From positions 9,159,357-9,223,356 of the forward strand of contig NC_089863.1 in assembly GCF_036373705.1 (NCBI RefSeq): a stretch of 64,000 nt of DNA, written 5' to 3'. Shown one piece after another: positions 1-64,000 of the stretch (positions within the stretch are counted from its first letter, which is position 1; each line of letters opens with the position of its first letter). The translations under genes and the position numbers were made by a program. The notes under the pieces are model-generated. The model did no database searches. It saw nothing but the letters and a program-made list of their open reading frames with translations, and was not told the origin of the DNA. Source of the DNA: Amia ocellicauda. Lineage: Eukaryota > Chordata > Actinopteri > Amiiformes > Amiidae.

Positions 1-192
1 AAATCAGATCTATTTTTTTCGTTTCATCCGCGAATACAATACGGCCTAAATGAAATTAATACTGAATAATCATTAATAATGTGTGTTTTTATAAATCAAT
101 AAATATATAAAACTGAGCCCAGCCCTGGATTCTCCCGCTATTGACACTGTTCCACATTCGGGTTCTGGAATTGATAGTGTGCTCCAGTCTGT

Positions 193-395
193 CCAATCAG
201 CTTCCAGATCCCCGCCTTGGCGACCATCTGCAGCCAATAGTAGTCTGGCATTCGCGTCTTCGCCCAAAACCAGCCAATCACGTAGCTCTGTCTGCCCCCA
301 GTGACGGCCTGGACACCATTATAGAAGATTGCGTCACTCTGTAGCAGCCAATGAGAGGGCCGCCATTGCTTCAGGTGCTCGTCCGACCAACCAAT
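193..395 (+). promoter_or_regulatory. Cluster of five CCAAT boxes
   Basis: CCAAT pentamers start at 193, 234, 274, 348 and 391, all on the plus strand, three of them followed by CA, as in NF-Y sites. Gaps are 41, 40, 74 and 43 bases. A TATA-like tttataa lies just downstream near 414. No coding sequence that I recognise follows to the right before the Tc1 element, so a served gene is unknown. The minus-strand reading frame over this stretch (533-138) has no recognisable domain. NF-Y binding is inferred from the motif only. Confidence 0.4.
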
Positions 396-589
396 CAGCG
401 AGCAAAGAGGATGTTTATAAGAAATAATTATAGCCTGTATTAATGAGGAGAAATTATAATAATTCTTTAAAGTTTCTGAAGATACTTTGTCTGCATGATC
501 ATGTGCAATCGAAGTAGTAATAGTTATGTACAATATAGGTATAAAAGTAAGTAGCTTAGTAGCTGTAGTTTAAGAGCAGGTATTTCCAT

Positions 590-718
590 GATAGTATGTC
601 CATTAGTAATAAGTATTATTATTATACATACTACAGCAGTGTAGTATGGTGTACCATGGTACAAACATAGTAATATATGTTAAAGTGTGGTGTACCACGG
701 TAAAAACATGGCAATATA
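590..718. repeat. Dispersed AT-rich repeat R1, left part, split by Tc1
   Basis: Short imperfect units built around the palindrome accatggt with the spacer aaaaacatggcaatata. The repeat continues after the Tc1-like insertion at 1939. A second copy of the family is in the large PSME2 intron. Confidence 0.6.
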
Positions 719-1938
719 CACTCACCTAAAGGATTATTAGGAACACCATACTAATACTGTGATTGACCCCCTTTCGCCTTCAGAACTGCCTTAATTCTAC
801 GTGGCATTGATTCAACAAGGTGCTGAAAGCATTCTTTAGAAATGTTGGCCCATATTGATAGGATAGCATCTTGCAGTTGATGGAGATTTGTGGGATGCAC
901 ATCCAGGGCACGGAGCTCCCGTTCCACCACATCCCAAAGATGCTCTATTGGGTTGAGATCTGGTGACTGTGGGGGCCAGTTTAGTACAGTGAACTCATTG
1001 TCATGTTCAAGAAACCAATTTGAAATGATTCGACCTTTGTGACATGGTGCATTATCCTGCTGGAAGTAGCCATCAGAGGATGGTACATGGTGGTCATAAA
1101 GGGATGGACATGGTCAGAAACAATGCTCAGGTAGGCCGTGGCATTTAAACGATGCCCAATTGGCACTAAGGGGCCTAAAGTGTGCCAAGAAAACATCCCC
1201 CACACCATTACACCACCACTACCAGCCTGCACAGTGGTAACAAGGCATGATGGATCCATGTTCTCATTCTGTTTACGCCAAATTCTGACTCTACCATCTG
1301 AATGTCTCAACAGAAATCGAGACTCATCAGACCAGGCAACATTTTTCCAGTCTTCAACTGTCCAATTTTGGTGAGCTTGTGCAAATTGTAGCCTCTTTTT
1401 CCTATTTGTAGTGGAGATGAGTGGTACCCGGTGGGGTCTTCTGCTGTTGTAGCCCATCCGCCTCAAGGTTGTACGTGTTGTGGCTTCACAAATGCTTTGC
1501 TGCATACCTCGGTTGTAACGAGTGGTTATTTCAGTCAAAGTTGCTCTTCTATCAGCTTGAATCAGTCGGCCCATTCTCCTCTGACCTCTAGCATCAACAA
1601 GGCATTTTCGCCCACAGGACTGCCGCATACTGGATGTTTTTCCCTTTTCACACCATTCTTTGTAAACCCTAGAAATGGTTGTGCGTGAAAATCCCAGTAA
1701 CTGAGCAGATTGTGAAATACTCAGACCGGCCCGTCTGGCACCAACAACCATGCCACGCTCAAAATTGCTTAAATCACCTTTCTTTCCCATTCAGACATTC
1801 AGTTTGGAGTTCAGGAGATTGTCTTGACCAGGACCACACCCCTAAATGCATTGAAGCAACTGCCATGTGATTGGATGGTTAGATAATTGCATTAATGAGA
1901 AATTGAACAGGTGTTCCTAATAATCCTTTAGGTGAGTG
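719..1938 (-). mobile_element. Tc1/mariner-like DNA transposon
   Basis: Terminal inverted repeats of 29 bases lie at 719-747 (cactcacctaaaggattatt...) and 1910-1938 and are exact complements. The element is bounded by TA on both sides (717-718 and 1939-1940), the target duplication of this superfamily. Total length is 1220 bases. It carries one transposase gene on the minus strand. The perfect inverted repeats argue for a recent insertion even though the transposase is frame-broken. Confidence 0.95.
751..1790 (-). pseudogene. Tc1-like transposase, frameshifted
   Basis: The intact part runs from ATG at 1790 for about 236 codons. It holds an N-terminal paired-like helix-turn-helix (about residues 5-110), a basic GRK-like linker region, and the first catalytic aspartate (D155) in the motif WSDESRF. 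Near 1080-1085 an indel changes frame. The second aspartate (QQDNAPCH) and the catalytic glutamate (LNPIEHLW) are then readable in another frame, down to a TAG at 751-753. The family is DD34E transposases, which cut and paste at TA sites. This copy cannot make a full protein. Confidence 0.9.
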
Positions 1939-2345
1939 TATGGTATAGTGTGGCATACCATGGTAAAAACATGGCAATATATGGTATAGTGTGGCATACC
2001 ATGGTAAAAACATGGTAATATATGGTAAACTGTAGTGTACCATGGTCAAAACATGGTAATATATGGCATAAGTAGATTATAGCAGGGTAAAATCATGGTC
2101 AAATTGTTGTAAAAATGTGGTAAACGCATGGTAGCAATATGGTAAAAGTGGGGTAAAATTATGTCAATCTTAAAATGTGCTAACAATGTGGTAAAATGAT
2201 GGTAATATACAGCGTTAAATATGGTTAAATATGATTTATAGCCAGGTAAAAATAAGAACGTACTGTATACTCTACACACACAAAGACTGCACTCTTGTCT
2301 CGTACAACATCAACACATTTGCCTTCATTCATTTGGTGTAGTTGC
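1939..2345. repeat. Dispersed repeat R1, right part
   Basis: Continuation of R1 after the Tc1 insertion. From about 2040 to 2340 it is nearly identical to about 3895-4200 in the PSME2 intron, including the stretch reading tactctacacacacaaagac. The copies are in direct orientation. Confidence 0.8.
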
Positions 2346-2525
2346 AGTTTGACAACGTAGATTGTGGTTGCAATGGACTCTTAAGCAGGGGGGCTGAATC
2401 TGACGCACACCACACCACGCTTGTAATATTACTACAGCAACAATGTACAATAATATTACTGCAACTCCGAACAGTATCATTATCGTTAATGACCACGAGG
2501 CAGCGATGGCGGAATAAAATGTGCT

Positions 2526-2531
2526 TTTATT
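2526..2531 (-). terminator. Poly(A) signal of PSME2
   Basis: AATAAA on the minus strand, about 134 bases downstream of the PSME2 stop codon. Position and strand fit a 3' end signal; cleavage was not observed. Confidence 0.6.
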
Positions 2532-2664
2532 GGCGTGTTTCACAGCAGGGAACACAGACAGGGCCCCAGAGACACACAGGCACCCCGACAGACTGACACA
2601 CTACGAGTAAGTGACTAATGACGGATTATTGTATCTCCCCTTCTCCCCAGCACCCTCTTCTGTC

Positions 2665-5600
2665 TCAGTACATCGATGGCTTCTCCTCTCCTTTGGGGTT
2701 GGTTACCTTGTCCTGGTTCTTGCTGATGATGTCGTAGAGTTCAGCCTAGACACACACACAGAGAAAGAACGGTGTGATTAAAGCCCAGCAAAATCTGACT
2801 GACAGACACACTGACTGACTGACAGACACACGAACACACTGACAGACTGACTGACACACTGACAGACTGACTGACAGACACACTGACTGACTGACAGACA
2901 CACGAACACACAGACACACTGACTGACTGACAGACACACTGACAGACACACTGATAGACACACTGACTAACACACTGACTAACGCACTCACTAACGCACT
3001 GACTGACTGGCTGGCTGAGAGACACACTGACTGACCACCCCCCACCCCTCTGACTCACGTAGAAGCCGCGGATGTCCAGCAGGGTGACTCTGAGCTCAGA
3101 GTACAGGGCCTCATCTCGCTCGTGCACCAGAGAGCGGTAGTCCATCTGTCAGGCAGAGGGGAAGAGGTCAATGGTGGGGGAGATGGGCTATTAACAGAAC
3201 GATGTTGGCAGACACACAAACAAAGGACAGAGTGGACACTCACACACACATAACCAGTCTTACCACATGAGTCTCTTTAGAAGCTTTGGCCACAGCGTCC
3301 CCTCTCTCTGAGTAATACCTGCAAGAGCAACAACGACATCAACAACAACAATTGTAATGATGATGAGCGTCACTGAGTCTCGGTGTCAGACGGTCATGGA
3401 GTCAAGTGTGTCAGAGGGTCAGTTACTTGGCCAGGCTGGTCTGGAATCCCTCCACTTTGGTCTTGATGGCAGTGATTCTCTCCAGGATCTTTTCCTGAAA
3501 CACGAGAAACACACACACAGTGACACACTGCACTACACAGTAGCAGTAGTGGTGGTATCACTGCAGGATGTTACTAATTAACCTTAATTTGTTAATTGTA
3601 CGTAAATTGATTAATTACCTGGATGGCCACTCCGAAATCATTACCGTCCTCGATTTTGGGAATGAGGTGCTGGATCCAGCAGGACACCTGGAGGGGAGAG
3701 AGGGAGAGAGAGAAAGAGAGAGAGAGAGACATTTATAGTGACATTTATAATAAAGCTTTTATAGGATTGAAAGGAGAGGGATTCCAGTTAAAATACACAC
3801 AATAACATCAATGCTGTAGTTCACTACATAGTAATATATGTTAAAGTGTGGTGTACCACAGTAAAAACATGGCAATATATGGTAAACTGTGGTGTACCAT
3901 GGTAAAAACATGGTAATATATGGCATAAGTAGGTTACAGCAGGGTAAAAACATGGTCAAATTGTTGTAAAAATGTGGTAAACGCATGGTAGCAATATGGT
4001 AAAAGTGGGGTAAAATTATGTCAATATTAAAATGTGCTAACAATGTGGTAAAATGATGGTAATACACAGCGTTAAATATGGTTAAATATGATTTATAGCC
4101 AGGTAAAAATAAGAAAGTACTGTATACTCTACACACACAAAGACTGCACTCTTGTCTCGTACAACATCAACACATTTGCGTTCATTCATTTGGTGTAGTT
4201 GCAGTTTGACATAAAGATGTAGTGATATTACTACATTATAGTAATTTCTCTATGGAAGCTTTCTAGTGCCATAATACAAAACAACGCATATGCTGAAATA
4301 GAAAAAATATTGGCGTTTTGCTTTACAGGATGTTGCGAATTTGTCGTGCCATAATTAAATACAATACGCATGTTGTTAATCAATACAAGCTTATTTTTGT
4401 GTCTTATCCCTGCTGAATTGCAGGAGTGAGATTATAGGCATGGTTCACCCCGGAGTTGAACTGATTGGTTTATCGCAGCCCAACACAACCTCCAGTCAGT
4501 CGGTCTCCATCTATTAAAGTGCAGTCACACTAGAGATCTCAAGTCTGAATCTGAATGCAAAAGCAGCAATCGCGTTGGAGCAGCAGAACAAGGACAGTCC
4601 GGCCCCAGCCAGGCTAGTTTGTTTCAAATTATTTAATTATATTTCATGGCAGTAATGTGAAAACACACAGACAGACACCACAAATTTTGGTATAGATATA
4701 CACATAAGAACATAAGAACATGAGAAAGTATACAATCGAGAGGAGGCCATTTGACCCATTGTGCTTGTTTGGTGTCCATCAATAACTGAGTGATCCAAGG
4801 ATCCTATCCAGTCTGATTTTAAATGTTCCCAACAGTGTCATGGGTCATGTTTCTTTTCCATAAGTTTAGTTAATTTAACGTTGCTGGTGCATGTCAAGAC
4901 TCAAATTTCACCCAAGACATTTGCAAAGCCACCATCTTTAAAGTATCCCACAATACCTCTGGTTACGACCATGAACCAAGAACCGAGTCTCATACTGGGT
5001 TCAGCAGTTCGGTTTATTTGTGACCGCTGGGTCCAGTGAAAAACACACAACCTGACCATCTGGCCACAGCACGAAAACACACCCAGATCCGAGTAAATTA
5101 GTCTAATGAGGAGAGCAACATCGGTTGAAACCTCAATCATTAAAAATAGGCATATATATTTTAAAATATGTAATTAATACAAGCTATTTTATTTAAACAT
5201 GGAACGAGAGCTGCTATATATATTGTGACAGAAGCGGAGGTTAAAAAAAAAAAAAATACCTGGGATGTGGAACACTGGGGAAGGAGGAGTGTGACAGGGA
5301 GGGGGTTAATTGTCATTCCCTGTCTGCTTATGGACTGCAGGTGGTTGGGGTGATTGAGCAATTAAGGTCAATCAACCCCAGCAACCTGACATATATAAAT
5401 AGGGGTGGGGCAGAGGACAAAGGGAGAGTGTTGGGCCGGTAGCAGGGGAGTTGTTTTTGACCTGACGGTTTGATTTGTTTTAACTGTGTAGTCAGTGGAC
5501 CAGCCGTTTTTTTGTGTTGGAGTTATTTAGTATAAAACTTTGGTTGGCCCACGCGCCAACTTTAGTTTGGTTATTAGATCTATAAATTGTGAAGTGTAAG

Positions 5601-8600
5601 ATATTAGGAGCTGGGATTGTTGGGACCCGCCCTGAAGAGTGGACGCAGTAAAGGTTGGGTTCGGTTGGGTTCGGTCAGGTCACAGTAGGAGACCTGAGAA
5701 GAAAATAGTACTGTGAAGAAGAAAACATGTAAATAAACTAATCCCTGAACCCGTGGAGTACAGCCTGGTTTTTCTGCCTCCCTTCGGACAAAAGTAGAGG
5801 TAACCTTATCGGGGGAGTCCGGGCTTCACATATGGTGTCAGAGAAGTGGGATCTGAAAACTGTAGATATACCATACAGTACCCTCCAGCCTAGAACGCTC
5901 AGAAGAAGACATGGCGAACCTTGAGGCCCTGGTACATGCGCTGACGAACGCCACAGCCGTGCAACAGGAGACCAATCGGATTCACACAGAGGAGCTACAG
6001 GCAGCAAAGGCTGAACGAGAAGCCATGTTCCGGTCCATCCGGTCAACGCATGTACTGAATAAAATGACTGCGGGGGATGATGTGGAGGCCTATCTTCTAG
6101 CCTTTGAGAGGACTGCAACTCAAGAAGCCTGGCCAAGGGACAAGTGGGCTGGCATACTCGCCCCCTTCCTTGTTGGAGACGCCCAGAAGGCCTACTCCGA
6201 CCTGACACCTTCGGATGCTGATGAATACGACACCCTAAAGGCGGAGATCCTGGCCCGGGCGGGAGTCACATCTGCGTTAAGAGCCCAAAAGTTTCACGCC
6301 TGGACCTATGATACCGCTCGTCCACCTCGTTCTCAGCTGTTCGACTTGATACATTTAGCCAGTAGGTGGCTATCTCCAGATGTCCACAGCAGTCACAAGG
6401 TGGTGGAGGTCCTGGTGATGGATCGCTATCTCCGCGCCCTACCGGCCAGCCTGAGGAAGTGGTTAGGCCAGGGGAACCCAGCCACCCTCGATGAGTTTAT
6501 CTCATTAGTGGAGCGGCAACTAGCGGCTGAGGAATTGGTTCGCTCAACCACTCCACCAGGTCATACGCCCAGAACCCCAGATCCAACGGGAGGAAGACAA
6601 CCTCCCCACATGCAGATGGGTAAGCCACTTACCAAGAGAAATGACGGGCGGCAGGAGGCTGTGAAGGGACAATGGCAGGGACCAGGGGCAGGGTTAACAC
6701 ATATGAGGGAAGGGGTGGATTACACTTATTACAGATGTTACAAATGTAATAATATGGGCCACATTGCCAGAAATTGCCCCCAAACTGAGGAGTTGATGCA
6801 ATGTAATACAGGGCAACAGTTTTGTGGAAGTATTGCCATTCCAAGAGAACCTCCGTGTTTAGCAGAAGTGGGGGTAAATGGAAATAAGGTGACAGCTCTC
6901 ATAGATACTGGCAGCTCAATGACGCTGGTAACTTCGGATCTAGTCACTGCCAACCAAATAGATAAACATCTCACAGTAGGGATCACTTGTATACATGGGG
7001 ACATAAAGCGTTACCCAACCACCCTAGCCACCATGGAATTTAAGGGGCACGTGACACAGTTATGGGTGGGGGTGGTGAACAAGATGCCCCATAAGGTGAT
7101 ACTGGGGAGAGATTTTCCAGGGTTTAAGGAAGTTGTGCAGTCGATGGGGCAATTAGATGACCCAGCTTCCACTAACATTGTAGAAAGAGCTACTGCGGAG
7201 AGCTTGTTCACCGTGTTTCCATTTATGGAGGCAATATTCGAGGGGCCACGGCTCAAAAAAAGTGTATAAAACACGTTGACAGCGACGTTGTGAGAAACGA
7301 AAGGGATCTCTGAGTAATAGAGTGTTGTTGCTGGCAATGGGGAAAAGAACGGCGAAAGGGGTAAGCACCCAGTGCTCCCCCAGAGAGATTTTAGACGAAA
7401 CGGGGGAGGAAGTAATTGACCTTGGGAAAAACAGGACAGAAACCTGGTATGATACTTTCCAACCCTCAACCAGGAATTTTGGACGGGAGCAATCACAGGA
7501 TCCAACTTTAGTACATGTTCGGGGGAAGGTTGTAACCATAAACGATGTACCGGTGGAGAATGCAATTGTGAATCCACATGAACATTTTATAGTTAAAAAT
7601 GACTTATTATATCGGGTCACTATAATCAACGGTAGTCACGTTGAACAACTGCTAGTACCTCGGGCATATCGTTTAAGGGTGCTTAGGTTAGCTCACAATC
7701 ATCTGTTTGGGGCACATTTGGGAAGCGAGAAAACACTGCAACGCATAACTCAACGGTTTTACTGGGTGGGGATTAACAAGGAGGTAGAAAATTTCTGTAA
7801 ATCCTGTCCGGAATGCCAGAGAGCCAGCCCCAGACCTCATCTTAGAGCCCCACTGCAACCCATGCCCATAATAGAGGTACCTTTTGAAAGGGTGGCCATG
7901 GATTTAGTGGGTCCACTGAATAAATCGGCCAGGGGCCATGAGTACATCCTGGTAATCCTCGATTATGCCACTAGGTACCCCGAGGCCATTCCATTGAGGA
8001 CCATGGCCTCGAAGACTATTGCAAAAGAACTCATTCAGGTATTCGCTACAGTGGGGATCCCCAAAGAGATCCTGACGGATCAAGGGACCCCCTTCGTGAG
8101 TAGACTAATGCAAGACTTGTGCAAAATGTTGCAAATCAAACCCATCAAAACCTCAGTCTACCATCCGCAGACGGATGGGTTGGTTGAACGTTTTAATAAA
8201 ACTCTAAAGTCAATGCTTAAAAAGGTGATATCCAAAGACGGAAAGGACTGGGATTTGCTCTTGCCCTACCTCATGTTTGCTGTTCGGGAAGTTCCCCAAT
8301 CTTCCACAGGATTTTCACCGTTTGAGTTGTTATATGGGCGTCAACCAAGGGGTATCTTGGACATTGCCAGGGAAGCGTGGGAGAAGCAAAGTAACGAAGG
8401 TAAGAACTTAATAGACCACATCCTCCAGATGCAGGACCGCATTGATAGAATCACCCCCATAGTCACCAAACACTTGCAACAAGCCCAAGGGCGACAAGCA
8501 CAGCAGTACAATAAAACTGCTAAAATCCGTCAGTTTCAGCCAGGAGATAGGGTGTTGGTGTTGGTCCCCACGCCAGAAAGTAAACTCTTCGCCCATTGGC

Positions 8601-11600
8601 AAGGGCCGTACGAAGTTATTGAGGCTGTGGGGCCAGTAAATTACAAGGTCCGACAACCTGATAAGCGTAAGAAGGAACAGCTTTACCATGTCAATCTATT
8701 AAAACCATGGATAGAAAGAGAAGGGCTATTAGGGGGGTCAGGACAAGGTAACTGCTGTCCCACCCAGATACAAATAAAAGGGGGCAGCGACAATCGAGAG
8801 GAGACCGGTCCCGTAAACATTGGTCCAGAGTTGACACCTAAACGGGTCCAAGAAGTTCATGAATTGATACGTCGACGTCGCGATGTATCTTCATCGACAC
8901 CTGGTAGAACTAAGGCCATAGCACATGATATTATAACGGCCCCTGGCGTGAGGGTAAAAATAAGACCATACCGGGTTCCGGCCGCTCAGAAAGCTGAAGT
9001 CTATAAGGAAATAGAATTAATGAAAGCCTTAGACGTTATAGAAGAGTCGCATAGCCCATGGTGTAGTCCTTATTTGATGGTTGCAAAACCCAATGGTACG
9101 TGGCGATTTTGTAACGACTTCCGGCAGTTAAATGCAGTATCAAAATTCGATGCCTACCCCATGCCAAGGGTAGATGAGCTGATCGAGAGGCTTGGTAAGG
9201 CCTGGTACCTAATCACACTAGACCTTACCAAAGGATACTGGCAAATTCCGTTGACGCCAGCAGCTCATGAAAAAACTGCCTTCGCCACCCCATTTGGGTT
9301 ATTCCAGTATAAAGTAATGCCGTTTGGGCTCCATGGAGCACCCGCAACGTTCCAAAGACTAATGGATAAAATTCTACAACCACACCTGGACTATGCATCT
9401 GCATACATTGACGATATTGTTATCTTCACAGAAACATGGGATGACCATCTATCCAAAGTGGAAGCCGTGCTGAGTAGTTTGAAACAAGCAGGTCTGACCG
9501 CAAACCCAGACAAGTGCTTTGTGGGCTTGCAAGAGGCCAAATATTTAGGATACGTAGTGGGCGGTGGAGTGGTCAAACCACAGGTCTCAAAGGTGGAGGC
9601 CATTAAAAGCTGGCCGATTCCCCGAACCAAAAAACAAGTCAGGGCATTTTTAGGGCTAGCAGGATACTATAGAAGATTTGTGCCTGAGTTTTCGACCATA
9701 GCAGCCCCGTTGACGGATCTGACTAAGAAGATGGCCCCAGTTAAGGTGCAGTGGACAGTGGAAACGGAAGCAGCCTTCCGTATGATCATTAAAAGTTTGT
9801 GTAGTGAACCGGTGTTGACGGTACCAGATTTCACTAAACGGTTCATAGTGCAAACGGATGCATCTGACATAGGACTGGGGGCTGTTCTGTCTCAAATCGT
9901 AGATGGAACGGAGCACCCAGTAATGTACCTCAGTCGTAAACTTCTACCAAGGGAGACGCGATATGCCGTGGTAGAAAGGGAATGCCTGGCTATAAAATGG
10001 GCGCTGAACTCCCTGAAATACTACTTGCTGGGGCGGGAATTTTCCCTGGTTACTGATCACTCTCCGCTTGTATGGATGAAGGATCACAAGGACCGCAATG
10101 CTGATGTTGTTTTTGAGCTGACGGTTTGGTTTGTTTTAACTGTGTAGTCAGTGGACCAGCCGGTTTTTTGTGTCGGAGTTATTTAGTATAAAACTTTGGT
10201 TGGCCCACGCGCCACATTTAGTTTGGTTATTAGATCTATAAATTGTGAAGTGTAAGATATTAGGAGCTGGGATTGTTGGGACCCGCCCTGAAGAGTGGAC
10301 GCAGTAAAGGTTGGGTTCGGTCAGGTCACAGTAGGAGACCTGAGAAGAAAATAGTACTGTGAAGAAGAAAACATGTAAATAAACTAATCCCTGAACCCGT
10401 GGAGTACAGCCTGGTTTTTCTGCCTCCCTTCGGACAAAAGTAGAGGTAACCTTATCGGGGGAGTCCGAGCTTCACAATATGTATATATAAAGTTCATGCA
10501 TTTTCAATAGTCAGTTGTAAATCAATCGGCACCTCACATTGCATTTCAAAATGGTTCAGCTTTGCGTTCAACGCCGGCAGCTCTAACAAAAACAAGCGAG
10601 CGTTGAGTGTTGCTCGTCTAAAATCCAAAGTACAGATGCTCGGAAAACCTCAAAAACTCCAAGGTGAACCACGCCTATAATCCCAACCCGTATGTTAATC
10701 ACATCCAGTCTGCGCCCCTACATTGTATTTAATGTTGGCGCTGCAGTGCAATGTGTACTGCATTTAATTCAGTCACTACCATCACGCTGCTTTAAGCAAT
10801 GTAAAGTATTATTACATTCAATTGTGGCATTCAAATACTACGATGCCATAAAGCAATTCAGAAGGGATAAGACACAAAAATAAGCTGGTATTGATTAACA
10901 ACGTGTGTATTGTATTTAATTATGGCACGACAAATTCGCAACCTCCTGTAAAGCAAAACGCTGATAATTTTTCTATTTCAACTTATATTTTATATATGTC
11001 TCTCTCCCTCCCAGTGTGTCTATAATAACACCCCCCACCTCTCTATCTCTCTCTCTCTCTCTCTCTCTCACCAGTATGCATGTCTCCTTCAGCTCCCTGA
11101 CTTCAGGCTTTACTCTGTCCAGCAGGGTGGTGATCTTCTCATTGGCCTTAATAAACCCACATGGAGGGGCTGAGAGAGAGAGAGAGAGAGGGGTTAATAC
11201 AGACACACAGGGGGGTGAGAGAGGCATTAATATATACACACAGAGAAGGAGGGAGGGAGAGAAAGCAAGAGATACAGAGAGAGAGCGTGACAGTGAGAGG
11301 GAGGTGTAATTTACGTTTCTTCTTCTTTTTCTCATTCTCGTCCTCCTTGTCCGTCTCCATCACCTGAAAAACAGCGCCCAGTTAACATCCAATTAACAAT
11401 CAAAACAACATTAGGGCTCCCACTAATTACTATTTTGGTAGTCGAGTATTCTGTCGATTATTCTGACGATGAATCGAGTTATTAAAGTCAATGTGTGTGA
11501 AGCACACCTTTTGTCTTGCTTTAGTGTTTCTTAACCAATAGCAGAGAGGTTTGTTGTGAGTTTTTTGCATTGGTAAAAAACAAAACAAAAAAAAACATCT

Positions 11601-12456
11601 CTCTGGAGGACAAAGGACAAATGGTGGTGCTGTAAGTGCTCAAGTCTATCAAATGAGGGATGTTTTGAACATTTTACTGCTTCGGAGACCTATAAAAGGT
11701 AATCAAGCAATTTGTCAGTATTGTAAACTATGAATTGGGCGCATTGTTCAGTATTGTAGACGGTGACTGGAAGAGGCAGAAGTTGATCACAAGGATGTAA
11801 ATGCGAGGGGGTGAAGGCACAGATGAAGATGTTTGTATTTACTTCAGCTGGTCAACCTGAACATCAGAATCGCCTTTTCAACACAGATTACAGAACTGAC
11901 ACAGAAGTGGAAATACACAGAAGCAGTAGTCCGAGATGCATTTAACACGGCACCAAGGAGAAAGAACACATCTGCACACATCTGAGTCGGACACACGCCT
12001 TTGCAATCAAGGAAAATTAAGCAATGTACGTTCATTATTATTGTTATGATTAAGTATTATTGGTACTAATAAGGACAACAATAATAATACTCTGTACATC
12101 TGAAGATGCTTTTATATGTATTCAACACACCGCAGAATCTAATCAGCCAGTTCAGTTTGTTTTGTGTTTTGTGTTTGGCCTGTAATTGTGACGAGCTTCT
12201 AGACAGGTGCGCTCCTTTTAAGTGTTTATAAGCCGGGTTCATTTTTAAACCCCTGTCGTCTTAAATTCATGTATTCATTCCACAAATGAACTAATCATGA
12301 AAAGAATGAAAAACTCCAGTGTCTTAAGTTTCTTGTGAAATATAGGTTGGCCCCCTGGCTGCTGCTCACCTCGTCCTCTGGCTTGGGCGGGTCGGGGATG
12401 GGGATGTCCAGCGGGGCGTGGAGAGAGGACAGGTCACCCACGTTCATCACATCATC

Positions 12457-12514
<58 letters not shown>

Positions 12515-12809
12515 TAATCAAGACTCGCGTCTGACTGAACACTGCCGCCCAAATATTATATTTTTTTTGTGTCACCTTCAGCAGGTTGTCCAGTTGGATG
12601 ATCTTCAGGGGGATCCGCTCCGAGAACAGCTGGTCTGCCTGGAGAGACACACAACGCAGCGAATCGATATTAAGACACCACAACACAGCGACACGATATG
12701 AAAACCACAATAACACTGATACAATATTTACACAACACAGTATTTCCCTACCTGTTGAAACAGCGACACCCTGAAGGTCTCCACCTGCAGAAGAAAGGGA
12801 ACCGCAGTG

Positions 12810-12877
<68 letters not shown>

Positions 12878-13381
12878 AGGAGAGAGTGCCCCCTGCTGTA
12901 TTGTTATTGATACAGTCTCTCTCTCTTTAGGGGAATACCGGCGGTTGGTTGCTTTACTTTCAGTTTGTGAGTCTGAGTGAAGGAGGGAGGGAGTGTCTGA
13001 GAGAAGGAGAGAGACAGACTGTGGGGCCCAGCAGCATGACACGGGGCTTTTCCTTCCTTTGTCTTCCTGTCCATCTCACCCTCTCTGCCCTCTTTCGGCC
13101 TCCACCATCCCTCCTGTGCTTGTTGCACAATAAACCCAAAGATGAACCCAGAGCCCAGACTCACCGTGCGGCGCATTCCAAGTGTGTGTGCGCAAAGTGT
13201 GCCAGGGTGTGCGCAAACTGCACATGTGTAGGGCAGCCCCAGCGTGTGAAGTGTGCGTCAGTGTGAGTGTGCGAGAGTGATCAGGCAGTGCAGGGGTGTG
13301 TTACAGGGGGAGTGAGATGGGGCCCGGGCCTACCTTGCTCCGGTTGCTCTTGTGTATCTTCAGCCCGCAGGACTTAGACAT
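2665..13381 (-). CDS. psme2: Proteasome activator complex subunit 2 (PA28-beta)
   Basis: PA28 alpha/beta caps the 20S proteasome, opens its gate and favours peptides for MHC class I; it is cytoplasmic and interferon-gamma inducible in mammals. Eleven coding exons, in transcript order: 13334-13381, 12752-12784, 12576-12638, 12370-12456, 11315-11363, 11072-11169, 3619-3687, 3427-3494, 3264-3318, 3059-3145, 2665-2745. Together they give 245 codons, close to the mammalian 239. Features: the DIPIPDPP segment before a lysine-rich loop (exon 5, a run of K), then the helical activator domain with the conserved [20 protein letters not shown] block, and the C-terminal tail [10 protein letters not shown] that fits PSME2 rather than PSME1 or PSME3. 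All donors and acceptors are GT/AG and all phases agree. Intron 6 (3688-11071) is 7.4 kb because of transposons. The start is the ATG at 13381, 170-195 bases from an ISRE-like site. Confidence 0.96.
2770..3035. repeat. (CTGA/CACA)n minisatellite in last PSME2 intron
   Basis: Irregular repeats of cactgactgactgacagaca and variants. They make long open frames on the minus strand that are not genes. The same GTCA/CTGA core recurs in introns of RNF31, RABGGTA and TGM1 and in front of IRF9. Confidence 0.85.
3795..4215. repeat. Dispersed repeat R1, second copy
   Basis: About 400 bases in direct orientation to 1939-2345, with the same accatggt units followed by the same unique tail. It lies inside PSME2 intron 6, while the first copy lies beyond the gene's 3' end. 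Confidence 0.8.
4291..4459 (+). repeat. Left arm of a long inverted repeat
   Basis: Matches the reverse complement of 10655-10983, sharing for example gcgttttgctttacagga, ttgcgaatttgtcgtgccat and cttatttttgtgtcttatcc. The arms enclose a LINE piece and the gypsy element. They may be the ends of an older DNA transposon of about 1.4 kb (after removing gypsy), but no target duplication was confirmed. Confidence 0.75.
4690..4870 (-). mobile_element. 3' end fragment of a CR1/Rex-like LINE
   Basis: Begins agaacatgagaaagtataca and runs through gagaggaggccatttgaccc. This is the reverse complement of the 3' end of the LINE at 49036-49345. Only the tail is present, as is usual for 5'-truncated LINE insertions. 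Confidence 0.65.
5224..5830 (+). repeat. 5' LTR of the gypsy element
   Basis: 607 bases starting TGTGACAG and ending CTTCACA. Contains a poly-A run near 5243 and an AATAAA at 5733-5738 (ttaaacta context gtaaataaac). The last 381 bases match the 3' LTR remnant. Confidence 0.9.
5833..5850 (+). other. Primer-binding site
   Basis: TGGTGTCAGAGAAGTGGG begins two bases after the LTR, the normal place for the tRNA primer site. TGGTGTCAGA-type sites are usually assigned to tRNA-Leu; the tRNA identity is from memory and not checked. Confidence 0.65.
5911..7269 (+). CDS. Gag-protease polyprotein of the gypsy element
   Basis: 452 codons. Gag forms the particle that packages the element RNA. The first 230 residues look like a retrotransposon capsid region. 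A single CCHC zinc knuckle for RNA binding is at C276, C279, H284 and C289. An aspartic protease active site DTGS is at residues 332-335. The frame ends at 7269. The pol frame opens only at 7280, in another frame with no overlap, so normal -1/+1 frameshifting is not obvious and a small indel near 7260-7280 is possible. Confidence 0.88.
   Translation: MANLEALVHALTNATAVQQETNRIHTEELQAAKAEREAMFRSIRSTHVLNKMTAGDDVEAYLLAFERTATQEAWPRDKWAGILAPFLVGDAQKAYSDLTPSDADEYDTLKAEILARAGVTSALRAQKFHAWTYDTARPPRSQLFDLIHLASRWLSPDVHSSHKVVEVLVMDRYLRALPASLRKWLGQGNPATLDEFISLVERQLAAEELVRSTTPPGHTPRTPDPTGGRQPPHMQMGKPLTKRNDGRQEAVKGQWQGPGAGLTHMREGVDYTYYRCYKCNNMGHIARNCPQTEELMQCNTGQQFCGSIAIPREPPCLAEVGVNGNKVTALIDTGSSMTLVTSDLVTANQIDKHLTVGITCIHGDIKRYPTTLATMEFKGHVTQLWVGVVNKMPHKVILGRDFPGFKEVVQSMGQLDDPASTNIVERATAESLFTVFPFMEAIFEGPRLKKSV
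7322..10147 (+). CDS. Pol polyprotein: integrase, reverse transcriptase, RNase H (3' truncated)
   Basis: About 941 codons counted from a GTG; the first ATG is at 7337. Order: HHCC zinc module (about residues 125-165, ending CKSCPEC), integrase core with D194, D253 and E289 (35 residues between the last two), a chromo/GPY-like tail (YHVNLLKPW), then reverse transcriptase with YIDD at 695-698, and RNase H with its aspartate near 846 (QTDASD). RNase H stops at KDRNADV and continues into LTR sequence until a stop at 10145-10147, so its C-terminus is lost. The catalytic core residues are all present. Confidence 0.92.
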   Translation: MLLLAMGKRTAKGVSTQCSPREILDETGEEVIDLGKNRTETWYDTFQPSTRNFGREQSQDPTLVHVRGKVVTINDVPVENAIVNPHEHFIVKNDLLYRVTIINGSHVEQLLVPRAYRLRVLRLAHNHLFGAHLGSEKTLQRITQRFYWVGINKEVENFCKSCPECQRASPRPHLRAPLQPMPIIEVPFERVAMDLVGPLNKSARGHEYILVILDYATRYPEAIPLRTMASKTIAKELIQVFATVGIPKEILTDQGTPFVSRLMQDLCKMLQIKPIKTSVYHPQTDGLVERFNKTLKSMLKKVISKDGKDWDLLLPYLMFAVREVPQSSTGFSPFELLYGRQPRGILDIAREAWEKQSNEGKNLIDHILQMQDRIDRITPIVTKHLQQAQGRQAQQYNKTAKIRQFQPGDRVLVLVPTPESKLFAHWQGPYEVIEAVGPVNYKVRQPDKRKKEQLYHVNLLKPWIEREGLLGGSGQGNCCPTQIQIKGGSDNREETGPVNIGPELTPKRVQEVHELIRRRRDVSSSTPGRTKAIAHDIITAPGVRVKIRPYRVPAAQKAEVYKEIELMKALDVIEESHSPWCSPYLMVAKPNGTWRFCNDFRQLNAVSKFDAYPMPRVDELIERLGKAWYLITLDLTKGYWQIPLTPAAHEKTAFATPFGLFQYKVMPFGLHGAPATFQRLMDKILQPHLDYASAYIDDIVIFTETWDDHLSKVEAVLSSLKQAGLTANPDKCFVGLQEAKYLGYVVGGGVVKPQVSKVEAIKSWPIPRTKKQVRAFLGLAGYYRRFVPEFSTIAAPLTDLTKKMAPVKVQWTVETEAAFRMIIKSLCSEPVLTVPDFTKRFIVQTDASDIGLGAVLSQIVDGTEHPVMYLSRKLLPRETRYAVVERECLAIKWALNSLKYYLLGREFSLVTDHSPLVWMKDHKDRNADVVFELTVWFVLTV
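10106..10476 (+). repeat. 3' LTR remnant
   Basis: 371 bases matching 5450-5830 of the 5' LTR with a 10-base tandem difference (ttgggttcgg twice on the left, once on the right) and few substitutions. The first 226 bases of the LTR, the polypurine tract and the end of RNase H are missing. The junction falls at gttgtttttga. Confidence 0.88.
10655..10983 (-). repeat. Right arm of a long inverted repeat
   Basis: Inverted partner of 4291-4459. It has about 130 extra bases (roughly 10700-10850) not present in the left arm, so one arm gained or lost sequence. Confidence 0.72.
11410..12340. repeat. Possible hAT-like transposon remnant in PSME2 intron 5
   Basis: Starts agggctcccactaattact with the tagtcgagtatt/gtcgattattctgacgat pattern common at the ends of hAT elements. 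A reading frame of no recognised domain lies near 11844-12035. I could not identify the right end, so this is a weak call. Confidence 0.3.
12457..12510. repeat. (GA)n microsatellite forming an intron polypyrimidine tract
   Basis: On the minus strand this is (CT)n directly before the acceptor of the PSME2 exon 12370-12456, preceded by gattaaccc. A similar (GA)n at 12813-12871 lies just upstream of exon 12752-12784. Confidence 0.85.
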
Positions 13382-13550
13382 CGTGGAGATGCGACCGGCC
13401 GCACAGACAACAACGGGTCCAGATCAGGGGCGCTTAGTGCTGGGAGTGGGGAGCTGCTGGGTGTGCTGATCTCCACCGTACCTCTCTCTGTCTCTATCCC
13501 TCTCTCTGTCTGTCTGCTCCCGTCTCTCTCTCACACTCACTTTATTTTCT

Positions 13551-13575
13551 GTTTCTTTCAAACTTTCGGTTTCGG
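13551..13575 (-). promoter_or_regulatory. ISRE/IRF-like site in the PSME2 promoter
   Basis: The minus strand reads CCGAAACCGAAAGTTTGAAA followed by GAAAC. It holds GAAACCGAAA, which fits the GAAANNGAAA core of interferon-stimulated response elements, with further GAAA repeats. It lies 170-195 bases upstream of the PSME2 ATG. PA28 genes are known interferon targets; binding here is inferred. Confidence 0.6.
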
Positions 13576-13599
13576 GATGTTCACCTGACTCACTGAGAC

Positions 13600-14170
13600 T
13601 AGGGGCCGTGTGTAAAGAGCACTGTGTGAGCCGGCAGCCACATTGCTGTGATGTGTGGAGGAGTGATTTAGTGAGTGTGTGTGTGTGTTAGAGAGAGAGA
13701 GAGAAAGATAGAGAGAGGGAGAGATCTACTGTGCAGATGGATCCGTTTTCGCTGTTTATTTCTATACGAGGTTTAGGGACCGTCTATAAATTACTAATAA
13801 AGTACGCCTATATAACAATAATAAACAGTATTATTAAAGAAAATGTGTATGCATCAATCACTGCTACTATCACCACTACTACTACTGCTAATAATAATAA
13901 TAACGGCACAAATATAATTCAATGTTCTACTCTAGTACTGCCAGTGCTACTATTCTTACTATTATTGTTACTCAATTACATCCAGGGTGACTTACAATAC
14001 TGTTACAATATATCACTTTTTTTTTTTTTTTTTTTTTTTACTACTGCTAGTAATGCTGATGATTATTAAGAGTTATTATTACACTGCAGGGGCTCACAAA
14101 TAATTAATCACGACAGCCGGATTATTTCAGTCACTTCCTCACCCCGGGGGGAGGCTGGCCCAAGCGCTAT
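13600..14170. other. AT-rich spacer between PSME2 and RNF31
   Basis: Short GA and trinucleotide (TAC/AAT) runs and a 20-base T tract at about 14019-14039. No gene or convincing mobile element seen. Confidence 0.5.
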
Positions 14171-14359
14171 AAATATTTGTATCAGCCGACTGATATTCGA
14201 TACCCAGCGTCGCCGTCCCCTTTAAATACCAAACGGGGAACTTGTGATCTCGGCGATAGTCAACGGCCGCCATCTTGGCTCTGCCTCCCCGCGGGCCAGA
14301 TCAACAGCGGCCGACGGGGAGCTGGAGCCACAATGGCGGACACAGGGAAGGCAGTTTCC

Positions 14360-14386
14360 GAAATTGAAAGTGCACGGGGAAATTCC
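14360..14386 (+). promoter_or_regulatory. IRF-like and NF-kB-like sites upstream of RNF31
   Basis: GAAATTGAAAG at 14360-14370 fits GAAANNGAAA, and GGGGAAATTCC at 14376-14386 contains the kB consensus GGGAAATTCC. Two YY1-like motifs (gccgccatcttgg near 14270, acaatggcgg near 14332) lie just upstream, typical of housekeeping start regions. A probable 5' untranslated exon ends at 14553 (donor gtaag at 14554), making intron 1 14554-14980. Confidence 0.55.
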
Positions 14387-14981
14387 ACCCACTCCCTCCC
14401 TTTCTTGCTATGAGTCGTTGTTTTCGAAACTTACAAACTGTGTTTCCGGGTGGTAGCCGGAGATCGACCCTCTCTCTCCCCCGGTTCTCTCCTCAGGGGT
14501 ACTGAGAGAGGAAGAGGAAGACGAAGAGAGGACGAAGGACGAGAGAAGACAGGGTAAGACAGAGAGAGAGAGAGAGGGACAGAGAGAGTGACAGCTCTCG
14601 TCCACAACATGAGTTACATTACAACAACAACAACTACAGCTACTACTGCGAGTAGAAGACTAGTGCTGTACTATAACTGCTACTACTACTGGTAGTAGTG
14701 ACTGCTCTGAGCCCACTTTACCATCAGTACTATATCATTACTGACTGTCAGTCCTGCTGTGTGTACTGCTGTACTGTTTGTACTGCTGTTCACTGACCAG
14801 TCGTGCGAATAATAATAGTAAGATCATGATTATTGTTAATATAAACCAAACCCTCTGTTAGAACTCACTACTTTCTTCTCTCCCTGTCACCCTGTATTCT
14901 TCTCCCTCTCTTTCTCTTTCTGTTTCTCTCTCCCCCCCCCCCCCTCCATGCTCCTTCCCCATTCTCCCTCCCTGACCCAGG

Positions 14982-17900
14982 ATGAAAATGCCCTCAGATC
15001 TGGACCGCCTGGAGGAGCTGAGGGCCAGGGCCGAGACGTTGCTGGCGTCCGGCTCCGCCCAGGAGGTGCGCCCGGCCGTGGAGGAAATGGCCTCCCTGCA
15101 CCTCCCCCTGTCGGACAAATACCGGCACATCGCCGCCGAGGCCATGGTCAGGGAGAACGGAGGCGGGGCTTCTGACACCGAGGTGAGATGCCGGCCGGCC
15201 AGTCGGTGATCCCGGCCATCGAGTCGGTGTCTCGGGGGTTGAGATTGTGATCACTGTATTGATATTAAATGGACAGATTACAGTCTGTGTTCAGGAGAGA
15301 AATGGGTCACAGAGAACAATGACATCACTCTCTCTCTCTCTCTCTCTCTCAGTCTATGTCATCTCTGCAGAAGCTCTCGACCGCTCTTAACATCTTGGAG
15401 AAGTACGGCTGTAACCTGGTGTCCCCGGGCCGGCCGCGGTACTGGAGGACCGTCAAGCACAACAACCCGGTGTTCAGAGCCACGGTGGACTCCATCACTG
15501 TGAGAGAGAGAGAGAGAGGGGGGTTGTGGGGTTGTGTTGCTGTTGTTGTGGTTGTGTAATTGCTGGGGGGAGAGGTGCTACAGTACCGTATGGTACAGCA
15601 GGGGCGTCGGGCGTTAAATCTCCCTCTGTGTCTCAGGGGGGGCGCGCCGTGCTGTGTCTCTACGGCTACTCCAATCAGCAGTCGGACGGGCTCAGCTTCC
15701 CCGAAGACGTGAAGGAGCCCGACACCCTGAAGGTGGCCGCGGTGACGCTGGAGGTCATGACCCTGCGACTGGAGCTGGACATACTCATCAAGGTACAGCA
15801 TGAACGTTTTTTTTTTATTGGCGTTGTTAATTAGTTAATTTGGTTTATTGTTTAATTGGTTAATTGCTGAGCTGGTTACTTGTCTTAATCGTGGAACTGA
15901 GTAGAGCTGAGATGTTTGTTGGGTATTTGTAAATGGATAGGTGGTTTCTGGTGTAATTGGAGACTGGTGTTAATTAGTTAATTAGCTGATGGGTTAATTG
16001 CTGCGGCTGATGTTGGCAGGGAGTGCACCCCCACCCTGCAGTGTTCCAGGACGTCACGATGGCCAGCGTTCAGCAAGGGGAGACCTTACCACAGGTCAGA
16101 CTCTCGCTCTCTCTCTCTCTCTTTCAATGCAATTCAATTTCAATTTAAGGTGCTTTATTGGGAAATCTGTGTTGCCAAAGCAATTGGACATTACATACAT
16201 GTATTGAAAATAAATAAAATAATACATCACAATGCTTTATAAAATTGTATATATAAATCTCACTCTCTCGCTCTCCCTCTTTCTCTATCTCTATATATTC
16301 CTATCTCACTCTACACTCTCTCTCTTTCTACACTCTCTCGCTCTCCCTCCCTCTCTTGATACTATTTCATGATACTATGTAATGATTGTTGTTCCTGTGA
16401 TAACGATGCTGTGCTGTTGTGATGTTTGGTTGTGTTGTTGCGATATTCTGACGTTGCACTGTGATGGTCTGTGTGAGGCTGTGTTTTTTGTTGTCATATT
16501 CTGTTGTTGTGATGTTGTGTTGTTGTTGCTGCTTTTCAGGCTCCCGTGGTTGCCAGCCCGGACTCTGTACTGGCTGGGGGGGCAGCTGGGAACATGGTAA
16601 CAGAGACGGACTCCATCCCGCTACAGTACCCCCTGACTATTGGCCCCGCCCCCATAATGTCCCCCACCCACGTCCCCGCCCAGTCGCTCCGAGCCACGCC
16701 CCCTTCACTGCCCCCCAACTCTCACACAGGTACACAACTCCCCCTCTCTGCCTGTGTGTGTTTGTGTTTCACAGTGATCACACTGTATTGATATTAAATG
16801 GACCGATTACAGTCTGTGTTCAGGAGAGAAATGGGTCACAGAGAACAATGACATCACTGTGACATCACTCTCTCTCTCTTGCCCCACCCTACCCTTTCCC
16901 TCACTCAGTAGGGGAGTGCAGTGTCTGTGGTAACACCCCGACTCTCTCCTGCCCTCCCTGTGGCTCCACCCTGTTCTGCGAGACATGTGACCTCGTGTTC
17001 CACCGCCACCCAGGGAGAGCCAATCACAACAGAGAACCCCTCCGCAATGTGCCTGGTGAGCGAATCGCTATGGAGTCGCCAATTAATCAATTACTAATCA
17101 ACAAAGACTGATTAGCCCAGTCAGTGTATCAGGGGTTAAAGGATAACCCTCTCTCCCCCTCTCTTTCCCTCTCTTTCTCTCTCTCTCTCACCCTACAGAC
17201 AGCTGCACCATTTGTGGAATATTCCCCGTCTCCGTCCACTGCCCCTCCTGCATCCAATGGCTGTGCTCAGACTGTGACCGACTGTACCACAGTCACCCGG
17301 CCAGGGGGGGACACCGGCGCAGCTCTGTGGCATCTCCCAGCCCCCGGAGGCTCCAGAGCTGCAGGTGAGAGAGAGAACGAGAGAGAGAGGTGGATACTGT
17401 GGGTGGATACTGTCCTACAGTGTCCAACAGAGATGGAGTATTGAGCGAGACCCTGTCCTGGTCTCCAGACCGGCATTAAGGCCAAACTGTGGGGTCTTGG
17501 TCTCGGCACCTCTGGTCTGGATCAGGGTCTCGGCATGTCAGTCGAGGGTACATAGATTGTATAAAAATAGATTGCCTTTCGATTTCGGACAGACTCGGAC
17601 TCACCCCAGGGGGAACACCTGACCGATCGAACTTCCATGATTGGTTGGCCTCCTCTATATAAACAGGAAGCCAACAGTCTTTGTTGGTTGGAAAGGCAGG
17701 TAAAGGCCGGTAAAGGCCCCTGACTGTTGGCTTGTTAGTGTTTATTTAAAGCAGGGTTTCACAAGGTCTGGTGATGGAGGTCCAATTTCCAGAGGTTGCA
17801 CAGGATGGGAGGCCGCAGTAGAACATTAACCACAGATAAAAATGATATATGTCCTGAATCATACCTATTTATTTTATTTATATATTTCTGTTAGGGATCT

Positions 17901-20900
17901 TCTATTAACTTTAATTGTTGTTTTATTATTTCCCCCCAGATTACATGTACAATTTGTAACGGAACAGTCTCAGAAAGTGTAAAAATATAGTAAAGGTTCA
18001 GAAAAGGGTTAGGCTTTGGGGGGCCACACCAAACATCCTTGAGGGCCGCATTTGGCCCCCAGGCTGCACTTTGAGACCGCTGATTTGAAGTGTTTGTAGA
18101 GAGGGACAGAAAAATTTAAGTTAGGCTCCAGTTTTTTGTTAGTTTTGTTTTTTTATTTCTGTTTTCCTTTCACCACCTGAGCACTGTATATAATACATAA
18201 CCTCCCAGGCACCATGTCCACCCCACACGGTGTCACTATACTGACAAGACAACATTGTAGAGGGAGATTTTACTTGTAATATTTTGTTTATATCATTAAA
18301 AGGTTCCATGTTGTTAGTTCCATTTTGTCAATAAAGCCATCGCTAGTTTGCAGGTACTCCTTTCTGGGGGATACTTTAATTATTTGTTTCTTGGCATTGT
18401 ATACAGCTTGTCTTGAGGTTGTGTCAGTCAACACAAACAGTGTGATGGTTGTGTGTTTTGGGGCACAGGCATTTGGTGGAGGATTTAAAACAACAGCTTT
18501 GATAATATCTGTTGCCTGAAGTATGCTGACCAGCAGTGAATATCCTTTTGACCAGTGCCACATAAGTAGATTTCAACACCTCAAGCACAACGACCACAGT
18601 AATAATCAATCTCAGTTATTGGTTAAGTGTTATACATGTGGTAATTCTGGGTTTTAACAAGATGAAGTCACTTCTGATAGAAAAGACCTCATTGTCTGTC
18701 TCTGAAGATATAAAAAGGCGTCTCCAACTCAAGTCTTGAGATCGTTTCTTCATTTCGTGTGAGAGGAGGCTCCGGGATGACCTGGATTTATTTTGTTTGT
18801 AATAAACTTGTTACTTCTTCACTGGTGGGTGCTGAGAATGTCTGAAACCTGTACAACATTGTAAGGGATCGTGACACACTATGTTTCTCTATGTTCCTCA
18901 AATCTGTATGTAAAGTATATTGATCTCGCTCTCGACCCATTCAGACTTGGTCTTGATCTGGGACTCGGGTCACCTGGTGTCCAGTCAGTATTGTCAGTCA
19001 GTCAGTCAGTGTTGTCAGTGTTAATCTTGTGATCTCTCTCTCTCTCTCAGCCCTGCTCAGTCTGTGTGTGTGCGGTCGCTCTCGGGGCGCTGGGTGTGTG
19101 TGTCCTGCTCCAGTGTGAACGAAGGCGTGGCCGCTCTGTGCTTGTGCTGTGAGCGACCTCGCGCCGCGCCACCCCCTGCTGCCCGGGAGGACACACTGCC
19201 ACCTGTCACTCTCTCTTGCCAGACCAGTGAGTATGAGTGTGTCAGAGAGTGTTGTGTGTGTCTGAGAGTCTGTATTTACCCTTCTCTCTCTCAGGCAGTG
19301 AGTGGTGCTGTCAGAGCTGTACAGTGCTGAATCCCAGCAGCAGTGTCCTGTGTGAGGTGTGTGAGCGCCCCCGCCTGGCCACACGCCCCCCAGCTCTGTC
19401 AGGGCCACCCCCCCAACCCCTGAGCTCCCCTCCGCCCGCTGCCATGACAATGCCTGCGCAGGTACACTCTATCTCTCTCAGTGCAGTGTTAATGTGCTGT
19501 AGTGTTCAGTCAGTGTGTCTGTATTAACCCTCTCTCTCAGTGCAGTGTTAATGTGCTGTAGTGTTCAGTGTGTCTGTATTAACCCTCTCTCTCTCAGTGC
19601 AGTGTTAATGTGCTGTAGTGTTCAGTCAGTGTGTCTGTATTAACCCTCTCTCTCTCAGTGCAGTGTTAATGTGCTGTAGTGTTCAGTCAGTGTGTCTGTA
19701 TTAACCCTCTCTCTCTCAGTGCAGTGTTAATGTGCTGTAGTGTTCAGTCAGTCAGTGTGTCTGTATTAACCCTCTCTCTCTCAGTGCAGTGTTAATGTGC
19801 TGTAGTGTTCAGTGTGTCTGTATTAACCCTCTCTCTCTCAGTGCAGTGTTAATGTGCTGTAGTGTTCAGTCAGTGTGTCTGTATTAACCCTCTCTCTCTC
19901 AGTGCAGTGTTAATGTGCTGTAGTGTTCAGTCAGTGTGTCTGTATTAACCCTCTCTCTCTCAGTGCAGTGTTAATGTGCTGTAGTGTTCAGTGTGTCTGT
20001 ATTAACCCTCTCTCTCTCAGTGCAGTGTTAATGTGCTGTAGTGTTCAGTCAGTGTGTCTTTATTAACCCTCTCTCTCTCAGTGCAGTGTTAATGTGCTGT
20101 AGTGTCAAGTATAGATCATACCTCTCGCTCTCTCTCCCCCCCTCCCCCCCTTCCCTCAGTGGGTGTGTCAGTTCTGCACCTTCGTGAACGCCAGCTCTGG
20201 TCCTGTCTGTGAGATGTGCAACCTGGCCCGTCCAGACCACGCCCCCGCGCCTTCCCAGTATCCCGTCACCCCGGCGACCAAGGAGCCCCCGGCTCCCATC
20301 ACGCCCTCGAAGCCAGCAGCCCCGCCCATCCCCACGCCCAGGAAGAATGCTGACTGGCTGAGGCAGAGCCGGATGAAGGAGGATGGGCTGAAGCTCATCA
20401 GGATGATCCGAGTGGGTGGAGCTTCAGTCTGTAACGGTTGCGGTTGTAGATGTTGTGTAGAGTAAAACAGTGCAAAATTACACTGATCCTCTCTCTCTCT
20501 CTCTCTCTCTTTTCCTTTTTCCCGCTCTCCGTCAGGAGGGGGAGAGCCGGGGCTTCAGTCCCGAGGAGGTGTGGGCGGCGGCCAATTGCTCGGAGAGCAG
20601 TGAGCCCTGTGATTGGCTGAGGGTGGAGCTGCCGCACATGCTGGAGGAGTTGTGCGAAGCGGCTCGTTTCGATCTGCAGGGGGCAGCGCTGTCCCAGCAG
20701 GAGGCCAAAGAGGCCTGGATCAGAGCCGGGGGGCAGAGAGACAGGGCCCTGATCCTGGCCCTCAGAGACAGACAGGCCAAGGTAAAGGGGGAGGAGGCAG
20801 TCAGTGCGTCAGCCAGTCAGTCACTCAGTGTGTCACTCAGTCAGTCAGTTTGTCAGTCACTCAGTGTTAATTTTGTGATCACACTGTATTGAAATTCATT

Positions 20901-22712
20901 GTCAATTCTGGTTTCTCTCTCTCTCTCTCTCTCTCAGGTGCGGGAGCTGCAGGCAGTGGGCATGTGGGGGGGGCAGTGTGCCGAGGCCTTGCGGCGCAGC
21001 GGGGGCTCTGTGCGGGAGGCGCTCTGTGAGCTGCAGCGCCCCCTGCTGGAGCCCTTCCATCAGCGCCTGTGGAGCCAGGACTGCGAGCCAGCCATCGATG
21101 TCAAGCACACGGACAAACAGGTCAGAGAGAGAGCAAGAGAGGGAGTGTGTGTGTGAGTGAGTCACGCTGTGTCTCTGTGTGAGTGCGTGTATTTCTGTGT
21201 ATATTAACTCTCTCCCTCACCCCCTCACCCCCCTCTTCCTCCCTCTGTGTAGCGGGTGCTGCGCAGATTGCTGGCTGTGTTCGAGCTGCCCAGCTGGGGG
21301 CGCTGTGAGCTGGCCCTGTCGTTGCTGCAGGAGCCCGGCGCCCCCTACGGGCTGGAGGACGTGGTGCAGGCCGTGCGTGAGTCACATGACCGGGATCTCA
21401 TCCACCGGCTGCTGGCCAAGGAATGTCCCATCTGCATCACTCCATACCCCCAGAGCAAGGTGTGTCCCTCTGTCTGACTGTCAGTGTGTCCATCAGTCTG
21501 CCTGACTGTCTGTCCCTGTGTATCAACCCTCTTTCCCTCTCTCTCTCTCTCTCTCGCTCCCTTTCCCTATGTGCAGATGCGGGCTCTGACCTCGTGTCAG
21601 TGCAGCGTGTGCTCCAGCTGTTTTCAGCAATACTTCACCATCACCGTGAGGGACAGACACATCAGGGAAATGGTGTGTCCAGTGTGTGGACTGCCCGACA
21701 TCAACGAGCAAGCCCAGCTCAACAGCTACTTCTCCACGCTGGACATCCAGGTCTGACAACATTGTTTGATTCAAAATGCAGCCAACAATGTGGAAACTAG
21801 CCGCCATTTCGGCTCCAGAGGCACACCAGATGCGGCACTAGTTTTTCCCAGAGTTCTAGAGTCTCCATTTGGGAACACAAGCTTCCTACAGTGTGCTGCA
21901 GCTGTGCGGCACTGCTGTCTTACAGTGCTGTGTGACAGTGCTGTGCTGTGGTGGTGTTGCAGTTGCGTGACAGTGCTCTGTTGTTGCAGTTGCTTGACAG
22001 GGCTTTATTGCTGTGTTTTTGTATTTGCATGACAATGCTGTGAAGTTGTTGCAGTTGCTTGATAGGGCTTCATTGTTGCATTGTAGTTGCGTGACAGGGC
22101 TGTGTTTTTGCAGTGGCGTGACAGGGCTGTGTTGTTGTGTTGTTGCAGTGGCTTGACGGGACTGTGTTGTTGTGTTGTTGCAGTGGCTTGACGGGACTGT
22201 GTTGTTGCAGTGGCGTGACAAGGCTGTGTTGTTGCAGTGGCATGATAAGGCTGTGTTGTGTTGCAGTGGCGTGACAGGGCTGTGTTGTGTTGCAGTGGCG
22301 TGACAAGGCTGTGTTGTTGCAGTGGCGTGACAGGGCTTGGTTGTTGTGTTTTTGCAATGGCGTGAGAAGACTGTGTTGTGTTGTAGTTGCGTGACAAGGC
22401 TGTGTTGTGTTGTAGTTGCGTGACAGGCTGTGTTGTGTTGCAGTGGCGTGACAGGGCTGTGTTGTGTTGTAGTGTAATGACAGGGCTGTGTTGTGTTGCA
22501 GTGGCGTGACAGGGCTGTGTTGTGTTGTAGTGTAATGACAGGGCTGTGTTGTGTTGCAGTGGCATGACAAGGCTGTTTTGTTGTGTTGTTGCAGTTGCGT
22601 GACTGTCTGGAGCCCGAGGTGTACCAGCTGTTCCACCAGAAGCTGACGGAGCAGGCGCTCATACAGGATCCCAAATTCCTCTGGTGTACACACGTTAGTA
22701 CCCAACACACAC

Positions 22713-22746
<34 letters not shown>

Positions 22747-23583
22747 CACTCACTGACACATTACAGATCAAACTGGTACTGTGTTTAACTGATACACTGG
22801 TTAACTGATGCTCTCTCCCTCCCTCAGTGCTCGTTCGGGTTTATCTATGATGGAGACCAGCTGAAGGTGACCTGTCTTCAGTGCAGGAAGAGCTTCTGTG
22901 CCAAGTGCAGGAAACCTGTGAGTGAGAGGGAGGGGGAGGCTATTATTAACACAGAGCCCTGTAACACCCAGAGCTCGGACCCGGTTACAAAACACCCCAC
23001 ACCCTGATCTCTGGACCCCGGGGACACCAACACTAGAGCACAGAGCACACTGGAGACTATGGGTTGTGTTATTGATGTTGTGTTATTGTTGTGTTGCATT
23101 GCAGTGGGAGCAGCAGCATGCGGGGCTCACCTGCGAACAGTTCCAGCTGTGGAAGAGAGAGAACGACCCGGAGTACCAGAGACAGGGCCTGGCGGGGTAC
23201 CTGAGGGACAACGGCATCAGTACGGCACTCTGACTAGTACTGACTAGACTGACTGACACTCTGACACACTGACACACTGACTGACACTCTGACTGAGTGA
23301 CACAGGACAGTGCTGTCATAATGGTGTGATCGCTTGTCCCCAGCCTGCCCCAGCTGTGGTTTCCAGTACGCTCTGTCCAAGGGGGGCTGCATGCACTTCA
23401 CCTGCTCCCAGTGTCGCCACCAGTTCTGCAGCGGCTGCAACAACCCCTTTCACACTGTGAGTCCGTCTGTCCGTCTGTCCGTGGTCACTGAGCCGGTACT
23501 GGGTCAGGTGACAGTGAGGATGTTGTAGTTTTGATGTCCCGTCGGGTCAGTGTGTCTGTATGAACCCCTCTCTGTATTAACCC

Positions 23584-23616
<33 letters not shown>

Positions 23617-25920
23617 AGTCTCAGTCTCAGTGCTCAGTGCAGCAGTGTTCAGTGACGGGGTTACACGCCCACCACCCCAGGGACTGTTTCTTCTACTTGC
23701 GGGACTGGGACCCCACCAGACTGCAGATCCTGCTGCAGGTACACAGCCCTGTCCTCTCCCTCCGTCTCCCTCTATCTATGTCTCTCTCTCACTACAGTTT
23801 TGATGTCTGTATTAACTCCCCCTCTCTCTCTCTCTCTTAACAGAATAACAATGTGGAATTCAACACAGAGCCCCCGCCTGGCTCACAGGCTGGTACGACA
23901 CTGCATCTGTCTGTGTGTCAGTCTGTATTTCAGTTAGTGTGTCTGCGTGTCAGTCAGGGTGTCAGGGTGTCTGCTTGTGAGTCTGTGTGTCAGTCAGGGT
24001 GTCTGCGTTTCAGTCAGGGTATCTGTGTGTCGGTCAGGGTGTCAGGTGTCAGGTGTCAGGATTTTTTAATGTCCCCAAATTGTCGGCTCCAAGTAAATCA
24101 CAGAGCACCAACACTTTCCCAGCCTGTGGCGTGCCAGTGACACTGCGGGTTGCTACTCGGGTGGGATCTGCGGGTTACAGTGCGTTGAATATTGCGAACA
24201 CACTGTTCCCACATTACACTCTGTGCTCGGCAGAGAAATGGGTCCCGGAGAACAATGACAACACTGCGTCTCTACTGACCCCCCCACCTCTCTCTCTGTC
24301 TCTCTCTCTCAGGACAGTGTGGCGTGATGGAGCAGAAGGAGGAGGGGGCGAGGCTGCTGGACGCCCCGTGTGGAGCTCAGAGTCAGAGGGGTCAGGCAGG
24401 GCTGTGCGAGTGAGTGACTCTACTGCCACTGGATTAATACTGCTGGGACTGTTACTCTTAATAGTGTCAGTGTTAGTAATATAGGTACCACCCTTAAGTC
24501 ATATTATTATTATCATTATTATTATTATTGTAGTAGTAGTAGTAGTAGCAGGGGTTAAACATGGGCTCTGGCAGCCTCCATGGTCGGGGGAAAAATAATT
24601 AGCAATACGTTTTAGCTGAAAATATATTTAGCCAAAACTGAAGGAGGCTATGAAGAGTTCTCTCCTTGCTGGGCGCTCCAACAATAAGGCGCGCTCCCAA
24701 ACGTGCTCTCTCTTTCCAAGATGTGTGCGTGTCCCGCAGATGTAGAAAGAGTTGTCTTCTTGTTCTATTGTGCTCCCATTTCCCACTACAGAGGCATCCC
24801 ATTTAAGTCGTTCGCTAACAAAGCTAGTTCATCACGCGTCGCCACTGTCCCACCTTTACCAGGGTTTTGGTAGACGTTGATAATATCAGTTCTCCCAAAA
24901 TTGGGGCATGTATTACTCAGTACCCATTTATTTGGAAAGGATTTGTGATGGAGACGAGGCGCGGCTGTGGAGCTGAGATTGTGTTGGAAAGGGAACGCGT
25001 GCGGTTTGTTTGCGCCGCGTCTTGACTGGCTTCTGTAATCCAGTGCGCAGCTGCAGAGCGTGGGGATGGAATTGACCAATAGAGAGGACGTTGCTGTGGT
25101 CTATTCGCAGCCCTAGAGATATTACTTTTTCTTTTTTACCCAATCACAGACCGCGATTTTACAAATATCTAGCCAATCCAAAGACACTCTGAGAGCCCTG
25201 GGACTCGGCTGATAAGGCAGGTTACGCACCGCTGCACAGCCGAGCGCAGAGCACGGAGAGAGAAACTGACTTTTACAGTGTGGCTTATAAACAATATGCT
25301 TTTTCTGTCAACCACAATGTTTTTAGTAGCTATGGATTCAGAACTTCAGTTAAAAGCAGTATGCATGTATAATATACTTATAAGGCAGTATTTGAGTGGA
25401 CAGTGTGCCCAGCTGCATGGCTGATATGCATTTGCCCCCCTAAGTGTGCTATAGGTGTCATTTGGCTTTCTGTCTCTGAACAATAAAGTAGAAACCAGGG
25501 GCAAAACATTGATATAACAGTTATGTTTAGTTAATCTACGTCTCAAAGTGTAGCGGAGCGCTGCGTTTAGGGGTTAATGTCCTGAAAACCAATTCCAAAG
25601 CGACAGTATCCCTGGATCTCCCCACATTTGATTTCACTCACCTCGTCTGAATCATAAACAACTATCTAGTGCTTTTAGGCTGTAATTTATCAACGCTGTC
25701 CCAAATACCTCCCCGACTCGCCCTGACGCAGACAGGGCTCCCCCAGGTCCACAGTTCCTACTAAACCCCTGAGTATAAGTAATAGTAGGGTCTATTATTA
25801 GTAGTAGTATTATTATTATTATTAGTAGTAGTAGTAGTAGTAGTGTTTGCTATTATTATTATTATTATTATTAGTAGTAGTAGTAGTAGTAGTGGGGTTT
25901 ATTATTATTATTATTATTAT

Positions 25921-25965
<45 letters not shown>

Positions 25966-26078
25966 GGTTTATTATTATTAGTAGTAGTATTGGTAGTAGT
26001 AGGGATGTATTATTAGTAGTAGTAGTGTTTGCTATTATTATTAGTAGTAGTAGTAGTAGTGTTTGCTATTATTATTAT

Positions 26079-26110
<32 letters not shown>

Positions 26111-26283
26111 TTTGCTATTATTATGATTAGTAGTAGTAGTAGTTGTAGTGGGGTTTATTATTATTATTAGTAGTAGTAGTAGTATTGGTAGTAGTAGGGA
26201 TTTCTTATTATTAGTAGTAGTGTTTGCTATTATTATTATTATTAGTAGTAGTAGTAGTATTATTAGTTGTAGTAGTAGTGGGG

Positions 26284-26347
<64 letters not shown>

Positions 26348-26479
26348 GTTGTTGTTGTAGTAATAGGGATTCTTATTCTTATTAGTAGTATTGGTAGTAG
26401 TAGGGATTTATTATTAGTAGTAGTAGTGTTTGCTATTATTATTAGTAGTAGTAGTAGTAGTGTTTGCTATTATTATTAT

Positions 26480-26510
<31 letters not shown>

Positions 26511-26640
26511 TGTAGTAGTAGTGGGGTTTATTATTATTATTATTATTATTATTAGTTGTTGTAGTAGTAGGGATTCTTATTCTTATTAGTAGTATTGGTA
26601 GTAGTAGGGATTTATTATTAGTAGTAGTAGTAGTGCTTGC

Positions 26641-26678
<38 letters not shown>

Positions 26679-26826
26679 GTTGTTGTAGTAGTAATAGGGA
26701 TTCTTATTCTTATTAGTAGTATTGGTAGTAGTAGGGATTTATTAGTAGTAGTAGTGTTTGCTATTATTATTATTAGTTGTAGTAGTAGTAGTAGTAGTAT
26801 TATTAGTTGTAGTAGTAGTAGTGGGG

Positions 26827-26857
<31 letters not shown>

Positions 26858-27036
26858 GTTGTTGTAGTAGTAGGGATTCTTATTCTTATTAGTAGTATTG
26901 GTAGTAGTAGGGATTTATTATTAGTAGTAGTAGTGTTTGCTATTATTATTATTATTAGTAGTAGTAGTAGTGTTTGCTATTATTATTACTATTAGTAGTA
27001 GTAGTAGTAGTATTATTAGTTGTAGTAGTAGTGGGG

Positions 27037-27074
<38 letters not shown>

Positions 27075-27160
27075 GTTGTTGTAGTAGTAGGGATTCTTAT
27101 TCTTATTAGTAGTATTGGTAGTAGTAGGGATTTATTAGTAGTAGTAGTAGTAGTGTTTGC

Positions 27161-27192
<32 letters not shown>

Positions 27193-27630
27193 GTTGTTGT
27201 AGTAGTAGGGATTATTATTATTGGTAGTAGTAGCAGGGTTTCTCTCAGCTGTGTTGCGGCTCATGGTGCTGCCTCTCTCGGGAGTGAGCTCATGGTTTCT
27301 GGGCTGTTGCAGGAAGCACTACAGGGAGTACCTGGTCAGCCTGATCAACGGCCACGCGCTGGACCCTGCCCCCCTGTACGACACGCAGGAGCTGCTCGTG
27401 GCCTGCGGGAGGTACCACCTGGATCACGCGCGGGGGGAGGCGGAGGACGACGCGGCGTACCACAGCAGACTGCTGAGGGTGAGAGAGAGCGGGAGAACTG
27501 GAGGAGCATGAATTTAAATGGATATCTTTACCTCCCTTTTTTAACCTCTCTCTCTCTCTCTCTCTCTCTCTGTCTGCAGAAGCTGATGACGGAGGTTCCT
27601 CTGGGTGACACGGTCCCTCGGAAGAAGTGA
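14982..27630 (+). CDS. rnf31: E3 ubiquitin ligase RNF31 (HOIP), LUBAC catalytic subunit
   Basis: HOIP makes linear (Met1) ubiquitin chains that drive NF-kB signalling. Coding exons: 14982-15182, 15353-15499, 15637-15792, 16020-16094, 16540-16729, 16909-17055, 17199-17364, 19051-19226, 19295-19461, 20160-20411, 20536-20781, 20938-21120, 21253-21459, 21577-21750, 22595-22693, 22828-22917, 23105-23219, 23344-23456, 23619-23738, 23844-23892, 24313-24409, 27313-27478, 27580-27630. This gives 1128 aa (human about 1072), all phases agreeing. Domains: PUB (about 68-168), two tandem B-box-like zinc fingers (258-300, 307-345), three RanBP2/NZF fingers (about 375-505), UBA region (560-760), RING1 (from ECPIC, 763-820), IBR (845-915), RING2 (931-968) with catalytic C946 in KGGCMH and H948, and the linear-chain domain to the end ([18 protein letters not shown]). 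The start is the first ATG after acceptor 14980; a second ATG is two codons on. Confidence 0.96.
15247..15328 (+). repeat. Intron cassette B, copy 1 (RNF31 intron)
   Basis: Runs from gtgatcactgtattgatatt through gtgttcaggagagaaatggg to caatgacatcac, then (CT)n and the acceptor of exon 15353. Other copies are at 16774, 24168, 37236 and 38450, all in the sense of the host gene. Confidence 0.85.
16122..16230 (+). repeat. Dispersed repeat with caattcaatttcaattt / ctttattgg core
   Basis: caatgcaattcaatttcaat then gctttattgggaaatctgtg and tgccaaagcaattggac. Related pieces lie at 35158-35260, 45196-45260 and 56008-56060. It resembles the tail of a common fish retroposon; the family name was not established. 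Confidence 0.5.
16774..16857 (+). repeat. Intron cassette B, copy 2 (RNF31 intron)
   Basis: Very close to copy 1 (gtgatcacactgtattgata through caatgacatcac), again followed by (CT)n before exon 16909. Confidence 0.85.
17752..18082. mobile_element. hAT-type MITE
   Basis: 331 bases. Left end cagggtttcacaagg, right end reading inward cagcggtctcaaagtgcagc, the hAT terminal style. Flanks are ATTTAAAG (17744-17751) and ATTTGAAG (18083-18090), an 8-base duplication with one mismatch. No coding capacity. It lies in the long RNF31 intron between 17365 and 19050. Confidence 0.8.
18627..18890 (+). repeat. Possible solo LTR
   Basis: Contains a TATA-like gatataaaaagg near 18707, an AATAAA near 18801 and ends in a gtgacaca sequence, the composition of an LTR. 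No duplicated flank was confirmed, so this is tentative. The stretch 18091-18626 shows nothing else recognisable. Confidence 0.3.
19466..20107 (+). repeat. Splice-acceptor-like minisatellite in RNF31 intron 9
   Basis: About 11 tandem copies of 56, 60 or 64 bases. Each reads gtgcagtgttaatgtgctgt, agtgttcagt(cagt)n, gtgtctgtattaaccc, then (CT)n and CAG. Length differences come from the number of GTCA steps. Each unit thus holds a branch-point-like TATTAAC, a pyrimidine tract and an AG. The real acceptor of the next exon lies 52 bases past the array, at 20159. Confidence 0.95.
20875..20910 (+). repeat. Intron cassette B, partial copy
   Basis: gtgatcacactgtattgaaa only, followed by (CT)n and the acceptor of RNF31 exon 20938. 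Confidence 0.6.
21957..22594 (+). repeat. Minisatellite containing a copied RNF31 exon start
   Basis: About 21 imperfect units of 27-40 bases with the core ttgcagtggcgtgacagggc and tgtgttgttg spacers. The last unit is the true acceptor gttgttgcag followed by exon bases TTGCGTGAC, which encode Leu-Arg-Asp of RNF31 at 22595. The repeat therefore carries the acceptor and three codons of the exon. Confidence 0.9.
24168..24270 (+). repeat. Intron cassette B, diverged copy
   Basis: Shares ctctgtgctcggcagagaaa and tgggtcccggagaacaatga with copies 1 and 2. It is followed by gtctctactgacccccc and (CT)n up to the acceptor of RNF31 exon 24313. Confidence 0.7.
25795..27235 (+). repeat. (GTA)n/(ATT)n compound microsatellite
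   Basis: About 1.4 kb of alternating (TAT/ATT)n and (AGT/TAG)n runs with recurring links (gtgtttgc, gtggggttta, ggtagtagtaggga). The blocks repeat in a higher order of roughly 250-300 bases. It fills much of RNF31 intron 21. Reading frames of poly-Leu, Val, Ile, Ser and Tyr here are artefacts. The part 24410-25794 of the same intron holds unique-looking sequence with no gene seen. Confidence 0.95.
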
Positions 27631-27931
27631 ACGAAACAAAAGGATGAGAATCTCAATTAAACAACAAAACAGCCTCAACCACTACAACAATACAAATAAT
27701 AACGATGATGATGATGATGATGAATACTTCAGTAATGACATTGACTCTCCCTCTCTCACACACACACACACACTCTCACAGACACTCTAACACACACACA
27801 CACATTCACACGTGTTGTTTGTGAGAGACTATTGTGTGTTTCTCACCCTGCTTTCTACAGCTCTTGCACCTTGGTACCCCTCTCTCTCTTTCATCTCCGT
27901 CTTCTGCTGAAAATACATTTATAAATTAATC

Positions 27932-27937
27932 AATAAA
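27932..27937 (+). terminator. Poly(A) signal of RNF31
   Basis: AATAAA about 300 bases after the RNF31 stop codon. Confidence 0.6.
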
Positions 27938-28439
27938 AAATATATTTAAGTTCATCAGTGAGTTTGTGTCAGTGTGTCTATCGGTGCGTCAGTGTGTGTG
28001 TCAACTGGTCTATCAATGTGTCCGTGTCTGTCAGTGTGTCGGCGCTTCGGTCAGTGTAGTTGTCAGTTTGTGTGTCACTGTCGGTGTTTCCGTCAGTGAG
28101 TCCGTGTGTGTGTTGGTTTGTCTACCAGTGTGTCAGTGTGTTTGTCAGTGAGCTACTGGAGTCCAGTGACGTTGCTAGTGTTGCTCATACTATCCAGCTC
28201 CTACAGCAACTACTACTAAAATCTATTCAACATCACAGTGTTTAAGAAGTGAGTTACAGTTATGCTTCTCTGATGTACTTTACTGTACTGTAGTGTTATT
28301 GCACTTTACTGTAGAGTAGTGCAGTGTTTTTGTACTTTACTTACTGCACTGTTATGGTACATTACTGTACTGCAGTATTTCAGTGTTAGACTGCACTCTG
28401 TTGTGTAATGCAATTACTCTCCTATGATGACAGTGAACA

Positions 28440-28647
28440 GGCTCCAGGCGAGGTGTAAATGTCGCCCCCTGGCGGCCGCCTCGCTCGCTGGCGACGGGAG
28501 GGACTACAGGCCGATTCCGCTCGGGTCATGTGATTTCTGGGAAAGGGTTAGACCGGGTTTTAGCAAAAGAGAAGGAGGGGAGGAGAGAGAGAGACGGGGG
28601 GAGACAAACACATCGGATCTTGCAGCGCCTTACCTACAGAACTGCAG
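28440..28647 (+). other. irf9: Candidate 5' untranslated exon and start region of IRF9
   Basis: GC-rich stretch ending in a good donor (ctgcag|gtgaat, exon end 28647). The next coding exon has an acceptor two bases before the ATG at 30654, so a noncoding first exon must exist upstream. A second possible donor is at about 28958 (aatag|gtaaaa). Which is used cannot be told from the sequence. Confidence 0.4.
28463..28477 (-). promoter_or_regulatory. CTCF-like motif
   Basis: The minus strand reads GCCGCCAGGGGGCGAC, close to the CTCF core (CCASNAGGGGGCGC). It lies in the GC-rich start region ahead of IRF9. Inferred from motif only. Confidence 0.45.
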
Positions 28648-29385
28648 GTGAATATTTAACCCTTATATTTATATCAATCTGAGCTGTCAGTGAGTGGCAT
28701 TATCCGTCTCGGCCGGTTCATTGAGTATTAATTGGTTCTCTGATCAATTGGCAGGGAAAAAAGTTTTTAGAAGCGCAACCAACTTTAATTGCAAAACTTT
28801 GGAGAGGGTGCGACAGACAGCGGGGACAACCGGGACGATCGGCGCAATCGTATCGACTAGAAGACACCGCCCCGGTTATTGATCCGATATTGGGGTATCG
28901 GTTATTGGTGCTGTCTGTCCGTCTGTCGTCCGGCCCGAGACTCGACTGACTGCCAATAGGTAAAACTTCACTGTCTGTCTGTCTGACTTTCTGTCTGTCT
29001 GTCTTTAACTTGTTCTCACTCACACAGTTTATAGCACTCTTTTTAAATGATTATTATTTTAATAAATATATTATTATTATCAGCACCACCACTATTGATT
29101 TGTTGTTGTTGTTTGATGTTTTTATTATTACGATGATGATGATTATGGTTATTATTATTGTTGCATTAGTAGTGTTGTCATCATTATTTCAGACTGTCGT
29201 GGTTACAATTGTTATGAAAATGAATTATTATTTGTAACACTGTAACACACACACACACACACTCTCACACTCACAGACACTCGCACACACACACTCTCAC
29301 AGACACTAACACACACACACACACAAAATGAATTATTATTTTATATTACAAATATAAATTATAATATATAGTGGCAGTCCCTGTG

Positions 29386-29404
29386 CTGCGGGAGGGGGCG
29401 CTGT
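29386..29404 (+). promoter_or_regulatory. Second CTCF-like motif
   Basis: GCTGCGGGAGGGGGCGCTGT on the plus strand (29386-29404 region). It points away from the motif at 28463. Confidence 0.35.
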
Positions 29405-29439
29405 CTCTCAAACTGTGCAGGGCCAAAACAGCGGGTACA

Positions 29440-30592
29440 GCAGCTGTGTCAGTGTGTCAGCGTGTCAGTCAGTGTGTCAGTCTGTCAGCGTGTCAGTCAG
29501 TCAGTGTGTCTGTCAGTCAGCGTGTCAGTCTGTCAGTGTGTCAGTCTGTCAGCGTATCAGTCTGTGTGTCAGTCAGCGTGTCAGTCAGTCAGTGTGTCTG
29601 TCAGTCAGCGTGTCAGTCTGTCAGCGTGTCAGTGTGTCAGTCTGCCAGCGTATCAGTCTGTGTGTCAGTCAGCGTGTCAGTCAGTCAGTGTGTCTGTCAG
29701 TCAGCGTGTCAGTCTGTCAGCGTATCAGTCTGTGTGTCAGTCTGTCAGCGTGTCAGTCTGTGTGTCAGTCAGTCAGTGTGTCTGTCAGTCAGCGTGTCAG
29801 TCTGTCAGCGTGTCAGTGTGTCAGTCTGTCAGCGTATCAGTCTGTGTGTCAGTCAGTGTGTCAGTCAGTCAGTGTGTCAGTCTGTCAGCGTGTCAGTGAG
29901 TGTCAGTCAGTGTGTCAGTCTGTGTGTCAGTGAGTGTGTCAGTCAGTGTCAGTCTGTCAGCGTGTCACTAAGTGTGTCAGTCAGTCTGTCAGCGTGTCAG
30001 TGAGTGTCAGTCTGTGTGTCAGTCAGTCTGTGTGTCAGTCAGTCAGTGTGTCTGTCAGTCAGTGTGTCTGTCAGTCAGCGTGTCAGTGTGTCAGTCTGTC
30101 AGCGTATCAGTCTGTGTGTCAGTCAGCGTGTCAGTCAGTCAGTGTGTCTGTCAGTCAGCGTGTCAGTCTGTCAGCGTGTCAGTGTGTCAGTCTGTCAGCG
30201 TATCAGTCTGTGTGTCAGTGTCAGCGTGTCAGTGTGTCAGTCAGTCAGTGTGTCAGTGAGTGTCAGTCAGTGTGTCAGTCTGTGTGTCAGTGAGTGTGTC
30301 AGTCTGTGTGTCAGTCAGTCTGTGTGTCTGTCAGTCAGTGTGTCTGTCAGTCAGCGTGTCAGTGTGTCAGTCTGTCAGCGTATCAGTCTGTGTGTCAGTC
30401 TGTCAGCGTGTCAGTGAGTGTGTCAGTCTGTCAGCGTGTCAGTAAGTGTGTCAGTCAGTCAGTGTATCAGTCAGTCAGTCAGTCAATGTGTCAGTCAGTC
30501 AGTCAGTCAGTGTGTCAGTCAGTCAGTCAGTCAGTGTGTCAGTCGGTCAGTCAGTGTATCAGTCAGTCAGTCAGTGTGTCAGTCAGTCTGTA
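29440..30592 (+). repeat. (GTCA)n-based minisatellite before IRF9
   Basis: 1.15 kb of cagtgtgtcagtctgtcagc and variants, all steps of four bases. The absence of stops in several frames gives long Ser/Val/Cys/Gln frames with no biological support. It lies in the intron ahead of the first IRF9 coding exon. Confidence 0.95.
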
Positions 30593-30653
30593 CTGTATTA
30601 CTGTCAATATCCTAATCACACTGCGAACCCTGTGTCTGTATTCTCCCTCAGCG

Positions 30654-33086
30654 ATGGTTGGAGGGGTGCGGTCCACTCGGAGGCTGCGCTCTTGGTTGGT
30701 GGAGCAGGTGTCCAGTGGCCGCTACCCTGGGCTGATGTGGGACGACGATGCCAAAACGGCCTTCCGGATCCCCTGGAAACACGCGGGCAAGCAGGACTTC
30801 AGGACTGACCAGGACGCGGCCATCTTTAAGGTCAGAGAGAGGGGAAGGCGGAGTCAGAGACACTGAGTGTATAATAATAATAACAAGAACAACAATAATA
30901 ATAATAACAATAATAACCCTCCTTCTACCCCCAGGCCTGGGCCGAGTACAAGGGCAAGCTGCGACCGGGGCAGCGCTCAGACCCCGCCTCCTGGAAGACC
31001 CGCCTCCGCTGCGCCCTGAACAAGAGCCCCGAGTTCTGCGAGGTCAGCGAGAGGTCCCAGCTGGACATCTCGGAGCCGTTCAAGGTCTACCGCCTGGTAC
31101 CTGTGTCCGAGCAGGGCATCACGCCGCCGACAGCGGAGCGAGGGGCGAAGAGGAGGCGGGTGAAGAACGAGCGCCGCGTGGAGGACGAGGGACAGAAGCA
31201 GAGCCGCAGCGTGGAGCCTGTGGCTGTGGAGCCCATCCAAATGGTGAGGGAGCACCGAGTCTTGGCAACACCGCACCACGGCACAACAACCCCAACGACA
31301 TTCGCAATAATAGTCATTTTAATAGTTATTTCGCAATTCTCTCTCTAACCAGCAGGTAGAGCCAGTTACCACCCAGCTGGAGAACATCGACCAATCAGCC
31401 GTGGTCTTCAAACTGGAAGAGCACAGCCGTGAGTGTCTGTTAATTGCTAAACGAGCCGGTGTGTAATTGGTTCATTGGGTGCTGGGTAATGACTGAGGCG
31501 GGTTCATAAAGCAGTAATGACTATCCAGCTAACGAGTCCGTGTGTAATTGATTAACGAGTGTCGTTCACCCGCAGCTCTGAACGAGATTCAACTGAACTT
31601 CCAGATCGAGACCAGCCCCCCCCCGAGAGGTCAGTATCTAACCGCAACACAACACAACAAGTCACAACGACAAATGAACACAAAAACACAAGAAATGAAT
31701 AATGTCAGTATATTACCTCTCTCTCTATCTCTCTCAGTGCTGCCCTCTCTGGTGGTGTCGGTGTTCTACGTGGGGCAGGAGGTTCTGCGCCGGGAGAGCC
31801 ATGGGCGAGACGTCCGGATCGCCTACTACCCCCCCACTTCCTCCTCCTGCTGTCCGCCCTCACCCCCGCAGCCGAACCTGTCCGGCACCGAGCGCATCAG
31901 CCTGCCAGGGCCGGAGGTGGTGCGGGGGAGCGCGGAGAAACGCGCCGCCATCACCGCCCTACTGGGCTTCCTCGAGAGGGGCGTGATGCTGGCCTCCATG
32001 GGGAGCGGCATCCGGGCGCAGAGGTTCTGCCAGGGGCGGGTCTACTGGACCGGCAGTCACGCCCCCGATACGGCAGCCGCGGGTGGGGCGGCGTCCAGCC
32101 CCAGCCCCCTGCTGAGGAAACTGGAGAGGACCAACAGCCCCGTCACGCTGTTCGACAGACAGACCTTCAGAGAGGGTGAGTGTGTGTGTGTGTGTGTGTG
32201 TGAGTGAGTGAGTGAGTGAGTGTGCTTGTGTGTATGCAGTGCTGTGTGTGTGTGGGTGGGTGGTGTGTGTGTCAGTGCTGGTGCTGTACAGTGTGTTAAT
32301 GCTGTCTGTGTGTGTCTCAGAGCTGGAGCTGTACCAGACACAGGGAGGTCTCCCCCCGCAGGCTGAAGTGACTCTGTGCTTCGGGGAGGAGATGACAGAC
32401 TCTGACAACATGGCTGAAAAACTCATCACTGTGCAGGTACGGTCTGTCTGTCTGTCTGTCTGTGTGTGTGTGTCTGTATGTGTTTGTCTTTCTGTCAGAC
32501 CGTGTGTATGTATGTGTGTGTGTGTCTGTCTCTATCTGTCTGTCTCCCTGTCTCTCTGTATGTGTGTCTGTCTGTCTCTCTGTATGTGTCTTGTCTGTCT
32601 CTCTATATGTGTCTTATCTGTCTCTCTGTATGTGTCTTATCTGTCTCTCTGTATGTGTGTCTGTCTGTCTCCCTGTCTCTCTGTATGTGTCTGTCTGTCT
32701 CTCTGTATGTGTCTTGTCTGTCTGTCTCTCTGTCTCTCTGTATGTGTGTGTATCTGTCTGTTTGTGTGTCTATGTCTGTATGTGTGTGTCTGTCTGTGTT
32801 TGTGTCTGTCTGTCAGTGTGTGTCTTGTCTGTCTGTCAGTGTGTGTGTCTGTCTCTCTGTATGTGTGTGTGTGTCTGTCTGTGTTTGTCTGTCTGTTTGT
32901 GCGTGTGTGTGTGTGTCTCTGTCTGTCTATCCTAATTTGAACTCTCTCTCTCAGGTGTACCAGCCCTGGGCGAAGCAGCAGCTGGAGGAATTGCTGGCAG
33001 TCCGCGACTCCCTGTCCTTCTTCCAGGAGCTGGCCAGCGAATCCCAGCTGGGTGAGGTGACCCTCAACCTGATCAGCATCTCCTGA
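30654..33086 (+). CDS. irf9: Interferon regulatory factor 9
   Basis: IRF9 is the DNA-binding part of ISGF3 (with STAT1/STAT2) and turns on interferon-stimulated genes. Exons: 30654-30830, 30935-31243, 31353-31428, 31576-31629, 31738-32175, 32321-32436, 32955-33086. They give 433 aa, somewhat longer than mammalian IRF9 (about 393). The IRF DNA-binding domain is residues 1-112 with all five tryptophans (W14, W29, W41, W61, W79). A basic stretch [11 protein letters not shown] follows and is a likely nuclear signal. The IRF-association domain is about 206-400. The name IRF9 over other IRFs rests on its place directly downstream of RNF31. Exon 3 has two adjacent acceptors (agcag), which would add or drop one Gln. 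Confidence 0.9.
32440..32935 (+). repeat. (TGTCTGTCTCTCTGTATG)n minisatellite in last IRF9 intron
   Basis: Tandem variants of gtctgtctctctgtatgtgt. It makes long Cys/Val/Ser frames without support as genes. Confidence 0.9.
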
Positions 33087-33753
33087 GCGGCCAATCAGAG
33101 CAGCCAGAGTAACTGCGACTGGGGCTGAGGGGGACGGACAGCGGGGAGGAGAGGAGGAGAGAGAGGGTGGGGTACAGTGCCGGGGCTCTACAGCACACTC
33201 TCCCCTCTGTCACTCTGTGTGCGATTGAACAGGCTCATCTCCCCAGACATTATCAATCAGTTAATCACTTAATCAATTCATTTATTTCTGTTTTCTATAG
33301 TAAAGCACCTCCCAACAAGAGTCACAGAGCCCCCCTGGGCTGAGAACTATAACCAGTACAGTCCCTGTGGCCCCCGAGCCTCCGAACCAAAACTACACCC
33401 AGAAGTCAGTCAACACGGCCGCCTGGCTCACAGTGTGTCTGACTGGTGAGGTGACCAGGTGAATGATGGAGAGAGAGAGCGAGGGAGGAAAAGTGTGTTT
33501 CTACATCTCAATCACTATATGATTCAATACTGCACAACCTTCCTTTGGTTCTGTCATTATTACAGGTTGATATTCATGTTATTAGTATTATTATTGTCGT
33601 CATTGTTTCATTTTGTGTATCTACATGGTTCTGCATATTTATTTTAGCACCTTTGGATTGTGCTGCCTGTGTGTCAGTGAGCGTGTGAATGATGTGAGCT
33701 ATAGCTTTCAAATCCACCCACTGATAGGTATTTCTTTGTACCCTTTAAGTGCA

Positions 33754-33759
33754 AATAAA
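33754..33759 (+). terminator. Poly(A) signal of IRF9
   Basis: AATAAA about 670 bases after the IRF9 stop. The following spacer to 34620 shows no gene or clear repeat. Confidence 0.55.
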
Positions 33760-34624
33760 ACAGATAATGTTTAATCATAATCAAGGTGACTCCTGGCTAT
33801 TATTATAATGGCTCCTGATTTGTGCAGCTGGGTGTCAGTCACAGCTCCACATCCAATCGTTGCCGGGCTGACGTGGTTTCCTGGAATCCCGGCTCTGTCG
33901 TGGCAGCTGATGACCTCACAGTGAGGGAGCGTCAGCCAATTGCAATGCAGACACCCTGTTTCTGGGTGTGAGGGGATTATTGTACCATGGAGGAATCCCT
34001 TAGCACTGTACACTGAACTGTACCGATACTGTACATGTCTCTCACTCAAAGCTCAAAGTTCTTGGGTGTTACCCAGTATCACAAGATGTGACACAACACC
34101 TTACACATTCACACTCACCCCCACCCACACACTGACACCCACTAACCCACGCCAAACCCACACTCACACACTTTCGTCTTGCTTTTTAAAATCATTATTA
34201 ACCCCCTAATGATTTTGTGTATCCCTCTCTTTATATAGGCTTACAGTTGAGGTAAAATCATAATAATAGCATGAGATGCAATTTTATGTGTGGGGTAACA
34301 TTTAGAGTTTAGCAAGTGAATTATTGTTGTGTGTATCTATACTATATGTGTGTATTGTGTGCAGAGGTTAGGGTTAGAGTTCAGTATCAGTACATCAATA
34401 GTATAATGTACATGGTTATTAGTGAAACATAATCCTAACCTGATTGTGTTTATGGATTTAATTAAAAAAACAATAAATCAGTTGACAAACAAACAAAACG
34501 TTACAGGTTTTGTAGTTCCATATAGGGAGCGCTATAAGCGCCGACTTTCTCAACAAATCAAAGTCTAAAAATCCCTTTAAGCGCCTTTAAGAGCAAAGAA
34601 GCACCATTCCCTTTAAAGAAAGGC

Positions 34625-34961
34625 GGATGCACAGCAATGCATATCAGCCAATCACCTTTGCCCGGTGACCTTCTTCCCCCATGTATCCAATAAGAAAATC
34701 GGATCGCTGATTGATTGACGTGCAGTCCAACGAATGAGATGCACGACAGCTATAATTAAAACCGCTTTCGTCACCAGCCAGCCAGCCAATAGCAATCCGG
34801 GAAGCCGCCGCTGTTGCCGGGCAGATCTCGGGGGTTCTGGAGGCTGATACAGTGTTGCGGCTCTGTGTTGGGTTTAATGGCGCCGGTGACTTCACAGCTG
34901 GATCGCCGAGACTTCGTCACATTGTCGCTCTGATACAGCTGTGACCGCAGACAGACATCCG
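34625..34961 (+). promoter_or_regulatory. emc9: EMC9 promoter and 5' untranslated exon
   Basis: CCAAT boxes near 34649, 34686 and 34786, a GC-rich segment, and a donor (atccg|gtaagg, exon end 34961). The intron 34962-35299 leads to the ATG exon. The start point itself is not visible. Confidence 0.5.
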
Positions 34962-35157
34962 GTAAGGGCTGACAGTGGGCTTTCGGTGACACACAGCTGT
35001 GCGGTGGACAGCATTGTACAGGACAGGCTGCAATCAAGTGCAGTTTATTGTCTTTTTAATCAGGATCATTATTGCACAGTGCAGTGTGTGTGTAGTGTGG
35101 TGTGTGTGTAATGCAGTGTGTACAGGTAATAAAAATAATCATAATAGTGTCTCCCCC

Positions 35158-35260
35158 AGTTCAATGCAATTCAATTCTAAAAAGCTTTATTGGCAGGACT
35201 GGGTGTCATGCAGGGCCCCACTCACTCCATGCTGAACACTTGAACACATATTGACAGACA
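35158..35260 (+). repeat. Dispersed repeat, second copy of caattcaatt/ctttattgg family
   Basis: caatgcaattcaattctaaa then gctttattggcaggact, as at 16122. It sits in the first EMC9 intron. Confidence 0.5.
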
Positions 35261-35301
35261 TGTTGATATAGATTCTCTCTCTCTCTCTCTCTCTCTCAGC
35301 G

Positions 35302-35904
35302 ATGGAGGTGGAGCTCTCCTGTATGAGCTATGTGAAGATGTTCCTGCATGCCGGACGCTTCCCAGCATGCTCTGTGAACGGGCTGCTCCTGTCCCCGGGG
35401 CCTCAGGGGGGATCCATGTGCTTGTCGGACTGCGTGCCCCTGCTGCACTCCCGCCTGCCCCTCGCCCCCATCACCGAGCTCGCCCTGCAGCAGGTCAGCA
35501 CCGCCGGGCACAGACTGGCACCGACACAGTGACATGCACTGACAGGAACACCCGGGGACTCCAGTTTTAGTGTGAAATGTGTTTATTTCTTAGACACCCT
35601 TACTCGGGGTGGCAGGGAAGTGTTATTTGTTGGTATGAGCGGTGTTCTTTGAAGTGTGGAAATTATTATTACATCCAGCAAGGATTTTTTTGACATTTTG
35701 AACAGTGAATATTGTAGTAATGGCAAATAATATTCTCCTCCTCCCTCAGGTGGATGTGTGGTGCGCACAGAAGAAGCTGAGGATTGTGGGATACTACCAG
35801 GCCAATGCTAGCATGACTGACAGCAGGTAGCCTTGGCACTCTTCCTCTCATCCTCATCATCTCTTATCGGTGGACTATAGTGTGTGTAGCGTCTATCAAT
35901 ATTG

Positions 35905-35935
<31 letters not shown>

Positions 35936-36502
35936 CCCACTCCGTGTGCAGTGAAGATTGCAGATAAGATTGCAGAGCACTACAGTAATGCAGTTCTGGT
36001 CATGGTATGTCAGTCCCCCCCCTCCTCTTCCTCTCTCTTCCTCTCTATCACTGTGCTGTTATAGTCTGTGTGTGTGTGCAGTTGTGTAACCCTTTGTGTG
36101 TGTGTAACCCTTGTGTGTAGGTGCAGAGTGCCAAGATGTCCATGCAAGAGAGACTGCCGCCCATTGTGGTGTACGAGAGGAGGGACGGACACTGGACACT
36201 GAAGGACAAACAACAGTGAGGGGACGCCGATACACTGACAGATGCAGTGATAGCATGACTGACACACACACACACACACTGACTGACTGACTCACTGAGC
36301 TCTAATCTCTCGGCCTCTCAGGATCATGCTGCGCCACTGGGAGCAGACGCGGGCGATAGCCAATGAGCTGCTGGCGTCCGGGACCCACAACCTCTTGGTC
36401 GATTTTGACAGCCACCTGGACGACATCAGGAGGGACTGGACCAATCAGGAGCTGAACGCCAAGATCGCCGAACTGGCCTCGCCCGCCAATGGGAACGTGT
36501 GA
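35302..36502 (+). CDS. emc9: ER membrane protein complex subunit 9
   Basis: EMC9 is a cytosolic-side subunit of the ER membrane complex, which inserts tail-anchored and multipass proteins. Exons: 35302-35493, 35750-35826, 35935-36004, 36121-36215, 36322-36502. They give 204 aa (human about 208). The single domain is the MPN-like UPF0172 fold, beginning MEVELSCMSYVKMFLHAG and ending near HLDDIRRDWTNQELN. No JAMM metal motif (HxHx7-10D) is seen, so it is not a protease. It could in principle be the paralogue EMC8; the neighbourhood (PSME2, RNF31, IRF9) favours EMC9. Confidence 0.93.
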
Positions 36503-36778
36503 CGGGGAACGGGACAGCCGACAACAGCAACGGAAAACGGACATAACGCACAATCGGAATTCGACGGAGGAGGATGGTTACGCCCCTGGCCAAGATGGTG
36601 GCTTTGATCTCGCCGTGTTGTCGTTCAGGAGATAATGGCAAGAGCTGTATGGTTTTGGAAAGGGGCCTGGGGACTGTGGAAACGAGTCCAGTCCTGTTTA
36701 TTTCTGTTGTTGATCGTTTTAATGCTGTATTAATATTAGACACTGGAATTTCAAACCACTCTTGTATTTGTAAGACCA

Positions 36779-36784
36779 AATAAA
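36779..36784 (+). terminator. Poly(A) signal of EMC9
   Basis: AATAAA about 280 bases after the stop. EMC9 and NOP9 are tail to tail with only 531 bases between stop codons. Confidence 0.6.
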
Positions 36785-37033
36785 CATCAATGCAAGTATG
36801 CAATGAGCCACAGCGATGCCATCGCTTGAACCCTGACTGAGGCGTGTGGGTGTGCGAGAGAATGTGATTAATATATAAAATGCTGGACAGTCTATGCGAA
36901 ATAAAATTATATACACAAGTAACAGACACAGTGAGACATAATTGTTTGTTCTTAGACTGGTTATTATGACTTATTATAGAAACAGATCTGCAGACAGAAA
37001 AAATTAGAATAAAAATACAAAAGATATCTCCCG

Positions 37034-37890
37034 TCACTTTAAAATGTCACTGAACATCATTCTCTTCTTGGATTGGGCTGTCTGGAGCTCCTCCCACTGG
37101 TCCCGCCTCTTCAGGAAGTGAGTCAGGGCGAAGTTCCGGAACACGTGGTGACCGAACTGGTCTGACCTGAGGGTGGCCTTGCTGCCCACTGAGAGAGTGA
37201 GAGAAATGTTGGGGGTTAAATACAGACAGTGTTGACAATGTTTCCAGGGTGCCATTTCTCCACAGAACACAGAGTTCCGGAAACAAATTCGCGTCGCGTG
37301 TTCCGGAATATTACATCTGGGAACTGAACATCTGTATGGTGTGATCGCAATATCAACACTCACTGACACTGGTTCATTGACCGCAGTGAGGGAGACTCAC
37401 CCAGTTCCTGTGCGATGCCCTGCCTTGTCCTGAGGGACGCGCTGCTCCACACACTCTCCAGAGCACGACTGCCAAACTTAGAGCACGCCATCTGCACGTA
37501 GACACCCTGAGAGAGAGAGAGAGAGAGGGAAAGAGGGAGGAAGAGAATGAACTCCTGTTTTTATTGGGTTGTTTTTTTCCTGTTAGAAGTCAGACTTTCT
37601 CACACTCTCGCACCGACCTTCAGCCTCCTCAGCATTTTGATCCTCCCCTTCTCGGTCAGCGACGTCACCAGAGCCTCCAGCACGTGGCTCCCCGACTGGT
37701 CGGTTGCCAGGGTCAGGAGGTCGCTGGGGGGCAGGGCCCTGAGGGAGACCTGGAGGACGGAGCTGTCTGAGTAGGAGAGCAGTGACTGGACGAGGCAGGA
37801 GCCGTGATACGTCACTCCAGAGAGGGGGCGCTGAGAGAGAGAAGCCATAATATTAGCACTAATAAACGACGCATACACTGACTGACAGAG

Positions 37891-37933
<43 letters not shown>

Positions 37934-40189
37934 CAGGTGGTGCACTGTGTACCTGTGTGGCCTTTGTGTCGCCCTCTGTGCTCTCCGTTTTGTAGTACAC
38001 CTCCCATGCGAGCAGCGACAGGAGGAGAGGGGCGCAGGACTGGCGTCTGGGGGGGGGGTCCCAGCAGTGGAATGCCTGTGGTGGGGGGTGTCAAAATTAT
38101 GATTATTTATATTATTACTGCGCTGTAGTCCTCCTCACGTGTGTGCTGCAATGATTCCTCCGAACCTCCAGTAGGCTTTGCATCATCTGGGACTGCCGCT
38201 CCTCCTTTCTGACGCAGCTCTCCGCTAATTGGACGATGACACCCATGTGACCCGCCGCCAAGATGGCTTCCAGACCCTCTAACAGCTCGTCAAAAATCTT
38301 CAGGAACTGAGAGAAATAGTGTGTATTGTTTATTTCCTGGACTAGTTATTTAAAGATAAAAGCTTTGGTAATACAAGTATACTTATGTCAACAAAGTAAA
38401 CAAATTGAATTGAGACAGGGATAGAGAGAGAGGTGTGGGGGGGTCTACACAAACACAGTGTTGTCATTGTTCACTGTGACCCAGTTCTCTCATGAACACA
38501 GAGTATAATCTGGGAATTTATCACCCTATTAACACTGACTGACTGGACACTACAGTACACTGCCCTGAGAGAGAGAGAAGGAGAGAAACAGTATTACAGA
38601 CGGACGTATTGATGCACTGAGTGGGTGGTTACCAGCTTGTAATTGGCCGCAGCAGCCACCAGTCTCTGCACGGGGAAGTTCGCGATGGGGTGGAGCGCCA
38701 GGGTGACCAGGTGACCCCGGAAGTGGTTCTTGTAGAGGTCGCGGAGCTGGGACTTTTGGGACACGGTGATGAGGGTCTCCAGGAGGCGGCTGGATGTCTG
38801 GTCCTTCAAGAACACCAGCAGGGGACTACACACAACACACCGATTGATGCCAATTAACACCAGCGAACGCAGCCACAGACAAATGAAGAGACGGACGGAC
38901 GGATGTATGGACAGACCTCGTCCCGGGTGCAGCGCCGAGAGTCGTCAGGTATTGCATCATGCCCTGGGTGAGGCGCTGGCAGAGGGCAGGGCACTTCTTG
39001 TGAGTGGCATTGAGGACTGCCTGCAGCACTGGGCTGGCCAGGGAGTGAGTGAGAAACACTGAGAGAGAGAGAGAGAGGGTTAATACGAACACTGACTGCA
39101 CACTTAAGTACATTAGCACTGCACTGAGAGAGAGGGGCAGTTAGACTCACAGCTGCTTTGCTCCAGTAGGCAGTCTGCCAGTCTCTCCAGGACGGCGCTG
39201 AAGGAAGGGGGCGGGTCGAAGTCCATGGGCTCCGGGTTCGAGTCTCGGGGCTGCTGGCCTGGAACACACATGCACTGAGCACTGAGCACAAACACGGCAC
39301 TGAACACACTCCACACACTGAACACACTGCACAGTCGACTCCGCGGTACCTGTCTTTCGGTCGCTGTGCCCGAGTGATCCTGCCAGCGTCATGGCGATCC
39401 TGCGAGCCACGAACGTCCCGTGGGTGTCCCGGGCGACCTCCGTCAGCCTGTCCATCACCGCATTGCTCAGCAACAGCAGCTGCTCCTCCAGAACCTCACA
39501 CCCGCCCTGGGCAGCACCCTCCGCCTCTGAGGCAGCTTCCTGGTCCTCCGCTTTCCCACCATCCCCTGGGGAGACGGGACCATAGAGAGCAGAGGCAGTG
39601 AGGTAGAGCGGAGGGTTGGGTTTTACTGGTCAGTCTGTGCGTCTCCGTCTCTCTCACCTGTCAGTCTGTGAGCCTGTCTGAGCGCGCTCTCTAGGACGTG
39701 CGCCCCACACCGGTCACATGACACGGCGGCGAACTCCGCCCCCGAGTCGCCCCCCAGCTCGGCCAGGACCCCTCCCACCTGGGCAGGGCTGGCCAGGGGG
39801 AGGAGCTTCTGTAGGGTCACACTGCCAATCATGTCTGTGGCCACAATGGCAGCCCGCCCCTTGATCTCAGATAAGACATTCTCCACGAACATGTCTAGAG
39901 GGAGAGAAGATAGAGAGCGGGTTAATACAGTACTACACTGACTGACAAACTCATGACTATTCTAGGAACAGAAGCGCTCTCCTCCTCTCCATCTCTCACC
40001 CATCTCCTCTTTAGGGCCGAACGCCTCTTCCAGCCTGTCGTTCACCCTGCGGAAATACCCCACGCTGAGATTGTCCAGCCGCGGCCACTGTTTACTCCCC
40101 CGATCCTGCCTTGCTCCACCACCCTTCTTCCCGCTCTTCCTCCCTCTCTCTTTGTCCTTCCCGCCTTTCAACTTGGTCTCGCCCCCCAT
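37034..40189 (-). CDS. nop9: Nucleolar protein 9 (Pumilio-type RNA-binding)
   Basis: NOP9 binds pre-rRNA in the nucleolus for small-subunit maturation. Exons in transcript order: 40000-40189, 39658-39894, 39350-39565, 39151-39258, 38917-39058, 38633-38825, 38166-38306, 37953-38075, 37618-37830, 37401-37506, 37034-37188. They give 607 aa with all phases agreeing (human about 636). The N-terminus is lysine/glycine-rich (nucleolar-type) and is followed by LSVGYFRRVNDRLEEAF. Degenerate Pumilio repeats follow, for example CDRCGAHVLESAL, HGTFVARRIA, DQTSSRLLETL, DQSGSHVLEAL, SKFGSRALESVW and DQFGHHVFRNFAL. An in-frame ATG eight codons upstream (40213) could also serve as start. Confidence 0.95.
37236..37365 (-). 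repeat. Intron cassette B, copy in last NOP9 intron
   Basis: On the minus strand: gatattgcgatcacacc, then aactctgtgttctgtggaga and aatggcaccctggaaacatt, then ctgtatttaaccccc and (CT)n to the acceptor of exon 37034-37188. The order matches RNF31 copies and it is again in the sense of the gene. Confidence 0.7.
38450..38540 (-). repeat. Intron cassette B, second NOP9 copy
   Basis: On the minus strand: tactctgtgttcatgagaga, then actgggtcacagtgaacaat and gacaacac, closely matching the RNF31 copies. It is in the intron between exons 38633-38825 and 38166-38306. Confidence 0.75.
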
Positions 40190-40649
40190 CTCTCTCTTTC
40201 TCTCTGCTTTCACTGACTTCTCTCACTCTCTGTTGCAGTGCAGTAAAGAGACTAAAGACAATTCTGTTAAATTGTCTCAGTCTCTCATTGCGAGTGTCTG
40301 GATACGAGGTGGAGTCTTCCCTCTGTAAGACAGGAAATTGGTGTAAATGATCGCCCAGTTGTTTAAAACAATAAACACACAAACAACAGGAGCAACAAGT
40401 TGTGCACTGCAGTGGACTGTAGTCTACTCTACGGCACTGTAGTGCACTGGATTGTAATGCACTTTACTTCAGCGTACATGTATTGTGTAGTACTGTAGTG
40501 GATTGTCTTGTGGGACCCTGTCAGCGGTCACGGTAAGCGGGATAAAAGCAAGTGGACTTTATATTTACACATATGCCAGGAAACGATCAATCGTCCTCAT
40601 GTTCAAGTTAAGACATTGAAAAAATAATCACATCACAACGCGAACTGCA

Positions 40650-40749
40650 CTACTCACATGTCCAGGCGCCTGGTCGCAGAGTGATGACGCGCTAGTACGG
40701 AACGGAAGCGGTTCCATTTCCTGCGCTACGTGGACGACCTCAAGATGGC
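40650..40749 (+). promoter_or_regulatory. Candidate NOP9/RABGGTA bidirectional start region
   Basis: GC-richer stretch with tgatgacg, gtttccggaacg-like ETS motifs (ggaagcgg, tttcctgcg) and a YY1-like caagatggcg. A strong donor (atggc|gtaagag at 40750) would end a 5' untranslated RABGGTA exon spliced to the acceptor at 41959. The stretch 40214-40640 shows no other gene. Confidence 0.4.
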
Positions 40750-41959
40750 GTAAGAGTCTAACCAGGCCCTGAAGTTAAAGGGGAGGTTCTACACTTTACA
40801 GCATATAACCATTCATTCTTGTTTTGAATCTTGAACTTACGTAAAGACAGCACTGTAAATGTATCATTCATCCTGGGGCAGAATAACGGTCCGTCACAAG
40901 CTACAAAAACAACCACCGCTGTGTTGACCTGCACGTATTATAATGTAAAACTGAAATAAAAGCCGACAGACTGAAAATACAGTCGACATTCCCTTTCATG
41001 AATGTTAATCGCGTCATAGAGCGGCTTACGCTAATGGCTGATCCCCTCATATTTCATACTATTTTTACGGAATCCGGCATTGCATATCCTCAAACGCGTT
41101 TGTGGTCTAGGCCCCATTTGACATGGGTTGCAGAAACACTAAAACAGTTTTCTACATAAACGCGTCAATATTATTATCCTCATAAACAAACAGTCGCACA
41201 TGCGCACAACTGCGAACAGGGACAGTTTTTCTCCAGCGCAAACCAAGTCTGTGGCGAGGGGGGGCGGTATGGACAAGCCCATTCACAGCAGAAAGAAAAA
41301 ACGAAATAAAAATAAAAGAAATATCACCGTGCTATATACCTATATACAAGATACATTTATACACAGAAACATGTACCGAATACTTGTGGTTGTTGGGGGT
41401 GAAATACATTTTCTTCGAGGGCGCACCCCTGCCCAGCCAGGTGGTGAGTCCCTGGGCAGCTGTGGCTTTTTCTAGGAAGAGAGAGTCGCGCAGCCCACGG
41501 TGAAAGTAATAATATTCAGGATATCAATTCCAGTAATAATTACAATAATAATAATAATAACCACGGGTCTGGACCTGCGTCGCATCAGACACGCACAGGT
41601 ACAGTGATCGGGACGACACCTACACCACCCTGCATTTAAACACAGATTGCAGGGTGGAGAGATAATAATGATGATAATAATAATAATATCAAGAGCGTGT
41701 TCATCGCAATCGCAATCCATGTGTTGATTTATAAAGAACAGAAATGCGAAATATGGTGTCTAGTATTGCACACGCTTTTACGCGTCAAAAGTCAAATCAT
41801 AATATTAATAATGGCAATAATTACACGTGTCGTGTATTGGGTGTGGATCTGAGATGTTAGGGAGGTGTCTGGCGGCCTCCCTGCCCATCCTCAGTTAATT
41901 AAAGACTCAATTAGACAGATAATGCCCTTTTAACTGATTCATTAACTGTTCATTTCCAG
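40750..41959 (+). other. Probable first RABGGTA intron, no other gene seen
   Basis: AT-rich with short ATA/ATT runs near 41540-41690. No recognised coding sequence; the reading frame at 41200-41475 has no known domain. Confidence 0.35.
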
Positions 41960-41990
41960 GGCTGACCCGCGGAACTGGTTCTCAGCAAGC

Positions 41991-43443
41991 ATGGTGAGAG
42001 CCTCCTTCATGATACTAATGATCGTAATGATGATGATCATGCTCTGCACTGTGGTTCGGTCCGTGTGTCTGCTAAAGCCCACTGCCCTCCTCTCTTTCGC
42101 CCATCCCTCTCTCTTCCCCAGCACGGACGAGTGAAGCTGAAGTCCACCGCGCAGCAGGAGGAGGAGAAGCGGAAAGAGAGGGAGAAGAAACTGAGCTCGT
42201 ACATCACTGCCAGAGACGCCTGCTTCAACAATGTACTGACACACTGGCTCACTGACACACTGGCTCACTGACACACTTCATATACTGATGGACTGATCTC
42301 TCTCTCTCTCTCGCTCTCGCTTTCTCTGTCTCTCTCAGCGGAAGGAGGGTGTCCTGAGTGAGGAGAGCCTCCAGCTGACGGCTCAGCTCCTGGGCTCGAA
42401 CCCTGACTTCGCCACGCTGTGGAACTACAGGAGGGAGATCCTGCTGCACCTGGAGACCATCAAGTACTCTCCACCATCCTTCAATTAGCCCCAATTAACG
42501 CCAGTCGGTACCAGTCAACCAATTAGCTACATACACCAAAACACAGGCGATAATTCTCTCCATCCCTCTCTCCCTCTCGCAGGTCTGAGGACGAGCTGCA
42601 GGTGCTGTACGAGGCCGAGCTGTCCTTCCTGGAGGGGTGTCTGCGCGTCAACCCCAAGTCCTATGGCAGCTGGCACCACCGGGGCTGGGTCGCCCGCCGC
42701 CTCCCCCGGCCCGACTGGGCCCGCGAGCTCAGCCTGTGCGAGCGCTGCCTGCAGCTAGATGACCGCAACTGTGAGAGGGAGGGAGAGAGGGAGGGAGAGA
42801 GTGTGTCAGTCAGTCAGTCAGTGTGTTAATCTGCCAGTCTGTATGTCAGTCAGTGTCAGTCAATGTGTCTGTCATTCAGTCAGTGTATCAGTCAGTCAGT
42901 GTGTCAGTCAGTGTATCAGTTAGTGTGTTAGTCAGTTTGTTAGTTAGTCAGTGTATCAGTCAGTCAGTATGTCAGTTAGTGTGTCAGTCAGTCAGTCAGT
43001 GTGTCAGTCAGTCAGTCAGTGAGTGTATCAATCTGTCAGTCCACATCAATCTCCTCTCTCTCTCTCTCAGTCCACTGCTGGGATTACCGCCGGCTGTGTG
43101 TGGGGGTGTGTGGGGTGTCAGTGCAGGACGAGCTCAGTTTCACCGCCCGGCTCATCGGCTCCAATTTCTCCAACTACTCCAGCTGGCACTACCGCAGCAC
43201 CCTGCTGCCCGCGCTGCACCCGCCACCCGGGCCCCCCGCGCCTCCCGGCCACCTCTCGCCCCCCCGCGCCCGCGTCTGCGAGGAGCAGCTGCTGAAAGGT
43301 ACAGAGAGGGAAACAGGCTCATGCACTGACTGTCTGACTGATGAGACAGAAGAGGTGCAATTCTACCACTAGGTGTCAGCTAACGCTACAATCTGTGACC
43401 AGGGATTGGAAGACGGAATATAAACGAACCAAACTTATTTCTT

Positions 43444-43474
<31 letters not shown>

Positions 43475-45644
43475 AATAGTATATTATTGGTTATTATACT
43501 GTAATGATGATTGTTACGATTGATACTTGTTCTGGTGATGATGGTGATGTCATTGATAGTGACGGTGATCCTGTAATGATGTCATTGATGATGTCATTGT
43601 TGTCATCAGAATATGAGCTGGTCCAGAACGCCTTCTTCACCGACCCCAATGACCAGAGCGCCTGGTTCTACTATCGCTGGCTCCTGGGCCGAGGTCCGTC
43701 TGTCTGTGTGTGTGTGTCTGTGTGTCTGTGTGTCCCTGTGTGTCTGTATGTGTGAGTCCATCCGTCCATCTGTGTGTCTGTGTCTGAGAGATTAATTAAA
43801 GAGTGTTTAATTGTCTGCCCCCAGCGGAGCGTGAGGAGGTCATCAGCTGTGTGTTCATCAGTCGAGAGGGGGAGCATCTGGTTGTGGCCTTCTCTCGTCC
43901 TGTAAATGTGAGTCAGTGCGTCAATCAGTCAGTGTGTCAGTCAGTTTAGCAGTGTGTCAGTGTATCAGTTAGTGTGTCAGTGTGTCACTCAGTTAGTGTG
44001 TTTGTCAGTGTGTCAGTCAGTTTAGCAGTGTGCTAGTGTGTCACTGTGTCAGTCAGTGTGTCACTCAGTCATTGTGTCACAGTATCTGTGCCTCTCCCTC
44101 AGGCTCTCAGTGGGGAGCTGGTGCTGTTCGTGGACGGGCAGCCGGTGCAGGTGGACTGGCGCAGCGCTCACCCGCGCCTACAGTACTGCCCACTGTGGGT
44201 ATCCTTTCACGGGGGTCACCAGGGGGTCAGCGGTCAATCAGTGGCTGACACAGTTTGCTTCCTCAGAAGCTGGTGGCTTCTCTAGAATCAGTGTCAGATC
44301 TGGAGTCCCACTTCCTGTTCCCTGCCAGCTGTGAGTCAGTGCAGGCCTTACGCCACCTAGAGTAACCGCCATAGAGAGCCATTGTAATATAATAAAGTGG
44401 AAATGGACAAGCGACAGTGTCAGTACTAGCGTGTAGTGTGTCATTTTGTAGTGTGTACTCTTTAACGCACCGGTGTGTCAGTTGTGCCAGCTGCCCCCAG
44501 GCACGGTGAGTGAGCAGAGCGTGGAGCACAGCGTGACTGTGCACTGGGAAGACGGACGCAGGGAGTGCGCCCTGTACGCAGGTAACACACACACTCACAC
44601 ATACACACACACACACTCACACACTTACACACACACCCACGCACACACTCACACTGACTGACTGTCTCTCTCTGTCTCTCTCAGGTCGCACAGAGAGTTG
44701 GTGCCGAGACACTGCGACAGACCAGGAGCTGTTCAGGTAAGACTGTCTCTCTCTGTGTCTCTGTGTCTCTGTGACCAGACTGTCTGTAAGAGATCTGATG
44801 GGTAAGGAATGCACACTCTCTCCCTCTCACTCTCTCTCTGTCAGGAGTGATCTCTCAGTAGAGAAGACCTCTGTTCTCCAGTCAGAACTGCAGTCCTGCA
44901 CACAGCTGCTGGAGCTGGAGCCCGACAACAAGTGTGAGTCTGTGTGTGTGTGTGTGTGTATGAGTGTGTGAATCTGTCTGTGTGTGTATTAACCTGCTTT
45001 GTCTGTGTGCGCAGGGTGTGTACTGACCATCATTCTCCTGATGAGGGCGCTGGACCCCCTGGGGTACGAGAGAGAGACCCTGGAGCATTTCAACACCTTG
45101 AAGGTGAGCGGTGTATGCCTGCCAGTGTGTCTATCAGTCTGTAATTAAATCACAACACTGTGTCTGTATGCCTCTCATTCTCTCTCTGCCTCTCAATTCA
45201 GGGCTTTAGTGGAATGACCGTTGTAATCAGTATTGCCAAACACTTTATATCATAATATCGATAAACACAGGAGGGACAAATGTTTGTGTGTCTGAGTGTG
45301 TCTGAGTGTGTCTGCGTGTGTCTACGTTTGTCTGCGTGTGTCTGTGTGTGTGCGTGTCTGTGTCTGTGTGTCTGTGTGTGTGTGTGTGCCAGCTGGGCTG
45401 TCTCCCTCGCCCTGGAAGAGTTTAATTTGCTCAGAGTTGTTTACATTAGGGAAATGAGGGAGGGAGGTGGCAGATGTTTTAAAGAAGTCTGATCTTTCAC
45501 TTTTATATCTCTCTCTCTCCCTCTCAGAGTGTGGACTCTATGCGTGTGGCGTACTACAGTGACCTGTGCAGTAAGTTCTTGATTGAGAACACCATCCTGA
45601 AGATGGAGTACGCAGAGGCCAGGGTCTTCATTCTGTCCGGCAAG

Positions 45645-45695
<51 letters not shown>

Positions 45696-46445
45696 TGTCT
45701 GTCTGTATTAACCCTCTCTCTCCCTCTCTCTTGTTACAGAACCTGACAACTCTGTCTCACCTGGACCAGCTACTATTGGTCACTCACATCAACCTGTCGT
45801 CCAATCAGCTGCGAACACTGCCCCCCCATGTCGCCATGCTGCAGTGCCTGGAGGTCAGAGGCCAATTAGATAGCAATTAACCAATTAACCACAATTGAGT
45901 GTGTCTGTCTGTGTTTCTGTTACTCCCTGTGTGATTCACCTCAGTGTCACTCTCTTCCCTCTTTCCCTCCCTCCCTCTCCCTCTCTCTCCCTCTCTCCTT
46001 CTCTCTCCCCCCCCCCCCTCTCTCTCTCTCTCTCAGGTGTTGGAGGTGGAGGATAACCAGATCGACAACGTGGATGGACTGTACCACCTGCCCAGGCTGG
46101 AGGAGGTGTGTCTGCGGAACAACCGTATCCTTCCCCTGCAGCGCAGCGGTGCGGTCCACCTCGGCACCATAACAATCGCAATGATAGCACTAACACTCGC
46201 ATTGGGATGTTTTTAAAGAATGATAATAATCACGATGATAACAGTGATATTGACTCTGTCCGGTCAGCCTGTTTCCTTGACCCGGCACCTCTCTAGGAAT
46301 TGGCAAGGTGTCTGACCTCCGACCCCTGGCCACCTGCCCCAAACTGTTCAAGCTCGACCTCCGCGGAAACGCAGTCGCTGAGCTGGCCGAGCTCCAGTCA
46401 GAGCTGGCCGAGCTGCTGCCCACAGTGAGGGAGCTCCTGTTCTGA
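41991..46445 (+). CDS. rabggta: Rab geranylgeranyltransferase subunit alpha
   Basis: With RABGGTB it attaches geranylgeranyl to C-terminal cysteines of Rab proteins presented by REP. Exons: 41991-41993, 42122-42232, 42339-42463, 42583-42770, 43071-43298, 43610-43693, 43825-43907, 44103-44198, 44482-44581, 44685-44736, 44845-44933, 45015-45103, 45528-45644, 45740-45853, 46037-46124, 46297-46445. They give 571 aa (human 567). Protein prenyltransferase alpha helical repeats come first ([48 protein letters not shown]). An Ig-like insert is about 247-350, then more helical region ([15 protein letters not shown]), then leucine-rich repeats from about 456 to the end. The protein begins MHGRVKLK; its Met is alone in the first coding exon and His-Gly-Arg starts exon 2. 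Phases agree throughout. Confidence 0.96.
42805..43045 (+). repeat. (GTCA)n minisatellite in RABGGTA intron
   Basis: tcagtcagtgtgtcagtcag variants, beginning 35 bases after the donor and ending near the (CT)n before exon 43071. A similar tract fills 43908-44085 before exon 44103. Confidence 0.85.
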
Positions 46446-46492
46446 TTGGGCGGGAGGGGCACACCACTGCGCACTGCCACTACAGCCCTGAG

Positions 46493-47165
46493 TGTGTGTG
46501 TGTGTGTGTGACTGTGCGTCTGACTGTGTGTGTGTGTGTGACTGTGCGTCTGACTGTGTGTGTGTGTGACTGTGCGTCTGACTGTGTGTGTCTGTGTCTC
46601 TGTGTGACTGTGCGTTTGACTGTGTGTGTGTGTGTGACTGTGCGTCTGACTGTGCATCTGACTGTGTGTGACTATGCGTTTGACTGTGTGTGTGACTGCA
46701 TCTGACTGTGTGTCTGTGACTGTGTGTGACTATGCGTTTGACTGTGTGTGTGACTGCATCTGACTGTGCATCTGACTGTGTGTGACTATGCGTTTGACTG
46801 TGTGTGTGACTGCATCTGACTGTGTGTGTGTGTGTGTGACTGCATCTGACTGTGCATCTGACTGTGTGTGACTATGCGTTTGACTGTGTGTGTGACTGCA
46901 TCTGACTGTGTGTGTGTGTGTGTGACTGTGACTGTGCATCTGACTGTGTGTGTGACTGTGTCTGACTGTGTGTCTGTGTGACTGCATCTGACTGTGTGTG
47001 TGTGTGTGACTGTGCATCTGACTGTGTCTGTGACTGTGTGTGACTATGCGTTTGACTGTGTGTGACTATGTGTGACAATGCGTCTGACTGTGTGTGTCTG
47101 TGTGACTGTGCATCTGACTGTACGTCTCACCGTGTGAGTGCGTCGCTGTGTTACTGTGCATTTGA
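46493..47165 (+). repeat. (TGTGTGACTGTGCATCTGAC)n minisatellite
   Basis: About 670 bases of tgtgtgactgtgcatctgac variants, starting 48 bases after the RABGGTA stop and probably inside its 3' untranslated region. An AATAAA at 47587-47592 could be the RABGGTA poly(A) signal. From 47170 to 48190 nothing else is recognised. Confidence 0.85.
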
Positions 47166-48199
47166 CTGTCTGTCTGTCTCTATACACATGCTACGCCAAG
47201 CTCTCTCTATTTTTCTCTCGTTCTCTCTCTCTGTTTGTGACATATACCCCTAATCTCAACACCCCTCTCCCCAAGGCTCTACTCCCTCTCTCCCACTCTC
47301 TCAGGGTGTGTCTGTGTTCAAACATTGACTCCTCTCCTCCTACTCCCTGTGCAATTCCCTTTCTCTGGCTGCCTCAGTTGGGACCCTGTTTAAGAAATTC
47401 TGGACCGAGACAGAGAGAGAGAGAGGAACAAAGGGGACGGATGGAGAGAAGCTACAGATAAAAACAGAGAGATGGAAGAAGTGAATGAAAGAACAGAGAG
47501 AGAGAGAGACTCGCACAGACACAGAGTTCACCCCCCCCAGTGAACTCTGAACTCGAAATACTGTAACCCACACCAGTTAACCAATTAATAAACACTGTGT
47601 GACACACCGACACTGGCTCTGTCTGCTCTGTGGGGGGAGGGTGACTGACACACACACAGACACACTGACACTCACATACACACGCTGACACAGACTAACA
47701 CACATAGTGACACTGTGTCTGTGGCACAAGTGTCTTCTGCAAGTCATTGGCTGTGTTAAAACAATTGTTAAAAACGACCAATGCCAGCGCTTTGAATCGT
47801 GTGTGGGCGTGGCTTGCCGAAGAAGGAGTGGGGCTGTATTTGAAACCGCGTTCTACCCATTCTATTCATTCTACATACCAACAGTTCAGTAATGTTTAAG
47901 TGTTGGTATGTAGTATGTGTAGTATCGGTAGTATGTGGTTTCAAATATAGCCTGGGTTTCATCATAACGCCGACAGTTCAGCTCTGTGCGTCTGACGAAA
48001 GCAGCACGTACACAAGCACGCGTGTGCGCAAGACATGGGGTTCTGTTCTGAATACCAGGACGCTGTGCTTTTAATTACCAAACAGCCAGAGTGCTGCTGC
48101 TGCAGAGACAGCACATACTGTGTGGACTGTTTTTGTGATTGAGATATGGTGCACATGATTAAAGATAATGTCTTACTAGTTTTCTGAACATGTAACTGC

Positions 48200-48665
48200 A
48201 GCTGTAGATCACGTGAAAGCATATGATATGATATACTTAGATTTTCAGAAAGCTTTTGATAAGGTTCCACACCAAAGACTGATCCTCAGATTGGAAGCTG
48301 TAGGCATTCAGGGTAATGTAAGTAGATGGATTATGAACTGGTTGATGTCTAGGATACTGAGGGTGTCGATTAGAGGAGTCGCTTCTAACTGGAGTGAGGT
48401 TGTTAGTGGAGTTCCACAGGGATCAGTACTAGGGCCTTTGCTTTTTCTAATCTATACTAATGATCTGGACTCTGGGATAGTTAGCAAACTTGTCAAATTT
48501 GTAGATGATACTAAAATAGGTGGCTCAGCAGATACAATCTCGGCAGCACAGGCTATTCAAAGGGACTTAGATAATATTCAGTTGTGGGCCGACACCTGGG
48601 AGATGAAATTCAATGTGGACAAGTGCAAGGTAATACATGCAGGTAACAAAAAAGACATCACCCAC
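48200..48665 (+). mobile_element. CR1/Rex-like LINE, reverse transcriptase fragment
   Basis: One frame of about 150 codons with non-LTR reverse transcriptase motifs: DFQKAFDKVPH, SGVPQGSVLGPLLFLIY and KFVDDTKI (catalytic pair DD, usually written FADD). It continues to WEMKFNVDKCKVIHAG. Both ends are missing. The right end breaks into a copy of RABGGTA sequence at about 48670. Confidence 0.88.
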
Positions 48666-48673
48666 TGTTCCAC

Positions 48674-49035
48674 TGTACTGCCCACTGTGGGTATCCTTTC
48701 ACGGGGGTCACCAGGGGGTCAAAAGTCAATCAATGGCTGACACAGTTTGCTTCCTCAGAAGCTGGTGGATTCTCTAGAATCAGTGTGAGATCTGGAGTCC
48801 CCTATTAGCTGTGACTCAATATATAATGTAATAAATATAATAAAGTGGAAATGGATAAGAGAGAGTGTCAGTGTATCAGTACTCAGTGTGTAGTGTGTCA
48901 GTTGTGCCAGCTGACCCCAGCCACGGTGAGCGAGGGGAGCGTGGAGAACAGCGTGACTGTGCACTGGGAAGACGGACGCAGGGAGTGCGTCCTGTACGCA
49001 GGTAACACACACACTCACACTGACTGACTGTCTCT
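48674..49035 (+). pseudogene. Duplicated fragment of RABGGTA (one exon plus flanking introns)
   Basis: Matches 44188-44600 of RABGGTA: the end of exon 44103-44198, most of the intron (tttcacgggggtcaccaggg, gacacagtttgcttcctcag), the whole exon 44482-44581 and its donor. In the copy the exon is at about 48900-49001, still open, with intact gtgtgtcag acceptor and gtaac donor, and with several amino-acid changes. Intron sequence is kept, so it arose at DNA level and not by retrotransposition of mRNA. Confidence 0.9.
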
Positions 49036-49345
49036 GGCAGATGAAATTCCATTTGAACAAGTGCAAGGTATTACATGCTGGTAATATAAAAAGCATCAAC
49101 CGCATCAAACCAGAGGAGCTTTTCCAGATCAGCAGGGACACACGCACCCAGGGACACAAATGGAAATTGGGCTTCAAGGCATTCAAGATGGAAAACAGGA
49201 GACACTTCTTCACACAGAGAGTCTCACAATGTGGAACAAACTCCCCAGAGATGCTGAAAATTTGGGAACATTCAAAAATAGACTGGACAATCACGATGGT
49301 TCGAATGGCCGCCTCTCGTTTGTAAACTTTCTCATGTTCTAAGTG
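49036..49345 (+). mobile_element. CR1/Rex-like LINE, 3' end fragment
   Basis: Begins atgaaattccatttgaacaa (same place in the LINE as 48603) and runs to the 3' end gtaaactttctcatgttct. It encodes the typical terminal motif FTQRVSQCGTNSPE / WNKLPRDAENLGTFKNRLD in two frames. The overlap of about 50 bases with the first piece shows it is not a simple continuation. Confidence 0.8.
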
Positions 49346-49349
49346 TTGT

Positions 49350-50028
49350 GGAATTTATTGCTACTTTCTTCCGATTTAAACACCACATCATTTAGATGAA
49401 TGCAGTGAGAAACCTCTCATTTACTTTATATGGAAAGAAACTATTATTATTACTCTGTAACACGTTATATTAACTCAGTATTAAGACAAGTACAGAAGCG
49501 CGTTACGTTACTAACACGTTACCCCCAACTCTGCTGACAGACTCACACACACTGACACACATGCACGCTGACAGACTGACACAGACACACTGCTCAATGG
49601 AAACACACACTACAGTGCAGTGCAGTATATTGTATAGCATAAACCACAGGAATGACACATGAGAGAAATGCTGGTCATGTGACTGACAGTGTGAGGGTGA
49701 CGGGGCAGTTGGCTTCAGAGCAGCACCTCGGTAAGAGGAAGGAAGAGCTCAGAGGAACCGAAAGAGGGACTGAAGACACTCCAGTCCTTCCTGACACACG
49801 AATGACCGACCGGCTGACCGACTTGCTCAGGGGCCATTTATCTGTCTGTTTAACACACCCTTTCCTGTGAGTAACCTCTGTGACATCATCACTATGACAT
49901 CATAGGTGTGAAATTTGCTTAATTAGATTTAAGATGTAAAGATTGCAGTATCGCTAGATTGCGACACACACCCACACATTGACTCACTGCACCACTCTAC
50001 TGGTAGAATGAATACCTCTCATTCAGAG

Positions 50029-50103
<75 letters not shown>

Positions 50104-50197
50104 GCAGTGTTGCTGTGTCCAGTCAGTCCGTTTATTCAGCATGTTTGCAGTATTGTACACCACACTGACTGGACACTGCAGTACAAGAACACTGCAC

Positions 50198-50232
<35 letters not shown>

Positions 50233-50944
50233 CCAGGAATGCAGGGAGAGGAGGAATAGAGGAGGATTTGCATTGAACAGCTGAAGGAAGAGATAGAAGA
50301 GAGGGGGGGATAAAAACAGAGCGACTCCTCCATACATCTCCACCTGCAGCTCGGGCTGGGCAGGGCTGGGCTGGGGTACGCAATGTTCAGTTGAGCTGGA
50401 CTGGGCTGGACTGGGCTGGGTTGTCTACACTGTGTCTGTGGGGGAGTGTGTGCAGGTGTGTCAGTGTTTGAAAATGTGTCACTCTTTGCTGCACAGTGCT
50501 ATGCAGGATAACTGGTCAGATGAGCTGCGAAACCCACAGTTACCTGTTTTGACACACGGCTTGTGTGTGCGAGACACAGACACACATCTATTCAAGCAGT
50601 GGTACATACAGACACTCACACACACAGAGAAAATCGCAGTACGAGACAGGTAGACGCGGAGAGAGCCAGGTTAGAGAAAGAGAGGTAGCGCAGGAACAGG
50701 TTCAACCGTGATGACACAATGCTTAAATCGCTGCCAAAACAAGCAAGGAAAGAAAACATAGAGAGGGAAAGAGAAATTCCACATTCCATTGATGAAGAAA
50801 TTAGGTGGGTGTGTCCATAACCCATAACCCCCCGACCTCAGCTGATGACATCACCCGCCATCAGCCTGAGAGATTGAGGGTTAAAACACACACTGGCTTA
50901 GACACAGTCAGTCTGTTAAACTAACGGGATTTAAAAGTGAATTA

Positions 50945-50979
<35 letters not shown>

Positions 50980-51262
50980 GTCAGTCCAAGGCTCGGTTTC
51001 CTGTTTTCGATTTCACTCTTCAGAAATCACTTCTCCCCTTATCTCTCCCTCTCCCTTCCAAGCATTTGCTTTATTTCAGTTTCTGAGTTCCTGGCTTCCT
51101 CCGCCCCCTCCTCCCTCTCTTTCTCAGTCAGTCAGTGTTTCTGTATTTACCCCCCCACCCCCAGTGCAGTGTAGTGCATATACAGTAGGATCCAGTCAGT
51201 GGGTCAGTAAATTGCTCTTTCTGTTTAAACCACACCACCCTCTCTCTTGTCCCCCTATCCCT

Positions 51263-51308
<46 letters not shown>

Positions 51309-51940
51309 CTCCCGTTTTTGGGCATGTGGTCTTCATCAGCTGGCATGTTTAAATATAGTGGGGAGAGACGGAGGGGGGGAGGAAGAGGGAGGAATTGAAA
51401 GGAAGTGGGTAAGGCATGGAGATGGACAGACCGAGAGAGGGTGGGAGGGACTTTACAGAAAGGAGGGTGTGAAAGAGAGGGTGTGTGTCTCTGTGCTAAA
51501 GTATTTCTCTAAAGTAAGTCAAGCGCACTCTCTGAGACGGCACAGACGGAGAGACAAAGAGACACGAGGAGAGAGGAGACCAAGAGACAGCAAAACGGAA
51601 GGACAGAAGCAGAGAACAAGGCAGAGAAAAAGACAGAGAGAAAGAGAAAGAGAAAGAGAGAGCTGTTGCTGATCTGGTCTGTGTTATTGGAAGAGACCTA
51701 AACACCTGCAAAGTAAGATATTACTATTATTATTAGTGTTATCAGTAGAAGAAATAGTAATAGTACCAATAATTATTAATTGCTCTCTCACCCTCTAACC
51801 TATGAGAATAGTAATAATAGTAGTAATAGCAGTAGTAACAGGTATAGCAGTAGCAATAGTTATAACAGTAGCTTCAGTAGTAGTACGAACAATCTCAGTA
51901 GTAGTAGTAGTAGTAGTAGCTACTACTGTAGTGTAGCGAA
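49350..51940. other. Gene-free spacer with (CT)n and (GA)n tracts
   Basis: Notable runs: (CT)n at 50032-50100, (GA)n at 50199-50230, (CT)n at 51268-51305 and GA-rich 51360-51665. At 51128-51180 a stretch like the intron tail (gtttctgtatttaccc... cagtgcagtgtagtg) appears. No supported gene. Confidence 0.5.
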
Positions 51941-51954
51941 TTGTTTTGTATTGT

Positions 51955-52800
51955 ACAGTGTCACACTATTGTATTATATTGTACAGTGACACACTGCATT
52001 ATATTGTATAGTGACACTGTATTGTATTATACTGTATAGTGACACTGTATTGTGGTGTAGTGTATAGTGACACACTATTGTATAGTGACACTGTATTGTA
52101 TAGTGACACACTGCATTGTGGTGCAGCGTATAGTGACACACTGCATTGTGGTGCAGTGTATAGTGACACACTGCATTGTGGTGCAGTGTATAGTGACACA
52201 CTATATTGTATAGTGACACTGCATTGTGGTGTAGGGTACAGTGATACACTGTATTGTGTAGTGACGCACTGCATTGTGGTGTAGGGTATAGTGACGCACT
52301 ATACTATATAGTGATGCACTGCAGTGTAGTGTGGGGTACAATGACACACTGTATTCTATAGTGATGCACTGCATTGTGTTGTAGGGTACGATGACGCACT
52401 GTATCATATAGTGACACACTGCATTGTGGTGCAGTGTATAGTGACACACTATATTGTATAGTGACACTGCATTGTGGTGTAGGGTACAGTGATACACTGT
52501 ATTGTGTAGTGACGCACTGCATTGTGGTGTAGGGTATAGTGACGCACTATACTATATAGTGATGCACTGCAGTGTAGTGTGGGGTACAATGACACACTGT
52601 ATTGTATAGTGATGCACTGCATTGTGTTGTAGGGTACGATGACGCACTGTATCATATAGTGACACACTGCATTGTGGTGTATTGTATAGTGATACACTGT
52701 ATTGTATAGTGACGCAATGTATTGAATAGTGACGCACTGTATCATATAGTGACACACTGCATTGTGGTGTATTGTATAGTGATACACTATATTGTACATT
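51955..52800 (+). repeat. Minisatellite with a 248-base higher-order repeat
   Basis: Units of about 30-36 bases such as tatagtgacacactgcattg tggtgcagtg. The block from 52201 recurs from 52449 almost unchanged, an offset of 248 bases. Confidence 0.9.
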
Positions 52801-52959
52801 GACGCAATCCCTTGTGGTGTGACGTTCCTTCTATCCTCTCTCCACCTATCCCTTTCCCCCCATTCTCTCTCTCTCTCTCTGTACAGCTGTTTCTCATGTA
52901 AGTTACAACAATACAGCAACTGTCACGCTGCCAAGGGTAACACTGACAGGGAGAGGGGG

Positions 52960-53530
52960 GCGAGGGGGAGAGACAGAGATAGAGAGAGATAGAGAGAGAG
53001 AAGGGGAGGGAGAGATAGAATAGAATCTATGTTGAACACGTCTGTCAATATGTGCTCAAGTCTTCAGTGTGGAGTGACTGTGTTCCTGAGCGCTGGACCT
53101 GTCTGTCCCTGCTGTGGCAATGCTGGTGTCCCTCTGTCCTGTCAATAAAGCTTTATACACTTGAAGAGGGAGGGAAAGAGAGGGAGTGGGAGAGGGAGAG
53201 CGAGAGAGCTGTTGCTGGGGAATGTTGTAGCAGGGTGAGAAACTTTCTCTGGACCTCCTCCAGAGCAGGGGAGAGAGAGATAGGGGGAGGCAAAGAGGGT
53301 GGGAGAGAGAGAGCAAGCGAAAGAGTGGAGGAGAGACAGAGAGGTAGGGGGGGAGAAGGAGGGAGAGAGAGGGAGGGAAGGAGAGAGGCGGAGAGGGAGA
53401 AAGAGAGAGAGGGGGAGAGGGTGGAAGAAGGTTAGAGGGTGAGAGAGCAAGAGATGAGAGAAGGGGAGAGGTTGGAGACAGGGGAGGGAGAAAGGGAGGG
53501 AGTGGGGCAGAGAGGGAGAGGGTGGGAGAC
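52960..53530 (+). repeat. GA-rich purine tract
   Basis: Degenerate (GAGAGG)n sequence at 52950-53010 and 53160-53530. Arg/Glu-rich open frames here are compositional. From 53540 to 53920 nothing else is seen. Confidence 0.75.
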
Positions 53531-53923
53531 AAAAGAAACACAAGCTTGCCTCGTCTTCGATTTATCCCCTGACCAGACCGCCCCCTGGTCCCCACTCCCT
53601 TCAGCAAGTGTCCTCTCTGTGTGAGAGCACAGCACTCACTCCTGCCCAGCTGCGCGGCATCTGTTTCCCCCGTGGACGGGGCAGAGAGCTTTAGTTTAAC
53701 GCTCTGTCCCTGTTTCTCCTAAAAACAAACACACACATATTTCAATGATATGTGCTCCCTTATGTCAAGTAATTAGATAGCTGACTGTTTTTCTACCCTT
53801 TCGTACTTGTTTTCGCTCATATGTAGCAGGACGTGTGCTTATCTTAATGTGCTGTAAAAAATGTTCCTTGTGACAGCTGTAAGGGCGTCTGCTCAGAAAT
53901 ACAGACACAAACAAATAAAAAGC

Positions 53924-55142
53924 AATCCCTGGCAGCTATCGATAGGCACTGCAAGTCTTTATTTGCAGACCCCGTGATTATACTGTGCTGCTGCCGGCTG
54001 AAGGGGTCACAAGACCTCTGTCGCCGGCGGGGGAGCCAGAGGGCAAACTGTCAGATTTGTGAAATATTTCTCGTTGCAGACCTGGACGCCTGTGTCTGTT
54101 CCTTCGTTTCCAGGAACTAATTAAAAACATATATACAAGTTGCATTTATGATAAGTTGTTTTTACCTAATAAGAATCAGATAGGCTAATTAGTTAATAAG
54201 TAGCATATAACTAGGACTGTTACTAATCTATAGACAAGTGATTAGAATGTAATGAGCAGATTCGATTGTCTTAATGATTCCTTAAGTTATGACACGATCT
54301 ATATTGTTTAATTTATTATATCCAATTGAAGTTCATGTATTCATTAAAAACAAATCGTTGCGGAACTGCCTGTGTCTGTCCCCGTGTTTCCAGTTGTGTT
54401 GTTTTAATACTAACGATTGTTATATAAACGTGAACTAAAATGCATTTCGCAATTCGTTTTGCCTCACATTTGTCACCCAGTGTCAATCACACTCTGCAAG
54501 GGGCGGGACAGGAAGTCAACCGATGCTCTAGTCTGCTGCCTTATGTGGTTTGATTCATACATGGAAACCACAGCACAACATATCGATACCTCATGTGCAT
54601 CGCCTGAGTTCTGGTGTGGAGCACATGAACTAAACCTAACCATTATACACGTGTTTAACACCAGAAGTACAAGTGCTTGACTTATGAATGTATTAATCCT
54701 GTGGTATTCATATATTAATTTGTGAAGAATCACACCCTTATTTTAAAGTGTGACTGACTTTCTGTATACGTAGACAATCATTTGGACATATTATTACATC
54801 TGTGAAATGTAGGCTTGGCTAATACAATTAAGCTATTTCACAATTTCAATATATGATTAGAGCTTCCCCAGAACTCTTAACTATGACATCACATCTTGTC
54901 TGCAATTATTAGCTCATTATCTAGGATGTAGGACTTGTATTAACTGTATATTTTTCCTATGCATGTGTGTAATTTTTAGCTTGTAATTGTATTATGCTTT
55001 GATCGGTACATTTTATACTGTATTGCAATTTTATGTTTTGTAGGTCACCCTGGATAAGGGCGTCTGCTAATAAACAAACAAATAAATAAATAAATAATAA
55101 TTCCAGCTGAGTTTCAGTACCTATCGATAGCTGTCTGGGATT
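53924..55142. mobile_element. Possible MITE-like unit bounded by 28-base inverted repeats
   Basis: 53924-53951 (aatccctggcagctatcgat aggcactg) matches the reverse complement of 55115-55142 at 25 of 28 positions. Next to each arm is a retroposon-like tail with aagggcgtctgct and an A-rich run (53882-53922 and 55053-55100). No target duplication was confirmed, so the two arms may instead be two copies of one repeat in opposite orientation. Confidence 0.4.
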
Positions 55143-55206
55143 AGAATGAGCTTCCACTGAATTTATTAATAATGCAGTTAGCTACACATGATATCAGTAA
55201 GCTATC

Positions 55207-55344
55207 CATGTCCCAGTTATTACAAAATACAGGGCTGGAGAAATAAACTGAAGATTATCAGGGAAGAAAAACAGTGTAAGAATTAAATTAAAGATTTTCA
55301 CGGAAGAAACACAGTGTTCAACAGTTTGTAATAACTGGGACATG
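55207..55344. repeat. 138-base hairpin with perfect 20-base arms
   Basis: catgtcccagttattacaaa at 55207-55226 and its exact complement at 55325-55344. Inside, a segment ending ggaagaaaaacagtgt is repeated as ggaagaaacacagtgt. Confidence 0.8.
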
Positions 55345-56102
55345 TATATTGTCACAATATATACATCGACAATCAATTTAAAAGCAAAAAATTGGACAGT
55401 TTTCGAATTAGATTCCTAAAACATCACTGTGTATTCCAAGTTATAGACACAAAAATAATTCTGAAGCTTCTACAGTTGACTGCTTAACTGAGCAACCATG
55501 AGCAAGCAGGCAGTCAGTGGATCATCAACATACTGGCATCGCGCCCCTTGCAGAATGTGATGGAAGCTCGAGTGAAAAGACCGTGCACACATTGAATGCT
55601 AAATAAATAAACAGGCGTGTCTGCCTATTTCCCCACTTGTCTCCACCTGTCACACAAGGAATGGGACTCCGGCACAGCCCAAGGGTGCTCTTGTGTTCAC
55701 CCAGCCGAGGGGTGCATTGGGGGCAGGTGTACTCCCTCCACTCTCTCCCTAAGGTATTGGGACAGAGAACGGTTTGGGACACAGCCCAGGCCACAGTGGA
55801 TGGACAGGGTGTGGGCTGTGCCTGCTGGATGTGGGGGGCGGAGACAGAAAGAGGTGAAATAAGGACTGGCACAGCTACTGTGGGCGGGCGGGGCTTTCAA
55901 TCAAGCTCTTCGCTGGCAGCTGGGTGTAATTAGCCCCCGCAAACGAGCTCGACCGCAGGCACCCCCCATACACAAGGGCTGTTAGAGTATTACCAGGTCT
56001 AGTCAGGAAGTCTGTACTTAATTCAAATAAGCTTAATTGGCATGACTAATTGACATCAGTCTCTCTCTCTCTCTCTCTCTCTCCCCCCCTGTTTTTCCCA
56101 GA

Positions 56103-59100
56103 ATGCCGTTAGTGACATCGCGGCAACGCTCTGCGGTCGGTCGGTGGCCGTCCATCACTCTGGTTGGCGTGGAGGAGGAGCCTGAGAAGGAGGGGACAGA
56201 AGGGGCGGAGTCACAGGGCAGGGGCTGTAGCCGATGGATAAGGAGGATGTGTCCCTGTCTCTACCCCAGGTCCAGGAACTATGTTGTGGACCAGGGGACC
56301 TCCGACGGCGCCGCCGCCAAGCCCAACAAGGAAACAGAGATGAGCTGTAATTACTATCACTTAATCTATTATTGTCCAATTAACACCCAGTGTTTCCAGT
56401 AGTCTGTATTCACCCCTCTCCCTCTCTCAGCTCTGGCCCTGGCTGTGGTGTCAGTGGACCTGCTCCACTCTCCCTCGGGTCAGAACCGGAAGGAGCACCA
56501 CACGGACCACTACCACACCAACCAGCTGGTGCTGCGGCGCGGACAGACCTTCCAGCTGTTCGTCACCCTGTCGCGACCCTTCACCCCTGACAGCGACAGA
56601 CTGCACCTGGAGCTCAAGACAGGTCAGCCCAAGTTCTTATTATTATTTACTACCGTTGTTCACAATCATTTTCAGGCTGAAACTGGGTCTGTGAACACAA
56701 TAGCCCAACGCTTTAGTTTAGGTACCAAAAGAAACACCATATGTTTTGAGAAAGTGGAGTATACTTTCAGGGGACACGTGTAAAGGGTTGTGAGGAACAC
56801 TAAAAAAGCAATCTAGAAACAACTGACGCCTAGTGTTGGTCCAATGGGATTCCACCACACCCAAAGTTCCTATGATCCACTGCTGCCAAAGCGTTCTCCA
56901 TTGATCTGGTAAGAGTTCTCCTTGTCCACATCACTGCTTGTTTTCAGCGTCTGTACCTTTGCTCTGGCCTCTTGAGGCGTTCGTGCAAAATATCGTGACT
57001 CCTCTACCGACACCTCTCAGTCTTATCAAAACCACATTTCTAAATATCTAGCAAAATAGACCTCGACAGACACATATCTCTTAAGATCTTGCCATGCAGA
57101 CACTGACAGACACACATCCCCTCCTAGGGAACATATTACAGTTTCTCACAATCATTTACATGCTGAAACTGGGTCTGAACACAGAAACCCAACACACGGT
57201 TCTCCTCATAAAGCACAACCTGTGAGTGAGTGTGTGTGTGTGTGTGCTGTGAGTGTAAGTGAGTGTGGAAGTGTGTCACAAGATGCTTAAAAACCTTTGC
57301 CAACGGCAGACTCTGCTCCCTCTGCTATTAACCTGAGTGACTGTGGGTTATTTTTAACAAATAATTGTATAGAGGATTGTTTATTTGTGATAGTGTCTTG
57401 TTCTCTTTAACATAGTGTGTGTGTGTCACTGTTTTGAAAAATTGTATGTGTGTGCCTGTGTGTCAGTGTGTGTGTGTATATATCAGTGTCTGTGCGTGTG
57501 TGTATATCTGTGTGTGCGTGTGTGTATATATAAGTGTGTGTGTGTGTGTGTGTATATCAGTGTACAGGTTTTTGTGATTTATGGGGACTTTTTTTTAGGT
57601 TACAAACTGGTAATTACTAGGTTATTATGCTATAACTGTGAAATATGGGGACTTTGTCTAGAGTCCCCATGAGTCAAATTGCTTAAAAAACATATCACAA
57701 TTATGTTTTACTGAAAATGTAAAAATGCAGAAAGTTTTTTGTGAGGGTTAGGTTTAGGGGTAGGGTTAGGGTTAGGGGATCTATAGTTTGTACAGTATAA
57801 AAATCATGTCTATGGAAAGTCCCCATAATATCAAAACAAACGTGTGTGTGTGTGTGTGTGTGTGTATCAGTGTGTGTCATTCAGGGATTTGCTCTCCCAT
57901 TGTTACTTACTGTTTTCATAAATGTTTCCTTGGCAACTACTTTTGACAATTAGGTCATAAGTCGAGAAAAACTTCCCAGAAGGCAACTGGTCCAGACATG
58001 TTCCCCTGGCAGAGTCACAGACCCCTTCACTCCCCTTCACACCCCACAATGAGTACACTGACTACACACACTCACAACTACACACTCACTATCACACACT
58101 GACTACACACACTCAGTACCACACACTGACTGAACACACTCACAATCACACACTGACTACACACACTCAGTACCACACATTGACAACACACACTCACAAT
58201 CACACACTGACTACACACACTCACAACTACACACTCACTATCACACACTGACTACACACACTCAGTACCACACACTGACTGAACACACTCACAATCACAC
58301 ACTGACTGAACACACTCACAATCACACACTGACTACACACACTCAGTACCACACATTGACAACACACACTCACAATCACACACTGACTACACACACTCAC
58401 AACTACACACTCACTATCACACACTGACTACACACACTCAGTACCACACACTGACTGAACACACTCACAATCACACACTGACTACACACACTCACAATCA
58501 CACACTGACTACACACACTCAGTACCACACATTGACAACACACACTCAGTACCACACACTGACAACACACACTCACAACTACACACTCACAATCACACAC
58601 TGACTACACACACTCACAACTACACACTCACTATCACACACTGACTACACACACTCACAATCACACACTCACTAACACACACTGACTACACACACTCACT
58701 ACCACACACTCACTATCACACACTGACTACACATATGGACTGTGATGTGTTCGGTACTGTACTGCACTGGTCTGCGGTGTGTTCGGTACTGTACTGCACT
58801 GGTCTGCGGTGTGTTCGGTACTATAGTGCACTGGTCTGCAGTGTGTTCGGTACTGTATTGGACTGGTCTGCGGTGTGTTCGGTACTATAGTGCACTGGTC
58901 TGCGGTGTGTTCGGTACTGTATTGCACTGGTCTGCGGTGTGTTCGGTACTGTAGTGCACTGGTCTGCGGTGTGTTCGGTACTGTATTGGACTGGTCTGCG
59001 GTGTGTTCGGTACTATAGTGCACTGGTCTGTGGTGTGTTCGGTACTATAGTGCACTGGTCTGCGGTGTGTTCGGTACTATAGTGCACTGGTCTGCAGTGT

Positions 59101-61731
59101 GTTCGGTACTGTATTGGACTGGTCTGCGGTGTGTTCGGTACTATAGTGCACTGGTCTGCAGTGTGTTCGGTACTGTATTGGACTGGTCTGCGGTGTGTTC
59201 GGTACTATAGTGCACTGGTCTGCGGTGTGTTCGGTACTATAGTGCACTGGTCTGCAGTGTGTTCGGTACTGTATTGGACTGGTCTGCGGTGTGTTCGGTA
59301 CTATAGTGCACTGGTCTGCAGTGTGTTCGGTACTATAGTGCACTGGTCTGCAGTGTGTTCGGTACTGTATTGGACTGGTCTGCGGTGTGTTCGGTACTAT
59401 AGTGCACTGGTCTGCGGTGTGTTCGGTACTGTAGTGCACTGGTCTGCGGTGTGTTCGGTACTGTATTGGACTGGTCTGCGGTGTGTTCGGTACTATAGTG
59501 CACTGGTCTGCGGTGTGTTCGGTACTGTATTGGACTGGTCTGCGGTGTGTTCGGTACTATAGTGCACTGGTCTGCGGTGTGTTCGGTACTGTATTGGACT
59601 GGTCTGCGGTGTGTTCGGTACTATAGTGCACTGGTCTGCGGTGTGTTCGGTACTGTATTGGACTGGTCTGCGGTGTGTTCGGTACTATAGTGCACTGGTC
59701 TGCAGTGTGTTCGGTACTGTATTGGACTGGTCTGCGGTGTGTTCGGTACTATAGTGCACTGGTCTGCAGTGTGTTCGGTACTGTATTGGACTGGTCTGCG
59801 GTGTGTTCGGTACTATAGTGCACTGGTCTGCAGTGTGTTCGGTACTGTATTGGACTGGTCTGCGGTGTGTTCGGTACTATAGTGCACTGGTCTGCGGTGT
59901 GTTCGGTACTGTAGTGCACTGGTCTGCGGTGTGTTCGGTACTGTATTGGACTGGTCTGCGGTGTGTTCGGTACTATAGTGCACTGGTCTGCGGTGTGTTC
60001 GGTACTGTATTGGACTGGTCTGCGGTGTGTTCGGTACTGTATTGGACTGGTCTGCGGTGTGTTCGGTACTATAGTGCACTGGTGTGCGGTGTGTTCGGTA
60101 CTGTATTGGACTGGTCTGCGGTGTGTTCGGTACTATAGTGCACTGGTGTGCGGTGTGTTCGGTACTGTATTGGACTGGTCTGCGGTGTGTTCGGTACTAT
60201 AGTGCACTGGTCTGCGGTGTGTTCGGTACTGTATTGGACTGGTCTGCGGTGTGTTCGGTACTATAGTGCACTGGTGTGCGGTGTGTTCGGTACTATAGTG
60301 CACTGGTCTGCGGTGTGTTCGGTACTGTATTGGACTGGTCTGCGGTGTGTTCGGTACTATAGTGCACTGGTCTGCGGTGTGTTCGGTACTGTATTGGACT
60401 GGTCTGCGGTGTGTTCGGTACTATAGTGCACTGGTCTGCGGTGTGTTCGGTACTGTATTGCACTGGTCTGCGGTGTGTTCGGTACTGTATTGCACTGGTC
60501 TGCGGTGTGTTCGGTACTGTAGTGCACTGGTCTGCGGTGTGTTCGGTACTGTATTGCACTGGTCTGCGGTGTGTTCGGTACTATAGTGCACTGGTCTGCA
60601 GTGTGTTCGGTACTGTAGTGCACTGGTCTGCGGTGTGTTCGGTACTATAGTGCACTGGTCTGCAGTGTGTTCGGTACTGTAGTGCACTGGTCTGCGGTGT
60701 GTTCGGTACTATAGTGCACTGGTCTGCAGTGTGTTCGGTACTGTATTAGACTGGTCTGCGGTGTGTTCGGTACTGTAGTGCACTGGTCTGCGGTGTGTTC
60801 GGTACTGTATTGCACTGGTCTGCGGTGTGTTCGGTACTATAGTGCACTGGTCTGCAGTGTGTTCGGTACTGTATTAGACTGGTCTGCGGTGTGTTCGGTA
60901 CTGTATTGCACTGGTCTGCGGTGTGTTCTGTATATATACGAGATTAAATTACATTGAGTGTGTGTGTGTGTCTCTGGTGTATTAATACCTCAGGGGCGGG
61001 GCAGGGGCACAGGGGGGCCAGCATCCGTCTGCCTCCTGGGATCTGATTACAGCCCCTCCCAGGATCATGACCCCACCACTGACACTATAAATAGAGCAGG
61101 GACCCCCTCCCTCTGTCTGTCTGTCTCTCTTTCACCATTCTTTTTTGCAAGTCAGTCATTCTCTCTCCCTTCACAGTCCCTCTTTCTCTTCCCTTTTTTC
61201 TAACTCTCTCTCGCTCTCGCTCTCTCTCTCTCTCTCAGTGCAGTGTTAATGTGCTGTAGTGTTCAGTCAGTGTGTCTGTATTAACCCTCTCTCTCTCAGT
61301 GCAGTGTTAATGTGCTGTAGTGTTCAGTCAGTGTGTCTGTACTAACCCTCTCTCTCTCAGTGCAGTGTTAATGTGCTGTAGTGTTCAGTCAGTCAGTGTG
61401 TCTGTATTAACCCTCTCTCTCTCAGTGCAGTGTTAATGTGCTGTAGTGTTCAGTGTGTCTGTATTAACCCTCTCTCTCTCAGTGCAGTGTTAATGTGCTG
61501 TAGTGTCCAGTCAGTGTGTCTGTATTAACCCTCTCTCTCTCAGTGCAGTGTTAATGTGCTGTAGTGTTCAGTCAGTCAGTCACTGTGTCAGTGTGTCAGT
61601 CCGTCAGTCTGTCAGTGTATCAGTCAGTCAGTGTGTCAATATTAACCTCCTCTCCCACCCTGTTCAGGAACTCCATGTATTTCTGTCTCTGGGTGTTAAC
61701 TGTTCTGTGCCCTATTCATTCAGCTAGAATA

Positions 61732-61779
<48 letters not shown>

Positions 61780-62202
61780 TACTGAAGTTGTATTGAGCTT
61801 TCTTATTTTGTACTGTAGTGTGCTTTACTAATAATGTAGCCTGGTGTAGTGCTATGTGCTGTAGTGTAGTGTTGTTTAGTGTATTGTAGTGTTGTGTGCT
61901 GTGGTGTAGTGTTGTGTAGCTCTGCTCCTCGTTTCTCAGGATCTGGTCACAGTTCAGTGGAGCCAGATATCAGGAAGTTACACTAATGCACAACAACAAT
62001 ACAGCTCAGCGTGAGTGAGTGAGAGTGTGTGTGTGTGTGTGTGTGTACCAGTACATACACAAGAACACACACGTATGCACACAGGAGGGAACCTGGGTGT
62101 GGACAGGAGCATTTCCGTAGGGGTGGAATTAAGCGTGGCGCAGGCCTGTAATTACAGCAGCCTGGTGAAGGAACAAGCAGACCACAACGACCACAGCCCC
62201 TA

Positions 62203-62254
<52 letters not shown>

Positions 62255-62376
62255 CCCCTACCTCTCTCTCTCTCCCACACACACACACACACACAGCCCC
62301 TACCTCACACACACAGACACACACACACACACAGTCCCTACCTCACACACACAGACACACACACACACACAGCCCC

Positions 62377-62427
<51 letters not shown>

Positions 62428-63283
62428 TACAACCCCTACCTCTCTCTCACACACACACACACATAGCCCCTACCTCACACACACACACACACCGAACACT
62501 GTTACTACAACACAGCCCCCTATTGTAACAACACTGCTCTACTATACAGTTACTACAGCACAGCCCCCTTCTGGAACTGCACTGTTCTATTGCACTCTTA
62601 ATAAATAATACAAAATAACTTCATATAAAAAATATCAACAACCAATAATAACTACCAGTCATTGTGCTAACGTGCTCCCTGTTTTGTGATTGGTGTGTTG
62701 CCGCTCAGGGCCCCTCCCCATGGTGTCAAAGGGCACCCACGTGATAGTCCCATTGGTGGAGGAGCTGGAGGACAACTGCTGGGAGGCCAAGGTGGTGGAG
62801 AAGGCGGGCTCTCGCATCAAGCTGTCCGTGAACTCCCCGGCAAAGGCGGTTATCGGCCAGTACCAGCTCACCGTGGTGACGCACAGCAACGGCGTTGAGG
62901 CAACCAGCACCCCCAGCGACCTCTGCTTCCTGTTCAACCCCTGGTGTGAGGGTGAGAGCGCTGTGTGTGTGTCTGTCCACCTGTGTGTGTGTGTCCACCT
63001 GTGTGTCTGTCCACGTGTGTGTGTGTGTGTGTCTCTGTCCACCTGTGTGTGTGTGTGTGTTGTACTCACTGGTGTGTGTCCCCACTCAGAGGACACGGTG
63101 TTCCTGGATGATGAGGAATTGCGCAAGGAGTACGTCCTGAATGACACCGGGCTCATCTACTACGGCACAGAGAAGCAGATTGGATGCAGGACCTGGAACT
63201 ACGGCCAGGTGAGCCAGGGGGGAGAGTGCATGTAATGTCAGTCAGTGTGTCAGTCAGTCAGTCAGTCAGTGTGTCTGTATTAA

Positions 63284-63325
<42 letters not shown>

Positions 63326-63712
63326 GATGAGGGGATTCTGGAGGCGTGTTTGTTTCTGCTGGATAAGAGCAGCACCCCCCCCACGGGCCGGGGCGACCCC
63401 ATCAACGTGGTGCGGGTCATCTCTGCCATGGTGAGCGTGCCGGGGCGGCGGGGGTTTGTTGTTGTTGAGGTCATTGCTACAGAGAGTTCTAGCTCCTGTC
63501 TCGTATCTGTATTAATCCTGTCTGTCTCTCTCAGATTAACTCACTGGATGACAGCGGGGTGTTGGAGGGGGACTGGTCGGGGGACTACACCGGGGGCACA
63601 GCGCCTACGAGCTGGGTGGGCAGTGTGGACATCCTGCGGCAGTACCACAAGCGGGGGGGAAAGCCGGTCAAGTACGGACAGTGCTGGGTCTTCTCTGGAG
63701 TCACCACCACAG
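56103..63712 (+). CDS. tgm1: Protein-glutamine gamma-glutamyltransferase 1-like (5' part only)
   Basis: Calcium-dependent crosslinking of glutamine to lysine; in mammals TGM1 is membrane-anchored and builds the epidermal cornified envelope. Exons found: 56103-56346, 56431-56622, 62709-62951, 63090-63208, 63323-63430, 63535-63712 (361 codons, ending in phase 1; the rest is outside the window). The N-terminus has a Cys-containing patch (RRMCPCLYP) that may be lipid-modified as in TGM1. The transglutaminase N domain follows ([37 protein letters not shown]), then the catalytic core with YGQCWVF; the active-site cysteine is C352. Order next to RABGGTA supports TGM1. The donor of exon 1 (agct|gtaatt) is not ideal, so that exon end is less sure. 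Intron 2 is 6.1 kb and repeat-filled. Confidence 0.9.
57564..57843. mobile_element. MITE with gtttatggggac-type ends and telomere-like core
   Basis: Left end caggtttttgtgatttatgg ggactttt; right end, read inward, acgtttgttttgatattatg gggacttt. It is flanked by TG runs on both sides. A similar element is common in fish transcripts (from memory). Inside, 57745-57778 reads as GGGTTAG-like repeats. Confidence 0.6.
58070..58735 (+). repeat. Minisatellite of cacactgactacacacactc units
   Basis: Mixed tandem units (cacacactgactacacaca, ctcagtaccacacactgac, ctcacaatcacacactgact). They directly abut the next array. Confidence 0.9.
58745..60927 (+). repeat. 32-base satellite-like array, about 68 copies
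   Basis: Monomer ggtctgcggtgtgttcggta followed by ctgtattggact or ctatagtgcact. The two forms alternate over long stretches, giving a 64-base dimer period. Homogeneity is high. No unique spacers are present. Confidence 0.97.
61232..61575 (+). repeat. Splice-acceptor-like minisatellite, TGM1 intron 2 copy
   Basis: Six copies of the same unit as 19466-20107 (cagtgcagtgttaatgtgct ... gtctgtattaaccctctctc). One copy reads tactaaccc. Sense orientation relative to TGM1. Confidence 0.95.
62195..62490 (+). repeat. (CA)n / cagcccctacctc compound repeat
   Basis: Long (CA)n runs separated by cccctacctctctctctc or cagcccctacctcacacac units, in TGM1 intron 2. Confidence 0.9.
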
Positions 63713-63714
63713 GT

Positions 63715-64000
63715 ACAGACCAACTGACTGACTGACACACTAACCGACACACTGACTGACTGACTGACACACTATCCGACACACTGACTGAGAGACTGAC
63801 TGACTGATATACTGACTGACACACTGACTGACACACTGACACACTGACTGACTGATAAACTGACTGAAACACTAACTGACTGACTGACACACTGAGTGAC
63901 TGACTGACTGACTGACTGACTGACTGACACACTGATACAGTGACTGACTGACACACTGACTGACTGATATACTGACTGACACACTGACTGACACACTGAC
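63715..64000 (+). repeat. (CTGA)n minisatellite after TGM1 exon 6
   Basis: actgactgactgacacactg variants from just after the donor to the window edge. Confidence 0.9.

Follow-up and report, generated by a model that had tools for sequence, protein, structure and literature searches.

Intron 3′ tails shared by unrelated bowfin genes probably derive from a dispersed repeat carrying a splice acceptor module

On the usual view, selection shapes splice acceptors intron by intron, and the 64-kb stretch of Amia ocellicauda DNA analysed here (the window) raises the question of why introns of unrelated genes in it should end alike. A preliminary description had placed the same tail before acceptors in at least five genes, and all 13 tails that it named are present, matching CTGTATTAACCC with no mismatch in five, one in four and two in four. 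Modelled acceptors lie at 11 of them and inferred ones at the other two (TGM1 56430 and NOP9 39895), which were set by hand, the gene models beginning inside the following exon. The RNF31 model is identical to an A. ocellicauda protein record, those of RABGGTA and NOP9 are based on protein records of A. calva that are flagged as partial, and those of PSME2, TGM1, EMC9 and IRF9 are homology-guided; hand-set acceptors number 4 of 68 in all. On the minus strand, the tails are those of PSME2 intron 5 (11170..11202, exact) and intron 3 (12457..12522, two mismatches and a long (CT)n), of NOP9 intron 9 (37189..37225, CTGTATTTAACC, the 3′ end of a long repeat copy described below) and intron 3 (39059..39088, in an intron of 92 bases), and the exact copy before the inferred acceptor of NOP9 exon 39658-39894 (39895..39930). 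On the plus strand, RNF31 contributes introns 8 (19270..19294, one mismatch), 18 (23556..23618, a tandem pair of motif copies with one and no mismatches) and 19 (23807..23843, one mismatch), RABGGTA introns 10 (44984..45014, two mismatches) and 12 (45703..45739, exact), and TGM1 the tail before the exon at 56431 (56404..56430, one mismatch, inferred acceptor) and introns 3 (63275..63322, exact) and 4 (63507..63534, one mismatch). Two further motif-bearing tails, each with two mismatches, were absent from the earlier list: RNF31 intron 13 (21518..21576, plus strand) and CTGTATTCTCCCTCAG at the putative acceptor of a probable IRF9 5′ intron (30636..30651, plus strand).

Within the window, the motif (up to two mismatches) is found in 14 of the 68 intron tails examined and is absent from 54, which the preliminary description left unmentioned. 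With two tandem arrays excluded, sense tails hold 10 matches at up to one mismatch and 15 at up to two in 5,409 positions (in 9 and 14 of the 68 tails, respectively), and antisense tails hold none at either level in the same number of positions. The remaining gene spans hold none at up to one mismatch on either strand and, at up to two, three in sense and two in antisense (35,973 positions each), and intergenic DNA on both strands holds one and four, respectively, in 43,132 positions. The tail had been said to run always in the sense of its gene, and a comparison of sense with antisense and of introns with intergenic DNA had been proposed; at up to one mismatch the window bears the claim out, with 10 sense and no antisense tail matches, none elsewhere in gene spans and one in intergenic DNA. 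The tails are star-like variants of one 12-mer, and the shared context extends past the branch-point core: of 11 copies of the core ATTAAC in tails, 6 are preceded by CTGT, as are none of 37 in the rest of the window (0.3 expected), and CTGTA..CC occurs in 5 of 16 TTAAC tails, whereas 2000 shuffles of the flanks with TTAAC fixed gave 0.06 such tails on average and never more than 2. Together with the reversed genome control below, these counts reject chance as the source of the shared tails. From branch point to acceptor, all 14 motif tails are AG-free. Tracts of (CT)4 or longer occur in 31 of 68 sense tails and in no antisense tail and do not differ significantly in frequency between motif tails (9/14) and others (22/54; p=0.14), and an excess of upstream G/T repeats is modest (9/14 vs 14/54; p=0.011), so that anchoring of copies in microsatellites is weakly supported.

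The tails align with both a short and a long form of a repeat. The short unit is a minisatellite of 57-70 bp, TGCAGTG...TGTAGTGTYCAGTCAGTGTGTCTGTATTAACCC(CT)nCAG, ending in CTGTATTAACCC(CT)nCAG, and carries a full 3′ splice-site module, in which the branch-point-like TATTAAC is followed by a pyrimidine tract free of AG and then by CAG. These alignments identify the shared tail as the 3′ end of either the short unit or the longer form of a dispersed repeat. Tandem units form a plus-strand array of about 10.6 copies in RNF31 intron 9 (19472..20109, spacing 57-65 bp, holding TATTAACCC(CT)nCAG) and one of about 6 copies of the same family in TGM1 intron 1 (61226..61580, plus strand); the two arrays contain 15 further motif copies, all in sense, which, like the longer repeat form, are absent from the preliminary description. 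They also have a block of 351 bp in common with 349/351 identity and unit spacings of 61, 61, 65, 57 and 61 in both copies, bounded by (CT)n at its left edge and (CAGT)n at its right. The RNF31 array contains 11 potential decoy acceptors (exon starts 19482-20082), each predicted to lead to a stop after six codons. The long form, which includes some 80 bp that are not simple sequence, occurs on the plus strand in RNF31 introns 1 (15252..15328), 5 (16781..16857) and 20 (24166..24281), with a partial copy in intron 11 (20856..20901, E 8e-4) that lies outside the model seeds, and on the minus strand in NOP9 introns 9 (37212..37373) and 5 (38441..38564), the latter joining a short-unit start to the long middle part. 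Intergenic members are two unit starts in inverted orientation, flanked by (TC)35 and (AG)15 (50100..50198), and a diverged plus-strand copy in which CTGTATTTACCC is followed by pyrimidines and then AGTGCAGTG (51128..51209). In nhmmer searches of the window, family matches at E<1e-3 fall in 11 introns, seed copies included, and all 11 are in sense; the seeds were drawn from the window, and the E-values are circular for seed copies. The short model also gives weak antisense matches (E 0.005-0.04, e.g., in RNF31 intron 17 and TGM1) confined to its CAGT-rich part. Sequence comparison thus establishes the family membership of the tails, their sense orientation in the sets tested and their position at modelled or homology-supported acceptors.

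Across the genome, the strict pattern has 1934 matches and its reversed control none. Exclusion of CAG followed by T (the CAGV pattern, which also drops genuine tails whose exon starts with T) leaves 37 places, a count that presumes a complete scan by the search tool, and 34 of the 37 are on two of 385 contigs, C18 and C20. These 37 places comprise 12 array-internal copies, two upstream copies in one ephrin-gene tail and 23 terminal or solo copies, for which a same-strand exon at the CAG is supported in 12 cases, weak in two (acyltransferase, 0.015, at L054; SGF29 tudor, 0.0066, at L058) and unsupported in nine (L033, L036, L038, L041, L045, L046, L051, L053 and L056), where no convincing exon homology was found and four loci gave only Pfam matches under the cut-off. 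The supported exons are that of PSME2 intron 5, by gene model, and those of ADSL, tetraspanin (E 1e-5, under Pfam's cut-off), ankyrin, SSRP1, GMP reductase, CIDE-N, SH3, coronin, TAO2, TLC and ephrin, with matches starting at the CAG or within about 10 residues of it; a glycogen synthase locus (L003) from the wider search of the 1934 matches is one further supported case. At six loci an array precedes the terminal copy and runs up to its CAG, and the exon there is strongly supported at one (L052), weakly at one (L054) and unsupported at four (L033, L036, L038 and L046). Nine of 27 places scored as single have at least three of six unit words, two of these nine being array units; as some solo tails lack unit-like upstream sequence, part of them could be convergent in origin.

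Among the units of the fetched loci, AATGTACTGTAG is present in 52 of 55 from C18 and 0 of 43 from C20, AATGTGCTGTAG in 41 of 43 from C20 and none of 55 from C18, and the 39 units from C8 are of the C18 type. The family thus has the tandem units of 10-100 bp with chromosome-specific variants that are expected of a chromosome-homogenised minisatellite. The arrays ending in a terminal CAG, the concentration on C18 and C20, the contig-specific variants and the shared block are established at the level of sequence. It may be, too, that C18 and C20 are merely rich in genes. The next 10 kb holds four tails with no or one mismatch, before TGM1-like (three) and alpha/beta hydrolase-like (one) open frames, the first of them fused to a long-form 3′ end, and the 40-kb flank holds one exact copy (L015:2809) and eight two-mismatch matches that were not assigned to acceptors. 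Sixteen comparison stretches on C6, C7, C8, C11 and C18, placed at round numbers and neither random nor matched for gene density, contain no exact 12-mer, a single one-mismatch copy and 13 two-mismatch copies. Viral contigs gave no exact match to the unit.

Among the alternatives, entry of a transposable element (e.g., a short retroposon with a microsatellite-targeting non-LTR partner) into (CT)n in fixed orientation, the arrays forming later, is unlikely though the most probable of them. It would account for the pyrimidine tract that precedes copies in fixed orientation, including both arms of the intergenic pair at 50.1 kb and the copy at 51.1 kb, and for a long form with non-simple sequence ending no more than 60 bases from the acceptor in four of five copies, and elements that specifically target (TG)n microsatellites have been published from fish (PMC4640811). 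Against it, three simple patterns found no pol III boxes in the long-form consensus and its five copies, which also lack a tRNA and any Rfam match reaching the gathering threshold, and a tRNA- or Rfam-type RNA origin of the repeat is rejected; a search covering less than the whole genome identified neither a target-site duplication nor a coding partner; the C8 array begins without a (CT)n tract; and contig-specific variants with a shared multi-unit block are typical of satellite turnover. It is much less probable that the tails converged because the bowfin spliceosome favours TATTAAC and slippage yields (CTGT)n and (CT)n on its two sides. As a branch point TATTAAC is a good one, and (CT)4+ is frequent in tails, but TTAAC lies in the branch-point range of 16 of 69 tails and is missing from 53, the shared context includes entire units of 50-60 bp upstream of some tails, and a spliceosomal preference would act genome-wide rather than on two contigs. 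The unusually strict branch-point preference offered in the preliminary description is rejected on these grounds. In intron-poor eukaryotes, most introns are described as sharing an almost uniform branch-point motif, together with a pyrimidine tract and AG (Irimia and Roy 2008, PMC2483917), whereas in this vertebrate such a motif marks a minority of tails concentrated on certain contigs.

That the repeats created these introns is more doubtful still. NOP9 intron 3 is barely longer than one unit and has a unit start near its 5′ splice site, but intron 5′ ends are not alike (mean identity over nt 7-40 of 0.29 in 12 motif introns vs 0.26 in others), and the PSME2 model has 11 coding exons, presumably as in human PSME2; exon numbers of the host genes look ancestral and the host introns old. 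The earlier suggestion of an introner-like intron-terminal element fits as regards the spread of a dispersed sense repeat and is not supported for introners in the strict sense, in which whole introns with a shared 5′ end are copied; whole-intron introners are rejected. What bowfin has in common with the introners described by Gozashti et al. (2022, PMC9860276) is a dispersed repeat with a 3′ splice site, similar copies of which lie in introns of many unrelated genes of one genome, and some introner families there bring the 3′ splice site themselves and co-opt a 5′ site, whereas bowfin shares the 3′ tail only. Least probable is that an intron-exon boundary was duplicated locally in tandem. At six loci an array ends at a presumed exon, and the mirages of the amphioxus globin and Adh genes (PMC3087553) likewise consist of minisatellite-like units containing an intron 3′ end beside an exon, their AG signals being suggested by the authors' data not to disturb regular splicing. 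As described there, however, amphioxus duplicates the boundary of one gene, whereas the bowfin unit recurs across unrelated genes and chromosomes and lacks the local exon start: TGCAGTGTTAATG, which follows the unit CAG, averages 6.8/28 identities with 68 local exons and has at most 10 in the 17 motif or array introns listed, and local duplication is rejected.

The favoured reading, which we put at roughly two chances in three, is that the tail constitutes the 3′ end of a repeat family of bowfin which carries a complete acceptor module, lies in sense in introns and spreads within chromosomes. Copies sit in introns, single or as tandem arrays. Some introns have a final unit that adjoins the exon and would act as its acceptor, and selection on the acceptor would preserve the final ~30 bases as the remainder decays, giving solo tails. 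These acceptors are probably used in vivo, with branching at TATTAAC. Copying would be mainly of a recombination type within the chromosome, by gene conversion, unequal exchange or array transfer, possibly with (CT)n and (CAGT)n tracts as anchors. Since the polypyrimidine tracts of introns read (CT)n in the sense direction, such copying would put the units at the ends of introns and in sense. The repeated gene conversion proposed earlier fits the contig-specific variants and the near-identical block in two introns, as a conjectured mechanism. Chromosome-specific satellite families consist of tandem units that are homogenised within chromosomes and exchanged in blocks by concerted evolution. 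The bowfin family resembles them in both respects and differs as a gene-embedded splice acceptor module. The excerpted text of the bowfin genome paper (PMC8423624), which gives 22.1% repeats, does not mention such a family, and no report of shared bowfin intron tails or of this repeat was found among the literature matches listed.

More tentatively, at somewhat less than even odds, the family may be a self-spreading splice acceptor cassette in a vertebrate, a minisatellite with a unit that works as branch point, pyrimidine tract and AG and is passed by copying between introns of one chromosome, with molecular drive homogenising the acceptors of unrelated, pre-existing introns, creating no introns, and with arrays adding poison decoys. 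A set of acceptors has apparently been copied from a repeat, in sense and concentrated on certain chromosomes. If true, this would represent concerted evolution of a signal at the core of splicing, might mark a stage between passive repeats and introners, and would provide a natural experiment on decoy acceptors; the two Amia species and gar offer a direct test.

The 3′ tail that recurs in introns of this bowfin window comprises the 12-mer CTGTATTAACCC, a pyrimidine (CT)n tract and the CAG acceptor. All 13 places named in the preliminary description proved to be real, with 11 lying at modelled acceptors and two at inferred ones (TGM1 56430 and NOP9 39895). The modelled genes are RNF31, RABGGTA, TGM1 (5′ part), EMC9 and IRF9 (partial) on the plus strand and PSME2 and NOP9 on the minus strand, and the RNF31 translation matches the Amia ocellicauda protein P0121 exactly. 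Among 68 tails, taken from 64 introns of these models and four acceptors placed by hand, 14 carry CTGTATTAACCC with up to two mismatches, distributed over five genes and both strands as originally proposed. In tails with the 12-mer the predicted branch A and the exon are 17-58 bases apart, and no AG intervenes before the acceptor in any of the 14. The claim that the tail always follows the sense of its gene is likewise borne out, as matches with up to one mismatch outside the arrays number 10 in sense tails versus 0 in antisense tails, with none in the remaining gene spans (either strand) and one in intergenic DNA. Allowing two mismatches adds three sense (one a likely IRF9 tail) and two antisense matches in gene spans and three in intergenic DNA. 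Because CTGT directly precedes ATTAAC in 6/11 tail copies versus 0/37 copies elsewhere, the likeness of the tails exceeds what a branch point alone accounts for. The majority of variants are one or two changes away from a single master sequence, a pattern suggestive of decaying copies. High variability of vertebrate intron sequences is described in PMC2483917.

RNF31 intron 9 and TGM1 intron 1 each hold a tandem array of the short (57-70 bp) unit, which contains the tail, and NOP9 intron 3 is scarcely longer than one unit. A long form retains both unit ends with about 80 bp extra; NOP9 has it in introns 5 and 9, RNF31 in introns 1, 5 and 20, and RNF31 intron 11 contains a fragment of it. Family matches that reach E<1e-3 occur in 11 introns, invariably in sense, and at two intergenic places; antisense matches are weaker and confined to the CAGT-rich part. 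The RNF31 and TGM1 arrays share a six-unit block (349/351 identical, unit lengths in the same order) whose left edge lies in (CT)n and right edge in (CAGT)n. Within RNF31 intron 9, 19482-20082 holds eleven decoy (CT)nCAG acceptors, ten preceded by TATTAACCC; P0121 skips all 11, and use of any would be predicted to bring a stop six codons later. At 50031-50230, unit starts form an inverted pair flanked by (TC)35 and (AG)15, giving a long hairpin (z -5.2).

Other elements include a copy of RABGGTA intron 7 and exon 8 (44180-44600) at 48672-49020, 75.8% identical over 421 aligned columns, which we read as a partial gene duplication or transduction and which adjoins an apparent LINE-like reverse-transcriptase ORF (48180-48737). 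By appearance, two long LTR-retroelement-like open frames (5866-10144, plus strand) lie within the 7.4-kb PSME2 intron 6, and Tc1/mariner-like transposase frames at 754-1790 (minus strand).

Across 988 Mb, the strict pattern CTGTATTAACCC-N{0,20}-CTCTCTCTCAG has 1022+912 matches and its reversed control 0+0. CAG is followed by A, C or G in 37 places (control 0), 34 of them on contigs C18 and C20, jointly 78.5 Mb, and by T in the remaining 1897, as in array units. Tandem runs hold most of the 100 strict matches listed; single tails with T also occur, for example at locus L003. On inspection, the 37 places (one being PSME2 intron 5) comprised 12 array-internal, 23 terminal or solo and two upstream copies within one ephrin-gene tail. 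For the 23, a same-strand search for the next exon gave support from homology or a gene model in 12 and weak homology in two, and nine had an open frame after CAG with no convincing homology. At six loci (L033, L036, L038, L046, L052 and L054) several units precede the terminal copy, and the array therefore ends at CAG; the following exon is strongly supported in L052 (SH3), weakly in L054 and unsupported in the other four. The 40 kb downstream of the window contains four tails (0-1 mismatch) before open frames that read as TGM1 in three cases and an alpha/beta hydrolase in one, in addition to one exact copy (L015:2809) and eight two-mismatch matches, all nine unassigned. Sixteen 10-kb stretches sited at round-number positions on C6, C7, C8, C11 and C18 contain no exact 12-mer and one with one mismatch. 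In an ephrin-gene intron (L061), at least three CTGTATTAACCC-pyrimidine-CAG modules stand immediately upstream of the exon, where the repeat context is a different and shorter one. L010 has, by eye, a sense single unit in an apparent intron of an Ig-domain-like gene, about 150 bases upstream of the presumed acceptor, where it does not take the tail role.

Among fetched loci, units on C18 carry AATGTACTGTAG (52/55) and GTGTCCAG (55/55), those on C8 are of the C18 type, and those on C20, the window's contig, carry AATGTGCTGTAG (41/43) and GTGTTCAG (38/43). An array of the C18-type unit at C8:21151500-21156200 has 39 units counted and lacks a (CT)n tract at its start. The suggestion of an unusually strict branch-point preference fares poorly, as a preference of the spliceosome would be expected genome-wide but 34 of the 37 places lie on C18 and C20. 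Introners have whole introns in common and make new introns, whereas the window's introns with the tail do not share their 5′ ends. The mirages of amphioxus duplicate their own local boundary (PMC3087553), whereas the bowfin unit is dispersed and carries no local exon.

The contig-specific variants, together with the shared six-unit block, point to copying mainly within chromosomes, with rare jumps. Untargeted insertion would be expected to yield antisense copies as well, and copying anchored in (CT)n tracts would place copies in sense only. Since (CT)4+ occurs in 31/68 tails in sense and in none in antisense, such anchoring, if it operates, could explain the sense-only copies. A terminal unit would then provide branch point, pyrimidine tract and AG, and selection would retain all three; the window test of anchoring is weak, and the chain from anchoring through terminal-unit acceptor to selection is put forward as the most likely route. 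Judged from sequence, the tail is best filed as part of a minisatellite family whose variants are chromosome-specific and which probably also serves as the splice acceptor in a number of genes.
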